This document shows, in pieces, positions 1 to 48,069 of a DNA stretch of 48,069 nt. Within the stretch, counting starts at the first letter, position 1, and every line of letters starts with the position of its first letter. The DNA is from a virus, in IMG/VR virus record IMGVR_UViG_3300042398_000275, positions 1 through 48,069 of that record. One strand, given 5' to 3'. The notes beneath the pieces were generated by a model. It worked only from the letters and a program-made list of their open reading frames with translations. It made no database searches and was not told the origin of the DNA. A program made the position numbers and the translations under genes.

Positions 1-1
1 T

Positions 2-340
2 AAAAAGTTTCGTTTAGTGGATAGTCCACTAGTAGTACGAGACTTTCTAAACGCATTAAATATTCCTCAAGGTCAGAAAGTTGGTCAACCCAGTTATGGC
101 ACTACCATATGGTCTTTTGTGTTTGAGCCAAACACACCCGATACACAATATAAACTAGAGAACGAAATTAAACGTGTGGCTAGTCTCGATCCTAGATTAT
201 TGCTTAATTCAGTCAAAGCTTTTCCAAAAGAAAATGGAATTTTACTAGAATTAGAAGTTGCAGTTGCTCCCTTCAATCAAGCTCGATTGCTTAGTGTATT
301 CTTCAGCCAAGCCACAAATAGAGCGGCAGTTCAGTACTAA
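2..340 (+). CDS. gp25: Baseplate wedge protein, gp25-like (5' end outside window)
   Basis: This is the T4 gp25-type wedge protein that helps join the baseplate to the tail tube and sheath. The frame is open from base 2, so the gene very probably starts upstream of the window; a GTG at 17 is in frame but would cut into the conserved domain. About 112 residues are visible against about 132 in T4 gp25. The core pattern is present: a P-x-YG-T turn (QPSYGTTIW) followed by a helix and the DPRL motif, matching the EPR motif of gp25 (family knowledge). It lies 51 bases before the gp6-like gene, which is the T4/cyanophage order and supports the call. The first residues and the true start cannot be seen. 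Confidence 0.85.
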   Translation, partial: KKFRLVDSPLVVRDFLNALNIPQGQKVGQPSYGTTIWSFVFEPNTPDTQYKLENEIKRVASLDPRLLLNSVKAFPKENGILLELEVAVAPFNQARLLSVFFSQATNRAAVQY

Positions 341-366
341 CCGAAAAAAACACGGTTTTTAGGTAT

Positions 367-374
367 GATAAATA
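367..374 (+). promoter_or_regulatory. Late-promoter-like box before the gp6-like gene
   Basis: GATAAATA lies 17 bases before the ATG at 392, in the 51-base gap after the gp25-like gene. It fits the NATAAATA late-promoter pattern described for T4-like cyanophages. The same box recurs before two other structural genes here. Assigned from sequence similarity only. Confidence 0.5.
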
Positions 375-391
375 CTTAAAAGAGAATAACT

Positions 392-3300
392 ATGGCTACA
401 AGTTCAAGACAATCAGCATTATTTGGCGTCAACGATTGGCAAGCAATCTACCAAACCTTCCGCGAAGCCGATTTTAAAAGTTATGATTATGAAACTTTAC
501 GTAAAAGTTTCATTGATTACTTACGTGTGTACTACCCGGAAACGTTTAACGATTTCACAGAATCGTCAGAATTTATCGCCCTGCTAGATATTATTGCTTT
601 CATGGGTCAAGGTCTTGCTTTCCGTAATGACGTAAATACACGTGAAAACTTTATTGATACTGCTGAACGCCGTGACTCAGTTATTAAACTTGCTAACTTA
701 GTTTCCTATACACCTAAGCGTAACTTAGCCGCTCAAGGTTATCTAAAAGTTGTAAACATCCAGACTACACAGAACATCACTGACTTGAACGGTGTAAATT
801 TAGGCAATCTTCCTATTCTTTGGAATGATCCTGCAAACCCATCTTGGTTAGAGCAATTCAATACAATTATCAATGCGGCATTGGTTGATACTCAGCGTGT
901 AGGACGTCCTGCAAACGTTGCTGATTTGCTAGGCGTAACAACTAGCGAGTACACATTACAAATACCAACCTCAGCATTGCCGATCGTTCCATTCAACTCA
1001 ACCGTTGACGGTATCACAATGAACTTTGAATTATGCAGTGTAACTAGTGTTGACGCTGATTATATGTACGAAATTCCTCCTGCACCTAGCGGTCGTTTCA
1101 ACATGCTGTATCGTAATGACAAATTAGGTTATGGTAGTCCAAATACTGGGTTCTTCTTCTATTTCAAGCAGGGATCACTACAGAATTATGATTTCAATTT
1201 GCAACAACAAATCAGTAATCAAGTTATTAACATCGACATTCAAGGCATCAATAATGAAGATACATGGTTGTATCAATTGAACGCCAACAATGGTACTAGA
1301 GCACTTTGGACAAAAGTAGACAACATTTATGCTGATGCATACTTGCAAAACGAAACTAGCAACCGTACGATTTTCTCAGTAAACTCACGATTCAATGACC
1401 AAGTTAGCTATGTTTTTGGTGATGGTGTGTTTAGTCAGATTCCAGTTGGTTCTTATAGAGCATATGTACGTGCAGGCAATGCATTGACATACACGATTGA
1501 TCCAACTGAAATGCAAGGTATTACGGTATCATTCAGCTATATAAATCGTGTAGGTAAAACTGAAATTTTGACATTGGGATTAGAACTACAACTTCCAGTC
1601 TCAAATGCACAAGCACGTGAGCCATTAGCACAAATTAAACAACGTGCTCCTACAAGATACTACACTCAAAACCGTATGGTTAATGGTGAAGATTATAACA
1701 ACTTCCCATATACATTATACAGTTCTATCATCAAGTCAAAAGCGATTAATCGCTCAAGTATAGGTGTGTCTAAGAACTTAGACATTTTAGATCCTACTGG
1801 TAAGTATTCAAGCCTAAATAGTTTTGCTACCGACGGTGCATTGTGGCAAGATGACACAACTGGTTATCTATCATTGACTATCAATACTGTTGGTAACATC
1901 ATCACGTTCCTAACAGATACATTAGGTAGTGTATTATCTAGCAATCGTGTAGTTCAATACTATACACAAAATTTCCCCCAGTATTCTATCAACGCGGCAT
2001 CAGGTGATGGCACTGTATATTGGAATGCAAGTACTGTTGATGCAAACTCATTGACAGGATATTTCTTTAACATTGTAGATGGTACTGATACTTCTATTCC
2101 AATTGGTACATACTCTACAAACAATGTTAAGTATATAACAGCTGGTGCATTGATTAAATTTATAGCACCAAGTGGTTTCTATTTTGATTCAAACAATCGT
2201 TTAGTTGCAGGCATTGCAAGTCCAAGTGACCAAACAACTATTTGGACAACAGTTCTTTCAGTAACCGGTGACGGCTACAACAACGGTCAAGGTAACTTTG
2301 CTAATGGTACAGGACCAGTAACATTAAATGGTTACGTACCTGAAGGTGCCATTCTAACTACTGTGTTACCATCGTTTGATAATTCATTATCAAACGAAAT
2401 TGTACAAGAGTGTATTATTCGTATGGAGTTACAACAAAACTTCAGTTTGGTATTTAACAACTCTTTGACAATTGCACAGGATCGTTGGTCTATTGAACAA
2501 TACGATAATGCAAATTGGTTCGTTCGTTTTCAAGCTGACATTAGCGGAAACGGTCGTTATACAGTAACATATCGTTCGTTGAGATATTACTTTGGTAGTG
2601 TTGAGGATACTCGTTTCAGTTTTGAACGTGATAAACTAGTTTATGATCCTTTTAGTGGCAAAATTCTACAAGACTTTGTTAATGTCCTGGCCACAAACAC
2701 ACAACCAAACAGTAACTACCCATTATCTAAAAATGTTTCAGTAAACATCGTTGGTCAACCAGTAGCGAGCGATGGCTACATCAATGACTTTGAAGTTGAA
2801 GTTGCAAGTAATGATATTAACAATAGAGGATTGATTGTCAATCCAGATTTCTTTCAAACAGTTACAGGGTATGTGACTGGTGGCGCAAACACAGGCATCT
2901 ATGTATTCTTTGAGTTATTACAAGATGCTATTAACTTAACAAGATATCAAATTGTTCCTACTACTGATGTTGTTCAGTATCAAACAAAGACACAAATTGA
3001 AGTTGCAAAATACGATTACCCGCAAGGACAATTATTTTATGCATACGGTGAAAACATATTCTGGACTACTGTACAAGATAATACTGTACAAACTCCATTC
3101 TATGTTTTAATAGCGCAACCTCAATATTCTATGAAACCGGGTCGTCAAGGATTGCAATTCCAGTATCGTCACAATAGTAACAATACGACACGTATTGACC
3201 CGGCTACAACTAACATTATTGACTTGTATGTAGTTACACAAAGTTACTATACACAATATCAGAACTATATTAAAGATTCTACTAACACAGTACCTATGCC

Positions 3301-3766
3301 ACCTAAACCAACAATCAACGAATTGTCAGAGGCATATGGCCAACTCAATAATTACAAAATGTTGACTGATAGTGTGGTGTTAAATAGTGTAGTGTTTAAG
3401 CCTTTGTTTGGTCCTAAAGCAACCGCCGCACTAAGAGCAACTATTAAAGTTATAAAGGCCTCCAACACTAATGCAAGTGATAGTGAAATTAGAAGCGCAG
3501 TACTAACAGCAATGAATGCATATTTTGATATTAACAATTGGAACTTTGGAGATACATTTTATTTCTCTGAATTGAGCGCATACTTGCACGATCAAGTAGG
3601 TGAACTAATTAGTTCAGCCGTTCTTGTTCCAAATGATCCTACAATGAAGTTTGGAGATCTTTATGAAATAAAAAGTGCACCATACGAAATTTTCGTTAAT
3701 GCGGCAACTGCAAATGACGTATTAGTTATCGCATCGCTTACACCAGCAGAACTACAAATAGCATAA
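392..3766 (+). CDS. gp6: Baseplate wedge protein, gp6-like, enlarged
   Basis: This is a T4 gp6-type (baseplate J-related) wedge protein, which forms the ring joining baseplate wedges. Residues 15-125 carry the family's N-terminal pattern: a short helix, a LLDIIAFM-type segment, then ENFIDTAERRDSV and SYTPKR. A central FGDGVFSQIPVGS segment at about residue 345 matches the FG-G turn of J-like proteins, followed by a QNRMVNGEDYNNF stretch of the kind seen before the third domain. The C-terminus has the usual amphipathic region and a GDTFYFSELSAYL-like motif. At 1,124 residues it is much longer than T4 gp6 (660); the extra length is mostly beta-rich, Asn/Thr-rich sequence in the middle (about 460-1000). 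The gene is preceded by a late-promoter-like box and a weak AGAGAA ribosome site, and ends 10 bases before the giant gene. Confidence 0.85.
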   Translation: MATSSRQSALFGVNDWQAIYQTFREADFKSYDYETLRKSFIDYLRVYYPETFNDFTESSEFIALLDIIAFMGQGLAFRNDVNTRENFIDTAERRDSVIKLANLVSYTPKRNLAAQGYLKVVNIQTTQNITDLNGVNLGNLPILWNDPANPSWLEQFNTIINAALVDTQRVGRPANVADLLGVTTSEYTLQIPTSALPIVPFNSTVDGITMNFELCSVTSVDADYMYEIPPAPSGRFNMLYRNDKLGYGSPNTGFFFYFKQGSLQNYDFNLQQQISNQVINIDIQGINNEDTWLYQLNANNGTRALWTKVDNIYADAYLQNETSNRTIFSVNSRFNDQVSYVFGDGVFSQIPVGSYRAYVRAGNALTYTIDPTEMQGITVSFSYINRVGKTEILTLGLELQLPVSNAQAREPLAQIKQRAPTRYYTQNRMVNGEDYNNFPYTLYSSIIKSKAINRSSIGVSKNLDILDPTGKYSSLNSFATDGALWQDDTTGYLSLTINTVGNIITFLTDTLGSVLSSNRVVQYYTQNFPQYSINAASGDGTVYWNASTVDANSLTGYFFNIVDGTDTSIPIGTYSTNNVKYITAGALIKFIAPSGFYFDSNNRLVAGIASPSDQTTIWTTVLSVTGDGYNNGQGNFANGTGPVTLNGYVPEGAILTTVLPSFDNSLSNEIVQECIIRMELQQNFSLVFNNSLTIAQDRWSIEQYDNANWFVRFQADISGNGRYTVTYRSLRYYFGSVEDTRFSFERDKLVYDPFSGKILQDFVNVLATNTQPNSNYPLSKNVSVNIVGQPVASDGYINDFEVEVASNDINNRGLIVNPDFFQTVTGYVTGGANTGIYVFFELLQDAINLTRYQIVPTTDVVQYQTKTQIEVAKYDYPQGQLFYAYGENIFWTTVQDNTVQTPFYVLIAQPQYSMKPGRQGLQFQYRHNSNNTTRIDPATTNIIDLYVVTQSYYTQYQNYIKDSTNTVPMPPKPTINELSEAYGQLNNYKMLTDSVVLNSVVFKPLFGPKATAALRATIKVIKASNTNASDSEIRSAVLTAMNAYFDINNWNFGDTFYFSELSAYLHDQVGELISSAVLVPNDPTMKFGDLYEIKSAPYEIFVNAATANDVLVIASLTPAELQIA

Positions 3767-3776
3767 GTATTATATT

Positions 3777-6700
3777 ATGGCATCTAGAATTAGAACATTA
3801 AACTTCTTACCAGAAGTATTTCAAACCACAACTAACAGCCAATTTTTGGGTGCGACATTAGATCAACTTGTCCAGCAACCAGAAATTAAACGAATTGAAG
3901 GCTATGTTGGTAGTAAATTTGGTTACGGTGTAAACGCTAAAAATTACTACGTTACTGAACCTACGAAAACAAGAACAGATTATCAATTAGATCCAGGTGT
4001 TGTCTTTACTAAGACAAATGAATCAGTAGCAAAAGATTTTATCAGCTATCCTGGCATGTTGGATGCATTGAATCTAGAAGGTGGATTGACACAAGATAAC
4101 AATCGTTTATTCACAAGCCAATTATATTCTTGGGATAGCTTCACTAACCTAGACAAAATTATTAACTTCAATCAGTATTACTGGATTCCTCAAGGTCCTG
4201 CTAGCGTTGTTGTTTCTAGTGAAACTGTTTTCTCCTCTAACGATTATAACGTATTCGATCTTCCAAATGGTTATAACATTGTTCCGGTAACTGCATCTAC
4301 TAGCTCCGGAACTACTAACCCAACGCTAACATTGTTACGTGGCGGCACATACACATTTGCAGTTAACCAAGACACACAATTTTGGATTCAAGGCAAACCG
4401 GGTATTACTGGTTACGACCCAGCACAACCAAACGTGCAAACACGTGACGTACTAGGTGTTGATAACAACGGCGCAAGTCAAGGCATTGTTACATTTACTG
4501 TGCCTCCTAAAGACGGACAAGACAATTACAACTTCCCAGGTAACAACCTAGTTGATGTCGTTAGTACTTTACCCTTTGCTAATATAAACGGGGCAAGACT
4601 TGCAGACATTGGTAGTATTGATGGTGTAACATCATTAGATGGATTAACTGTGATGTTCTACAATACAGGTATTCCAAACGAAGTTGGTTATGTTTCTAAC
4701 TTCTTTGACTATACGCCATTCGATCAAAACGATAGTTTAACTGCACTAGAAACTATTACAGTTACAGCAACTACTGCGTCAACTGATGCAATCACCTGTA
4801 GTAGTACTGCAAACCTAGTTGTTGGTAACGCTATTATTTTCAATGGAAATCCTTTTGGTGGATTGGCAGCGTATTCAACAACATTGCCAAATACAATTTA
4901 TTATGTAGAGTCTGTTATTAACTCTACTCAGTTTACTGTTTCTACTACACCAGATGGTTCTGTGTATCCATTGTCTGACGGCACCGGCACAATGACTGCG
5001 GTAGCTAATCAAGGTCTATATGAACAAGGTTACTATACTACAGTAAGTGAAAACTTCTATACTATTCAGTATTTAGGTGATCCTACAGATCCAGTGTTGC
5101 GTTTGAAACAAGCCAATGAAATCCCTACTAATCAAAAGATTACTGCTACATTTGGTACAGAATGGATAGCTAGAAGTTTTTACAAAAATCCATCAGGTAT
5201 AGTATTACTAATACCATACCTAAGTGCTCAACTAGATACCTTATATTATCAAGATGGCACATCCGCTAATAAAGTTGGTGTAATAAGATTAATTGAAAGT
5301 AACGTCCTTAACACATTAGATGTTGAAAGAGATATTTTAGGTCAACAACAATATACTGCAACAAATGGTGTTGTGTTTACTAATGGTTTAAAAGTTACAT
5401 TCCAAGGTGACGTACTCCCGTCAAGCTATTTGACAGGTGAATACTATGTAGAAGGTGTAGGCACTGCAATTGAATTACGTCCCGTAGAAGATTTTATTGC
5501 ACCAGAGGCTTTTACTGCGAATACATATATTCCATGGGATACTGCTGGATGGGATTCTGCTAATTGGGAAGGTGATTCCTACATACCCGTAATACCGGAC
5601 TACATCACTATTTCTAGAAATTCAATGGATCAGAATGCATGGTCACGTAGTAATCGTTGGTTCCATATTGATGTAATCAATGCTACTGCAACGTACAATA
5701 ACAATCCGGATTTGATAACACTGTATGCTACTTCTGCATACAAAGCAAAACGTCCAATTATTGAATTCTATCCTAATATAAAGATGTTTAACTCTGGGTC
5801 TGAGGGCAAAGCACCGGTTGACTTCATTGATGTAAGAACAACTGATGCATTCACTTTAGTTGCTGGTCAAGAAAATTACTATCCGGATGTTGAAGTTTAT
5901 ACTGCATACACAGGTACAATCATTGACACTGTAACTCCAGTAAATACCGCAACGATTACAGTACCTGCTTCAGATGTAGTTGTAGTTGGAGTTGGTGCAC
6001 TCACTGTAGGTCAATATATTACTGACTCTGCAAATCAATTACCTAGAAATACTCAAATTTCCTCAATTTCGGGAACTACTACTCTTACTATTGAAGTAAA
6101 CTGGTTAGACGGCACAAGCAAATATTTACCAACAACAACCAATGTATCCTTTATTGCGACTGACACTACAAGTGATAACTATGCACTATTTGATGGTGCA
6201 AAAGTAATTTTTACGGCTGATACAAATGTTAACGTAAGAAACAAAGTTTATGTTTCACGTTTCTCTACGATCACCGGATCATCTACTCCTGTTATAACTT
6301 TAACAGAAGCCAAAGACGGTGATGTTTTTGCTGACCAACAAACAGTTGCCTTACGTGGATATGCTAATAACGGCAAAGAGTTTTGGTTCGACGGCTCATT
6401 ATGGATAAAAGCTCAACAAAAGACTGAACTAAATCAACCACCATTATTTGATGTGTTTGATAAAAATGATGTCAGCTTTGGTGACGCTTCATTATACATA
6501 GGTACTTCTTTTACAGGTTGTAAATTATTTGGATATGGTATTGGAACAGGTCTAGATGATACTGTTTTAGGATTCCCTATTAGGTATAGTTCTATAGACA
6601 ACGTAGGTGACATTAGTTTTGATGTTTCATTAAATTCAGACACATTTGATTATGTCAGCGGTACTAACCCAATAACACAAAACGTAAACACTGGATATGT

Positions 6701-9700
6701 ATTTCAATACGGTACTAGAGAATTGTTTACTCGTCAGCTTGGCTGGCAAACTTCGGTATCACCTAGTGTTCAATATCAATTGTTCTCGTTCAATTATGAT
6801 CCATTAAATCCTACAACTGAATTTGTATGTGATATTTCAAAATCATCAAGCACAAGTACTAATTGGCCTACTATTGAAGTTGCAATCAACAACGTAATTG
6901 TTCCGTACAGTGAATTTACAGTGACAGTAAGCCCTAACTCTACGACAGTAGTATTGAACACATCACCTGTTACAGAAACAGTTGTTCAAATTTCCTTATT
7001 GAGTGACCAAGTAAGTCCAACGGCTTTCTATTCTATACCTACTAACTTAAATAACAACCCATTGAATGCTGATATCATTACAGCAAACGTGGGTGATATT
7101 CGTGGTCAATATCAAAGCGCATTCTATAACAATCCCAATACAACTGGCAATGTATTTGGCCCTAACAACTATCGTGATTTGGGTAATATGGTTCCGTGGG
7201 GCGACAAGATCATTCAAAACAGTGCAAGCTTAGTATTGCCCGGAGCATTCTTACGCAAGCAAGAACACAACTTGTTCAACGCATTATTATTCAATGACAG
7301 AGAATACATTAAGTTTAAAAACCAATTAGTGTACACTGTACAGAACAGCGATTATACACAAAGATATAATCCATCCGTGATGCTTGATGACTCTTTGGAT
7401 CAAATTACTGCAACCAAAGATAACAGTCAGCCGTTCTTTTGGTCTGATATGCTACCCGGCAAATCAGCTTACATTACTAACACATACTCATTTGCTAATA
7501 GCTTGGATGTTTCTATCTATCCATTGTCTAGAGTCTATGACTTCACTACTGCAAATTATTATGGTGTACTTGTTTATTTGACTAGAACAACTAATGGAAT
7601 CACTACCACACAACAACTAATCAAGAACCAAGATTACACTATAAGTGAAACAGCACCTTCATTAACAGTAACAACAGACTTGTTACCGGGTGACGTTGTT
7701 ACTATTAAGGAATACAATCAAACATATGGTTCTTATGTTCCTAATACTCCAACTAAGTTGGGATTATATCCTGCATATATTCCTGAAGTAATCTTAGATG
7801 AAAATTATAACGAACCTACATATTTTATCAAAGGACATGATGGTTCATACAACAAACTGTACGGTGACTATGATCCTACGACAGGTATTCTTGTAGATTT
7901 CAGAGACCAAGTTCTATTAGAATTTGAATTACGTGTTTATAACAATTTGAAGATCAGTTCAGTTATTCCTATTAAAGCATATGAGGTTCTACCTGGATTC
8001 TTTAGAGACATTGACTATTCATACGCTGATTGGTTATACATTTACTCACCTAATTTCTTGAGTTGGGCAGGACAGAATAGACTTAACTATAAGACACAGT
8101 ATTACAATAGCGGCAACTACTTCACTTATAACTATACTCAAAGTGGAAACTCAATAGATAATAGTCCTATCAGTCAAGGCTATTGGAGAGGGATATATCA
8201 GTATTTCTATGATACAACAACTCCTAATACTACACCATGGCAAATGTTAGGTTTTACTGAGATGCCAACTTGGTGGACAAGTCGTTATGGTTCTGCACCG
8301 TATACAAATGATAACTTAGTATTGTGGAGTGATTTAGCGCAAGGTATTGACTGGAATAATGGTGATCCAATTGTTATTCCTGAAGCTGTTCGTGACGGAT
8401 TGCTAGAGATTATTCCTGTTAACTCAGCAGGAGAATTACTACCACCTATAGAAACACTTGTTGGTAGTTATAATCAAAAACTTTTCCAACGTGATTGGAA
8501 AGTAGGTGATGGCGCACCGGTAGAATTTAGTTACCGTCGTAGTTCTAGTTATCCATTTGACTTGATGAAGATCATGGCTTTGATGAAGCCAGCAGAATTC
8601 TTTAACTTGGGAGTAGACCTAGACAATTACAAGTACAATGCTGAATTTAATCAGTATCTAGTGAACGACAGAAGCCATTTGAGGATCAACGAGATTGAAA
8701 TCTACGGCAATGGTACTGCAAAGACCTCATACATCAACTGGATAGTTGATTATGAAAAACAAGTAGGTATTGATGCTACTACAAATATCACTGAGATGTT
8801 AGACAATATGGATGTACGTTTAGTATATCGTTTAGCTGGCTTCAGTGATAAAACGTTGTTGAAATTCTATGTAGAAAAATCCACAGCAAACAGTAACAAT
8901 AGTAGCTTGTTGATTCCTGATGAAAGCTATCAAGTTTTATTATATGATAATCAAGCATTCAACAGAATCAGTTACTCAGGAGTTGTGATTCAAATAGCAA
9001 CAAACGGCGGATTCACTGTCTTTGGTAATTCACAGACAGTTGCATACTTTAAGACTTTGAAACCAAAGTTTGGTGGCACCTACACGTCTATTGATGTTGA
9101 GCAACTATCAGTAAGGATTGCGCCAGAGCACTTTGACCAAATTCAACTAGTACCATACAACACTACATTCTATACTGTTCAAGAAGTTTCTCAATTCTTA
9201 TCTGATTACGGTGCTTACTTAACAAGTTTGGGCATGAAATTCCAAGACCTAGAGAATGAATTAGAAATCAACTGGAATCAGATGATTGCAGAGTTCTTGT
9301 ATTGGGCGCAAACAGGATGGAGTGCAGGTAGTATTGTTACATTGAACCCTTCTGCAAAGAGTTTGGTCATCAATAAAGACAGCAATATCGTACAACCGTT
9401 AACACTTCAACAATCTAACTTTGTATTGAACCAAAACTTATACCCTATTCAACTTAACGAATTGGCTGTCGTTCGTCAAGAAACTGAATTTAGAGTTACT
9501 GCTCTAAATCAAGGCGATATTATGTCGTATGGTCAATTCAACCTAAGCAATTTTGAACACGGTATTGTTTTCAATAACGAAACACTATTTGGTGACGTTC
9601 TTTATAATCTTACAACTGGATTACGTCAGACTAGAATTACAGTACGAGGCGCTAAATCTGCTAATTGGAATGGAACAGTTGATGCAGCCGGCTTTATCTA

Positions 9701-12700
9701 CAACCAAAGCAACATTAAAGAGTGGAGCAGAACCGCAAAATATACTAAAGGTGAGATTGTAACCTTTAAGAACAAGTACTGGGTTGCAACTAAAGTAATT
9801 CAACCTAGCGAGACCTTTAAAGAAGCAGATTGGAAAAGAACAAACTACGATGAAATTCAAACAGGTTTGTTACCAAATGCAAGTACCCGTAGCTATGAAA
9901 GCACATTGTACTATGATATAAATCAGGCTAACTTAGAAAAAGATGCAGACCTATTAAGTTTCAGTTTGATTGGATATCGACCACGTGACTACATGGCTCT
10001 TGCAGATTTGACTGATATTACTCAAGTCAACGTATACAAGAACATGATTAAAAACAAAGGTACATTGAACGCAGCCTCTGCATTCAGAGGTGCTAACTTA
10101 CCACAAGGTGGCATTGATTATGATATCTATGAAAATTGGGCAATCAAAGCAGGTGAATTTGGTGGTGTACTAAACAATAACTTTGTCGAATTCAAAATTA
10201 ATCAAAACTACATGACAGGAAACCCTTCTATTGTCGGGTTAACTAACGGTGTATTTAATGTGGGTGTACAACAAGAAGTACCATTGTACTCACTGTTTAA
10301 CTATGGGCGTCCAATTACTAATGTTGATGTACTTCCAACTGCAAGCGCGGCCGAACCTTCTACCGTGTATCCAGATGCAGGTTATGTAAACTTCAATGAC
10401 GTTAAGATGTCTGCATTCTATTATGCTCAGATGCCTAACGCAATTAACAAGAGCGGTGTAGTAATTCCTATACAAGACTTCTATGTACGTGACTATGTAT
10501 GGTTGGCTAATTATTTAGAAACTTGGCAAGTGTACACAACTGCACCTATAGGTCAAATTACAAACGCTAAGAACAATTTGAACGACACTGTTACAATTAC
10601 GTTCAAGACGCCTCACACTCTAAGACAATATCAACCTTTTTCAATCGTAAACTTTGATGTTGCAATTGATGGTTACTACTTAGCAACAATTGTCATTGAC
10701 CAGTATAGAGTATTGATTAGCAAGACTCTTGATCCTAGTATTAAGAATATTACTGGACAAGGTATTGGATTGAAGTTCACATCTCAACGTGTGGCAACTC
10801 CTTCTGAGATTAATACATTACCTCTATTAGATTCTGAATTCAGAAAGAACACAGTTTGGGTTGACACAGCCACTGACGGGTCATGGGGTGTGTACAGAAA
10901 ATCTATCAACTATCAACTTGAGAATCAAATAACAAAAACCTCTAGTGAATCTTTAGGTAGTGCAGTTGCTATTGGTGATGCACTTGGTTACTTAATTGGT
11001 GATGCAGATGCAGGATCAGTGTATCGTTATACTTATAACGATTTGGTTAATGAATATCAGATTATGCAGACACTAACAGGCGGTATTAGCTTTGGTAGCA
11101 CTATCGAATACTCAGGCAATTTATATGCAATTGCTGAAACAACTGGCGTAACTAGAAATGTAAAACTGTATCAATTACTACAGACTACAACATCTGATGA
11201 TTTGATTTTGATTCAAACATTGCCTTATACTGCAGGTGGATCCGTTAATGCGCCTTGGGGAACATCAATTGCTATATCTGGAGATCAAAATTGGATCTAT
11301 ATTTCTGACATTGAACAAAATACTGTTCATGTTTACGAACGATCAAACATACCTACAACAGCAGGATATTTTGTAGTTGGACAAACATACACGATTCAAA
11401 GTATTGGTACAACTGATTTCACTACAGTTGGAGCCGCATCTAACGATGTAGGTGTTTCATTCATCGCAACTGGTGTTGGTTCTGGTACGGGTGTTGCAAA
11501 CAAAACAACATATATCAATATCACTTCAATCGACGGTGATGCACTAGGTCTAACTACTGCCGGTGACAACTTTGGTTATTCAATCGCTACAGATTTTTAC
11601 GGTGATGAAATTGTCATCGGTACTCCTAATCAAAACAACGGTACAGTGGATAACTGGGGTTACACTTATACATTCCAACGTCTATCTCAAAATGTTGAAA
11701 TTCGTTATAGTAGTATTTCACCTGCATCACAATCGTTACAGTTAGCATGGACTCCTACTACTGTTTCTAGAACGGTATCTTCTACTGATAGTACAGGTAA
11801 TAAAGTAACATTAACCAGCGTTTCTGGTATAACAGTAAATGATCCTATAATTTTTACTGGCACTATGACAGGTACAAACGTTTCTGTTAATTTAGTTTAT
11901 TACGTTGCAACTATCAACGTACCTAGCTCATATATTACTTTGAAAACGTCTAGAGAAAGTGCATCTACTGTATCTGTAACAACCAATGCATCTATCACTG
12001 GTGCAACTGCAACAGTTCAAACACAATCTTTAATCGTATCTAAAAATGGTACTGTTGTTACTGACAACAACTACGCAGTAGTAAGTGATTCTTTGATCTA
12101 CACTGGTTCACTAAACGCAGGTGATATTGTTAATGTAAGTGGTCACGAAATTGTGTTGCTACAAACATTGACAACTGAAGAAGCTCCTCAAACAGGATCA
12201 CAGTTTGGTATCTCTGTTGACGTAAACACCAACGCAAGTGAAATAATTATTGGTGCTCCATTCCAGTTAGATTCACAAGCACACGAAGGAACTGTATATC
12301 GCTATACAGATCCTGGTGCTAAGTATGGCACATATTTGGGAACAACAAATTGTAACGTTACTACAACACGCAAGTTATTGATTAATGGTTACTTAACATT
12401 TCTTCCTGCAGGAAACGCAGAAGTTGTAGCTAATGCAATTAAATCTGCAGGTATAACTAATGTGACTGCTGCCTCAGTAGATGGAAAACTTGCTATCTAC
12501 TTGTTGAATTATGATATAACAACTTATGACGAGAAGTTATACTTAGGTGTAGTTGACACTGCAACATTATCAGAATTAGGACTAACTGTTTTCACAAAGA
12601 CACAAGAAATTCTTTGCCCACATAAAATTGGACCTACTCAATTTGGTAGTAAAGTTAAATTTAATCAGTATGGTAGCTTTGTAGCAAGTGCTCCTACTGG

Positions 12701-15700
12701 AACACGTTACTCTGCAACTACGTTTGACTTCTTGGATAATGAAAACCAAGATGATGATACTATATTTGATAACAATGCCACTCAGTGGGTAGACGAGTCA
12801 CCAAACTTTGGTGCAGTTTACATGTTTGATTATATAGACCAATACAATGAAAGTTTATCAACTCCTGGTGAATTTATATATGCACAGAGCGTTAACTCAC
12901 CTAATTTGGTGTACTCAGCATATAATTCATACGCTCAGGCAACCGACGTAACGTACAACAACCAACCATATTATGGTACAGCATTAGACTTTAACGATTA
13001 TAGTGTAGCTATTGGTACACCTAATGATACAGGTGCTACAAGCGGTACTACATATGCAGGTTCAGTAACAACGTACAACAATTTAACAGGAGTCAAAGAT
13101 TGGTCATTACATCGTTATTCTGCTCCTATAGTAGACATTGAAAAGATTTACAACATTCAATTGTTTAGTGCTGAAACAAACAATACTTTAATCAACATGG
13201 ATTACATTGATCCATTACAAGGTAAAATTTTAGGCGCCGCAAGAGAAAACATTGATGTTGTTTCAAATGCTGATCCTGCAATTTACAATAACTCATCAGT
13301 AGTAACAGGTGGAATTACATGGGGCGCCGCCCAACTAGGTACAGTTTGGTTAAACACTAGAAGTATGCGATATGTGAACTATCATCAAAACGATGATGTT
13401 TCATATAACAGTCAGTATTGGGCGACATTGTTCCCTGGCAGTGATGTTGCGATTTATAGCTGGGTAGCAAGTACTGTGTTGCCTGGAGAATATAGAGGTC
13501 CTGGTACTCCGTTTAACGTTAACTCTTATTCTGTTCAATACGTAATTAGTGCCGCCGGCGCATTGACTCCTACTTATTATTTCTGGGCAAGAAATACAAA
13601 TACCATCTTCTCTGATAATGGCAAAACGTTAGCTGATTCAGTAGTTGCATCATACATCGAGAGTCCAAAAGCATCAGGAGTAAGCTATTTTGCTCCTCTA
13701 CTACCTAGCGTATATGGATTATACAATAGCGGTGATTATATCAATGCGAATGATAGCGTATTGCATATTGGATTTGCTACTGGTAGTAATGATGACCCTG
13801 CTCACTCTCAATTCAACTTGATACGTGACGGTTATGCAAGTGACTTTTTACCAGGTGTCCCGTTAGTTACTAATGAAACACCTGAAAGTTTATATGATAG
13901 ACTACTCGACAGTCTATGCGGAGTTGATGAATTAGGTTCTGTAGTTCCTAACCCATACTTACCAAAAGCAGTACAAACAGGTATATTAGCAAGACCGCGT
14001 CAGAGTTTCTTCTTGAATAGATTCTTGGCATTAAAGAACTACTTACAATATGCAAATACTGTATTAGCTCAGTTTCCTATAACAGAAATTAGATATTCTT
14101 CTTTCCTAACATCCAGCGGTGAATTCTATGATACTGCTAATTATTGGCAATACATCAACTGGTGGGCAACTGGGTATAACAATAATACTAAGGCATCACT
14201 ACAAGTTCCAGTGTATGCTGACTTGTCTACCTTGTCAGTAAGTGTTGGTACTATTGTCACAGTAGCTACAAACGGAAGCGGTAAATCAGAAACGTATGTT
14301 TATGAATCAACAGGCAACTGGAGACGTATTGGATTGGAAAACGGTACAATCGAATTCAAATCATCATTGTGGGATTACGCATCAGTCAGATTGGGTTACG
14401 GCGATAACTTCTTTGATACTGACACCTACGATGTGTATCCGAGTGAAGAAACACGTAAAATTGTTCGTGCTCTAAATGAACAGTTGTATACCAATGATTT
14501 GTTAATTTACAGAAACAAGAGTTTGATTCTGTTATTTCAATACATTCAAGCTGAAAGCACAGAAAATCAAAACTACTTGCCGTGGTTGAACAAAACTTCA
14601 TTTATGGATGTAGCTCATACTATACGTGAGTTGAAACCTATTGAAGTATTCCAAAGCGACAATCAAGACTTCTTGGCAGGATACTTAAACGAGATCAAAC
14701 CTTATCATGTTGTAATTAAAGAGTTCTTGTTCAAGTATACTGGTGCTGAATTGTATGCAGGTGATATTACTGATTTTGACTTGCCTGCAAAGTATAATAG
14801 TTCGATTGGACAATTTGTAACACCTGAACTAGTGTATGCTAATCCCAATGGCGTGAATCAATTTACACCTGATGATCCTATCTGGCAAGAATCTGAATAT
14901 TCTCAGTGGTTTGAAAACTACGGTGTGGCATTGACTGGACAAGACAATGTACAGATTACTACATTGGCTTCATATCTTTCATTGAACACTAATACATTTG
15001 CAGTTGATAACGCACAGGGATTACCTATCAACGGAGTAATTCAAATTGGTGTAGAACAGATTGGTTATGCTACGGTCGACCGTGCATTAAATGTGCTGTC
15101 AGGTTTAACTCGAGGTGTTAATGGAACATCAGTTACAACACACATTCCAGGTGACTTGATATACATTGATTTGCCTGCTGTATTAGTGTTAGATGGTGGT
15201 CGCGGATACTCAGAACCTCCTAAGGTAACCGCATACATTGATACCACTATATATCCTGCTCCAACTATAGCCGCTGTACTAAACGCAGTAATGAACTTAG
15301 ATAGTGTATTGCGTATTGATGTTATTGATCCGGGACAAGGTTATGCTGTTTTACCTAGTATTGTAATTGATTCTGCGGTTGTAGTTTCTTTTGGCAGCAA
15401 TAGTGTAAGCACATTAACAAACACTATTCAAGTGTATGCTCCTTTATTACAAACAGGTGATTTAGTTCAATACAAACTAGGTGCAGATAGCACTAATGTT
15501 GGTGGTTTAGAAGATGGACAGTGGTATTATGTTAACGTTTTAGAAACTGTACCTTCAGTCAGTGTAGGCTTATATGAAAAATACTCTGATGCAGTGAAGA
15601 ATCAAAATAGATTACCTTTATACACCACTGGTACTGGTTCTAATCATTCATTTAATGTAGGTGCAAAAGCAAGTGCTATTTCTACTGCATTGCCAGTAAG

Positions 15701-18700
15701 AGAGAATAACATTACCTTACGTTTTGATAGAACATCTTATAATTCTGAAATAATTGAATGGATAGCAGGAAGATACTATGGTGCATTCTATGCAGGTTCA
15801 TATCACAATAGTGGTTCTGTTGCTAGTTCATCTATTACATTAGAAAATACTCAACCACCTATTGCATCTATTTTAGCTAGTGCTCAGGGTGTAGCATTTG
15901 AAATTACAGATGTACGAAATGATCGTATAGTTACATATAGTTCTTTTGTACGTAATGTAGGAAGTGTAATTGGATCTACTGATGCAGTTAGATTAGCGTT
16001 ACAAGACGATGGTTCTGGTAATCCAAACGCATCCGGCGGAACAATTGGTTTCTATATTGGAATGCCGGTTAAGTTTGTTGGTGCAGTTGGATCAAGTGGA
16101 ATAGTCAACGAGCAAGTTTACTACGTTAATAGCATCTTGAGTCAAACAGACTTTACTATCTCTAGTGATCCTAGCGGCAGCCCTATAACAAATTTATCAA
16201 ACTACACAGTAAGTGTAGCAGGATTGTCTTGCTATGTAGGTCAAGTTTCTGATACTGCGGTAATTACAGTAGACTATCCAGGTATTCTTGACATAACAGC
16301 GACTACTGCGGTTACAAACAAAGTAACAGTTCCTCTAAACCCTACAGGTACAGGAGGAACAGAAGGTTTCTATGTTAACTTACCAATTTTCTTTACCGGC
16401 ACAGATACCTCACTACCTAATAATGGTGTATTTGGTGGTATAGTTGAAAACCAAATTTATTACATAACAACAGTTGTAGACAATCAGACATTCACTATGT
16501 CTGATACTAAAGATCCATTGACATTTGACGTATTATCTACGGATGGTTCTACTGATGTTGTTGTCATTAACGGAGACACACAGAAGATAGCAGTAAACGA
16601 ATCAATAATTTTCAATAATATGATTGTCAGTGGCTCATCTGTCACTAGCTTTGGTGGAATCACATCTGGTGTAACATATTATGTTTCTTCTATTGTGTCT
16701 ACTACTTCATTCCAAATCTCTGCTATAGTTAACGGTGCAGTATTAAATCTAACTACTGTAGCAGAAGCCGATGACACATCAATGTTAGTAACAAGCCAAA
16801 AGAATACTACAACATTGACAACTACTACCGGCAACACTATGGTTGTCAACGTCAGCTTGCCAGTAAGTCCTGGTCAAGTTAACGGTCAATACTTCACATT
16901 ATATGAAACATCCGGTCAATATCCAGGATTAACTGGCACTGACACTGACTTGATTACACGCGGTGTAGCTGGATTGATAGATGAGAGCGGCAGTGCAACA
17001 AACGCCGGGGATTTCATTATCGGAGAAGCATATAACATCACTGCTGTAGGATCAACTAATTTCATTGAGATTGGTGCTTCATCTAATACAGTTGGTGTAA
17101 CATTTGTTGCAACAGGTGTTGGTTCTGGTACAGGTACTGCTACACTTGCAGGTAAAGTTGTATTGTCAAACTTTAACCCAGGTGATACTGTTGCTCTTTG
17201 GTTGACAAACATCTACAATAATTTACCATTACAAATCTCTACGACATACGGATCAAGTTTCTTGACCGCCGGCACACAATATTATGTTGTTGCTAATGGC
17301 ATTATTCAGGTAGAAGTCACAGCTACAACAGCCGGCAATTACTTAATATGTGAATCAACGGCCTCATTGTTTACAGACATGCCAATCACGTTCTCCGGGG
17401 CAGGTATCGGTGGAGTACAAATTGACGTTGAGTATTGGGTGAAAAACGTTCATGATGCAACACAGTTTACTATCACTAATACTCCGGGTGGTCTAGAAAT
17501 AGATTTACTAGCAGGCAGTGGATTAATGACCGGTACTGGTTTACCTTATGTAAGTGTTGGAACATCAGCTGGCGGAACAGCAGTAAGTCCTGGTGCTACC
17601 CAACAGAATGCGACATTTACAATACCTTCATCAACTATTACAGTTACTGAAGCTCCGGCAACTGGTACTAAAGTGTTCTTTAGAACAACCGGTGCATTGC
17701 CAGGTGGCGTGTCAGAAAATACAGAATATTTTGTTACCAATACTGGTTCTACAACATTTACTATTTCGTTGACTTCGGGTGGATCTCCAATTACTACATC
17801 AGGAACGCAGGATGGTATTCAAAAAATGATTATTGCTACAGATGCTACAATGGATCAAACTCCATTGTCAACTCCTGAGTTTGATGTAAGTTATATTTTA
17901 GGTGGCTATCGTGTCATTATTAATGACCAAGCTTCTGGATATGCAGTTGATAACGTAATTACTATTCTTGGTACAGGTATGGGAGGAACATCTCCCGCAA
18001 ATGATTTAACACTGACTGTAAATGCTATTGACAGTGTTGGCGCTATTACTAGTGTAATTTGTTCAGGTACAGTACCAGGAAGCTCACAGCAATATTACTT
18101 GAAGGTCGTTTCTCCTACTGAGTTTGCTCTATATGAGAATCAGTTAATGACCGTACCTGCAAGTGGATTAAATTTACCTTTCATTGGAACTACACAAGCT
18201 ACAGTTACTGCTATTGATTCATCTAATGACAGATTAACCATAGATGATACTACTGTGTTTGATGTTAATGATGCAGTTGTGTTTACCGGATCTGTTCAGA
18301 CAGCTATAACAAATATCACTGAAGGTGCAACATACTATATCTATGATATTCCATCTAGCACTCAATTTAGAATTAGCACAGTACCTGGTTTGAACTCTAG
18401 TAGCTCATTTGTAGGTAGTATTGCAGATACTGTATTGACAGTTTCTTCGTTTACCTCAGGTAATCCTATAACAGTAGGCATGATAATTACAGGATCTGGA
18501 GTTTCGGCAGCAACAAAAATTGTTGGATATGGAACTGGTTCAGGTGGTGCAGGTACCTACATTGTTAATATCTTACAGAATGTTTTGTCTACCTCAATGA
18601 CTTCTGCTACAATTGTGAATATGGTTACCACAATCAGTGTTGATTTTACAATGGCTAAATCAGGATCATTTGCATTACTACCTGAACCATTCATCTTTAA

Positions 18701-21700
18701 TCAGAGTTTGGTTAAGTACAATAACCGTGTTTATGTATGTGTTATTTCTAACAACGACCAAGAGTTTGTGTTTGGTAAATGGGAATTATTAGATTCAGGT
18801 GATCGTAGATTGAATGCTATGGATCGTGTCAAGGGTTATTATGCTCCAACAGACAACATGCCTGGTGTAGACTTGACACAACTATTTGAGGGTGTTACTT
18901 ATCCAAACAGTACGTATTTAGGTAATGCATTTGAACCTGCATTACAATATCCGTTAGACACTATTCTACAAGATCAGGCATTCTACCCAACTGAAATAGA
19001 TGTTACCGCTATTGCATGGGACGGTACATCATACATTGCACCGGTCGACACACCTGATTATTCGGGAGTTATTGCTAGTGCAGCCGGTAACACTTGGGAA
19101 ATTAAGAAATTAGCAAACACTCCTCTAGGCACAACCGATATAATATATGCAGGAGGACTGTACATATTAACTACAAATAATCAAGCAACACCGTTATTCA
19201 GAAGTACTGATGGTGTTATTTGGACTACGAACGGTTACTTTACACCATGGGGTTCTACACCGTATGATGATACTAACTATGATATGACTGCATTAGAAGT
19301 AGCGTCATTATATTTAAATTCAATTGGATATAGAAATAATGCATGGGTAGCTGTTGGTCAGAACATTGTTTATAGCACAGATACCTATAGATGGTATGAA
19401 AGATTTTCATTTGCAAACCCACTATTAAGTAACACCTTATATGGTGTTGCTGGTATTAACATTACATCGTTCACTGGTTTTATAGCAGTAGGTAAAGGAC
19501 AAGAATTTAACTATTCTGGACCAATAACTACTACAGTAGATATTAACTTAATTGTAACTAGCATTGATGGCATAACTTGGACTCAGTTACCTGCAGTCAG
19601 TTCAAAGGGTATGTATGCTATTGCATGTAGTGCTACTAATGCGGTAGCAGTAGGTGAAGATGGTATAATTTATATTTCTAACAACGGTGCAAACTGGTCA
19701 GGTGTTAATGAAGTATCTATCATTAGTACTAACACAGTAACCAATTCATTAAGTGTTTCTAGCACTGGTGGATTCACGGTTGGTGATATAGTTCGCTTCT
19801 CACAATCGTTTAACGTGTTTGCTACAGCAACCAATTACTATGTTGTTAATATTATATCAGGTACTCAGCTTCAGTTGAGCACATCATTCGGAGGTTCACC
19901 GGTTACTGTAACGTCAGTTGGACCTTCTTCAACTACTTACATGTATTCATATCCAACAACTGGATCATTAAGAGATATATCTTATGCTAATGGAACATTT
20001 ATTGCTGTAGGTGATACAGGTTTAATTAGAACATCTAGTGACGGTATCACATGGACAACTAGAACGTCTGGTATAACAGAAAATCTAAATGGAATCATAT
20101 ATAATGCAGATGACGCAACATGGGTTGTAGTTGGAGACAACAATGCAATTTTAACTAGTGTTAACAATGGTACTACATGGGTTAGTTCATCAGTATTTGC
20201 ACCACAGACAACTACTTATGATGTTCAAGGTGCAACATTTGAATATGGTTATGGCCCAGAAGAATTAGTTCCAGGGGTCGTTACAGACAATATAATGATG
20301 ACTGTTGCCACACGTCCTGGTACAGATTGGAATGCTACTGTATATGCTCACGTTGGTTACAATGTAGTTTCAGTAGAATATAATCCAACTTCAGGTAGCC
20401 AAACTGCGTATAGCTTTGATATTGGAAACTTGTACAGTGTACAGACGCCAGCACAGATTGCCGTATACCAAATCGACGGCACTACTGGATTAGGTACATC
20501 ACTATATGAAACATTGGATTATACTATAGATTGGGTTAACTTTGTAGTATCATTGAACTCTCCCCTACCATTCTTACCCGTTTCTGATAAGTTACGTGTA
20601 GATGTATATGAAGTAGGTAATGGTAATCAATTGGTTAAGGCAAGTACTAAGACTGATCCTATCAGAACAAATACTACTACTGGTTGGAATGAAATCTATG
20701 TCAACTGTAACTATACAGGACAACTTTACAACGGTTCAGGCGTAATTCGTCCTGAAACTTTCCCGGTAGATGTATTAGCTACTGCAACTGATGCTACATC
20801 TAATGCTATCACTTGTGCTAGTGTTAAGGACTTTGTATTGAATGATCCTATTAGATTCCAAGGTAATGTATTTGGTGGTTTACAAGAAGATACTCCGTAC
20901 TATGTCAAAACAATCAGTTATATTACTAATAGAATTACAGTGTCAACTACAATCAATGCCGGTACAGGAACTGCTGGACCTACATTTGCGTTGACAACTG
21001 CAACCGGTTCAATGAACATCGTTATCAAAGTTGGTTATGGTGCACCTTGGACAGACCCCATTATCTATCACAATGGAAGTAAGTTGTTGATCGGCACAAC
21101 AAGTACCGTTACACGAACAAAAGCAAGTAACAATGCAGTCACAACTAACACCACAGACGGTATGGTTGTGGGAGAACCAATTGTGTTTAGTGATAGTATG
21201 TTTGGTAACGTATTATTACCACAAACAACATACTACGTTAGCGGTATCTATGACAACAATGAATTTACAGTATCAGCTACACTCAGCGGTCCTGTAATTA
21301 CATTGACAGATGCTACTGGTGGCGCAGAATTTATTACTAATGATTATGCATTCGGTATCGCTGATAATGGTATCTCTGCATCTATCATCTTCTCTACTGG
21401 AGATTATAATACAGATGATGACTATATTACATATACCTTGTTTGGTGAAACCACACCAGATCAATATGGATATACAATCCCTGAAGTACAAAGATTTACA
21501 GGCGATGGTACAATAGGGCCGTTTGAATTGACTAACTTTGTTGGTCAAGATAACCCTGAAAATGCAGTAGTTGAGGTCAATGGATTACGTCAACCGGTAT
21601 CTACATATACAATTGATTTCAACACCAATGAACTTACATTTGATGTTGGATCTGAGCCTGCTAATGGGGTACCTGTTGTAGTTACATCGTTCAATCAAAC

Positions 21701-23363
21701 AAGTCGTCAATACTTGAATACTCAATCTGATATCACCGGTAATACAGTTTCTAAGATTGCGTCTATTAATAACAACATTACTCCATACACCGCAACTACA
21801 AACTGTACAGCTACTGCCGACGCAACTGACTATATAACATGTTCCACTACTAGTGGTTTTGTTGCAGGACAGACAGTACAATTTAAGGGTGTAACATCAT
21901 TTGGTGGAATCAATATATCTGGTTTGGTATATTATATAAAGACAGTAGTTAACGGTACAACCTTTACTATCTCTACTACTCCGGGCGGTTCAACCGTAAA
22001 CTTGTCAACTGGCTCTGGATTAGTGGTAGCATACGTTGGCGGACAACCTGCAGTTCGTATAACCACAACAGCCGCACACAACTTAACTACAAATGACGTA
22101 ATTCGCATCGATGGTACATTGGGTTCTGTTCAATTGAACAACAACACCTACTATGTACACGTTATTAGTCCTACTCAAGTTGACTTGTACACTGAAGCTT
22201 ACAACTCTGGATTAACTGCATTAAACTACCCAGTTACTGATATTTCCACATATGTGTCTGGTGGTTACATGTGGGTATCAACACAATTTATATTGATAAC
22301 AGCCGATGTTACTGCCACAACAACAAGCCCAACATTAGGTAACTTTTTGACTGTTGCAGATACAGATATGTTAGTTGCAGGAACACCTATCGTATTCAGC
22401 GGAACAGTATTCGGTGGCGTAGTTGCAGGAACCACATACTACATTCGTGAAGTTATTGGTGCAACAACTTTCTCTATCACTGCAACAAGAGACGGTGATG
22501 AGTTTGTATTGACTAATGGATCTGGATCAATGGGAGTAGCTCAGTGGGAACAAGACAACGTAGACCGTCTATGGGTAACCGTTAACGGTTACAGAGTTCC
22601 TTCAAGCGCATTACGTTTGAATTCAGGAAATGAAGTTAGTATTTTGACAGAAATCGCAACTGGTGATGTGGTTATTATAGAATCTATGATGCCAAGTGCT
22701 ACTCCAAATGAAGAAGTATACTTGTTGAATGTAAATCAAGCGCAGGATGCGGTAGTGTATAGAGCAAATACTCAAACTAGAACTTGGTTAACTGAACCAT
22801 TAAGCAACGTTGACAACACAATCTATGTAAATGATGTAACACGATTAACAGATACCGTGATACAAAATGTTGTTACTCCAGCGGCAGTTGATGGTATATA
22901 TAGCATTGGTTTAACCGCAGATAAGCGTATAATTTCTAGTGTTACAGTGTACAACAATACTACGGGTCAGACTATTTCTAGTAGCAACTATGAAGTTGTG
23001 ATAGAAGCGTTGGCTCCAATACTAAAAATCACCGTGGGAGCATATATTTCTGCTGGAAACTCTTTGACAATCACTGTGTTGGAAGGTAACTTGATATATG
23101 TTAGCGGAGAACAAATTAAGTTTACGCAGGTAGATTTAGCTAATAACACATTGTCCGGCTTACAGCGCGGCGCTAACGGTACAGGGGTACAGGTTTATAT
23201 CCCTGTATACACCGAATTGTTTGGATTGTTATCTAATAATATGATGACTTCTGTACAATATGGGGAAACTTGGAACTCTAACATATACAATCCGACAGAT
23301 GGAGACCCCCTACAAATTAGTGAAACAGCGGCTGCAACATTCTTACGAGGCGATGTAAACTGA
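3777..23363 (+). CDS. Giant modular virion structural protein (6,528 aa), baseplate/tail-fibre associated
   Basis: A single uninterrupted frame in the position of T4 gene 7, directly after gp6, so a role as a peripheral baseplate or fibre protein is inferred. The first ~130 residues (FLPEVFQTTTNSQFL, then YVTEPTKTRTDYQL) and residues 3413-3662 (FLNRFLALKNYLQYA to EIKPYHVVIKEFLF) resemble a conserved core of large proteins in uncultured marine phages. Add-ons include a GGTYTFAVN cupredoxin-like patch (182-256), a CBM5/12-like patch (about 1981-2020), an FG-GAP propeller (2392-3113), GY-x(3)-P strands (3805-3865), an Asp-box propeller (5078-5478), 13 type-A repeats, two type-B and two type-C modules, and one ITGSGVSAATKI-type module (about 4882-4948). 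It is rich in Thr, Ser, Asn, Val and Tyr; I see no signal peptide or catalytic motif. The ATG at 3777 is 10 bases after gp6. Exact function is not known. Confidence 0.8.
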   Translation: MASRIRTLNFLPEVFQTTTNSQFLGATLDQLVQQPEIKRIEGYVGSKFGYGVNAKNYYVTEPTKTRTDYQLDPGVVFTKTNESVAKDFISYPGMLDALNLEGGLTQDNNRLFTSQLYSWDSFTNLDKIINFNQYYWIPQGPASVVVSSETVFSSNDYNVFDLPNGYNIVPVTASTSSGTTNPTLTLLRGGTYTFAVNQDTQFWIQGKPGITGYDPAQPNVQTRDVLGVDNNGASQGIVTFTVPPKDGQDNYNFPGNNLVDVVSTLPFANINGARLADIGSIDGVTSLDGLTVMFYNTGIPNEVGYVSNFFDYTPFDQNDSLTALETITVTATTASTDAITCSSTANLVVGNAIIFNGNPFGGLAAYSTTLPNTIYYVESVINSTQFTVSTTPDGSVYPLSDGTGTMTAVANQGLYEQGYYTTVSENFYTIQYLGDPTDPVLRLKQANEIPTNQKITATFGTEWIARSFYKNPSGIVLLIPYLSAQLDTLYYQDGTSANKVGVIRLIESNVLNTLDVERDILGQQQYTATNGVVFTNGLKVTFQGDVLPSSYLTGEYYVEGVGTAIELRPVEDFIAPEAFTANTYIPWDTAGWDSANWEGDSYIPVIPDYITISRNSMDQNAWSRSNRWFHIDVINATATYNNNPDLITLYATSAYKAKRPIIEFYPNIKMFNSGSEGKAPVDFIDVRTTDAFTLVAGQENYYPDVEVYTAYTGTIIDTVTPVNTATITVPASDVVVVGVGALTVGQYITDSANQLPRNTQISSISGTTTLTIEVNWLDGTSKYLPTTTNVSFIATDTTSDNYALFDGAKVIFTADTNVNVRNKVYVSRFSTITGSSTPVITLTEAKDGDVFADQQTVALRGYANNGKEFWFDGSLWIKAQQKTELNQPPLFDVFDKNDVSFGDASLYIGTSFTGCKLFGYGIGTGLDDTVLGFPIRYSSIDNVGDISFDVSLNSDTFDYVSGTNPITQNVNTGYVFQYGTRELFTRQLGWQTSVSPSVQYQLFSFNYDPLNPTTEFVCDISKSSSTSTNWPTIEVAINNVIVPYSEFTVTVSPNSTTVVLNTSPVTETVVQISLLSDQVSPTAFYSIPTNLNNNPLNADIITANVGDIRGQYQSAFYNNPNTTGNVFGPNNYRDLGNMVPWGDKIIQNSASLVLPGAFLRKQEHNLFNALLFNDREYIKFKNQLVYTVQNSDYTQRYNPSVMLDDSLDQITATKDNSQPFFWSDMLPGKSAYITNTYSFANSLDVSIYPLSRVYDFTTANYYGVLVYLTRTTNGITTTQQLIKNQDYTISETAPSLTVTTDLLPGDVVTIKEYNQTYGSYVPNTPTKLGLYPAYIPEVILDENYNEPTYFIKGHDGSYNKLYGDYDPTTGILVDFRDQVLLEFELRVYNNLKISSVIPIKAYEVLPGFFRDIDYSYADWLYIYSPNFLSWAGQNRLNYKTQYYNSGNYFTYNYTQSGNSIDNSPISQGYWRGIYQYFYDTTTPNTTPWQMLGFTEMPTWWTSRYGSAPYTNDNLVLWSDLAQGIDWNNGDPIVIPEAVRDGLLEIIPVNSAGELLPPIETLVGSYNQKLFQRDWKVGDGAPVEFSYRRSSSYPFDLMKIMALMKPAEFFNLGVDLDNYKYNAEFNQYLVNDRSHLRINEIEIYGNGTAKTSYINWIVDYEKQVGIDATTNITEMLDNMDVRLVYRLAGFSDKTLLKFYVEKSTANSNNSSLLIPDESYQVLLYDNQAFNRISYSGVVIQIATNGGFTVFGNSQTVAYFKTLKPKFGGTYTSIDVEQLSVRIAPEHFDQIQLVPYNTTFYTVQEVSQFLSDYGAYLTSLGMKFQDLENELEINWNQMIAEFLYWAQTGWSAGSIVTLNPSAKSLVINKDSNIVQPLTLQQSNFVLNQNLYPIQLNELAVVRQETEFRVTALNQGDIMSYGQFNLSNFEHGIVFNNETLFGDVLYNLTTGLRQTRITVRGAKSANWNGTVDAAGFIYNQSNIKEWSRTAKYTKGEIVTFKNKYWVATKVIQPSETFKEADWKRTNYDEIQTGLLPNASTRSYESTLYYDINQANLEKDADLLSFSLIGYRPRDYMALADLTDITQVNVYKNMIKNKGTLNAASAFRGANLPQGGIDYDIYENWAIKAGEFGGVLNNNFVEFKINQNYMTGNPSIVGLTNGVFNVGVQQEVPLYSLFNYGRPITNVDVLPTASAAEPSTVYPDAGYVNFNDVKMSAFYYAQMPNAINKSGVVIPIQDFYVRDYVWLANYLETWQVYTTAPIGQITNAKNNLNDTVTITFKTPHTLRQYQPFSIVNFDVAIDGYYLATIVIDQYRVLISKTLDPSIKNITGQGIGLKFTSQRVATPSEINTLPLLDSEFRKNTVWVDTATDGSWGVYRKSINYQLENQITKTSSESLGSAVAIGDALGYLIGDADAGSVYRYTYNDLVNEYQIMQTLTGGISFGSTIEYSGNLYAIAETTGVTRNVKLYQLLQTTTSDDLILIQTLPYTAGGSVNAPWGTSIAISGDQNWIYISDIEQNTVHVYERSNIPTTAGYFVVGQTYTIQSIGTTDFTTVGAASNDVGVSFIATGVGSGTGVANKTTYINITSIDGDALGLTTAGDNFGYSIATDFYGDEIVIGTPNQNNGTVDNWGYTYTFQRLSQNVEIRYSSISPASQSLQLAWTPTTVSRTVSSTDSTGNKVTLTSVSGITVNDPIIFTGTMTGTNVSVNLVYYVATINVPSSYITLKTSRESASTVSVTTNASITGATATVQTQSLIVSKNGTVVTDNNYAVVSDSLIYTGSLNAGDIVNVSGHEIVLLQTLTTEEAPQTGSQFGISVDVNTNASEIIIGAPFQLDSQAHEGTVYRYTDPGAKYGTYLGTTNCNVTTTRKLLINGYLTFLPAGNAEVVANAIKSAGITNVTAASVDGKLAIYLLNYDITTYDEKLYLGVVDTATLSELGLTVFTKTQEILCPHKIGPTQFGSKVKFNQYGSFVASAPTGTRYSATTFDFLDNENQDDDTIFDNNATQWVDESPNFGAVYMFDYIDQYNESLSTPGEFIYAQSVNSPNLVYSAYNSYAQATDVTYNNQPYYGTALDFNDYSVAIGTPNDTGATSGTTYAGSVTTYNNLTGVKDWSLHRYSAPIVDIEKIYNIQLFSAETNNTLINMDYIDPLQGKILGAARENIDVVSNADPAIYNNSSVVTGGITWGAAQLGTVWLNTRSMRYVNYHQNDDVSYNSQYWATLFPGSDVAIYSWVASTVLPGEYRGPGTPFNVNSYSVQYVISAAGALTPTYYFWARNTNTIFSDNGKTLADSVVASYIESPKASGVSYFAPLLPSVYGLYNSGDYINANDSVLHIGFATGSNDDPAHSQFNLIRDGYASDFLPGVPLVTNETPESLYDRLLDSLCGVDELGSVVPNPYLPKAVQTGILARPRQSFFLNRFLALKNYLQYANTVLAQFPITEIRYSSFLTSSGEFYDTANYWQYINWWATGYNNNTKASLQVPVYADLSTLSVSVGTIVTVATNGSGKSETYVYESTGNWRRIGLENGTIEFKSSLWDYASVRLGYGDNFFDTDTYDVYPSEETRKIVRALNEQLYTNDLLIYRNKSLILLFQYIQAESTENQNYLPWLNKTSFMDVAHTIRELKPIEVFQSDNQDFLAGYLNEIKPYHVVIKEFLFKYTGAELYAGDITDFDLPAKYNSSIGQFVTPELVYANPNGVNQFTPDDPIWQESEYSQWFENYGVALTGQDNVQITTLASYLSLNTNTFAVDNAQGLPINGVIQIGVEQIGYATVDRALNVLSGLTRGVNGTSVTTHIPGDLIYIDLPAVLVLDGGRGYSEPPKVTAYIDTTIYPAPTIAAVLNAVMNLDSVLRIDVIDPGQGYAVLPSIVIDSAVVVSFGSNSVSTLTNTIQVYAPLLQTGDLVQYKLGADSTNVGGLEDGQWYYVNVLETVPSVSVGLYEKYSDAVKNQNRLPLYTTGTGSNHSFNVGAKASAISTALPVRENNITLRFDRTSYNSEIIEWIAGRYYGAFYAGSYHNSGSVASSSITLENTQPPIASILASAQGVAFEITDVRNDRIVTYSSFVRNVGSVIGSTDAVRLALQDDGSGNPNASGGTIGFYIGMPVKFVGAVGSSGIVNEQVYYVNSILSQTDFTISSDPSGSPITNLSNYTVSVAGLSCYVGQVSDTAVITVDYPGILDITATTAVTNKVTVPLNPTGTGGTEGFYVNLPIFFTGTDTSLPNNGVFGGIVENQIYYITTVVDNQTFTMSDTKDPLTFDVLSTDGSTDVVVINGDTQKIAVNESIIFNNMIVSGSSVTSFGGITSGVTYYVSSIVSTTSFQISAIVNGAVLNLTTVAEADDTSMLVTSQKNTTTLTTTTGNTMVVNVSLPVSPGQVNGQYFTLYETSGQYPGLTGTDTDLITRGVAGLIDESGSATNAGDFIIGEAYNITAVGSTNFIEIGASSNTVGVTFVATGVGSGTGTATLAGKVVLSNFNPGDTVALWLTNIYNNLPLQISTTYGSSFLTAGTQYYVVANGIIQVEVTATTAGNYLICESTASLFTDMPITFSGAGIGGVQIDVEYWVKNVHDATQFTITNTPGGLEIDLLAGSGLMTGTGLPYVSVGTSAGGTAVSPGATQQNATFTIPSSTITVTEAPATGTKVFFRTTGALPGGVSENTEYFVTNTGSTTFTISLTSGGSPITTSGTQDGIQKMIIATDATMDQTPLSTPEFDVSYILGGYRVIINDQASGYAVDNVITILGTGMGGTSPANDLTLTVNAIDSVGAITSVICSGTVPGSSQQYYLKVVSPTEFALYENQLMTVPASGLNLPFIGTTQATVTAIDSSNDRLTIDDTTVFDVNDAVVFTGSVQTAITNITEGATYYIYDIPSSTQFRISTVPGLNSSSSFVGSIADTVLTVSSFTSGNPITVGMIITGSGVSAATKIVGYGTGSGGAGTYIVNILQNVLSTSMTSATIVNMVTTISVDFTMAKSGSFALLPEPFIFNQSLVKYNNRVYVCVISNNDQEFVFGKWELLDSGDRRLNAMDRVKGYYAPTDNMPGVDLTQLFEGVTYPNSTYLGNAFEPALQYPLDTILQDQAFYPTEIDVTAIAWDGTSYIAPVDTPDYSGVIASAAGNTWEIKKLANTPLGTTDIIYAGGLYILTTNNQATPLFRSTDGVIWTTNGYFTPWGSTPYDDTNYDMTALEVASLYLNSIGYRNNAWVAVGQNIVYSTDTYRWYERFSFANPLLSNTLYGVAGINITSFTGFIAVGKGQEFNYSGPITTTVDINLIVTSIDGITWTQLPAVSSKGMYAIACSATNAVAVGEDGIIYISNNGANWSGVNEVSIISTNTVTNSLSVSSTGGFTVGDIVRFSQSFNVFATATNYYVVNIISGTQLQLSTSFGGSPVTVTSVGPSSTTYMYSYPTTGSLRDISYANGTFIAVGDTGLIRTSSDGITWTTRTSGITENLNGIIYNADDATWVVVGDNNAILTSVNNGTTWVSSSVFAPQTTTYDVQGATFEYGYGPEELVPGVVTDNIMMTVATRPGTDWNATVYAHVGYNVVSVEYNPTSGSQTAYSFDIGNLYSVQTPAQIAVYQIDGTTGLGTSLYETLDYTIDWVNFVVSLNSPLPFLPVSDKLRVDVYEVGNGNQLVKASTKTDPIRTNTTTGWNEIYVNCNYTGQLYNGSGVIRPETFPVDVLATATDATSNAITCASVKDFVLNDPIRFQGNVFGGLQEDTPYYVKTISYITNRITVSTTINAGTGTAGPTFALTTATGSMNIVIKVGYGAPWTDPIIYHNGSKLLIGTTSTVTRTKASNNAVTTNTTDGMVVGEPIVFSDSMFGNVLLPQTTYYVSGIYDNNEFTVSATLSGPVITLTDATGGAEFITNDYAFGIADNGISASIIFSTGDYNTDDDYITYTLFGETTPDQYGYTIPEVQRFTGDGTIGPFELTNFVGQDNPENAVVEVNGLRQPVSTYTIDFNTNELTFDVGSEPANGVPVVVTSFNQTSRQYLNTQSDITGNTVSKIASINNNITPYTATTNCTATADATDYITCSTTSGFVAGQTVQFKGVTSFGGINISGLVYYIKTVVNGTTFTISTTPGGSTVNLSTGSGLVVAYVGGQPAVRITTTAAHNLTTNDVIRIDGTLGSVQLNNNTYYVHVISPTQVDLYTEAYNSGLTALNYPVTDISTYVSGGYMWVSTQFILITADVTATTTSPTLGNFLTVADTDMLVAGTPIVFSGTVFGGVVAGTTYYIREVIGATTFSITATRDGDEFVLTNGSGSMGVAQWEQDNVDRLWVTVNGYRVPSSALRLNSGNEVSILTEIATGDVVIIESMMPSATPNEEVYLLNVNQAQDAVVYRANTQTRTWLTEPLSNVDNTIYVNDVTRLTDTVIQNVVTPAAVDGIYSIGLTADKRIISSVTVYNNTTGQTISSSNYEVVIEALAPILKITVGAYISAGNSLTITVLEGNLIYVSGEQIKFTQVDLANNTLSGLQRGANGTGVQVYIPVYTELFGLLSNNMMTSVQYGETWNSNIYNPTDGDPLQISETAAATFLRGDVN
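4758..5006 (+). repeat. Type-A repeat, copy 1 of 13 (giant protein residues 328-410)
   Basis: Pattern seen: TATTASTDAITC, then FGG, then YYVESVINSTQFTVS, ending in GTGTM. This copy stands far from the main C-terminal array and is one of the closest to the family consensus. Confidence 0.75.
9718..9840 (+). other. CBM5/12-like carbohydrate-binding patch in the giant protein
   Basis: About 40 residues (1981-2021) with the order W, then Y-x-KGEIVTFKNKYWVATK, then a closing W. This spacing of aromatic residues around a KG-x-x-V-x-(F/Y)-x-(N/G)-K-Y-W strand resembles the chitin-binding CBM5/12 fold. Sugar binding is inference from pattern only. Confidence 0.4.
11361..11498 (+). repeat. Type-B module, copy 1 of 2 (46 residues)
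   Basis: Residues 2529-2574, starting AGYFVVGQTY and ending ATGVGSGTGVA. It is 27 of 46 residues identical, without gaps, to the second copy at 17004-17141. It sits between two FG-GAP blades. Confidence 0.85.
11769..12020 (+). repeat. Type-A repeat, copy 2 of 13 (inside the FG-GAP propeller)
   Basis: Residues 2665-2748: STDSTGNKVTLTS, then DPIIFTG, then YYVATINVPSSYITL. It lacks the FGG turn and is a divergent copy, lying between the fourth and fifth blades of the propeller. Confidence 0.55.
15036..15170 (+). repeat. Type-C module, copy 1 of 2
   Basis: Residues 3754-3798: IGVEQIGYATVD followed by LSGLTRGVNGT and a HIPGD turn. It pairs with copy 2 near the C-terminus, which has SGEQIKFTQVD followed by LSGLQRGANGT. 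Confidence 0.7.
15957..16224 (+). repeat. Type-A repeat, copy 3 of 13
   Basis: Residues 4061-4149: GSTDAVRLALQDDG, MPVKFVG, then VYYVNSILSQTDFTIS. It is a longer variant with an extra loop, and begins the dense C-terminal array. Confidence 0.6.
16290..16547 (+). repeat. Type-A repeat, copy 4 of 13
   Basis: Residues 4172-4257: DITATTAVTNKVTV, LPIFFTG, FGG, then IYYITTVVDNQTFTMS. A good family match. Confidence 0.7.
16551..16796 (+). repeat. Type-A repeat, copy 5 of 13
   Basis: Residues 4259-4340: ESIIFNN, FGGITSGVTYYVSSIVST and TSFQIS. It directly abuts copy 4, so the two are in tandem. Confidence 0.65.
17004..17141 (+). repeat. Type-B module, copy 2 of 2 (46 residues)
   Basis: Residues 4410-4455, AGDFIIGEAY through ATGVGSGTGTA, aligned without gaps to copy 1. 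The DNA around the shared ATGVGSGTG core is also nearly the same in both copies. Confidence 0.85.
17310..17541 (+). repeat. Type-A repeat, copy 6 of 13
   Basis: Residues 4512-4588: VEVTATTAGNYLIC, MPITFSG, then EYWVKNVHDATQFTIT and a GSGLMTG end. The FGG turn is replaced by a related IGG. Confidence 0.7.
17607..17828 (+). repeat. Type-A repeat, copy 7 of 13
   Basis: Residues 4611-4684: TKVFFRT, LPGGVSENTEYFVTNTGST and TFTISLTSGGSPI. The first strand is divergent but the second half is typical. Confidence 0.6.
18195..18419 (+). repeat. Type-A repeat, copy 8 of 13
   Basis: Residues 4807-4881: ATVTAIDSSNDRLTI, DAVVFTG, then TYYIYDIPSSTQFRIS. It is followed at once by an ITGSGVSAATKI-type module at about 18420-18618, a sequence style I associate with phage and bacterial repeat proteins. 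Confidence 0.6.
19008..20210 (+). other. Asp-box (BNR-like) beta-propeller in the giant protein
   Basis: Residues ~5078-5478 carry six Asp-box-like motifs (S-x-D-G-x-T-W type): STDGVIWTT, STDTYRWYE, SIDGITWTQ, SNNGANWSG, SSDGITWTT and SVNNGTTWVSS. Several are preceded by a (F/W)-(I/V)-AVG(D/E) strand. This is the sialidase/Ycf48-like propeller style. No sialidase catalytic arginine triad can be made out, so binding rather than cleavage is inferred. A type-A repeat interrupts it between the fourth and fifth motifs. Confidence 0.65.
19713..19949 (+). repeat. Type-A repeat, copy 9 of 13 (inside the Asp-box propeller)
   Basis: Residues 5313-5391: TVTNSLSVSSTGGFTVGDIVRF, shown here by its key points TN-x-L, FTVGD and F, then YYVVNIISGTQLQLS. 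It replaces the short linker expected between an Asp-box and the next blade strand. Confidence 0.6.
20772..21029 (+). repeat. Type-A repeat, copy 10 of 13
   Basis: Residues 5666-5751: ATATDATSNAITCAS, DPIRFQGNVFGG, then YYVKTISYITNRITVS and TGSMN. Close to consensus and similar to copy 1. Confidence 0.75.
21102..21338 (+). repeat. Type-A repeat, copy 11 of 13
   Basis: Residues 5776-5854: TKASNNAVTTN, EPIVFSDSMFG, then TYYVSGIYDNNEFTVS. Close to consensus. Confidence 0.7.
21792..22037 (+). repeat. Type-A repeat, copy 12 of 13
   Basis: Residues 6006-6087: TATADATDYITCS, VQFKGVTSFGG, then YYIKTVVNGTTFTIS and GSGLV. Close to consensus. A shorter relative with AAHNLTTNDVIRI and YYVHVISPTQVDL follows at about 22060-22230. 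Confidence 0.75.
22305..22547 (+). repeat. Type-A repeat, copy 13 of 13
   Basis: Residues 6177-6257: DVTATTTSPTLGNFLTV, TPIVFSGTVFGG, then TYYIREVIGATTFSIT and GSGSMG. Close to consensus. Confidence 0.75.
23085..23222 (+). repeat. Type-C module, copy 2 of 2
   Basis: Residues 6437-6482, close to the C-terminus: SGEQIKFTQVD, then LSGLQRGANGT. It matches copy 1, with the RG-x-NGT core kept. Confidence 0.7.
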
Positions 23364-23365
23364 AT

Positions 23366-23373
23366 GATAAATA
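23366..23373 (+). promoter_or_regulatory. Late-promoter-like box after the giant gene
   Basis: GATAAATA begins 3 bases after the giant gene's stop and ends 6 bases before the ATG at 23380. If used as a T4-type late -10 element, transcription would start at or near that ATG. Confidence 0.45.
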
Positions 23374-23379
23374 AATAAT

Positions 23380-23532
23380 ATGAGTGAAAAATCTAATAAA
23401 GTTCAGGAACCAGTCAAGGAAAAGCCCGGTCCCAAGCCTGATGAGCATGGGGGCTTTTACTTTTCTTCTCACGTGAAGATTTTTGACCCAAACACAAAGC
23501 AAGTTTTAGTACAAAAAAGAGGCGATAACTAA
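23380..23532 (+). CDS. Small conserved-looking protein (50 aa), unknown function
   Basis: A 50-codon frame between the giant gene and the next structural gene. Its TAA stop shares one base with the ATG at 23532 (TAATG), which indicates translational coupling and supports it as a real gene. The N-terminal half is Lys/Pro/Glu-rich and probably flexible; the C-terminal half (HGGFYFSSHVKIFDPNTKQV) resembles the start of the following protein (GFLKVYDPNNGEVFVDKK). No clear Shine-Dalgarno sequence precedes its ATG; reinitiation after the giant gene (16 bases between stop and start) or a leaderless message are possible. A terminator-like hairpin lies inside it. I recall similar short peptides in marine phages but assign no function. 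Confidence 0.7.
   Translation: MSEKSNKVQEPVKEKPGPKPDEHGGFYFSSHVKIFDPNTKQVLVQKRGDN
23420..23458 (+). terminator. Terminator-like hairpin inside the 50-aa gene
   Basis: AAAAGCCC at 23420-23427 is perfectly complementary to GGGCTTTT at 23451-23458, giving an 8-bp stem around a 23-base loop, followed by the T-rich run ACTTTTCTTCTC. This has the form of an intrinsic terminator or attenuator but lies within a coding frame. The loop is long, so the strength is uncertain. Confidence 0.4.
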
Positions 23533-24152
23533 TGTCAGTAGTTACTTTATCATATAAAATTGAAGGTTTTCTAAAGGTCTACGACCCTAACAATGGGGAA
23601 GTATTTGTAGACAAAAAGAATGCCATCAACTACGAAAATATGTCGGAAGCAATTGCTGACACATTAAGCAGCCGCGGGTATGGAGAAATCTATCAAATGG
23701 CTTTTGGTAACGGTGGTGCGTCAGTTGACGAGACCGGTGTTATCACGTATTTGCCCCCAAATACAACAGGCCAGAACGCGGCACTATATAATCAAACGTA
23801 TGTAAAAATCGTTGATGATACTAGTGTTTTTAACCTAGACCCGACACGTAACAAGATGACAGTTTCCCATACTACAGGTAAGGTCTATACTGACATTTTA
23901 GTCCAATGTTTGCTAGATTACGGTGAGCCTGCAGGACAAAACGCATTCGACAACAGTACTCAAACTGATGGAGAATATGTGTTTGATGAGCTAGGACTAC
24001 TAGCAAATTATGGTACGGATAATGACGGTAATGTTATAACAAGACTGTTAACGCATGTCATTTTCCACCCCGTTCAAAAGAGTTTGAACAGACAGATTCA
24101 GATAGATTACACAGTTAGGATTCAAGCGTTGACTAACTTGGTAACTATATAA
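23532..24152 (+). CDS. Virion structural protein, unassigned (206 aa)
   Basis: Position between the giant baseplate gene and two fibre-like genes indicates a tail or baseplate part. The N-terminus (GFLKVYDPNNGEVFVDKKNA) is followed by a helix with SRGYGEIYQMAFGNGG at ~53-68, then beta-rich sequence and a C-terminal RQIQIDYTVRIQAL segment. It has no membrane segment, signal peptide or catalytic motif that I can see. The ATG overlaps the stop of the 50-aa gene by one base, with GAGG at 23519-23522 as a well-spaced ribosome site. The type resembles baseplate-associated proteins of uncultured marine myoviruses; a T4 gp8-like role is possible by position but not shown by sequence. Confidence 0.65.
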   Translation: MSVVTLSYKIEGFLKVYDPNNGEVFVDKKNAINYENMSEAIADTLSSRGYGEIYQMAFGNGGASVDETGVITYLPPNTTGQNAALYNQTYVKIVDDTSVFNLDPTRNKMTVSHTTGKVYTDILVQCLLDYGEPAGQNAFDNSTQTDGEYVFDELGLLANYGTDNDGNVITRLLTHVIFHPVQKSLNRQIQIDYTVRIQALTNLVTI

Positions 24153-24160
24153 GATAAATA
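24153..24160 (+). promoter_or_regulatory. Late-promoter-like box before the first fibre gene
   Basis: GATAAATA starts right after the stop of the 206-aa gene, 23 bases before the ATG at 24184. A GGAG ribosome site follows at 24171-24174. The spacing suits a late promoter with a short leader. Confidence 0.5.
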
Positions 24161-24183
24161 AGAGAATATCGGAGTGATTTGAA

Positions 24184-25404
24184 ATGGCATACACAATTGT
24201 TAAAAGTGATGGAACAGTTTTAACAACCGTACCAGACGGTACGATTAACACTACCAGCACATCTATTGGACTTCCCGGCAGGAACTACGCCGGTTACGGT
24301 CAAACCCTAGACACGAACTTTGTTCATCAGCTAGAAAACTTTGCCGATTCAACCCCTCCTGCTAACCCCTTACGCGGTCAGTTGTGGTATGATATCAACA
24401 CAAGTATAATCAAAGTCTGTCCTACAGACGGAGAATCTAATGCTCTTGCATGGTTATCATTAACTTCTACTAGCTCAGGTGGTACAACTACATTTGGTGC
24501 AGTGACAGTTACAGGAAATGTACAAGCAAATAATTTGGCTGCAACTAATAATATAACAAGTAATGCGGCTAGTCTTAACTACTTAACTGTTTCAGCTAAC
24601 GCAAACATTGCAAATGCAAACTTGTCCGGCACAACAACAGCGGCAAGTTTAGTAACAACATTAATCACTACAGGTGCTAATACTACTCCAGGTTCTATTG
24701 TTGGAACATGGACAACAAACGGTGGATTGAACGGAAATGCAGTTATTTTAACTAACGGCAACTTGTTCATTGGTAATAGTTCTGGTGCTAACACATTTGG
24801 TGTCAGAACAGACAAGTACATGTATGCTAACGGTGATCCTATCTCGTTCGCTGGTACCTATTCTAACGCAAACGTTGCTAGTTACATGCCTGTTTACAAC
24901 GGTGCAATTCTTACTACAACTACGCAAGCGACTACATTAACAACTGGTGCAAACACCACAGCAGGCACAATGACAGGTAACTGGACATTAAGTGCTGGTT
25001 CTAGACTAAATGCAACATACGCTGACTTGGCTGAACGTTTTGCGGCTGATGAAGTATACAGTCCTGGAACAGTCGTTGAGTTAGGTGGCGAAAAAGAAAT
25101 TACTGCGGTGCAGTATGAATTAAGTGAAGATGTATTTGGTGTTATTTCTGATACTGCTGGATATTTGATGAATGCAGGTGCGGGCACTGATGCAACTCAT
25201 CCACCAGTCGCTATGAGCGGTCGTGTTAAAGTAAACGTAGTTGGTGCAGTTAATAAGCATGATCGTTTGGTGAGTGCAGGAAAAGGCATTGCTCGTTCCG
25301 CAAAGCCCGGTGAAGCTACTGCATTCAATACTATTGGTAGAGCACTTGAGAGCAAGACAACCACAGAACTCGGCACTGTAGAAGCCATTGTAATTATAAA
25401 ATAA
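24184..25404 (+). CDS. Tail-fibre-like protein with C-terminal YADLAE domain
   Basis: 406 residues in a fibre-like arrangement. The N-terminus (residues 25-75) has GLPGRNYAGYG, a helix, then PLRGQLWYD, a pattern I associate with fibre proteins of marine T4-like phages, probably for attachment. Residues 95-270 are low-complexity Thr/Ala/Asn/Gly repeats typical of a beta-helical shaft (several GANTT units). The C-terminal ~125 residues start with YADLAERF at about 279 and continue with VVELGG, VFGVIS and SGRVKV, resembling intramolecular chaperone or Peptidase_G2-type fibre ends (YAE-x-(F/A)E). Self-cleavage is only a possibility; I cannot identify the catalytic residues. The start is supported by GGAG at 24171-24174. 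Confidence 0.7.
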   Translation: MAYTIVKSDGTVLTTVPDGTINTTSTSIGLPGRNYAGYGQTLDTNFVHQLENFADSTPPANPLRGQLWYDINTSIIKVCPTDGESNALAWLSLTSTSSGGTTTFGAVTVTGNVQANNLAATNNITSNAASLNYLTVSANANIANANLSGTTTAASLVTTLITTGANTTPGSIVGTWTTNGGLNGNAVILTNGNLFIGNSSGANTFGVRTDKYMYANGDPISFAGTYSNANVASYMPVYNGAILTTTTQATTLTTGANTTAGTMTGNWTLSAGSRLNATYADLAERFAADEVYSPGTVVELGGEKEITAVQYELSEDVFGVISDTAGYLMNAGAGTDATHPPVAMSGRVKVNVVGAVNKHDRLVSAGKGIARSAKPGEATAFNTIGRALESKTTTELGTVEAIVIIK

Positions 25405-25413
25405 GGATAAAAG

Positions 25414-26364
25414 ATGAGTTACGCACAATATGGATTAATACAGGCTACTGATTTTAATACATTGGCTGGTGGTAACCCTACGACTTCTAGCGGTACGATT
25501 AACGCAGTTTGGGCAACTGGTGGTACAACGGCAGGTTATGGGCAAACGGCAGTAGCCAACGTTGCAGTAGGAGGCACAATTGGTGCCACTGATTGGGCAA
25601 ACTTGGTTAATAGAACAGCAAGTTCTGCTACACACCAAGGTACAAGCATTACATCGGTTACAGCTCCTTCTGCGGGAGGCACAGTAACATATCTGTCTGC
25701 TATCCCTACAAATTTAACAACAATTTACACAAGTAGATTGAACGCGGCAACACAGGGATCAACTACTTCTAATACAGCAACATATGCTAGTACATGGAGT
25801 TCAGCAATCACATTCACCCATACTGCTACATTTGCAAACGGTGACGCCGCAAGATATTTCTTTAATTCAGGTGGACAATTAGCGATCACCTGTACGCATC
25901 CTAGCGGTACAGGTATTAATTTGCTATTGAACAACTTAGCAAGCAACATTGGTACAGTTGTATTAAGTGCACCAAGCTCAGGTGCTGTTACAATTGCAGG
26001 TACTAGTTATAATGGTATAACTAAAGTTGGTGGAGGTGGAAATGCCCCAACCGTTAGTACAAACAGTGGCTACTATGCACAGACTACATCGAACGTTACA
26101 GCATTCACACAAACTGCAAGTACAGGCCCTAGTGGTTACTTATCTACATTCATTCGTGTCATTGTTAAGAGTAACGGTACACAAGGTTCTAATGGTGATA
26201 CAGGTTCTGTCATCACAATCTATACTATTTGGGACGAAGTTCCAGATGGTCTAGTAGCAGCCGCAAATTCAGCAACCACACTAACTGTTCGTCCTCCCGA
26301 AACAGTAAACTTAGCAAATACCTGGGGAACAGTTTCCCTTACTGGTACAGTCTCCGGCTCATAA
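25414..26364 (+). CDS. Fibre- or tail-associated structural protein (316 aa)
   Basis: A Gly/Thr/Ser/Ala-rich beta protein in the fibre block. Its N-terminal region has ATDFNTLAGG, then NAVWATGGTTAGYGQTAVAN and DWANLVNR, a pattern I recall from marine phage virion proteins. The middle (AARYFFNSGGQLAITC) and the C-terminus (YTIWDEVPDGLVAA) suggest a globular end domain. No enzyme motif is visible. The ATG lies 9 bases after the preceding stop with AAGGAT as ribosome site, so it is co-transcribed with the fibre gene. It is the last gene before the cassette; receptor binding is inference. Confidence 0.6.
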   Translation: MSYAQYGLIQATDFNTLAGGNPTTSSGTINAVWATGGTTAGYGQTAVANVAVGGTIGATDWANLVNRTASSATHQGTSITSVTAPSAGGTVTYLSAIPTNLTTIYTSRLNAATQGSTTSNTATYASTWSSAITFTHTATFANGDAARYFFNSGGQLAITCTHPSGTGINLLLNNLASNIGTVVLSAPSSGAVTIAGTSYNGITKVGGGGNAPTVSTNSGYYAQTTSNVTAFTQTASTGPSGYLSTFIRVIVKSNGTQGSNGDTGSVITIYTIWDEVPDGLVAAANSATTLTVRPPETVNLANTWGTVSLTGTVSGS

Positions 26365-26389
26365 TTTTTAAAGTACATCTTGTATCCAT

Positions 26390-26396
26390 CTAAATA
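26390..26396 (+). promoter_or_regulatory. Possible late-promoter variant before the cassette
   Basis: CTAAATA lies in the 48-base gap between the last structural gene and the first cassette gene, with an AGGAG ribosome site at 26402-26406. It differs from NATAAATA by one base. The predicted start of transcription would fall close to the ribosome site, which weakens the case. Confidence 0.3.
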
Positions 26397-26412
26397 CTCT
26401 TAGGAGTGATCG

Positions 26413-26718
26413 ATGGATACAAAAACTTTAATAAGCGACGCCAAAGCCCGTTTTAGCCACAATGCCGCAAAAGCATACTTGAAAGAAAAGTATGAAGCCC
26501 GTTTAATTGTGGCTGAGCAAGGTGGTCTTTGGAGAGCTAACACCAACACAATCAGTTTCTTAAATAGCGTTCAAATGGATACAGTCGTACTAATCGACAC
26601 GTTTGAGAACCCAGTTGAGGTTAATCGCAGTGAACTACTGACCAAACTAACAGAAACGTATGACTCTGTTATGCGGGAGTGGTTAAATGAATGGGCAGAA
26701 CTAGAGAAGAAAAGATGA
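26413..26718 (+). CDS. Conserved small phage protein, unknown function (101 aa)
   Basis: A charged, mostly helical protein with a short strand region in the middle. It starts with KTLISDAKARFSHNAAKAYL and ends with a helix through WLNEWAELEKKR; the middle (GGLWRANTNTISFLNS, then VVLIDTFENPVEV) is beta-like. The style is one I recognise from T4-like marine phages, where it sits near fibre genes, but I know no function. AGGAG at 26402-26406 is 6 bases before the ATG. The stop overlaps the next gene's ATG (ATGA), so it heads the coupled cassette. A chaperone or assembly factor for the fibres is possible but unproven. Confidence 0.6.
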   Translation: MDTKTLISDAKARFSHNAAKAYLKEKYEARLIVAEQGGLWRANTNTISFLNSVQMDTVVLIDTFENPVEVNRSELLTKLTETYDSVMREWLNEWAELEKKR

Positions 26719-27524
26719 CCAGAGGTGCATTACTTTTTGCCTTTAACTCACCGAAATACAATTACTACGAAATGGCAGAGTTTGCTGCCAAACGTATTAA
26801 TCACTTTCTAGGGTTACCTGTAACAATCGTTACGGACGAAAAGAGCATACCTGAAAATCCTACTTACAAGTTTGATAATACAATCATTGTAGAACCTGAT
26901 AAGAACAATATCAGAGACCATGTAGTTTGGATTAATAAGGGTCGCTATCAAGCGTACACGCTAAGTCCCTATGACGAAACATTGTTACTAGATACAGACT
27001 ATATTGTTAACAGCGATAAGTTGTTAGCAACCTTTGATTCGGCAGAAGATTTCTGCTGTCACGATACAACAAACTTTTTGATGTACCCAAAAGCACCACA
27101 GGAAGTATTAAGTGCATACAGCTTTAAGACATTGTGGGCTACTGTTATCATGTTCAAAAAGACTAACAGAGCAAAGCAAATTTTTGACTGTTTAGAAATG
27201 GTACAGAAAAACTATGAACACTATGCTAACATTCATAGTTTCATTGCAGGTGTATACCGCAATGACTATGCATTGACATTAGCACTTAGAATCGCTAACG
27301 GACATCTCAATTACGATGATGACATTATTCCATGGAACTTAGTTCACGTGGGTAAGAACACCTCAGTATATCCTAATGGTACTGATGAGTTCAGTACCGA
27401 ATATACTGTAATGTATGATAATTGGCAGCGTGGTAAGATTCGTAAAGAGTTTATAACAGTTAAAGACATGGACTTTCACGTAATGAATAAAGACAATTTC
27501 TTGGAGTTGATGAAAAATGGATAA
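26715..27524 (+). CDS. GT-A-like glycosyltransferase 1
   Basis: 269 residues with a nucleotide-sugar transferase layout. The N-terminus (GALLFAFNSPKYNYYEMA) leads into a Rossmann-like half with PVTIVTDE. A DTD motif follows at D93-D95 in LLLDTDYIV, the position where GT-A enzymes bind metal and the sugar diphosphate. Beyond it lie an acceptor-type region and HVGKN near the C-terminus. The style is closest to GT8-like enzymes, but the donor sugar cannot be read. I chose the ATG at 26715, which overlaps the previous stop as ATGA with GAGAAGAAAAG upstream; an in-frame ATG 24 bases earlier would add eight residues within the previous gene. The end overlaps the next gene by 8 bases. Confidence 0.65.
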   Translation: MTRGALLFAFNSPKYNYYEMAEFAAKRINHFLGLPVTIVTDEKSIPENPTYKFDNTIIVEPDKNNIRDHVVWINKGRYQAYTLSPYDETLLLDTDYIVNSDKLLATFDSAEDFCCHDTTNFLMYPKAPQEVLSAYSFKTLWATVIMFKKTNRAKQIFDCLEMVQKNYEHYANIHSFIAGVYRNDYALTLALRIANGHLNYDDDIIPWNLVHVGKNTSVYPNGTDEFSTEYTVMYDNWQRGKIRKEFITVKDMDFHVMNKDNFLELMKNG

Positions 27525-28320
27525 AGGTTTTGTAATCATTTCACAAGACGGTGGACATGCAAACACATATCAAAAGTGTTCACATGCATTAGCAAAAAGC
27601 ATCAAACGTTTTATGCCCGATGCTAAAGTCTCTATCATTACTGACAACAAAGTCACTACCCCTGAGTTGTATGACAAGATCATACCATTGCCTTACGGAG
27701 ATCAATCACCTAAGAGCTTTTGGAAATTGAATAACGATTGGCAAGTCTATGAAGCTAGCCCATACGAATATACTATCAAGTTAGAAGCTGACATATACTT
27801 ACCACGTTCAATTGAACACTGGTGGGATGCATTGAAGCACAGAGACTTAGTAATTGCTACAACTATACGTGACTTTAAACAAGAGATTAGTCCATCACGT
27901 GTATATCGTAGATTGCTTGACGAAAACCATTTACCAGACACTTATAATGCTATCACGTATTTTAAGAAGTCTGAAACAGCAGAAGAATTCTTTAAATTAG
28001 TGCGCCATATATTTGAGAACTGGCCTGAGTTCAGAGCTATTCTTAAATGCAGTCCATATGAAGAAGCAACTACTGATTGGGTGTATGCATTAGCTACACA
28101 TATTATGGGTGTTGATAAATGTATACTGCCCGAATTCACTGAGATGAGTATGATTCACATGAAGCGATTGATTAACAATCTGCCTACTGAGGATTGGACA
28201 GACGCATTGATTTATGAAGTACTTCCACATACCCTAAGAGTCAATTCTTGTCCACAGCTTTATCCATTTCACTATCATGTGAAGTCTTTTTCGAATAAAA
28301 TACTAGAAGCCTATGTCTGA
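27517..28320 (+). CDS. GT-A-like glycosyltransferase 2, degenerate DxD
   Basis: 267 residues, organised like the preceding gene: an N-terminal strand-helix unit (GFVIISQDGG, then SIITDNK) and a segment KLEADIYLP where the DxD motif is expected. Here it reads E90-A-D92, so the first acidic residue is Glu. A WW pair after the motif (EHWWDALKHRD) and a C-terminal EMSMIHMK region could form the acceptor side. The Glu change may alter metal binding or mark a different donor; activity is uncertain. It overlaps both neighbours by 8 bases, so it is made together with them. A pairwise comparison with the first glycosyltransferase would settle whether they arose by duplication. Confidence 0.6.
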   Translation: MDKGFVIISQDGGHANTYQKCSHALAKSIKRFMPDAKVSIITDNKVTTPELYDKIIPLPYGDQSPKSFWKLNNDWQVYEASPYEYTIKLEADIYLPRSIEHWWDALKHRDLVIATTIRDFKQEISPSRVYRRLLDENHLPDTYNAITYFKKSETAEEFFKLVRHIFENWPEFRAILKCSPYEEATTDWVYALATHIMGVDKCILPEFTEMSMIHMKRLINNLPTEDWTDALIYEVLPHTLRVNSCPQLYPFHYHVKSFSNKILEAYV

Positions 28321-28672
28321 TACAATACAACAAGATGACGAAGTAATCATATTTTGGGAAGCTCCCAAAATAGTCCCACCAGAGTTCCGCTTATACTACG
28401 AAGTAGATACTGGTAAGGTCATATGCTATACTTGCGAAAAACTTGAGGGTGACAATTATCTAGTTATCGATGCAATAACTTTTGCTCAGGCTCGTCCTGA
28501 TACTAGAGTTATTGATGGAAAGATTTCTACAGCAAGCAATCATGCGATTGTTTCTAAGTTAATGCCCAATCCTTCACGTGGTCAACTATGTGAAGCAGAA
28601 GATGTTAGTATTGTTGCGTCAGATGAGTCAAATACTATAAGATGGAAACTAAACACATATGAGCTTAAGTGA
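28313..28672 (+). CDS. Small protein of unknown function (119 aa)
   Basis: Not recognised as a named family. It has an acidic N-terminus, then a beta-rich pattern (FRLYYEVDTGKVICYTC, then NYLVIDAITFAQARPDTRVI) and a basic/polar C-terminal half ending in IRWKLNTYELK. Two cysteines (ICYTCEK) lie three apart; whether they bind metal is unknown. I see no membrane segment or signal peptide. Its start lies 8 bases inside the previous gene and its end overlaps the next by 14 bases, so it belongs to the same coupled unit between glycosyltransferases. An accessory or partner role for these enzymes is inference from position. Confidence 0.55.
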   Translation: MSDTIQQDDEVIIFWEAPKIVPPEFRLYYEVDTGKVICYTCEKLEGDNYLVIDAITFAQARPDTRVIDGKISTASNHAIVSKLMPNPSRGQLCEAEDVSIVASDESNTIRWKLNTYELK

Positions 28673-29612
28673 TATTGTAGATGTTGCAGACTTAGACTGC
28701 ATCTATCTCAGTTATGATGAACCGCAGAAAGAAGAATTTTGGTTAAAGATTAAGAACATGGTGCCTTGGGCAAAGCGTGTTGACGGGGTCAAGGGTTCAG
28801 ATGCCGCACACAAAGCCGCAGGAGAAGCATCAGATACAGAACGATTCATATTGATTGACGGGGATAACATGCCCGACGAATCGTTTTTCAATATGCAACT
28901 TGACTTTACAGGTAAACCTGCAAACTATCAACTAGCGCAGTTTCGTTGGAAGGCAGTCAATGCTATCAACGGATTACGTTATGGTAATGGTGGCATGAGT
29001 TCTTGGACAAAGTCCTACGTTGCAAATATGAAAACACACGAAGCACAGAAAGACGGTGATAGTTCACGTATTGCTGACTTCTGCTTAGATAGCAAAGATA
29101 ACTTGTATTGGGCAATGTATGATTGCTACAGTACTACATATCCTAATCACACTCCGTTTCAAGCTTGGAGAGCAGGCTTTAGAGAAGGAGTCAAGATGTG
29201 TCTTAACAAGGGCGAAGTCCCTACTGTTGACGAATTTAAAGAAACAGTTGCTAGTCGCAACTTGAACAACTTGACTATTTGGCAGAACGTAGGCGCAGAT
29301 ATAGAGAATGGCATGTGGGCTATCTACGGCGCCAGGCTTGGCACATACATGACTCTGCTTACTGATTGGGACGCCCATAATGTACAATGGTTTGACAATT
29401 ATACAGTATTGTGGGAAGAACATATTAACCGTGATCCTGAACGTGAAGCAACATTGGTAGGCGCGGCATTACATGACAAGTTAGGTTTACCGATGTGTAC
29501 GCTAGGTAAAGAACAAAGTAAGTTCTTTAAACGTCACTATCAAGCCGACTATCATAATCAAGGCCCGTTAGTTACTGAGATGGAAGTTATCCGCAGAATT
29601 GAAGGATGGTAA
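28659..29612 (+). CDS. Glycosyltransferase-like protein 3 (DGD motif)
   Basis: 317 residues. The N-terminal third has DLDCIYLSYDEP, a WAKRVDGVKGSDAAHKAA stretch and ILIDGDNMPDE, with D67-G-D69 as the probable DxD metal/donor site. This is the layout of glycosyltransferase-like domains that I associate with marine phage genomes. The C-terminal two thirds are Trp- and Tyr-rich (YWAMYDCYSTTYP, FQAWRAGFREGVKM) and may bind the acceptor. It differs in the order of segments from the two preceding glycosyltransferases, so it is a separate subfamily. Its stop shares one base with the next gene's ATG (TAATG), tying it to the radical SAM genes that follow. The acceptor is unknown. Confidence 0.6.
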   Translation: MSLSDIVDVADLDCIYLSYDEPQKEEFWLKIKNMVPWAKRVDGVKGSDAAHKAAGEASDTERFILIDGDNMPDESFFNMQLDFTGKPANYQLAQFRWKAVNAINGLRYGNGGMSSWTKSYVANMKTHEAQKDGDSSRIADFCLDSKDNLYWAMYDCYSTTYPNHTPFQAWRAGFREGVKMCLNKGEVPTVDEFKETVASRNLNNLTIWQNVGADIENGMWAIYGARLGTYMTLLTDWDAHNVQWFDNYTVLWEEHINRDPEREATLVGAALHDKLGLPMCTLGKEQSKFFKRHYQADYHNQGPLVTEMEVIRRIEGW

Positions 29613-31021
29613 TGAGCGAAAGCCACGAACAAAAACGAATTAAAGAAATTAAGATCAGGGTTGAAAACGAGTCTGGTCCTACGTTCTGTCTTGCCAAATG
29701 GCATCACGTAACGATGTACTTACAATCAGGTGAGACACATAGTTGCTATCACCCTGCACCACACAAGATTCCATTACAAGAACTATACGATAACCCTTCT
29801 GCATTGCATAATACACAGCAGAAGAAAGAAGAACGTAAACTAATGCTCGATGGTGGCAAGCCTACTGGTTGTCAGTATTGCTGGAATATTGAAGCAATGG
29901 GTCCTGATTATATCAGTGACCGTCACATTCGGAACGCAAGTATCTTCACTGAAGAACGATATGAACAAACCGCAAAGGGTCCGTGGAATCAAAACATCAA
30001 CCCCGAGTACATCGAAATTAACTTCGGTAACGAATGTAACTTTAAGTGTGGATACTGTCATCCTAAATACAGTACAAGCTTCTACAAAGAGATTGAACAG
30101 AATGGTCCTGTTACTTCGGTAAAAAACCATCGTTGCGATATTGATTGGATGAAGTTGTATCAGCGTGAAGATGATAACCCGTACGTTGATGCGTTCTGGG
30201 AGTGGTGGCCAGAGATGCGTAAGACATTGAACATCTTACGTGTTACCGGTGGAGAACCTACACTACACAAGAGCACATGGACATTGTTGGAAAAGATTGA
30301 CGAAGATCCTATGCCTTGGTTAGAGTTGAACATCAACAGTAACTTAGGTACTAAGCCTATTCTTATTGAGCGTCTTGCTGAAAAGGTTAAGAAGCTTACT
30401 GACGAGGGTAAGATTAAATCTTTCAAGTTGTTTACTAGCTTAGACACATGGGGACCTCGTTCTGAATATATTCGTACAGGACTTAACTTAGAGTTGTGGG
30501 AAAAGAACTTCCATACATATCTGCAAGGCACTGATAGCCCTATCACGTTTATGATTACGTTCAACATCTTCAGTGTGACTACATTCAAGAGTTTCTTAGA
30601 GAAGTTTATTGAATGGCGTAAGATTTACGGATGGTATGATGACCCGGTCAACCCACAGCATCGTGTACGTTTTGACACACCTTATCTACGTGATCCTATT
30701 CAGTATGATATGAACATTCTTCCTAAAGAAGAATTTATGCCCTACATGTATGAAGCATTAGAGTACATGAAGGAAAATACTGATGACAAACGCAGTGATG
30801 CATTCAGCAGTATTGAGTATGAGAAGTTCAAGCGTGTGGTTGACTACATGGCTGAAACTGTCTACTCAGAAGAAAAAATAATCGAAGGTCGTAGAGATTT
30901 CTACAATTGGTTCAATGAATTAGACGAGCGCCGCGACACAGACATGTTAGCAGTGTTTCCCGAATACTTGAGCTTCTACCGATTGTGCCAAGAAGCTAAT
31001 CAACTGAACCCTTTAAAATGA
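29612..31021 (+). CDS. Radical SAM protein with N-terminal twitch-type cysteines, paralogue 1
   Basis: 469 residues. The radical SAM cluster motif is C142-x3-C146-x2-C149 (NECNFKCGYC), followed by the TGGEP motif that contacts SAM's amino end. Before it lie C26, C45, C87 and C90 (GCQYCW), the four-cysteine layout of an N-terminal twitch domain that would hold an auxiliary iron-sulfur cluster. This matches twitch-domain radical SAM proteins of phages and marine bacteria, whose substrates are not known to me. The copy differs from the next two: it lacks the FPW/LPW after the first cysteine and the CC pair. I chose the ATG at 29612, with AAGGA five bases upstream and TAATG coupling; an ATG 6 bases earlier is in frame. 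Confidence 0.8.
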   Translation: MSESHEQKRIKEIKIRVENESGPTFCLAKWHHVTMYLQSGETHSCYHPAPHKIPLQELYDNPSALHNTQQKKEERKLMLDGGKPTGCQYCWNIEAMGPDYISDRHIRNASIFTEERYEQTAKGPWNQNINPEYIEINFGNECNFKCGYCHPKYSTSFYKEIEQNGPVTSVKNHRCDIDWMKLYQREDDNPYVDAFWEWWPEMRKTLNILRVTGGEPTLHKSTWTLLEKIDEDPMPWLELNINSNLGTKPILIERLAEKVKKLTDEGKIKSFKLFTSLDTWGPRSEYIRTGLNLELWEKNFHTYLQGTDSPITFMITFNIFSVTTFKSFLEKFIEWRKIYGWYDDPVNPQHRVRFDTPYLRDPIQYDMNILPKEEFMPYMYEALEYMKENTDDKRSDAFSSIEYEKFKRVVDYMAETVYSEEKIIEGRRDFYNWFNELDERRDTDMLAVFPEYLSFYRLCQEANQLNPLK

Positions 31022-32247
31022 ACAAAGACTTTCTACTAAACGACAGCAAAACATTCTGTATGTTTCCGTGGTTGCACTTAAATGTGACACCAAAAGGTGA
31101 CATATACCCTTGCTGTAGTAACGACTACACAACACCTTTTGGTAATACTAAAGAGGTTACACTCAAACAAGCATTCAACAACCCCAAAATGAAAGAACTC
31201 AGATTGGATATGCTTAATGAACGTAAGAATGAAATCTGTAAGTTCTGCTATCAGCACGAAGAAGCAGGTCCGCATAGCTTCCGTAACTATAGCAAAGAAC
31301 ACTTCGGTAAGCACTTTGATGAAATAGTCCCCACAACCAAGGAAGACGGAACGGTTGAGGACTTTAAGATGCACTACTTTGATATCAGATTCAGTAACAT
31401 CTGTAACTTCAAATGTCGTACATGTGGCTCAGAATTTTCTAGTCAATGGGGCATGGAGATGAACAAGAACTATGATAAGAATCACCCAATCGTTATTCAC
31501 GTAGATGACGGTAAAGGTAAAGTTCTTGAGGAAGTACTCGAACACGTAGAGCATATTGACCTAGCATACTTTGCTGGTGGCGAACCACTAATCACAGAAG
31601 AACATTATGTGATGCTAGAAGAAATGATTCGCAAGGGTCGTACCGATATTACATTACGATACAATACAAACGCAAGCAATATCAAGTACAAGAATCACAA
31701 TGTACTTGACTTATGGAAACACTTTAAGAAGGTTGAGTTGAGTTGTTCAATTGACCATTACGGCGAACGTGCTGAACTATTACGAGCCGGAACCGATTGG
31801 GGCAAAGTTGAAAGTAATCTGTTAACATTCCGTGACTTAGATTATGTCAGCTTCCAAATGAACACCGTATTCTCAATTTTCAACTATATGACTATTGGTG
31901 AGTTCTATCAATATCTCAAAGACAAGAACATTGTGCGTAAAGAAGATTGGTATCACAGTTTGTATCTAGCAGTACATCCTGACTACTACAGTGCTAAGAG
32001 TCTACCCAAAGAGTTAAAGATTGAAGCCGCTGAAAAGGCAATGAAGTGGGTAGATAGTAACAAGAATGACTATACTTGCCTCCCCCGCTTAGTTACTGAT
32101 GCAGTTAACTTTGCTAAAGACGGTGACAGTTGGAGTGAAGTTCGTACAAAGTTTTTAGGTCATACTAAATCGTTAGATCGTATCAGAGATGAAAGTTTCT
32201 GGAAAACGTTCCCTGAATTAAATAAATTATCTGAATTGTTGGAGTAA
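31018..32247 (+). CDS. Twitch-domain radical SAM protein, paralogue 2
   Basis: 409 residues. The N-terminal twitch-type region has C14 (TFCMFPWLHLN), the C32-C33 pair (IYPCCSND) and C74-x2-C77 (EICKFCYQ), enough for an auxiliary iron-sulfur cluster. The SAM cluster follows as C129-x3-C133-x2-C136 (NICNFKCRTC), then AGGEPLIT. The C-terminal part carries VELSCSIDHYGERAELLR, typical of the barrel strand before the substrate face. The twitch domain thus precedes the radical SAM core, the reverse of SPASM proteins. The gene starts with an ATGA overlap and lies directly between two relatives, suggesting tandem duplication. Substrate unknown; a sugar or peptide is plausible from context. Confidence 0.85.
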   Translation: MNKDFLLNDSKTFCMFPWLHLNVTPKGDIYPCCSNDYTTPFGNTKEVTLKQAFNNPKMKELRLDMLNERKNEICKFCYQHEEAGPHSFRNYSKEHFGKHFDEIVPTTKEDGTVEDFKMHYFDIRFSNICNFKCRTCGSEFSSQWGMEMNKNYDKNHPIVIHVDDGKGKVLEEVLEHVEHIDLAYFAGGEPLITEEHYVMLEEMIRKGRTDITLRYNTNASNIKYKNHNVLDLWKHFKKVELSCSIDHYGERAELLRAGTDWGKVESNLLTFRDLDYVSFQMNTVFSIFNYMTIGEFYQYLKDKNIVRKEDWYHSLYLAVHPDYYSAKSLPKELKIEAAEKAMKWVDSNKNDYTCLPRLVTDAVNFAKDGDSWSEVRTKFLGHTKSLDRIRDESFWKTFPELNKLSELLE

Positions 32248-32249
32248 TC

Positions 32250-33521
32250 ATGGATAAAGTAACAGTTGAAAGCTTAGTCAAACATGGCAAGCATTTCTGC
32301 GTATTGCCCTGGGTGCATTTTCATTCATGGCCTGATGGTCGTGTTATGCCTTGCTGTATCGCAGACAGCAATATGCCCGTAGCCGATCTTAAAAACGGTG
32401 AGTCTATCATCAATATGATGAATAGCGAGGACTATAAGAAACTGCGTAGCGCAATGATGAACGATGAGCCGGTTGACGCTTGTAAGCGTTGCTATGACTT
32501 AGAGTTAATGGGTACATGGACAATGCGTCAAAGTCACAATAAGCGTAAAGGTCTAGAGTATGTAGATTATATCGCAGACAGTACATTAGATGACGGAAGT
32601 CTCATTGACTTTGAAATGAAGTACATGGACTTACGTTTCAGTAATATCTGTAACATGAAATGTCGCAGTTGTGGACCTGGCTGCTCTAGTCTATGGGCAC
32701 AAGAATTTATAGACCGTGTTGATATGGACAACTATAAGAAGTATTTCAACACAACTAAGGTAGTAGTTAACGCATCAGAAGAAATGGACTTTATGAACAA
32801 ACTAAAGCCCTATCTAAATGACGTTACAGAAGTATATTTTGCAGGTGGTGAGATTGTCATTACTCCAGAGCACTATGAATGCTTAGACTACTGGATTGAA
32901 AACGGAATTAACGAAACAATTGAGTTGACTTATACAACAAACTTCAGTACATTGAAGGGCTATAAGGACAATGACTTGATTGAATATTGGAAGAAATTCC
33001 CTAAACTGAAGATTTGGGCATCACTTGACGCACATGGTGATGTTGCTGAATGCATCAGAAAGGGTACAGATTGGGATCGTATTGTTAAAAATATCAAGTT
33101 AGTTAAAGAGCAAGTTCCGCATGCTGAATTTCAGATTACTCCAACTATCAGCATTTGGAACGTGTTCACATTCCCTGACTTCTTTGACTACATGGTCAAC
33201 GAAGGGTTTATTGATACTAAGAGTAGCCCCCGCTTCAACTTAGCAACTAACCCATGGTATGCTAACATTATGATCCTACCCGTTAGTGTAAAGCGCAGAC
33301 TGGCAGAGTTGTATCGTGTCTATCAGAATAGATACAAAGATAACATTGATATCTACAATGGATTCAAGATGATTATCTATAACTTGACAGTTGGTGATGA
33401 GAACAAAGAGGGTATCTTAGAGTTCATCAAGTTCAATGAGGAGCTTGATGTATATCGTAAAGAAAAACTAGAAGAAATCGTACCAGAACTTAAAGAGGTG
33501 TTTGATTGGGCAAGAAACTAA
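32250..33521 (+). CDS. Twitch-domain radical SAM protein, paralogue 3 (GGEI variant)
   Basis: 423 residues, clearly related to the preceding protein: C17 (HFCVLPWVHFH), C35-C36 (VMPCCIAD) and C78-x2-C81 (DACKRCYD) for the auxiliary cluster, then C134-x3-C138-x2-C141 (NICNMKCRSC) with an extra C145 close by. The following motif reads AGGEIVIT instead of the usual GGEP; the acidic residue that binds SAM is kept, so it may still be active. A segment LKIWASLDAHGDVAE corresponds to LSCSIDHYGERAE of paralogue 2. Two bases separate it from the gene upstream, with TTGGAG as ribosome site, and its end overlaps the next gene by 16 bases. Confidence 0.83.
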   Translation: MDKVTVESLVKHGKHFCVLPWVHFHSWPDGRVMPCCIADSNMPVADLKNGESIINMMNSEDYKKLRSAMMNDEPVDACKRCYDLELMGTWTMRQSHNKRKGLEYVDYIADSTLDDGSLIDFEMKYMDLRFSNICNMKCRSCGPGCSSLWAQEFIDRVDMDNYKKYFNTTKVVVNASEEMDFMNKLKPYLNDVTEVYFAGGEIVITPEHYECLDYWIENGINETIELTYTTNFSTLKGYKDNDLIEYWKKFPKLKIWASLDAHGDVAECIRKGTDWDRIVKNIKLVKEQVPHAEFQITPTISIWNVFTFPDFFDYMVNEGFIDTKSSPRFNLATNPWYANIMILPVSVKRRLAELYRVYQNRYKDNIDIYNGFKMIIYNLTVGDENKEGILEFIKFNEELDVYRKEKLEEIVPELKEVFDWARN

Positions 33522-34498
33522 TAGCTGTTGAAGCACCCGAGAAGTACATTGCTATTACATGGCAAGTAAACAACTTCTGTAACTTTAAGTGCAGTTACTG
33601 CAATCCGGGCAACTGGGGAGGCAGTAATCGTAACGAAGGTAACTTAGACAAGTACTTAGAGAACTTGGGTGTAATCGTTAATCGTTATCGTGCCGCAGGA
33701 TACAAGAACTTCAAGTTCTTCTTCAGTGGTGGAGAACCTACAGCTTGGGAGAATTTCATTCCTATCTGTGAATGGATTCACAAGACACTACCCAAGAGTA
33801 CTCTAGCGGTTAATACTAATCTAAGTCGTCCTACAGCATGGTGGGAAAAGCACTATCATTTATTTGACGATATTGTAGCAAGCTTTCACGTAGAGTTTGC
33901 AGACAAGAAACGCTATGAGACCAACAGTATATTCTTATGCGACAAGGTCAACTATCTGTCTACAAAGATGCTAATGCACGAAGAAAGGTTTTGGGAAGTC
34001 GTTGAATTTGCAGAGCATTTGAAGACAGTCATGCCTAATTACTTTATTGAGTGGACTCCGTTATATGATGAATTAAATCACGTAACCGGTCCGTGGCAAT
34101 ATAAAGATGAAGCTAAGACAGAATTCTTTAAGACACACAATTGCGAAATGCAATTTACCCGTGACAAGCCAAATAAACGCACAGAAAACACAGTGAGTTA
34201 TAATCGTTATGAGGACAATTCGTCACAGGTTTGTAATGCTAACGACCTAATCGTTACAGGACAGAACTTCTACAAAGGATGGAATTGTAACGTGGGTGAC
34301 TGCGTGTTCATAAATACCATTGGCGATGTTAGTCTTGCAAGTTGCGGCCTAGGGGGATATGTAGGTAATATATTAGACGATATCTCACGTGTAGGCCCCA
34401 AACAAATCGTGTGTAGAAAAGAAATGTGCATGTGTGGCACGGATATTATTATTCCCAAATTTGATGGTGAATGGATGGATTTAAATGGAAATAAATGA
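33506..34498 (+). CDS. Radical SAM protein with C-terminal cysteine cluster (TTG start)
   Basis: 330 residues. The SAM cluster lies close to the N-terminus at C25-x3-C29-x2-C32 (NFCNFKCSYC), followed by FSGGEPTAWENF. It has no N-terminal twitch region. Instead, eight or so cysteines gather in the last 100 residues (SQVC, WNCNVGDC, ASCGLGG, VCRKEMCMCG), resembling a SPASM-type auxiliary cluster domain. This places it in a different radical SAM subfamily from its three neighbours. The TTG at 33506 is chosen because the frame has no nearby in-frame ATG and GAGGTG lies five bases before it. It overlaps the gene upstream by 16 bases and the next by 14. Substrate unknown. Confidence 0.78.
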   Translation: MGKKLIAVEAPEKYIAITWQVNNFCNFKCSYCNPGNWGGSNRNEGNLDKYLENLGVIVNRYRAAGYKNFKFFFSGGEPTAWENFIPICEWIHKTLPKSTLAVNTNLSRPTAWWEKHYHLFDDIVASFHVEFADKKRYETNSIFLCDKVNYLSTKMLMHEERFWEVVEFAEHLKTVMPNYFIEWTPLYDELNHVTGPWQYKDEAKTEFFKTHNCEMQFTRDKPNKRTENTVSYNRYEDNSSQVCNANDLIVTGQNFYKGWNCNVGDCVFINTIGDVSLASCGLGGYVGNILDDISRVGPKQIVCRKEMCMCGTDIIIPKFDGEWMDLNGNK

Positions 34499-35807
34499 CA
34501 GTACTCCTGTAAAGATTGTATATAATTGGATCGGGCCACGTGGCCCTATTATCAATACAGAGCTACCAAACATATTAAGCTTTGCTAACGTTGGTGAGTC
34601 ATCGTTTGTTAACAGCAACAGATTCTGGGCTGACGATATATACTGGCGTGTATTCATGCACAGTGGCAATTATCCTATTAGCCCTTCATACAATATAGAT
34701 GATAAAGACGCATTCATTTTTCCTTATACATTAGCCTGGCGCGTTCAATTTCATAATTACTTCTTAAGTGATGGTGGTATCATGGAATTTAGTCATACCC
34801 CTAATCATGTTATTCATCAAGTGAGACATCATAACGGATTTTTCTTAATTGATTACTCGCCTGAAGCTTGGGTGCAAGACAATCAACTACAAGTCATGCA
34901 TAGTTATTTCCAACACTTTAATAAGATTAACATGGGCAAAGTTATCTACATCACAGGATGTATGAACGCTCAAGAAATATACGATAATTGGTGCAATAGA
35001 AACGGTATTCCCGATCATCCTATGTTCCGTATGATTATGGTTCCGTTCCCCATTAGTCAACATTCTATTAGTTGTCAATTAGATCAAGTAGAAGAACCTG
35101 TATATGATGAAAATACTATCCCTGAAAAGGTTTTTCTATGCTGGAATCGTAGATTCAGAAATCATCGTACACAGTTAGCACTTGCATTAGATAAAGCCGG
35201 ACTAGTTGATCGTAGCTATTATAGCATGAATTTAATTGATCCAGAGATGAATAGTCTACAATTTAAAAGCACAGTAGACGTTTATTACAACCCAATGTTA
35301 GGTTTAACGGGTCAGGACGCTGAACAATTCATTAGTAAATTACCATTATCAATTGATAGTGAGACTGATATTATGCGTATGTGTGGTGACTTTGACAGAG
35401 CCGCAAAAGACTTCTACTCTAATAGTTTAGTCAGTATCATTACAGAGACTAACTTTGAACTAAGCGAATTAACTGCTACTGAAAAGACATGGAAGCCTGC
35501 GAAAGAAAAACACCCGTTTATCATGGTAGGTGCCGCAGGTGCATTGCGTACATTACGTGAGTTTGGCTTTCAAACGTTTGATGAATTTTGGGATGAATCA
35601 TATGATGATATTGAAGATCCTAGACAACGACTATATAAGATAGTGCAAGTTTGTAAAGAGATTGGTTCATGGACTCCAGAACAAATACTTGATTTCAAAC
35701 GCAGGGTAAAACCTATAGTAGAACACAACTACCAAATGTTGAAAACAAATACAGCTAAACGTGTAGCAGATAAAATTAGAACAGAAATGGCAAAGAGGAT
35801 AAAATGA
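34485..35807 (+). CDS. EKT/YDDIED-domain protein, probable GT-B-like glycosyltransferase (1)
   Basis: 440 residues. The N-terminal half (Trp/His/Phe-rich, for example NYPISPSY and HHNGFFLIDYSPE) is not recognised. The C-terminal half has two linked blocks shared with three other proteins here: a N-x(5)-HR block (CWNRRFRNHRTQLALALDKA) and an EKT block with E333 (TATEKTWKPAKEKHPFIMVG, then LREFGFQTFDEF and ESYDDIEDPRQR). The order (ET in ITETNF, then TEKT, then a hydrophobic PF-I strand) resembles the donor-binding end of GT-B enzymes such as GT10 fucosyltransferases; that link is inference. It starts 14 bases inside the radical SAM gene and ends with an ATGA overlap into the epimerase gene. 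Confidence 0.55.
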   Translation: MEINDSTPVKIVYNWIGPRGPIINTELPNILSFANVGESSFVNSNRFWADDIYWRVFMHSGNYPISPSYNIDDKDAFIFPYTLAWRVQFHNYFLSDGGIMEFSHTPNHVIHQVRHHNGFFLIDYSPEAWVQDNQLQVMHSYFQHFNKINMGKVIYITGCMNAQEIYDNWCNRNGIPDHPMFRMIMVPFPISQHSISCQLDQVEEPVYDENTIPEKVFLCWNRRFRNHRTQLALALDKAGLVDRSYYSMNLIDPEMNSLQFKSTVDVYYNPMLGLTGQDAEQFISKLPLSIDSETDIMRMCGDFDRAAKDFYSNSLVSIITETNFELSELTATEKTWKPAKEKHPFIMVGAAGALRTLREFGFQTFDEFWDESYDDIEDPRQRLYKIVQVCKEIGSWTPEQILDFKRRVKPIVEHNYQMLKTNTAKRVADKIRTEMAKRIK

Positions 35808-36781
35808 AAAAGATACTAGTATGTGGTGCAGGTGGATTCATTGGATCTCACTTAGTAAAAAAGTTAAGAGAAGATGGGCATTACGTAATTGGCGCTGATT
35901 TAAAAGCACCAATTTATGAGCCTACGGCTGCTAATGAATTTCACATAATGGATTTACGTGACCAACGTAGAGTTAGTAAACTACTTAATGGTACAATTGA
36001 TGAAATATATCAATTAGCAGCCGACATGGGCGGTGCCGGATATGTATTTACCGGTGAGCACGATGCTGATATCATGCACAACAGTGCAATGATTAATCTA
36101 AACATACTAGACGAAATGCGTACTAAAGGTGTTAAAAAGATATTCTATAGTAGTTCAGCATGTATGTATCCTGAACACAATCAACTAGACCCCGATAATC
36201 CATTACTAAGTGAAGATAGTGCGTACCCTGCAAATCCAGACAGTGAGTATGGATGGGAGAAACTATTCAGTGAAAGACTTTATCTAGCATACGCTAAGAA
36301 CTATGGAATCGATGTACGTATTGCACGATTTCATAATATATTTGGCACGCAAGGATCATGGAATAATGGTAAAGAGAAAGCACCAGCGGCTCTTTGCAGA
36401 AAAGTAGCAACCGTCGAGTCCGGAGGAACAATTGAAATATGGGGTCCGGGCACTCAAACACGTAGCTTTCTATATGTAGATGATTGTGTAGAAGGTATAC
36501 AGCGTTTGATGAGTAGTAACTTCACAGGCCCAGTTAATCTGGGCAGTGAACGTATGATTAGTATTAATAATCTAGTGTATCTGATTGCTGAACTAATTGG
36601 TAAAGAAGTGAACATACAGAACGTACCGGGCCCAATGGGTGTCATGGGACGTAATAGTGATAATAGACTTATTAGAGAAAAACTAAACTGGGCACCACAA
36701 GACAATTTAGAGGATGGTTTGTTAAAAACATACGATTGGATTTTAGAACAAATCGAACAAGGTAAACAGGATGATAAATGA
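35804..36781 (+). CDS. GDP-mannose 3,5-epimerase-like NAD-dependent SDR
   Basis: 325 residues, full length for an extended short-chain dehydrogenase. The NAD motif is G8-x2-G11-x2-G14 (GAGGFIGS). The active-site pattern is C120 in YSSSACMYPE, Y149-x3-K153 (YGWEK) and K192 in GKEKAPAALCRK, matching the catalytic Cys, Tyr/Lys and Lys of plant GDP-mannose 3,5-epimerase; the ADMGGAG, ARFHNIFG, TQTRSFLYVDDCVEG and GRNSDN stretches also fit that family closely. The expected reaction is GDP-mannose to GDP-L-galactose or GDP-L-gulose in the cytoplasm. Both ends overlap neighbours by ATGA, with GAGGAT as ribosome site. A related GDP-sugar epimerase or dehydratase remains possible, but the GME-specific blocks make this one of the best-supported enzymes here. 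Confidence 0.83.
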   Translation: MKKILVCGAGGFIGSHLVKKLREDGHYVIGADLKAPIYEPTAANEFHIMDLRDQRRVSKLLNGTIDEIYQLAADMGGAGYVFTGEHDADIMHNSAMINLNILDEMRTKGVKKIFYSSSACMYPEHNQLDPDNPLLSEDSAYPANPDSEYGWEKLFSERLYLAYAKNYGIDVRIARFHNIFGTQGSWNNGKEKAPAALCRKVATVESGGTIEIWGPGTQTRSFLYVDDCVEGIQRLMSSNFTGPVNLGSERMISINNLVYLIAELIGKEVNIQNVPGPMGVMGRNSDNRLIREKLNWAPQDNLEDGLLKTYDWILEQIEQGKQDDK

Positions 36782-37863
36782 CAAGAGCATATATCATTCA
36801 ACTTTGGCCCCCACAACGGTATGATTATTTTATACCTATAGTTCAAGATATAAAAGAAAAAAACCCTGACAAAATTCTAGTATTTTCGTTGGGGGAAATT
36901 AATGTAGAGTACATATATCAATATTTGTTTCCTGATATCCAAGATTGGCTTATTAAGAACAACAAGTACATGTATATTCTTTGGGCCGGCCCAGATTTAG
37001 AACTGTATCCGCATATTATGTGCGTAAACACACTAGGATCAACATGGGGAAACGTTTCAAATGTTCGCGGGCTTACGAAACAGTACGGTGAACCCGATCT
37101 ATCTAATTGTACCAAATTATTTACATCATATAATAACAATGCTAAATTTGAACGCAAATACTTTGTAGATAAGTGTGCTGAGTATGATTTAATTAAAGAC
37201 GGAATTGTAACGTATAGATATCCCGATAACAAGACCAATCCTCACTATGAATGGAAATATCATGACGGATCTGTATTATTTGATGAGCCAAACTTTAAAT
37301 TAGATGCTAGTGCTGAATTTAGTGCAGGGGGATTGCCTAAACGCTATTTCGAAGGGTTTATTGATATAGTATGTGAAACTGATAGCCGTAACGGATTCTT
37401 TATACCAACAGAAAAGACTGCTAAACCTTGGGGAGCAATGAAGCCCTACTTAGTTATTAGTAGTATGAATTATCATCGTTGGTTATACGAAGAATACGGT
37501 ATTGAAATGTATGACGAACTATTTGACTATAAATTTGACAACGAGCCGAATCTGAGAACTCGCATTAATTTTATAGTCTATAACCTTATAAAACTACGTG
37601 CTAAATTTAACAAAAATCCAAATCTTATGTTAGAGATATATGAAAAAATAAAGCCGAAATTAAAACGAAACCGTACTACGGCTTTAAATATCATGCAGAC
37701 ACTTAGAGAAAAAAACAAGTTAATACCTGAATGTTTACAGTTCATAACTAAAGAATCTGATTATGAATTGTTAGGTGAAGTGAATAATTCTCAGGGAGGA
37801 TTGCATTTTTTAACAGACAAAGAATGGCACTTGGACTCCAGGTTCTTTTGGGAAAAGTTATGA
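36778..37863 (+). CDS. EKT-domain protein, probable GT-B-like glycosyltransferase (2)
   Basis: 361 residues. It opens with RAYIIQLWPPQRYDYFIPI and has a middle block FTSYNNNAKFERKYFVDK followed by YDLIKDGIVTYRYP, the counterpart of the N-x(5)-HR block in its relatives, though with ER in place of HR. The EKT block is at E212: FIPTEKTAKPWGAMKPYLVI, then EEYGIEMYDELFDYKFDNEP. The acidic YDDIED stretch is here DYKFDNEP. It lies directly behind the GDP-mannose epimerase-like gene (ATGA overlap), so a GDP-sugar donor is an attractive but unproven guess. The end overlaps the SGNH gene by ATGA. Confidence 0.55.
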   Translation: MTRAYIIQLWPPQRYDYFIPIVQDIKEKNPDKILVFSLGEINVEYIYQYLFPDIQDWLIKNNKYMYILWAGPDLELYPHIMCVNTLGSTWGNVSNVRGLTKQYGEPDLSNCTKLFTSYNNNAKFERKYFVDKCAEYDLIKDGIVTYRYPDNKTNPHYEWKYHDGSVLFDEPNFKLDASAEFSAGGLPKRYFEGFIDIVCETDSRNGFFIPTEKTAKPWGAMKPYLVISSMNYHRWLYEEYGIEMYDELFDYKFDNEPNLRTRINFIVYNLIKLRAKFNKNPNLMLEIYEKIKPKLKRNRTTALNIMQTLREKNKLIPECLQFITKESDYELLGEVNNSQGGLHFLTDKEWHLDSRFFWEKL

Positions 37864-38744
37864 AGAAAAAATATATTGTAGGTTTAGGATGCAGTTGGAC
37901 TCAAGGTGAAGGCGGGTACCCTGAGCATATATGGAATGAACACAATGGACATGTTCAATTACGTGGAGTCCCCGACCAACATTTACGTGTATATGAGCAT
38001 GAAAACAGTTGGGTCAACGTACTAAGCCGAGATCATTTTCCTGAATATACACCTATAAACTTAGGTGCACGTGGTATAGGAAACAATGCCGCTGTACATC
38101 AATTGCACTTTTGTGATAGAATAGACTGGGCCAATAGTGAGGGCTATATTGTTCTATTATTGAGTGGGTTTGAACGTTATGACTTTTTCCATCAGACTCC
38201 TAGATATAAGAACAATCATGATGACGGGTACAGCAACGGTGATTATACACACTATAAGTGGAGAACAGCTTGGCCTATCTCAGGTGAAGGTGGCGAAGAA
38301 GAACCTCTATGGGCTATATACGGTAAAATGTTATGGAGTGAACAATTCCAAGCAAGCAGTCAATTAATGGCTTTATTAGACTTACAGACATTCGCTAAAG
38401 CACACGGGTTTAAAGTCATTGTAGCTAACGCATTTAATCAATATCCTAAGAAAAATGCACTTGATGGTGTACAAACTTACATTATACAACAAACCGGTAG
38501 AATGGCTATGAAATTCGACTGGTCTACATATCTACACACTAAGACAGAATATACCGCAATGGTGCAACGACTAGTTGAACTTGACGGATTGATGAATCCA
38601 CAAGACTGGGGAGGTCATTACGAGTTCTATCAAAAGAGGGCATGGCCTGCTAAATACTTGACTAATTGTATCCATCCTACAATAGAGGGTTACAAGTTCA
38701 TCGCTAAAGAATTATCTCAATTTATAAAGACCTACCATGCATAA
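37860..38744 (+). CDS. SGNH/GDSL-type hydrolase 1
   Basis: 294 residues. The first block GLGCSWTQGEGG places S12 as the nucleophile of an SGNH-type esterase; NLGARGIGNNAA is the second block with its Gly and Asn; and NCIHPTIEGYKFI near the end gives H272 in the last block, where the usual Asp three residues earlier is Asn. SGNH enzymes add or remove acyl groups on sugars and lipids. There is no signal peptide, so it should act in the cytoplasm, for example on a nucleotide sugar or glycan. I chose the ATG at 37860 (ATGA overlap with the preceding stop); an in-frame ATG 36 bases earlier would add an unlikely 12 residues. Confidence 0.65.
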   Translation: MKKKYIVGLGCSWTQGEGGYPEHIWNEHNGHVQLRGVPDQHLRVYEHENSWVNVLSRDHFPEYTPINLGARGIGNNAAVHQLHFCDRIDWANSEGYIVLLLSGFERYDFFHQTPRYKNNHDDGYSNGDYTHYKWRTAWPISGEGGEEEPLWAIYGKMLWSEQFQASSQLMALLDLQTFAKAHGFKVIVANAFNQYPKKNALDGVQTYIIQQTGRMAMKFDWSTYLHTKTEYTAMVQRLVELDGLMNPQDWGGHYEFYQKRAWPAKYLTNCIHPTIEGYKFIAKELSQFIKTYHA

Positions 38745-40668
38745 GAAAAAGAAAATCAGTTTTGTTAGTCCCAATTTTCAACAAGGTCCGAAAGAATTAA
38801 ACGCCTTCTATCTTCCATATAGTACAGGCGTTCTTTGGAGCTATGTAAATCAATTCCCTATCGTACAAGATAACTATGAATTAGGTGAATTTGTATGGCG
38901 CCGCGAAGAAATCGCCAAAGTAGCAGAAGAATTAAAAGACAGCGATGTAGTCTGCTTCAGTTGCTATGTATGGAATCGTAGCTATACTACAGAACTTGGT
39001 AAAGCAATTAAAGCACTCAATCCAAACGTATTCATGATTGGTGGCGGCCCTGAATTTCCTATTGAAAAAGCAGATATATTTGAACGTTATTACTTCCTAG
39101 ACATTTGTGTAAAGCTTGAAGGTGAAAAAACATTCAGACGCATATTAGAGGAACATGTAAAAGAAACACCTGACTATAAATCAATTGCAGGTATGCTAGT
39201 AAATGAGAACGGTGTACCTTTTAATACAGGTGACACTGTTCGTATTGACGATTTAGACACTATTCCTAGTCCTTATTTAACAGGCGTGTTTGACAAATTA
39301 ATGACTAAGTATCCTGAGATACGTTGGAACGGCACACTAGAAACAAACCGTGGATGCCCTTATGCATGTACGTTTTGTGACTGGGGTAGCTTAACATATA
39401 ACAAAGTAAAGATATTCGACCTACAACGTGTGTTTGATGAACTAGAATGGATGGGTTCAAATAACTTTGACTTTATCAGTATTACAGATGCTAACTTTGG
39501 TATCTTTGCTGAACGTGATAGCATGATTGCTGATAAACTAATTGAAGTACAAAAGAAGTATGGTAACCCACGTGCATATACAATTGCTTGGGCCAAGAAT
39601 CAAAAGAAAGAAGTTGTTGATATTGTTAAGAAATTGATTTACGAAGGTGGAAGTAAATTAGGATTAAACTTATCAGTACAAACAATGGACGAGAACACAC
39701 TTGAGATTATCAAGCGTAAAAACCTAGATACAAACAAGATTGAAGATGTATTTGCATTGTGCGAAGAAAACAATATTCCATTGTATACAGAACTAATTCT
39801 AGGCTTGCCCGGTGAGACACTAAACAGTTGGAAAGAAAACTTCTCTAGACTGTATAAAGCAGGTAATCACACAGGTATTACTGTATATCAAGCCCAATTG
39901 CTTGAGAATGCAGAGATGAATTTAACACAGCGTAAGATGTATAAGCTTGAAGGTGGTATGGTATATGACTATCTTGCCGGCTCATATAACGAATATAACT
40001 TAGCTGAGGGTGTAGAGATTGTTGTTAGTACACGTGATTTACCTCCACCCAAGATGTTACAAGCACAATTATACAGTTGGTTTCAAAATACATTCCATAT
40101 TAACGGAATAACCAACTATATTTCTAGATTATTGTTCAAGAAATTTGGCATAGAGTATAGAGATTTCTATGATAAACTCTATGCGTATGTTGAAAACGAT
40201 CCATGGTATAAGAGTGAGATTGAAAGAATTACAGAGCATTATGGACATTGGGGTAAGCGTGGGAAGATTCAGCATGAACTAGTTGAGGGTATGGAGATTC
40301 ACGGTTGGAACTTGATTCACAGTACAATCATTATTTTACAGAGTTTGCACAAACATAAGCATACCTTTGAACTAATTGAGAGATTCATGCGTCAAGAATA
40401 TCCATTGGAAGAATCATTACATCAAGATATTATGAAACTACAGCGTAACTATTTGATTGACCATGCAGAGACTCAGAGTTATCCAAAGACATTAGATTTT
40501 AATCACGATATATTTGGGTATTTACAGGGTCAAAATGAATTAGAAGTTCCTTCTAGTTATATATTTGAATTCCCTGAGGATAAGGATATGTCATTGCAAA
40601 AGTTCTGTGAACAGATTTTCTTTGCAAGACGTAGAAACTTTGGAAAGGCATGGGTTTCTAGAAAATGA
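38737..40668 (+). CDS. Radical SAM protein, B12-binding-domain type
   Basis: 643 residues. Residues ~5-140 look like the Rossmann-like B12-binding domain found in such proteins (DVVCFSCYVWN, then FMIGGGPEFP), but the DxHxxG cobalamin motif is not visible, so B12 may not be bound. The SAM cluster is C207-x3-C211-x2-C214 (NRGCPYACTFC), followed by ISITDANFGIF and the strand LILGLPGET. The last 180 residues are helical and unrecognised, with many His and Trp. Members of this class make C-C bonds, methylations or ring changes; the substrate here is unknown. It overlaps the SGNH gene by 8 bases and the next gene by ATGA. Confidence 0.75.
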   Translation: MHKKKKISFVSPNFQQGPKELNAFYLPYSTGVLWSYVNQFPIVQDNYELGEFVWRREEIAKVAEELKDSDVVCFSCYVWNRSYTTELGKAIKALNPNVFMIGGGPEFPIEKADIFERYYFLDICVKLEGEKTFRRILEEHVKETPDYKSIAGMLVNENGVPFNTGDTVRIDDLDTIPSPYLTGVFDKLMTKYPEIRWNGTLETNRGCPYACTFCDWGSLTYNKVKIFDLQRVFDELEWMGSNNFDFISITDANFGIFAERDSMIADKLIEVQKKYGNPRAYTIAWAKNQKKEVVDIVKKLIYEGGSKLGLNLSVQTMDENTLEIIKRKNLDTNKIEDVFALCEENNIPLYTELILGLPGETLNSWKENFSRLYKAGNHTGITVYQAQLLENAEMNLTQRKMYKLEGGMVYDYLAGSYNEYNLAEGVEIVVSTRDLPPPKMLQAQLYSWFQNTFHINGITNYISRLLFKKFGIEYRDFYDKLYAYVENDPWYKSEIERITEHYGHWGKRGKIQHELVEGMEIHGWNLIHSTIIILQSLHKHKHTFELIERFMRQEYPLEESLHQDIMKLQRNYLIDHAETQSYPKTLDFNHDIFGYLQGQNELEVPSSYIFEFPEDKDMSLQKFCEQIFFARRRNFGKAWVSRK

Positions 40669-42725
40669 AACTTTGGTTTAGTATAGTTGAACATAATTTC
40701 AACAGTGAAGGGTTACTCAATATACTTGAGGAAGCAGTAAGTAAAAACGCCGATGAAGTTGTATTACTTGCCGAAACAGAATGGCAAACGCCCGGTCTAT
40801 ATGATGCAATAGTTAATAGATACAATGACAAGAACGTTAAGTTAACTATTATATATTGTTCAGTCAACAGTCCATATTATGAGAAATTCTGTAGCGACAC
40901 CGGCCTAGATATTAACAATTTACATTTCTGGCCTACCTATTGGTTGACTTGGAGCTTTGAGAATCTCTGTAGTACAGGAACATATCAGAACTTTACCGTT
41001 AATCCTGATGAACTTATATATCCATTTATATCATTAAACAACCGTAGTCACTTACATCGTTGTGTGTTTATGGATGAGTTGGCTAAGCAGAATCTAATTG
41101 ATAAGGGTGTAGTAACATGGGTCAAGCATTTGAATGAGAACCTAAACTATCCTTATCAACACTTTGATAATCGTCAATTAACATTAGAAGATGATTTTAA
41201 AACAAAGCTTGATTCATTCTTGATTCCTAAAGAGTTTAATCAATCATTGTTTCACGTAGTAACAGAAGCCACACACATTGCAGGGTTTATCAGTGAAAAG
41301 ACCGCTATCCCATTACTATTACAGAAGCCTTTTTTTGTAATATCGGCCCCAGGATATGTAAAGCATTTAGATGATTTAGGTTTTAAACGCTATGACGAGA
41401 TTATCGATTATAGTTATGACGATATAGAAGACCTACAACTACGTACAGAAAAGTTTGTTGACAATATTCATAGATTTAAGGACTTGAATCTAAAAGAAAC
41501 ATATGAGTTGCTAAGACCAAAGATTGAATATAATCACAAACGTGCATTACAGTTAATCCATGACCCTAATCAAATTCCTGATTTAATCAAAGAACGATAC
41601 GAAATCATTGAAAAAGAAGGTCGTACAATGCTTACTGACCATAGATATGTTAAGCTTGTTACTGATACAATGGACCCGTTAACAATGCATATTTGGGATA
41701 ATGATTTAAAAGAAAAAATCTTAAATATTCCTAATAGGTATTACGGTATAAACAGAATTATCCTTAACTCTGCGATAGAATACAATTATGATTTTATTGG
41801 CGGGCATAGAGATTTAATGAATTTTCTCATTCATATAACCAATAGATCAAACATTAAATTAGACATTATTACCGGTACACATTCCAATTACAAAAAAATC
41901 AATACTGATTTACATGAACATGTTAGTGTATATTACTGGCCTACGTTTTGGTTAACTATGTTGCTTATGCGTTTGTCGGTCAGTCCTAATTATCAGATGA
42001 ACAATTCAATTGGATTAGACATTCAAAAGATGCGTGTGAATGAACATACCCCTTTGCGTTATCCATATATCACAATGAATAAAGCTCCTAAGGTTCATCG
42101 TGCTATGATGATGGATATGCTTGCTAAGTATGAATTGATTGACAAGGGCGTGTGTATTTGGCGTGAACCTGCATGTAACTATCAGTATCAATATTGGACT
42201 GAAGAACTGTTAATGCGTGACCAAAAAGAAGGCTTTAGATATCAAGAACAACTACCAGTAGAGTATGCACTATCGTTCATGCAGATTGTTCCTGAATCTG
42301 ATGAAGAAATCTTTACAATGAGCGAAAAGACAGGCATGGCACTGTACTTCAACAAGCCGTTCTTAGTTATGGGTTGCATGAACTTTCACAAGATTCTGCA
42401 AGAACTTGGATTCAAACTGTATGACGAATTGTTTGATTATAGCTTTGACAGTGAGCCAGATACACTAAAGCGTTGCGAGTTAATTGCTCAAAACGTACAG
42501 CGTTATGCTGATAAGACTCCTGATGAATTAAAAGAATTGTATAAGTTAGTGTTTGAAAAATGTGTATATAACAAAGAAGTAGCAATCAAATTAGCCACAA
42601 ATAGTGAACTAATTCCTGAGGTTTGGCAAGACTTAGTGGACAGTCAATTGAAAAATAATATAGCCGACAGTGCTCCCGATATAAATAATTTCATCAAATC
42701 CACCAAGCATGAATTTAGACTTTAA
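40665..42725 (+). CDS. Duplicated EKT-domain protein, probable double GT-B-like glycosyltransferase
   Basis: 686 residues made of two related halves. Each half has FWPT(Y/F)WLT-type sequence (HFWPTYWLTW; YYWPTFWLTM), then a N-x-x-x-HR block (SLNNRSHLHRCVFMDELA; TMNKAPKVHRAMMMDMLA) ending LIDKGV, then the EKT block (E211 in SEKTAIPLLLQKPFFVI; E554 in SEKTGMALYFNKPFLVM) and the GFK(R/L)YDE segment with YDDIED or SFDSEP. The halves match along nearly their whole length, so this is an internal duplication and fusion. Two active sites with different acceptors, or one active and one structural half, are both possible. It overlaps neighbours by 4 and 17 bases. Confidence 0.6.
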   Translation: MKLWFSIVEHNFNSEGLLNILEEAVSKNADEVVLLAETEWQTPGLYDAIVNRYNDKNVKLTIIYCSVNSPYYEKFCSDTGLDINNLHFWPTYWLTWSFENLCSTGTYQNFTVNPDELIYPFISLNNRSHLHRCVFMDELAKQNLIDKGVVTWVKHLNENLNYPYQHFDNRQLTLEDDFKTKLDSFLIPKEFNQSLFHVVTEATHIAGFISEKTAIPLLLQKPFFVISAPGYVKHLDDLGFKRYDEIIDYSYDDIEDLQLRTEKFVDNIHRFKDLNLKETYELLRPKIEYNHKRALQLIHDPNQIPDLIKERYEIIEKEGRTMLTDHRYVKLVTDTMDPLTMHIWDNDLKEKILNIPNRYYGINRIILNSAIEYNYDFIGGHRDLMNFLIHITNRSNIKLDIITGTHSNYKKINTDLHEHVSVYYWPTFWLTMLLMRLSVSPNYQMNNSIGLDIQKMRVNEHTPLRYPYITMNKAPKVHRAMMMDMLAKYELIDKGVCIWREPACNYQYQYWTEELLMRDQKEGFRYQEQLPVEYALSFMQIVPESDEEIFTMSEKTGMALYFNKPFLVMGCMNFHKILQELGFKLYDELFDYSFDSEPDTLKRCELIAQNVQRYADKTPDELKELYKLVFEKCVYNKEVAIKLATNSELIPEVWQDLVDSQLKNNIADSAPDINNFIKSTKHEFRL

Positions 42726-43521
42726 AAAATATAAACGCATATTCGCATTTGGGTGCAGTTTTACGCACTACAAGTGGCCAACGTGGGCAGACTTAATATC
42801 AATCGAATCCCCTGACGCAATCTATCGTAACTATGGCTTTGCAGGCATGGGCAACCTAGCTATTTCAACACGTATCATTGAGGGTAGCAAACGTTTCAAC
42901 TTCAATAGTGATGACTTAATCTTAGTAATGTGGTCTACATTCTGTAGAGAAGATCGTTGGCTTAACGGCAGATGGTTTACTCAAGGCAGTGTGTATAATT
43001 CAACATATCCAGAAGATTGGATCAGAGATTACACTGACCCTAATGGTTACTTAATACGTGACCACGCACTAATCTATTCAACAAATCAGTATATAAAGAG
43101 TTTGGACTGTGATTCAGTCATACTCAAAAGTAGCCCCTTCGACTATACAGAAACAAACCCTGACAAAGAATCAGCTTATGTGCGTGATCAATTGTCACTC
43201 ATATACAAGAATGACTACAATAATTTGCCACTAGACTTTTATACATTTAATGGTAGTAGTTGGGGAAATGATACACAAGAATTTTTCGATGACTATAATA
43301 CTGATATAAAAATTCAAACTTGGCGCACAGATAGTCATCCATTTTCAGGATCCTATGTGAAATACCTAGAATTTATAGGCATTAAACTAAGTGATAGTAC
43401 AAAACGATTCGCAAATACATTTGACGAATTTATTAAAAGAAAACCTAAGATCACAGAGATGAATAAAAACATCGATTTTCTAAGACAGAATGTTGATCTA
43501 GGTGTAAATAGAATTTTTTGA
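42709..43521 (+). CDS. SGNH/GDSL-type hydrolase 2
   Basis: 270 residues. Block one is FAFGCSFTHYK with S17 as likely nucleophile; GFAGMGNLAIS supplies the Gly and N49 of the oxyanion side; D208-S-H210 (RTDSHPFSGSYVKYL) is the probable Asp/His of the last block. About 50 residues follow that are charged and helical, with no clear role. Compared with the first SGNH protein it shares the GCS-(W/F)-T opening and the glycine-rich Asn block but little else, so the two probably act on different acyl groups. It has no signal peptide. Its ATG lies 17 bases inside the duplicated glycosyltransferase gene. Confidence 0.6.
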   Translation: MNLDFKKYKRIFAFGCSFTHYKWPTWADLISIESPDAIYRNYGFAGMGNLAISTRIIEGSKRFNFNSDDLILVMWSTFCREDRWLNGRWFTQGSVYNSTYPEDWIRDYTDPNGYLIRDHALIYSTNQYIKSLDCDSVILKSSPFDYTETNPDKESAYVRDQLSLIYKNDYNNLPLDFYTFNGSSWGNDTQEFFDDYNTDIKIQTWRTDSHPFSGSYVKYLEFIGIKLSDSTKRFANTFDEFIKRKPKITEMNKNIDFLRQNVDLGVNRIF

Positions 43522-43534
43522 TTTTGAGGAACAC

Positions 43535-46500
43535 ATGAAAAAAGTAGCAATGATTGGTGTAGGTAAGTTAGGACAAGATTGTGCAGAGGTTATGGCTGAC
43601 GCAGGGTATGACGTTGTAGGATATGACGTAGAGACTAGGCTTCCAATGTTCCCTATGAAAGATACAATTGAAGAAGCAGTTAAAGACAGAGACTTAATCT
43701 TCATCGCGGCCCCTACTCCGCACGATCCTATCTACGGTGGTGAAACACCAACAAGTCACTTGCCTAACAAGGACTTTGACTATACTATCGTTACAGATAT
43801 CTTGAAAGAGGTCAATAAACACGTTAATAGAAGTCAATTGGTTGTCCTCATCAGCACAGTGCTACCCGGAACAGTTCGTAGCATCCTAGAGCCTTGTATC
43901 ACTAATGCAAGATTCATCTACAACCCATACTTAATTGCTATGGGTACTGTAAAATGGGATATGGTAAATCCAGAGATGGTAATCATTGGCACAGAAGATG
44001 GTAGCCTCACGGGTGATGCTAGTGAACTAATTGACTTCTATAAAGTGTTTATGCAGAATGATCCACGATATGAAGTTGGTACATGGGACGAAGCAGAATC
44101 TATCAAGATATTCTACAACACATTTATCAGTACTAAGCTTGCACTTGTAAACATGATCCAAGACGTTGCTGAAACAAATGGTAATATTAACGTTGACATA
44201 GTTACAAATGCATTAGCAAAGAGTAACTATCGCATCACTGGCCCTGCATACATGAAAGCGGCTTTTGGTGATGCAGGAGCATGTCACCCGCGTGATAACA
44301 TTGCATTGCGTTATCTGTCCGATAGGTTAGATATGGGCTATGACTTGTTTGATGCTATTATGAAAGCACGTGAAGTACAAGCAGAGCGTATGGCATTACG
44401 TTGCTTGCGTAATGGTAAGAACATTACTATCGTTGGTAAAGCGTATAAGCCTGCAGTTCCATATACAATTGGTAGTGCTAGTATGTTAGTAGGTTACTAT
44501 ATTGAGAAGCATGGTGGCAACTTAAACTACTATGATCCTAACACTGGTGATATGGACTTGCGTGAAGACTGGACACACGTATACTTAATAGGCTATTGGG
44601 AAGATTGGGTTGAGAAGTTACAGTTTAGCGATCCAGGCTGTGTAGTTATTGATCCATGGCGTAAGCTAACAACTAGACAACACACTGGTGAAATCATTCA
44701 TTATGGTGACACACGATCAAAGAAAACATACAGTGTCCCTGAATCTACTATTCAGACAATGCGTAATCAAGTCTATGAGATGTTCACTGATTTAAGACAA
44801 CATGATAGTGAAATTCATTTGGTTGATAGTACTATTAACATGGACACAACATTTGTATTGCGTCCAACAGAAGATTTAGTAAAAGAATTGCTTGAAGCAA
44901 AAGCACAAGGTCGTAGTAAGTTCTTGTTCTTTGCACCAACAGAAGCATTTATGCCTCATGTAGTGTCTAAAGTTCAACGTCTTGCTAGCATACTAGATGG
45001 TAAAATCGATGAAGCTGATATTACAGTTATTACCGGCGTCATTGACGCTGATGAAGTTTACGAACGCCTTTTAAAAAAAAACGGTTGGAACAAGCGGCTT
45101 AATCTATTAAACTGTCATTTCTTTAATTACATAACCACTACGTATGCTCGTGGCTACGAGTTTATTGGTGGATATGATGTACGTTTCCGTGGCAAGATAT
45201 TTACTTGCTTTAATAAACTAAACCGTGAACACCGTCTAGTATTACTAGAACGTATGTTACGAACTAACCTGATTGATAATGCATATTATTCATTTGAGGG
45301 TGAGAGCGACTTTAAACAAAACATTCCAACACTAAGCAATGAAGAATTCCCAGAAATCAAACGCAATGAAGACCGTTTCCCTATTCGATTAAACATTACA
45401 CCTGAACGTCATAACCCAGTTGACATTCAGCCTGATGATTTACATTATTACAAAGACAGCTATTTTTCAATCGTATCTGAGACACTGTTCTATAATAAAG
45501 ATAGACTGGGTCAAGCACATAGACCTTTTGTTGAGGACTCATTGTTCTTAACAGAAAAAACATATCGTTGCTTTGCAACATTGCATCCATTCATATTAAT
45601 GGCTCGTCCTCATTCATTGAAAGAGTTGCGTAAGCAGGGCTACAAAACATTTACTCCGTTTATTAATGAATCATATGATGATATTGAAGACGATAACCAA
45701 CGCTTTGAGGCTATCTTTAAGGAAATCGTTAGATTGAATCTCTTTACAGGTGCTGATTGGACATTGTGGCAAGAAGGTATCAAACCTATCGTAGAATATA
45801 ACAAAGAATTCTTTCACAATAACAAAGACTTTGCTATTACAAAAGACTATTTACGTTACTTTGGTCATGCTGTTCCTGCTCAAATTGTTGTACAAGAACA
45901 ACCTAAAACTGAAACACCTAAGTTAGAACAGGAATCAATGATTGAATCAGTAATACAACGACTTATTAACGGCTCTCCACCAGAACCAGAACCCAAAGAT
46001 TTAACACCAATGGAAGCATTGAGTAATAAACTAGATTGGAGAAACAGTCAAGTTGTTTACGATAATGGAATAACACTTAACTTCCCATGTCATATTGATG
46101 GTGGGGGAGATTTATATAGAAATGAATTGATAGCATTGATTGAAAGAACCGGACAGAAAACTAATTATGAATCAGCACTTGATTGGTGTGCAGGTCATGG
46201 ACCTTTTGGTTTTGAATTAATAGATAGTAACATTGCAGAAATTGTAACGTTTATGGATTCCTACGCACCTGCGATAGAATCATGTATTAAGAATGCACAG
46301 GAAAACAACATCGCTGATAAGGTAACTGGTTACACATGTGATAAGATATCATTGATTCCAATAACTGAAAAGTTTGATTTGGTAGTGGCAAACCCTCCCC
46401 ATAGTAATATTACAACCTATATAGAAAAGAATGAATTCTTTGCAAACACTGTTAGAATGATAGTTGATGAGGGATTTGAAATGCATAGAGAATTCTTTGA

Positions 46501-46672
46501 CAATATTCATAAGTACTTAACTGATGATGCTGATGTATACATTACCGCCGGCAACAACTTAACACCCTTTGCAAATTGGGCATATGCAGGTCAATTGAAG
46601 TTTATGGGTTTTAGTCCATGTGCTAGTGCTCAAGGTGGTATCTATCATTTTAGAAAAATTACTCCAAACTGA
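43535..46672 (+). CDS. Trifunctional fusion: nucleotide-sugar 6-dehydrogenase, EKT domain, methyltransferase
   Basis: 1,045 residues. Residues 1-400 form a UDP-glucose/GDP-mannose dehydrogenase: NAD motif MIGVGKLG, STVLPGT, the catalytic C250 in GACHPRDNIAL and GKAYKPAVPYTIGSAS; the product would be a uronic acid. Residues ~400-810 hold an EKT unit: FNKLNREHRLVLLERML, then E674 in TEKTYRCFATLHPFILM, KQGYKTFTPF and ESYDDIEDDNQR. After a Pro/Glu-rich linker (~812-850) comes a methyltransferase with DWCAGHGPFGFE at ~882 and VVANPPHS at ~950, like the NPPY type of PrmC/HemK-class enzymes. GAGGA lies four bases before the ATG. The fusion implies that oxidation, transfer and methylation act on one product. 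It ends the cassette. Confidence 0.75.
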   Translation: MKKVAMIGVGKLGQDCAEVMADAGYDVVGYDVETRLPMFPMKDTIEEAVKDRDLIFIAAPTPHDPIYGGETPTSHLPNKDFDYTIVTDILKEVNKHVNRSQLVVLISTVLPGTVRSILEPCITNARFIYNPYLIAMGTVKWDMVNPEMVIIGTEDGSLTGDASELIDFYKVFMQNDPRYEVGTWDEAESIKIFYNTFISTKLALVNMIQDVAETNGNINVDIVTNALAKSNYRITGPAYMKAAFGDAGACHPRDNIALRYLSDRLDMGYDLFDAIMKAREVQAERMALRCLRNGKNITIVGKAYKPAVPYTIGSASMLVGYYIEKHGGNLNYYDPNTGDMDLREDWTHVYLIGYWEDWVEKLQFSDPGCVVIDPWRKLTTRQHTGEIIHYGDTRSKKTYSVPESTIQTMRNQVYEMFTDLRQHDSEIHLVDSTINMDTTFVLRPTEDLVKELLEAKAQGRSKFLFFAPTEAFMPHVVSKVQRLASILDGKIDEADITVITGVIDADEVYERLLKKNGWNKRLNLLNCHFFNYITTTYARGYEFIGGYDVRFRGKIFTCFNKLNREHRLVLLERMLRTNLIDNAYYSFEGESDFKQNIPTLSNEEFPEIKRNEDRFPIRLNITPERHNPVDIQPDDLHYYKDSYFSIVSETLFYNKDRLGQAHRPFVEDSLFLTEKTYRCFATLHPFILMARPHSLKELRKQGYKTFTPFINESYDDIEDDNQRFEAIFKEIVRLNLFTGADWTLWQEGIKPIVEYNKEFFHNNKDFAITKDYLRYFGHAVPAQIVVQEQPKTETPKLEQESMIESVIQRLINGSPPEPEPKDLTPMEALSNKLDWRNSQVVYDNGITLNFPCHIDGGGDLYRNELIALIERTGQKTNYESALDWCAGHGPFGFELIDSNIAEIVTFMDSYAPAIESCIKNAQENNIADKVTGYTCDKISLIPITEKFDLVVANPPHSNITTYIEKNEFFANTVRMIVDEGFEMHREFFDNIHKYLTDDADVYITAGNNLTPFANWAYAGQLKFMGFSPCASAQGGIYHFRKITPN

Positions 46673-46701
46673 TTGCAAATTCAGTAATTCAATAGTATAA
46701 T
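46673..46701 (+). promoter_or_regulatory. sigma70-like promoter between cassette and last gene
   Basis: TTGCAA at 46673-46678 and TATAAT at 46696-46701 are separated by exactly 17 bases, the ideal spacing for host sigma70 polymerase. It begins one base after the stop of the fusion gene, and transcription would start near 46708, just before the AGGAG ribosome site at 46715. The -35 box matches TTGACA at four of six positions; the -10 box is perfect. Confidence 0.65.
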
Positions 46702-46725
46702 AATAAAGAAACCTAGGAGCAAATT

Positions 46726-48069
46726 TTGGATTTTACTTTAAGATCATTGGCAGTTGACGAACTAAAGCCTAAGGAACGTCCCACAGAGGATATCGCGGAT
46801 GCACGCCATCGTAGTATGATGGAAGCAATTGCTCCTTATGCTAAGACGACTGTACAAAAGAACTTAACTCCTGTATATGTTGATTACAAGACCCGCAACA
46901 CAAAACTAGCATTAGTATTGTGTCCTGAATGGTCACCCTACATGCCCCCGTTTAGTCTTGCCCGATTGAGCGGTGTTGCTAAGAGTTCGGGTTATGAGAC
47001 ACACATAATTGACTTGAACGTTAAAGCGTATAACGCATTTAAGAAAGACTGGTGGCCTAATCAAAGAATTCCATTCAGACTATGGGATCCTTCTAGCTCT
47101 TGGCATTGGATGGGCGATACTTACATGAATGATATTCATCCATTGTTAGGTCCTGAGATATTAAGCCCTGCAGTAGATAAGATCATTGAAATGAATCCTG
47201 ATGTAGTAGGCTTCAGTGTTTACTATATCAGTGAAGAACCTACCAAGTGGATGTGTCAAGAGATTAAGCGTAGAGCACCTCACATTAAGATTGCTGTAGG
47301 TGGACCTAACGTACACAAGAGTTGGTTCGCAACACATCCATACTATGACTATGTTGTAGTAGGTGAAGGTGAACAGAACTTACTTGTCATGCTTGACGAG
47401 ATTGAAGAAAAGAAAGAAGTAGAATATCCTCGCTATCTTACACAGCCTGAAGAACAACGTATCAATATTAACGGTTTGCCGATGCCTGACTATGAATCTA
47501 TTGATTTCAGTCAGTATGAATTACCTAATGGTGTGAATAGTGAGATATCACGCGGATGTACAGCTAAGTGTACATTCTGTGAAGAAACACACTTCTGGAA
47601 GTATCGTCAGCGTCAGAGTGTTGACTTGATTACTGAAGTTGAGTGGTTGTATTACAATAAAGGTACAGATATTATTTGGTTCATTGATAGTCTTATCAAT
47701 GGTAACCCTAAAGAACTACGTGCGTTTGCTCTTGCTCTTAAAGAGAAAGACTTGAAAGTAAAGTGGACAGGCTATGCACGTTGCGATGGTCGTATGGACC
47801 TAGCGTTCTTACAAGACTTGGCAGATGGCGGCTGTATCATGTTTAACTTTGGTGTTGAATCAGGTTCACAAAAAGTTCTTGATGACATGGCTAAAGGTGT
47901 TACTATTAAAGAGATGGAACAAAATTTCATCGATTGTAAAAAAGTTGGTATCTGGGCAGCTACTAATTGGATTGTAGGATTTCCCACAGAAGACTACCAA
48001 GACTATAGTGACACAATGACATTCTTATGGCGTATGCGTAACAACAATATCAACAACGCAGGACTAGGT
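46726..48069 (+). CDS. B12-binding-domain-type radical SAM protein, 3' end outside window (TTG start)
   Basis: 448 codons are visible and the frame is open at the right edge. After a 55-residue N-terminal extension, residues ~60-230 form a B12-binding-like domain (KLALVLCPEWSPYMPP, PDVVGFSVYYISEE, IAVGGPNVHKSW, YVVVGEGEQNLL). The SAM cluster is C278-x3-C282-x2-C285 (SRGCTAKCTFC), followed by IIWFIDSLINGN and FNFGVESGSQKVLDDM, typical of the B12-radical SAM superfamily. The DxHxxG cobalamin motif is not clear. The TTG at 46726 is chosen because AGGAG lies six bases before it; no ATG occurs earlier in this frame after the previous gene. It differs from the other B12-type protein of the cassette. 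It probably opens a new operon from its own sigma70-like promoter. Confidence 0.75.
   Translation, partial: MDFTLRSLAVDELKPKERPTEDIADARHRSMMEAIAPYAKTTVQKNLTPVYVDYKTRNTKLALVLCPEWSPYMPPFSLARLSGVAKSSGYETHIIDLNVKAYNAFKKDWWPNQRIPFRLWDPSSSWHWMGDTYMNDIHPLLGPEILSPAVDKIIEMNPDVVGFSVYYISEEPTKWMCQEIKRRAPHIKIAVGGPNVHKSWFATHPYYDYVVVGEGEQNLLVMLDEIEEKKEVEYPRYLTQPEEQRININGLPMPDYESIDFSQYELPNGVNSEISRGCTAKCTFCEETHFWKYRQRQSVDLITEVEWLYYNKGTDIIWFIDSLINGNPKELRAFALALKEKDLKVKWTGYARCDGRMDLAFLQDLADGGCIMFNFGVESGSQKVLDDMAKGVTIKEMEQNFIDCKKVGIWAATNWIVGFPTEDYQDYSDTMTFLWRMRNNNINNAGLG

Follow-up and report, generated by a model that had tools for sequence, protein, structure and literature searches.

This locus raises the question of what a phage would do with a run of radical SAM enzymes encoded among genes for making and transferring sugars, next to its fibre genes. 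The window, i.e. the whole stretch of 48,069 nucleotides that was analysed, is part of a large uncultured bacterial virus, with a line of about 18 genes, apparently for sugar making and transfer, adjoining tail-fibre genes. The ORF list, which left out ORFs shorter than 60 aa, gave 18 ORFs (A to R) between 26413 and 48069, all on the + strand. Seventeen of these (A-Q) overlap or sit 2-13 nt apart. A spacer of 53 nt precedes R (46726-48069), which is truncated at 448 of about 750 aa where the window stops, its full length being judged from relative locus L181 and the median of 750 aa in relatives. The first-pass annotation had described 15 coupled genes and one more; the coupling and the separate place of R held, but the count was slightly low, the actual number being 17 plus R. 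Two small proteins of the cassette, A (26413-26718; 101 aa, present in 7/7 relatives, no Pfam match) and D (28313-28672; 119 aa, 52-85% in 7/7 relatives), are of unknown role. Recent import into this phage was rejected, as G+C showed no step across the window.

Upstream of the cassette, on the same strand, lie a gp6-like baseplate wedge protein, which served as lineage marker (392-3766; phrog_10646, E 8e-260), a giant virion structural protein of 6528 aa (3777-23363; phrog_10938 over about residues 1031-3436), and two further proteins, g04 and g05. g04 (24184-25404; 23% Ser+Thr) is fibre-like with a Peptidase_G2 (IMC) domain (PF11962, 26.7 bits; cut-off 25), and g05 (25414-26364; 30% Ser+Thr, 71-91% identity in 7/7 relatives) was taken as a second fibre-like protein from composition and place. 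Both are candidate acceptors, and the giant protein is a possible one. Among the matches listed, the cultured phages nearest to this gp6 were Phosso, XbC2, Atu_ph07, GAP32 and 121Q, at 32-35%. The description of the source as a marine phage found no support, gp6 being nearest to such jumbo phages, and a marine T4-like phage was likewise not supported.

Ahead of the cassette stands a late-promoter-like element, TCTAAATAC (26389-26397, + strand), with the hexamer TAAATA. This hexamer, which we take to resemble the T4-type late promoter consensus, occurs 20 times on the + strand, with 5 copies within 386 nt of spacer against 0.16 expected. The spacer before R (46673-46725, + strand) is without TAAATA and carries a sigma-70-like site, TTGCAA-17-TATAAT. 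A sigma-70 promoter as the rule before R was rejected, TATAAT being present in 14/76 upstream stretches, several of them not at R. Among 55 distinct stretches upstream of R from relatives, TAAATA was present in 31; the 24 without it, and the sigma-70-like site without TAAATA in the window, count against the reading proposed below.

The motif CxxxCxxC was found in exactly 6 of the 23 ORFs examined and, together with family matches, confirmed the six radical SAM proteins of the first-pass annotation as F, G, H, I, N and R. The twitch radical SAM proteins F (29606-31021), G (31018-32247) and H (32250-33521) scored 313, 376 and 357 bits, respectively, with NF033640 (curated cut-off 170 bits), and four N-terminal Cys are invariant in their alignment; a PDB search with the F-H profile gave weak core matches (viperin, HydE) and no maturase. 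The fourth protein, I (33506-34498), with a Cys-rich C-terminus (13 Cys), matched PF04055 at 31.7 bits and NF033640 at 27.8 bits, the latter under the cut-off of 170. A cellular origin of the quartet was rejected, since NF033640 was above cut-off in 1/21 genomes and that contig (L256) looks phage-like. Weaker twitch matches at E 0.001, obtained in 18/21 genomes, mean little because all 14 control genomes gave them too. N (38737-40668) and R are B12-binding radical SAM proteins, each with PF02310 and PF04055 above cut-off. N aligned with the cobalamin-dependent radical SAM methylases TokK (268 bits) and CysS (188 bits) over about 420-460 residues and, to judge from this likeness, is probably a C-methylase; we call it TokK-like, and not KedN5, because its score with the KedN5 family NF033712 (253 bits) was below the cut-off of 700. 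The best NCBIfam matches of R were RiPP and P-methyltransferase families, all under cut-off.

Among families of known structure, K (35804-36781) matched the Arabidopsis GDP-mannose 3,5-epimerase (2c59) at 337 bits, against 108 bits for the next SDR family. The GxxGxxG motif, catalytic Cys, YxxxK, catalytic Lys and conserved Arg, from the residue list of PMC6678494, were all kept in the alignment. K is predicted to be a GDP-mannose 3,5-epimerase-like enzyme, that being the nearest family, as had been proposed. The sugar dehydrogenase fusion was likewise recovered, as Q (43535-46672), which joins a UGDH region (residues 1 to about 395; PF03721, 61.5 bits, and PF00984, 50.6 bits, both above cut-off) to an EKT domain recognised by its motif (about 400-800). 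A Cys retained in the alignment of the UGDH domain is presumably the catalytic one, and Q scored 136 bits with the NDP-sugar dehydrogenase family TIGR03026, under its cut-off of 189.8. Q also carries an MTS-type methyltransferase domain (about 837-1010) that was absent from the first-pass annotation.

Three GT-A-like proteins had been claimed, and B, C and E answer to this description. B (26691-27524; DTD motif), a putative GT8/glycogenin-like enzyme, and C (27517-28320; phrog_1903, function unknown), a putative GT-A-like one, gave a joint profile that matched glycogenin (best E 2e-5). The AF2 model of E (28659-29612; pLDDT 80.5) points to GT-A over residues 6-162, with VIA Z 9.9 to B4GALNT1 (3.1 Å over 143 residues) and 2p6w as top Foldseek match (E 6e-4, TM 0.32/0.45); a PDB search with the profile of E gave chance rows only. 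Four EKT proteins with five EKT domains were also borne out, the five motifs falling in J, L, O (twice) and Q. The model of J (34485-35807; AF2 pLDDT 92.1), an EKT-family glycosyltransferase, has a GT-B fold, with VIA Z 12.8 to exostosin (274 residues, 4.4 Å) and 11.9 to GT10; rows for exostosin, GT10, GtfC and T4 BGT all lay within about 1.5 Z, so no single GT family is singled out; J was the EKT protein modelled. L (36778-37863; TEKT motif) is 31% identical to both halves of the tandem protein O (40665-42725), which are 33% identical to each other (E 2e-38), and both are putative EKT glycosyltransferases. J, L and O had no Pfam match, and a PDB search with the EKT profile gave nothing useful. 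As for the two SGNH hydrolases claimed, the motifs are present in M (37824-38744; GCSWT, IHP) and P (42709-43521; GCSFT, DSHP), but neither has a Pfam match, and both are SGNH-like by motif only.

The cassette is more than a chance assembly, because relatives of the jumbo-phage type keep it in synteny and extend it with genes for a DegT-like protein, a StrB1-like amidinotransferase and a carbamoyltransferase (each viral scan covered the best 80 loci of more). The gene order g04-B-C-E-F was found in 13/13 loci examined, 7 close relatives and 6 distant, and the order fibre-GT-GT-GT-rSAM was kept in the same loci, the radical SAM quartet following the fibre-GT block. In the distant-order scan, 81 loci had a match resembling E, and the 28 in which 5 kb or more preceded this match on the + strand were scored. 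The six counted, from the Q scan, have E at at least 38%; in the other 22 (23-30%) g04 is missing, and the matches seem to be E-like domains in other settings. H was present at at least 69% in 15/16 lineage records and at 44% in the remaining one, K in 12/16, N in 13/16 (K-N association not significant, p 0.14) and the StrB1-like amidinotransferase in 11/16, three of the 11 matches with one internal TGA. The expectation that relatives carry the same genes was borne out for the twitch radical SAM core; the sugar modules varied. A single obligate pathway was rejected on the varying presence of K and N, which speaks against one fixed linear pathway. In the proposed check for co-variation with fibre genes, fibres and cassette were both present in 7/7 close relatives and both look inherited, so that it does not discriminate. 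In four records, perhaps of two lineages, gp6 is 37-38% identical and yet K is 68-70% and N 64%; since K and N are far more alike than gp6, cassette genes have moved between phage lineages.

Cellular homologues of N sit beside sugar genes: Epimerase was found in 19/117 near genes against 4/82 far (p 0.014) and GDP_Man_Dehyd in 16/117 against 2/82 (p 0.006), with p-values uncorrected and loci not independent. Aldo/keto reductase was found in 12/117 near genes and was absent among the 25 far families listed, which we took as at most 1/82. Of 80 cellular loci, 63 entered the comparison (L241, L256, L308 and L312 were set aside by hand, and in 13 no ORF was recognised as N). Of 118 near genes, 117 were counted, L244:20603-21928 being left out because it did not lie near; through crude ORF picking, some of those classed as near are several kb away. 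None of the 18 cassette ORFs, of which R is incomplete, has a strongly hydrophobic segment (the highest mean over 19 residues was 1.43). TM-like ORFs made up 16/1625 in phage loci, a total in which some contigs are counted double because L002-L029 and L162-L240 overlap, against 133/1065 in cellular loci, and two small TM-like proteins lie a few kb past R in 4/79 R loci.

We propose, giving this reading an even chance, that the cassette encodes a late, cytosolic pathway of nucleotide-sugar tailoring and transfer whose acceptor is most likely a virion protein. Q would supply a uronic acid. N and R, as cobalamin-dependent methylases, may tailor the sugars or the finished glycan, on which F, G, H and I may carry out radical oxidations or epimerisations; in relatives, genes past this window's end may add amination, amidination and carbamoylation. 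About eight GT-A and GT-B domains would then carry out the transfer to an acceptor that is soluble, with the fibres or further virion proteins from the genes just upstream as the most likely target. What was observed is gene content, conservation and gene order, the predicted folds of J and E and the catalytic residues kept in K; from these we infer substrates, step order, timing and acceptor. That an unusual sugar is built and transferred, as first suggested, is supported by K with its residues kept, UGDH with its Cys, the two GT folds, the nearness of N to TokK/CysS and the sugar genes near N homologues; the DegT-like, StrB1-like and carbamoyltransferase genes of relatives were counted on the same side. 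The phage's own fibres, the target then suggested, are favoured as putative acceptor by the late-type hexamer in spacers of the structural genes, the few membrane proteins and the kept fibre-GT-rSAM order. However, fibre adjacency may merely reflect a place in one variable late region, and the target may instead be lipid-linked glycans of the host at the inner face of its membrane, which would be compatible with few membrane proteins. Twitch radical SAM proteins often act on peptides, so F-I may not touch sugars. A fuller version, in which a cobalamin-dependent pathway puts a C-methylated (in relatives also guanidino/carbamoyl) L-hexose/uronic acid glycan on the phage's own fibres, with aminoglycoside-like chemistry as armour or adhesin, is tentative and rather doubtful.

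Remodelling of the host surface, with O-antigen or capsule precursors changed so as to block superinfection or other phages, is unlikely in our view. It is the published reading of similar gene sets, host-surface change being proposed for pelagimyophages (PMC7029224) and the S-SCSM1 set being filed under cell-wall synthesis and modification (PMC9602691), and it fits the cellular N homologues among sugar genes. Against it are the late-type elements, the linkage to fibres, and the lack of a TM-like protein in the window cassette, with few in relatives, so that no flippase or membrane transferase was seen there.

Quite unlikely is that F-I are RiPP-like maturases acting on fibres while the sugar genes form an independent module within the same late region. 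The invariant Cys of F-H, a radical SAM core steadier (H in 16/16) than K or N, the NCBIfam matches of R and the place of the quartet after the fibre-GT block would agree with this, but no precursor peptide was recognised among the listed ORFs, the GT genes B, C and E lie within the same conserved block, and the PDB matches of F-H held no maturase. Glycosylated or hypermodified phage DNA is improbable. The EKT fold resembles T4 beta-glucosyltransferase (Z 11.3), one of many GT-B rows, and pentose on phage DNA has reportedly been seen in one study (PMC12838424); however, the cassette sits among tail genes, and 12 of 23 relatives had a single match each to PF00303 (thymidylate synthase), while 11 fragments had none. 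With a T4-type dCMP hydroxymethylase a second PF00303 family member would be expected; none was seen among the 23 relatives, and T4-type DNA glucosylation was rejected on this ground. A secreted or intracellular antibiotic- or aminoglycoside-like small molecule, suggested by the solved relatives nearest to N and by the relatives' StrB1-like protein, which are natural-product enzymes, is scarcely credible given the many glycosyltransferases, the lack of an exporter-like TM protein in the window cassette and the late structural context.

The preferred pathway has partial precedents. The bleomycin sugar pathway, which includes a carbamoylation step, is like the cassette in its GME-type epimerase and glycosyltransfer, and like the relatives in O-carbamoyltransferase; this is a chemical analogy only. 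BlmG is given as GME-like in PMC6678494. In the Campylobacter phages CP220/CPt10, five radical SAM genes and an amidinotransferase form one exchangeable cluster (PMC2853527). This amidinotransferase, 32% to the StrB1-like protein of relative L015, recalls the relatives, and a nucleotide-diphospho-sugar transferase domain is present in two further proteins of the cluster. The window has six radical SAM proteins, with amidinotransferase in relatives only. The CP220/CPt10 stretch of 31 kb differs in that it gave no K, Q, N or EKT match at E 1e-3 and matched radical SAM I at 24% only, and in its surroundings, a possible baseplate lysozyme preceding the cluster by about 3 kb and a tail fibre following it at about 10 kb. 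K-like epimerases were nonetheless found in 13 Campylobacter phage records.

S-SCSM1 is reported to have GDP-mannose-3,5-epimerase, fucosyltransferases and glycosyltransferases (PMC9602691). In cyanophage S-SCSM2R, cultured on Synechococcus WH7803, a GME-like gene (59% to K) adjoins baseplate genes and is accompanied by UGDH, several GTs and a carbamoyltransferase-like gene. At another place a DegT-like gene (57% to the L002 copy) is grouped with an inosamine amidinotransferase and one radical SAM gene. Unlike the window, it has no N or twitch radical SAM match, and its modules spread over about 45 kb. The pelagimyophage host recognition cluster is a variable island, bounded by VrlC and gp14, that holds radical SAM cassettes and glycosyltransferases along with tail-fibre genes, and UDP-glucose 6-dehydrogenase (UGDH) is one of the LPS genes of these phages (PMC7029224). 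The window belongs to another lineage by gp6, with gp6 and the giant virion protein as left neighbours and the right border beyond its end. The statement that no phage pathway of such composition is described is only partly right: it was the whole combination and the TokK-like B12 enzyme that had no match in the searches made. Smaller versions exist in known phages, and the set with vitamin-B12-dependent enzymes looks new.

Phage radical SAM clusters, described in 2010, were interpreted as metabolic boosters (PMC2853527) and later as part of iron-sulfur metabolism (PMC5332604). That they are packed together with genes for glycosyltransferases and for a GDP-sugar epimerase, and that the gene order is linked to a fibre gene, suggests another testable role, glycan building, and part of the set is already present in a cultured phage, S-SCSM2R. 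If the virion is the acceptor, the sugars on phage particles would match those of antibiotics in elaborateness, with consequences for host recognition, and infection would be tied to how much vitamin B12 and S-adenosylmethionine the host can provide.

The window, an IMG/VR virus record of 48,069 bases, is a fragment, since its last gene is cut. From 26413 to its end it carries 18 ORFs, all on the + strand, and CxxxCxxC was found in 6 of the 23 ORFs examined, thereby confirming the cassette with six such proteins reported by the first-pass annotation. ORFs A to Q overlap or are separated by gaps of 13 nt or less, while R, truncated by the window end, is preceded by a 53-nt spacer. F, G and H scored above the curated cut-off for twitch radical SAM proteins and I is an additional radical SAM protein. 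Alignment of 22 proteins of the F/G/H type revealed that the three radical SAM cysteines as well as four N-terminal cysteines were invariant. N and R each possess both B12-binding and radical SAM domains. The nearest PDB entries to N were TokK and CysS, and N fell far under the KedN5-family cut-off; R was nearer to RiPP and P-methyltransferase B12 families, with every score below cut-off.

Comparison of K with GDP-mannose 3,5-epimerase of Arabidopsis gave 337 bits, as compared to 108 bits for the next family. The catalytic Cys, YxxxK, Lys and Arg, with roles as described in PMC6678494, all aligned with those of GDP-mannose 3,5-epimerase. Q is a fusion of a UGDH-like domain, in which the Cys is kept, with an EKT domain and a small-methyltransferase domain. 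Five EKT motifs are spread over four proteins (TRANSFERASES). The predicted model of one of these, J (pLDDT 92.1), has a GT-B fold, and its structure matches were led by exostosins (Z 12.8), followed by GT10 and the accessory-secretion-system protein GtfC (Z 11.9), then T4 beta-glucosyltransferase (Z 11.3); as these lie close together, J was assigned to GT-B and to no single family. The profile of B and C matches glycogenin. The predicted model of E (pLDDT 80.5) is GT-A-like across residues 6-162 and matched B4GALNT1 (VIA Z 9.9), and its first Foldseek row was a capsid-glycosylation glycosyltransferase of PBCV-1 (E 6e-4, low TM-score). M and P are SGNH-like at the level of motifs only.

Scans of viral contigs gave 156 pattern matches for N, 187 for R and at least 599 for Q; a relative is encoded by 155, 186 and at least 598 of them, respectively, and the best 80 loci were retained from each scan. 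The order F-G-H-I-J-K-(L)-M-N-(O)-(P)-Q-R was repeated in several of 20 loci inspected (e.g. L002, L003, L012, L014 and L019). The baseplate wedge protein gp6, used as lineage marker, was at least 66% identical in 16 of 27 virus records examined. All 16 carry H, at 69% or more in 15 and at 44% in one, where the copy could be a paralogue. Of these 16 records, which are fragmentary so that absences are soft, 13 have N (at least 51% identical), 12 have K (at least 65%) and 11 encode a StrB1-like amidinotransferase. K and N are also found in four records whose gp6 reaches only 37-38%, with identities of 68-70% for K and 64% for N, indicating that modules were transferred between phage lineages.

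Downstream of R, the 79 R loci (from the best 80 of 186) encode an O-carbamoyltransferase (44 loci), a compact DegT-like protein (31), a StrB1-like protein (29) and a DUF6071-like protein (56, with scores slightly under cut-off). These genes fall outside the window, and R in this phage may or may not be followed by them. The StrB1-like protein of L015 gave 342 bits with inosamine-phosphate amidinotransferase. Beyond the carbamoyltransferase, 42 of the 79 loci carry a long repeat protein family (e.g. L181:17216-21343, with 13 repeat motifs) with repeats of the kind FDFSWHPDP..PPYIYVFGNQW; its L124 member had no PHROG match.

A genome scan for N yielded 301 relatives in 365 matches, of which 80 were kept. 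Beside cellular N, Epimerase was found in 19 of 117 genes as compared to 4 of 82 genes 6.5-10 kb away (Fisher p 0.014, uncorrected), and GDP_Man_Dehyd in 16 of 117 as compared to 2 of 82 (p 0.006, uncorrected). In a contig of Nitrosopelagicus (L253), N and genes for an epimerase-like and a carbamoyltransferase-like protein are contiguous. The cellular gene neighbourhood supports some sugar as the substrate of N. A search of 50,697 phage records (E 1e-5) gave only two matches to N, at 22-26% identity. L241 (DIJY01000041.1), a 7-kb MAG contig titled Bacillales bacterium UBA5632, carries M-N-O-P-Q at 40-90% identity and is therefore probably a misbinned phage fragment. On a Puniceispirillum MAG contig (L256), which looks phage-like, an N-like protein is encoded alongside a twitch radical SAM protein and a StrB1-like amidinotransferase. 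A second phage group (L030-L081; 52 loci within the best 80 of 155) has N at about 51-54% identity, along with an epimerase (31 loci), a DegT-like gene (31), an SGNH-like family (43) and a GTP cyclohydrolase I family (38), and we read some of its proteins as QueD/QueE-like.

TAAATA, which we take to be the core of the T4-type late promoter, occurs 20 times on the + strand of the window, and five copies fall in 386 nt of spacers against 0.16 expected. The spacer copies lie at four sites: ahead of gp6, g04 and A, and behind the giant gene. The giant gene (3777-23363) is an ORF of 6528 aa for a virion structural protein, matching phrog_10938 over approximately residues 1031-3436. Of 55 distinct relatives, 31 also have TAAATA within 60 nt upstream of R, against an expectation of 0.028 per stretch; in the window, a sigma-70-like site takes its place. 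A strongly hydrophobic 19-residue stretch was absent from all 18 cassette ORFs (highest mean 1.43; R partial). TM-like ORFs numbered 16 of 1625 in sampled phage loci and 133 of 1065 in cellular loci, on crude ORF calls with some contigs counted twice, and two small TM-like families follow R in 4 of the 79 loci from the best 80 of 186. The order g03-g04-g05-A-B-C-D-E-F was intact in 7/7 close relatives, and g04-B-C-E-F in 6/6 distant loci in which E is at least 38% identical and preceded by 5 kb or more; the fibre-like g04 there retains 43-48% identity across part of its length. Ser and Thr make up 30% of g05, the other fibre-like protein. Late-type elements, few TM-like proteins and the fibre-linked order together favour a soluble, late-made acceptor, with the fibres as nearest candidates. 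The linkage of fibres and cassette could reflect merely a common variable late region.

Several related systems are described in phages. In 2010, CP220 and CPt10 were found to differ in a cluster where either phage has a putative amidinotransferase next to its five radical SAM genes in the same block (PMC2853527). A GDP-mannose-3,5-epimerase plus fucosyltransferases are reported for S-SCSM1 (PMC9602691), and 12 radical SAM genes for a T4-like environmental genome (PMC5332604). For pelagimyophages, PMC7029224 places glycosyltransferases in host-recognition clusters, counts UGDH with LPS genes and notes radical SAM cassettes that are not the same in two genomes. The best 15 phage matches of K among 257 records share 57-62% identity with it; 14 are from cyanophages and several are annotated as UDP-glucose 4-epimerase. 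Such proteins of Synechococcus phages S-SSM7, S-B05 and S-T4 are 58-62% identical to the GME-like K, and the label may be wrong. Among the cultured phages found, S-SCSM2R, which grows on Synechococcus WH7803, has the nearest partial set: UGDH and glycosyltransferases are accompanied by a GME-like gene (59% identical to K) and one resembling carbamoyltransferases, and DegT-like, radical SAM and amidinotransferase genes lie elsewhere in its genome. Its SSCSM2R_235 (L356:5828-7420), annotated as a 2OG-Fe(II) oxygenase, shares 27% identity with the carbamoyltransferase of the relatives (542 columns) and is possibly misnamed.

The proposal that the phage builds an unusual sugar and decorates its fibres or the host surface is supported in part: the sugar-enzyme and glycosyltransferase content speaks for the sugar, and the fibres are the nearest candidates for the acceptor. 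No description of a phage B12 radical SAM methylase together with these genes was recognised in the portions available of the literature searched, which was mostly non-subscription. As compared to the described phage clusters found, the cassette is larger and chemically richer, and its TokK-like B12 enzymes are the clearest new element.

Follow-up and report, generated by a model that had tools for sequence, protein, structure and literature searches.

The window analysed here comprises all 48069 bases of an IMG/VR virus record, which is itself probably a fragment. Upstream of a cassette of glycan genes there are a baseplate wedge gene, a gene for a virion structural protein of 6528 aa (phrog_10938) and fibre-like genes. 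The 6528-aa frame occupies 3777-23363, and by its size and place it would fit the giant VrlC-type gene that is described ahead of host recognition clusters. The order found, a baseplate gene, a giant structural gene and then fibre-like and glycan genes, is that of a host recognition cluster. Judged by its genes, the locus is a host-recognition (tail-proximal) glycan cassette of a T4-like phage.

The cassette includes a nucleotide-sugar epimerase/dehydratase (35804..36781, +), two separate EKT-family paralogues (34485..35807, + and 36778..37863, +) and a tandem double EKT-family protein (40665..42725, +). Six radical SAM proteins, two of them SPASM-type and two B12-binding, are encoded at 29606-34498, 38737-40668 and 46726-48069. 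Small proteins starting with GCSxT motifs (37824-38744 and 42709-43521) look SGNH-hydrolase-like by eye, with no family match.

The three-domain fusion ORF (43535..46672, +) has an ATG start and zero internal stops, and its one open frame encodes 1045 aa, which agrees with the single product proposed in an earlier sequence-only reading. It consists of an NDP-sugar (UDP-glucose-type) dehydrogenase domain (UG; aa 1-395, 43535..44719, +) that matches PF03721, PF00984, phrog_9148 and UGDH structures, an EKT domain of predicted GT-B fold (aa 396-785, 44720..45889, +), a fast-diverging Pro/Glu-rich linker (aa ~786-835, 45890..46039, +) and an Asc-Orf2-like class I methyltransferase domain (MT; aa 836-1045, 46040..46669, +). 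That reading had put GACHPRDN, an EKT block and NPPH in one frame with the linker before the last domain, and we verified the positions: GACHPRDN with the catalytic Cys and Asp at aa 248-255 (44276..44299, +), TEKT within the EKT domain at aa 673-676 (45551..45562, +) and NPPH at aa 953-956 (46391..46402, +). The DGGG motif of the MT family was mapped from the family alignment to 46097..46108 (+). Pfam matches of the ORF were PF03721 (1e-16), PF00984 (2e-13) and PF05175 (methyltransferase-small domain, 4e-8), and the stretch between dehydrogenase and MT had zero known families in Pfam and PHROGs. The following gene (46726..48069, +) encodes a B12-binding radical SAM protein with its 3' end beyond the record, and it is the next gene in all fusion-bearing related loci that reach that far. 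The component enzyme kinds are known; the architecture is new.

The dehydrogenase domain matched phrog_9148 (UDP-glucose dehydrogenase) at 2.8e-93 and UGDH structures at about 1e-19. Its NAD-binding and central domains exceeded the curated cut-offs (PF03721, 61.5 bits; PF00984, 50.6 bits), and the C-terminal UDP-binding domain was weak (PF03720, E 0.12). Thr118, Lys204, Asn208, Cys260, Asp264 (S. pyogenes numbering) and GxGxxG are kept in comparison with human and E. coli UGDH, and the catalytic Cys260, Asp264, Lys204, Asn208 and Thr118 were present in all 78 phage members. The same 78 of 78 members had Tyr10 replaced by Lys, Glu141 by Tyr and Glu145 by Met; in the window the latter Tyr and Met lie in an NPYLIAMGT motif (43922..43948, +), and the Asn287 site is Arg. 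A survey of 229 NDP-sugar dehydrogenases found Glu141 and Asn287 invariant and Tyr10 98% conserved, and Tyr10 is said to catalyse thioester hydrolysis (PMC4794789). Glu141 is an active-site loop residue, and crystals of an enzyme mutated at its human counterpart, E161, contained the thiohemiacetal intermediate (PMC3184952). Because Tyr10 and Glu141 are both replaced throughout the 78 members, we classify the domain by its sequence as a divergent subfamily and not as canonical UGDH. Lys and Tyr at these two sites may compensate for each other, so we put forward a loss of thioester hydrolysis in the subfamily as a hypothesis only. The uronic acid formation claimed earlier is weakened by these replacements, which leave free uronic acid as product unproven.

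The altered motif is not restricted to phages. Among 385 alphaproteobacteria-class genomes there were a few UG-subfamily members, at least two of them with the altered motif, and the idea that it was phage-only was dropped because these genomes carry the same kind of change. Dehydrogenases from two such genomes (L265, L266) had NPYLIAQGT and NPFFIAMGT, respectively, with CHPRDN. A search of 292 genomes from the phylum to which a cyanobacterial MAG belongs, run with no positive control, gave zero UG-subfamily members at 1e-40.

When 114 EKT homologues were aligned, Lys, Gly, Asp, Arg and Asn were invariant and Glu, Asn and Arg were near-invariant. Sequence searches with EKT gave zero matches in Pfam, PHROGs and NCBIfam, nothing meaningful with the profile against PDB sequences, and none against isolated phages by tblastn. 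The AlphaFold model, with mean pLDDT 91.6, matched GT-B enzymes by Foldseek, with trehalose-phosphate synthases best (2.4e-4) and SdgB, BshA and TarM also among them; an alpha-1,3-fucosyltransferase matched more weakly, and TM-scores to solved structures were about 0.4. GT10-type proteins were among the viral structure matches, together with a 788-aa phage protein named UDP-glucose dehydrogenase, which shows that the two-domain UG-EKT form is already in public databases. In hhalign the GT10 motif was aligned with E 0.015 but with probability 3, which is not significant, and there was no PF00852 Pfam match. The model supports assigning EKT to the GT-B fold class, with two Rossmann-like domains, and the family is unsettled. 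This predicted fold lends support to the transfer role given to EKT before. The view of EKT as one special block does not hold, since the window carries five EKT copies, and there are up to seven EKT genes in related loci.

The MT domain had one outstanding relative. Against PDB chains its sequence matched 9L4Q at 1.3e-20, followed by HemK at about 1e-4, and its AlphaFold model (pLDDT 94.8) matched the same entry at 1.1e-18 with TM 0.80, the runner-up being at 4.5e-9. The title of 9L4Q is "carbamoyl N-methyltransferase Asc-Orf2 complexed with SAH", and Asc-Orf2 is identical at 17 of the 19 columns conserved in the phage MT family. An open-access literature search gave no paper naming 9L4Q, NPPH methyltransferase or carbamoyl N-methyltransferase. 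In the MT tree Asc-Orf2 groups, on a long branch, with carbamoyltransferase-adjacent MTs (SH-aLRT 82), and the split that separates these from the fused MTs is well supported. Cellular MT relatives in genome contigs were weak, with best identity of 28% and many spanning just the core. Since Asc-Orf2 is nearest by both sequence and predicted fold, and carbamoyltransferase genes are neighbours, the methyl target is probably a carbamoyl or carboxamide nitrogen. It means that the methylation of uronic acid suggested from the sequence fits the MT family poorly. In other phages, further stand-alone MTs of this family (L095, L137, L139, L161) adjoin nrdB, head-tail adaptor, uvsY-like and major head genes.

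Related loci were collected by a scan of viral contigs, which gave 80 loci, and by a second scan with the MT alignment, which gave 80 further loci; alignments were used as queries, a scan with a single MT sequence having given one locus only. By domain mapping the triple fusion is present on six distinct contigs, the window and five others from different metagenomes (L003, L004, L006, L087, L088), so the domain order does recur elsewhere. There were also UG-EKT fusions (L005, L007-L010 and L011, the last truncated by the contig end), UG-MT fusions without EKT (L092/L093, L101-L104, L121/L124), UG genes next to an EKT-MT gene (L012, L013, L091), which overlap by 1-4 bases, and fully split UG, EKT and MT forms. 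Homologues are thus not always encoded apart in unrelated loci: joined, partly joined and split arrangements share one conserved locus type, and the gene-fusion argument stands because all of these forms occur in related loci.

When 78 UG domains were placed in a tree, the triple fusions fell into a single clade (SH-aLRT 94), and UG genes switched between having and lacking a fused MT at least three times along that tree. Between the window and L006, dN/dS was 0.066 for the dehydrogenase, 0.081 for EKT and 0.071 for MT, and the drifting linker had 35% identity. These ratios show purifying selection on each of the three domains. The recurrence of the same fusion, the tree pattern of split and joined forms, and the low dN/dS beside a drifting linker exclude an assembly artefact; the triple fusion is genuine, and functional linkage of the three domains is the straightforward reading.

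Of the 22 related records, 18 encode a carbamoyltransferase, which lies downstream in all 11 MT-bearing related records that extend more than 2 kb past the fusion. Three of the four records that lack it (the window, L004 and L121) end less than 2 kb after the fusion, the window upstream of the expected position, and in the fourth (L020) neither the UG nor the EKT genes carry an MT. In L006 the fusion is followed by a B12 radical SAM protein, a 200-aa DegT-type aminotransferase, an unnamed 324-aa protein, an EKT protein and the carbamoyltransferase, which has PF02543 and PF16861 and is NodU-like, though below the NCBIfam cut-off. Stand-alone MT genes directly follow a carbamoyltransferase gene in L147, L148 and L158-L160 and are beside one in L146, L150 and L152, these eight loci representing only a few distinct lineages. 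Close MT-less relatives carry the carbamoyltransferase too, so its presence is not MT-specific, and the correlation of the two genes was set aside as a test.

We propose, and give about an even chance to, a three-step sugar-decoration enzyme that would carry out oxidation, GT-B transfer and carbamoyl-type N-methylation, with substrates, carbamoyl target and final role being putative. The dehydrogenase domain would oxidise an NDP-hexose, most likely UDP-glucose, at C6; transfer of the sugar would fall to the GT-B EKT domain; and the tethered MT would N-methylate a carbamoyl-type group on the transferred sugar, with the fusion holding the steps together. The acceptor may be an O-carbamoyl added by the NodU-like carbamoyltransferase encoded downstream in relatives, or a C6 carboxamide. 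The product would serve in a surface glycan of the phage or of the host, which the sequence cannot tell apart. This proposal takes in the domain identities, the triple, double and split forms, the purifying selection, the EKT fold, the Asc-Orf2 match and the carbamoyltransferase neighbours. Counted against it are the separation of Asc-Orf2 from fused MTs, the MT-less relatives with carbamoyltransferase, the early end of the window, the other stand-alone MTs beside head-tail adaptor, nrdB and uvsY, the GT-B TM of about 0.4 and the lack of an EKT family match.

Packed, overlapping phage genes might have been joined by stop-codon loss or frameshift with no gain from tethering, as the overlaps of 1-4 bases between UG and EKT-MT genes and the interchange of fused and split states among relatives would allow; the triple fusion was nevertheless kept as one clade under strong purifying selection with its flexible linker maintained, and several different domain combinations arose, so we hold an incidental fusion to be unlikely. 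The retained UGDH-site Cys, Lys, Asn, Asp and Thr and the direct UG-MT fusions without EKT would also suit a dehydrogenase making ordinary uronic acid, which EKT transfers and MT methylates on the uronic acid itself, as ester or O-methyl. The replacement of Tyr10 and Glu141 argues against this, as does the MT itself, an N-methyltransferase of NPP(Y/H) type whose nearest relative is a carbamoyl N-methyltransferase, and we consider this reading quite unlikely.

We find it improbable to much the same degree that MT acts in a HemK/PrmC-like way on protein carboxamide (Gln/Asn) of virion or other proteins, with the sugar tie made via a glycoprotein. HemK/PrmC are indeed the next sequence matches, and stand-alone MTs adjoin core phage genes such as that for the head-tail adaptor. 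Against this stand a carbamoyl N-methyltransferase as much the closest match, the recurrent joining of MT with a sugar dehydrogenase, and its adjacency to carbamoyltransferases. A variant with a very small chance would have ammonia or an amine take the uronyl thioester in a dehydrogenase without Tyr10 and Glu141; the resulting C6 carboxamide would then be methylated by the fused MT, and one polypeptide would make, transfer and N-methylate a uronamide. NadE (PF02540) was found in 0 of 22 related records and Asn synthase (PF00733) in none above cut-off, with one sub-cut-off match, and both were rejected as amidating partner. Amide ligases were thus not found over cut-off in these 22 records, whereas marine phages with related dehydrogenases have an adjoining NadE-like gene.

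For the proposed three-step enzyme, the relatives with parts joined or split in many ways suggest that the three enzymes act on one sugar decoration, and its chemistry is better described as oxidising and transferring a sugar and N-methylating a carbamoyl-type group, with putative substrates throughout. Phage host-recognition islands are rich in glycan genes whose chemistry is largely uncharted. A natural fusion set of sugar dehydrogenase, GT-B enzyme and Asc-Orf2-like MT predicts a definite product that can be looked for, namely a sugar bearing an N-methylcarbamoyl group or an N-methyl-uronamide. The fusions also hint at what the large, unnamed EKT family does and draw attention to a dehydrogenase subfamily with altered active site.

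Compared with UDP-glucose 6-dehydrogenase (phrog_9148), the UG domain has the same NAD-binding and central domains, Cys/Asp/Lys/Asn/Thr set and GxGxxG, but differs at Tyr10, Glu141 and Glu145, in its weak PF03720 and in being fused to two further domains. EKT resembles GT-B enzymes (OtsA, BshA, TarM and GT10-type viral proteins) in its predicted two-Rossmann fold, and its conserved Glu and TEK motif are placed similarly to GT10 EN..TEK; unlike them it has no database family match, and TM is about 0.4. The phage MT shares the DGGG, WCxG, NPPH, D and H..F motifs and TM 0.80 with Asc-Orf2 (9L4Q), whereas identity is 22-23%, an Arg that never varies among the phage MTs is missing in Asc-Orf2, and the phage MT is a domain of a fusion.

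The isolated marine phages Bellamy, HTVC008M, S-SSM7 and Sf-FS3 (L083, L167, L168, L171) have a row of methyltransferase, NadE-like ammonia ligase and UDP-glucose dehydrogenase genes, which suggests uronamide formation there. Their genes are separate, with a different methyltransferase and with the NadE-like gene missing in the 22 records here, but a dehydrogenase of the same or a related subfamily likewise stands in a phage sugar cassette, and Bellamy and HTVC008M also have a carbamoyltransferase. Host recognition clusters of pelagimyophages and cyanomyophages, for which a role in serotype conversion has been proposed, contain glycosyltransferases, radical SAM cassettes and UDP-glucose 6-dehydrogenase (PMC7029224). 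The genes are separate in the passages describing them, which mention neither a fusion nor a carbamoyl methyltransferase. The present locus agrees with these clusters, as described there, in that a hypervariable island follows the giant structural gene and includes tail fibre, glycosyltransferase, radical SAM and UDP-glucose 6-dehydrogenase genes.
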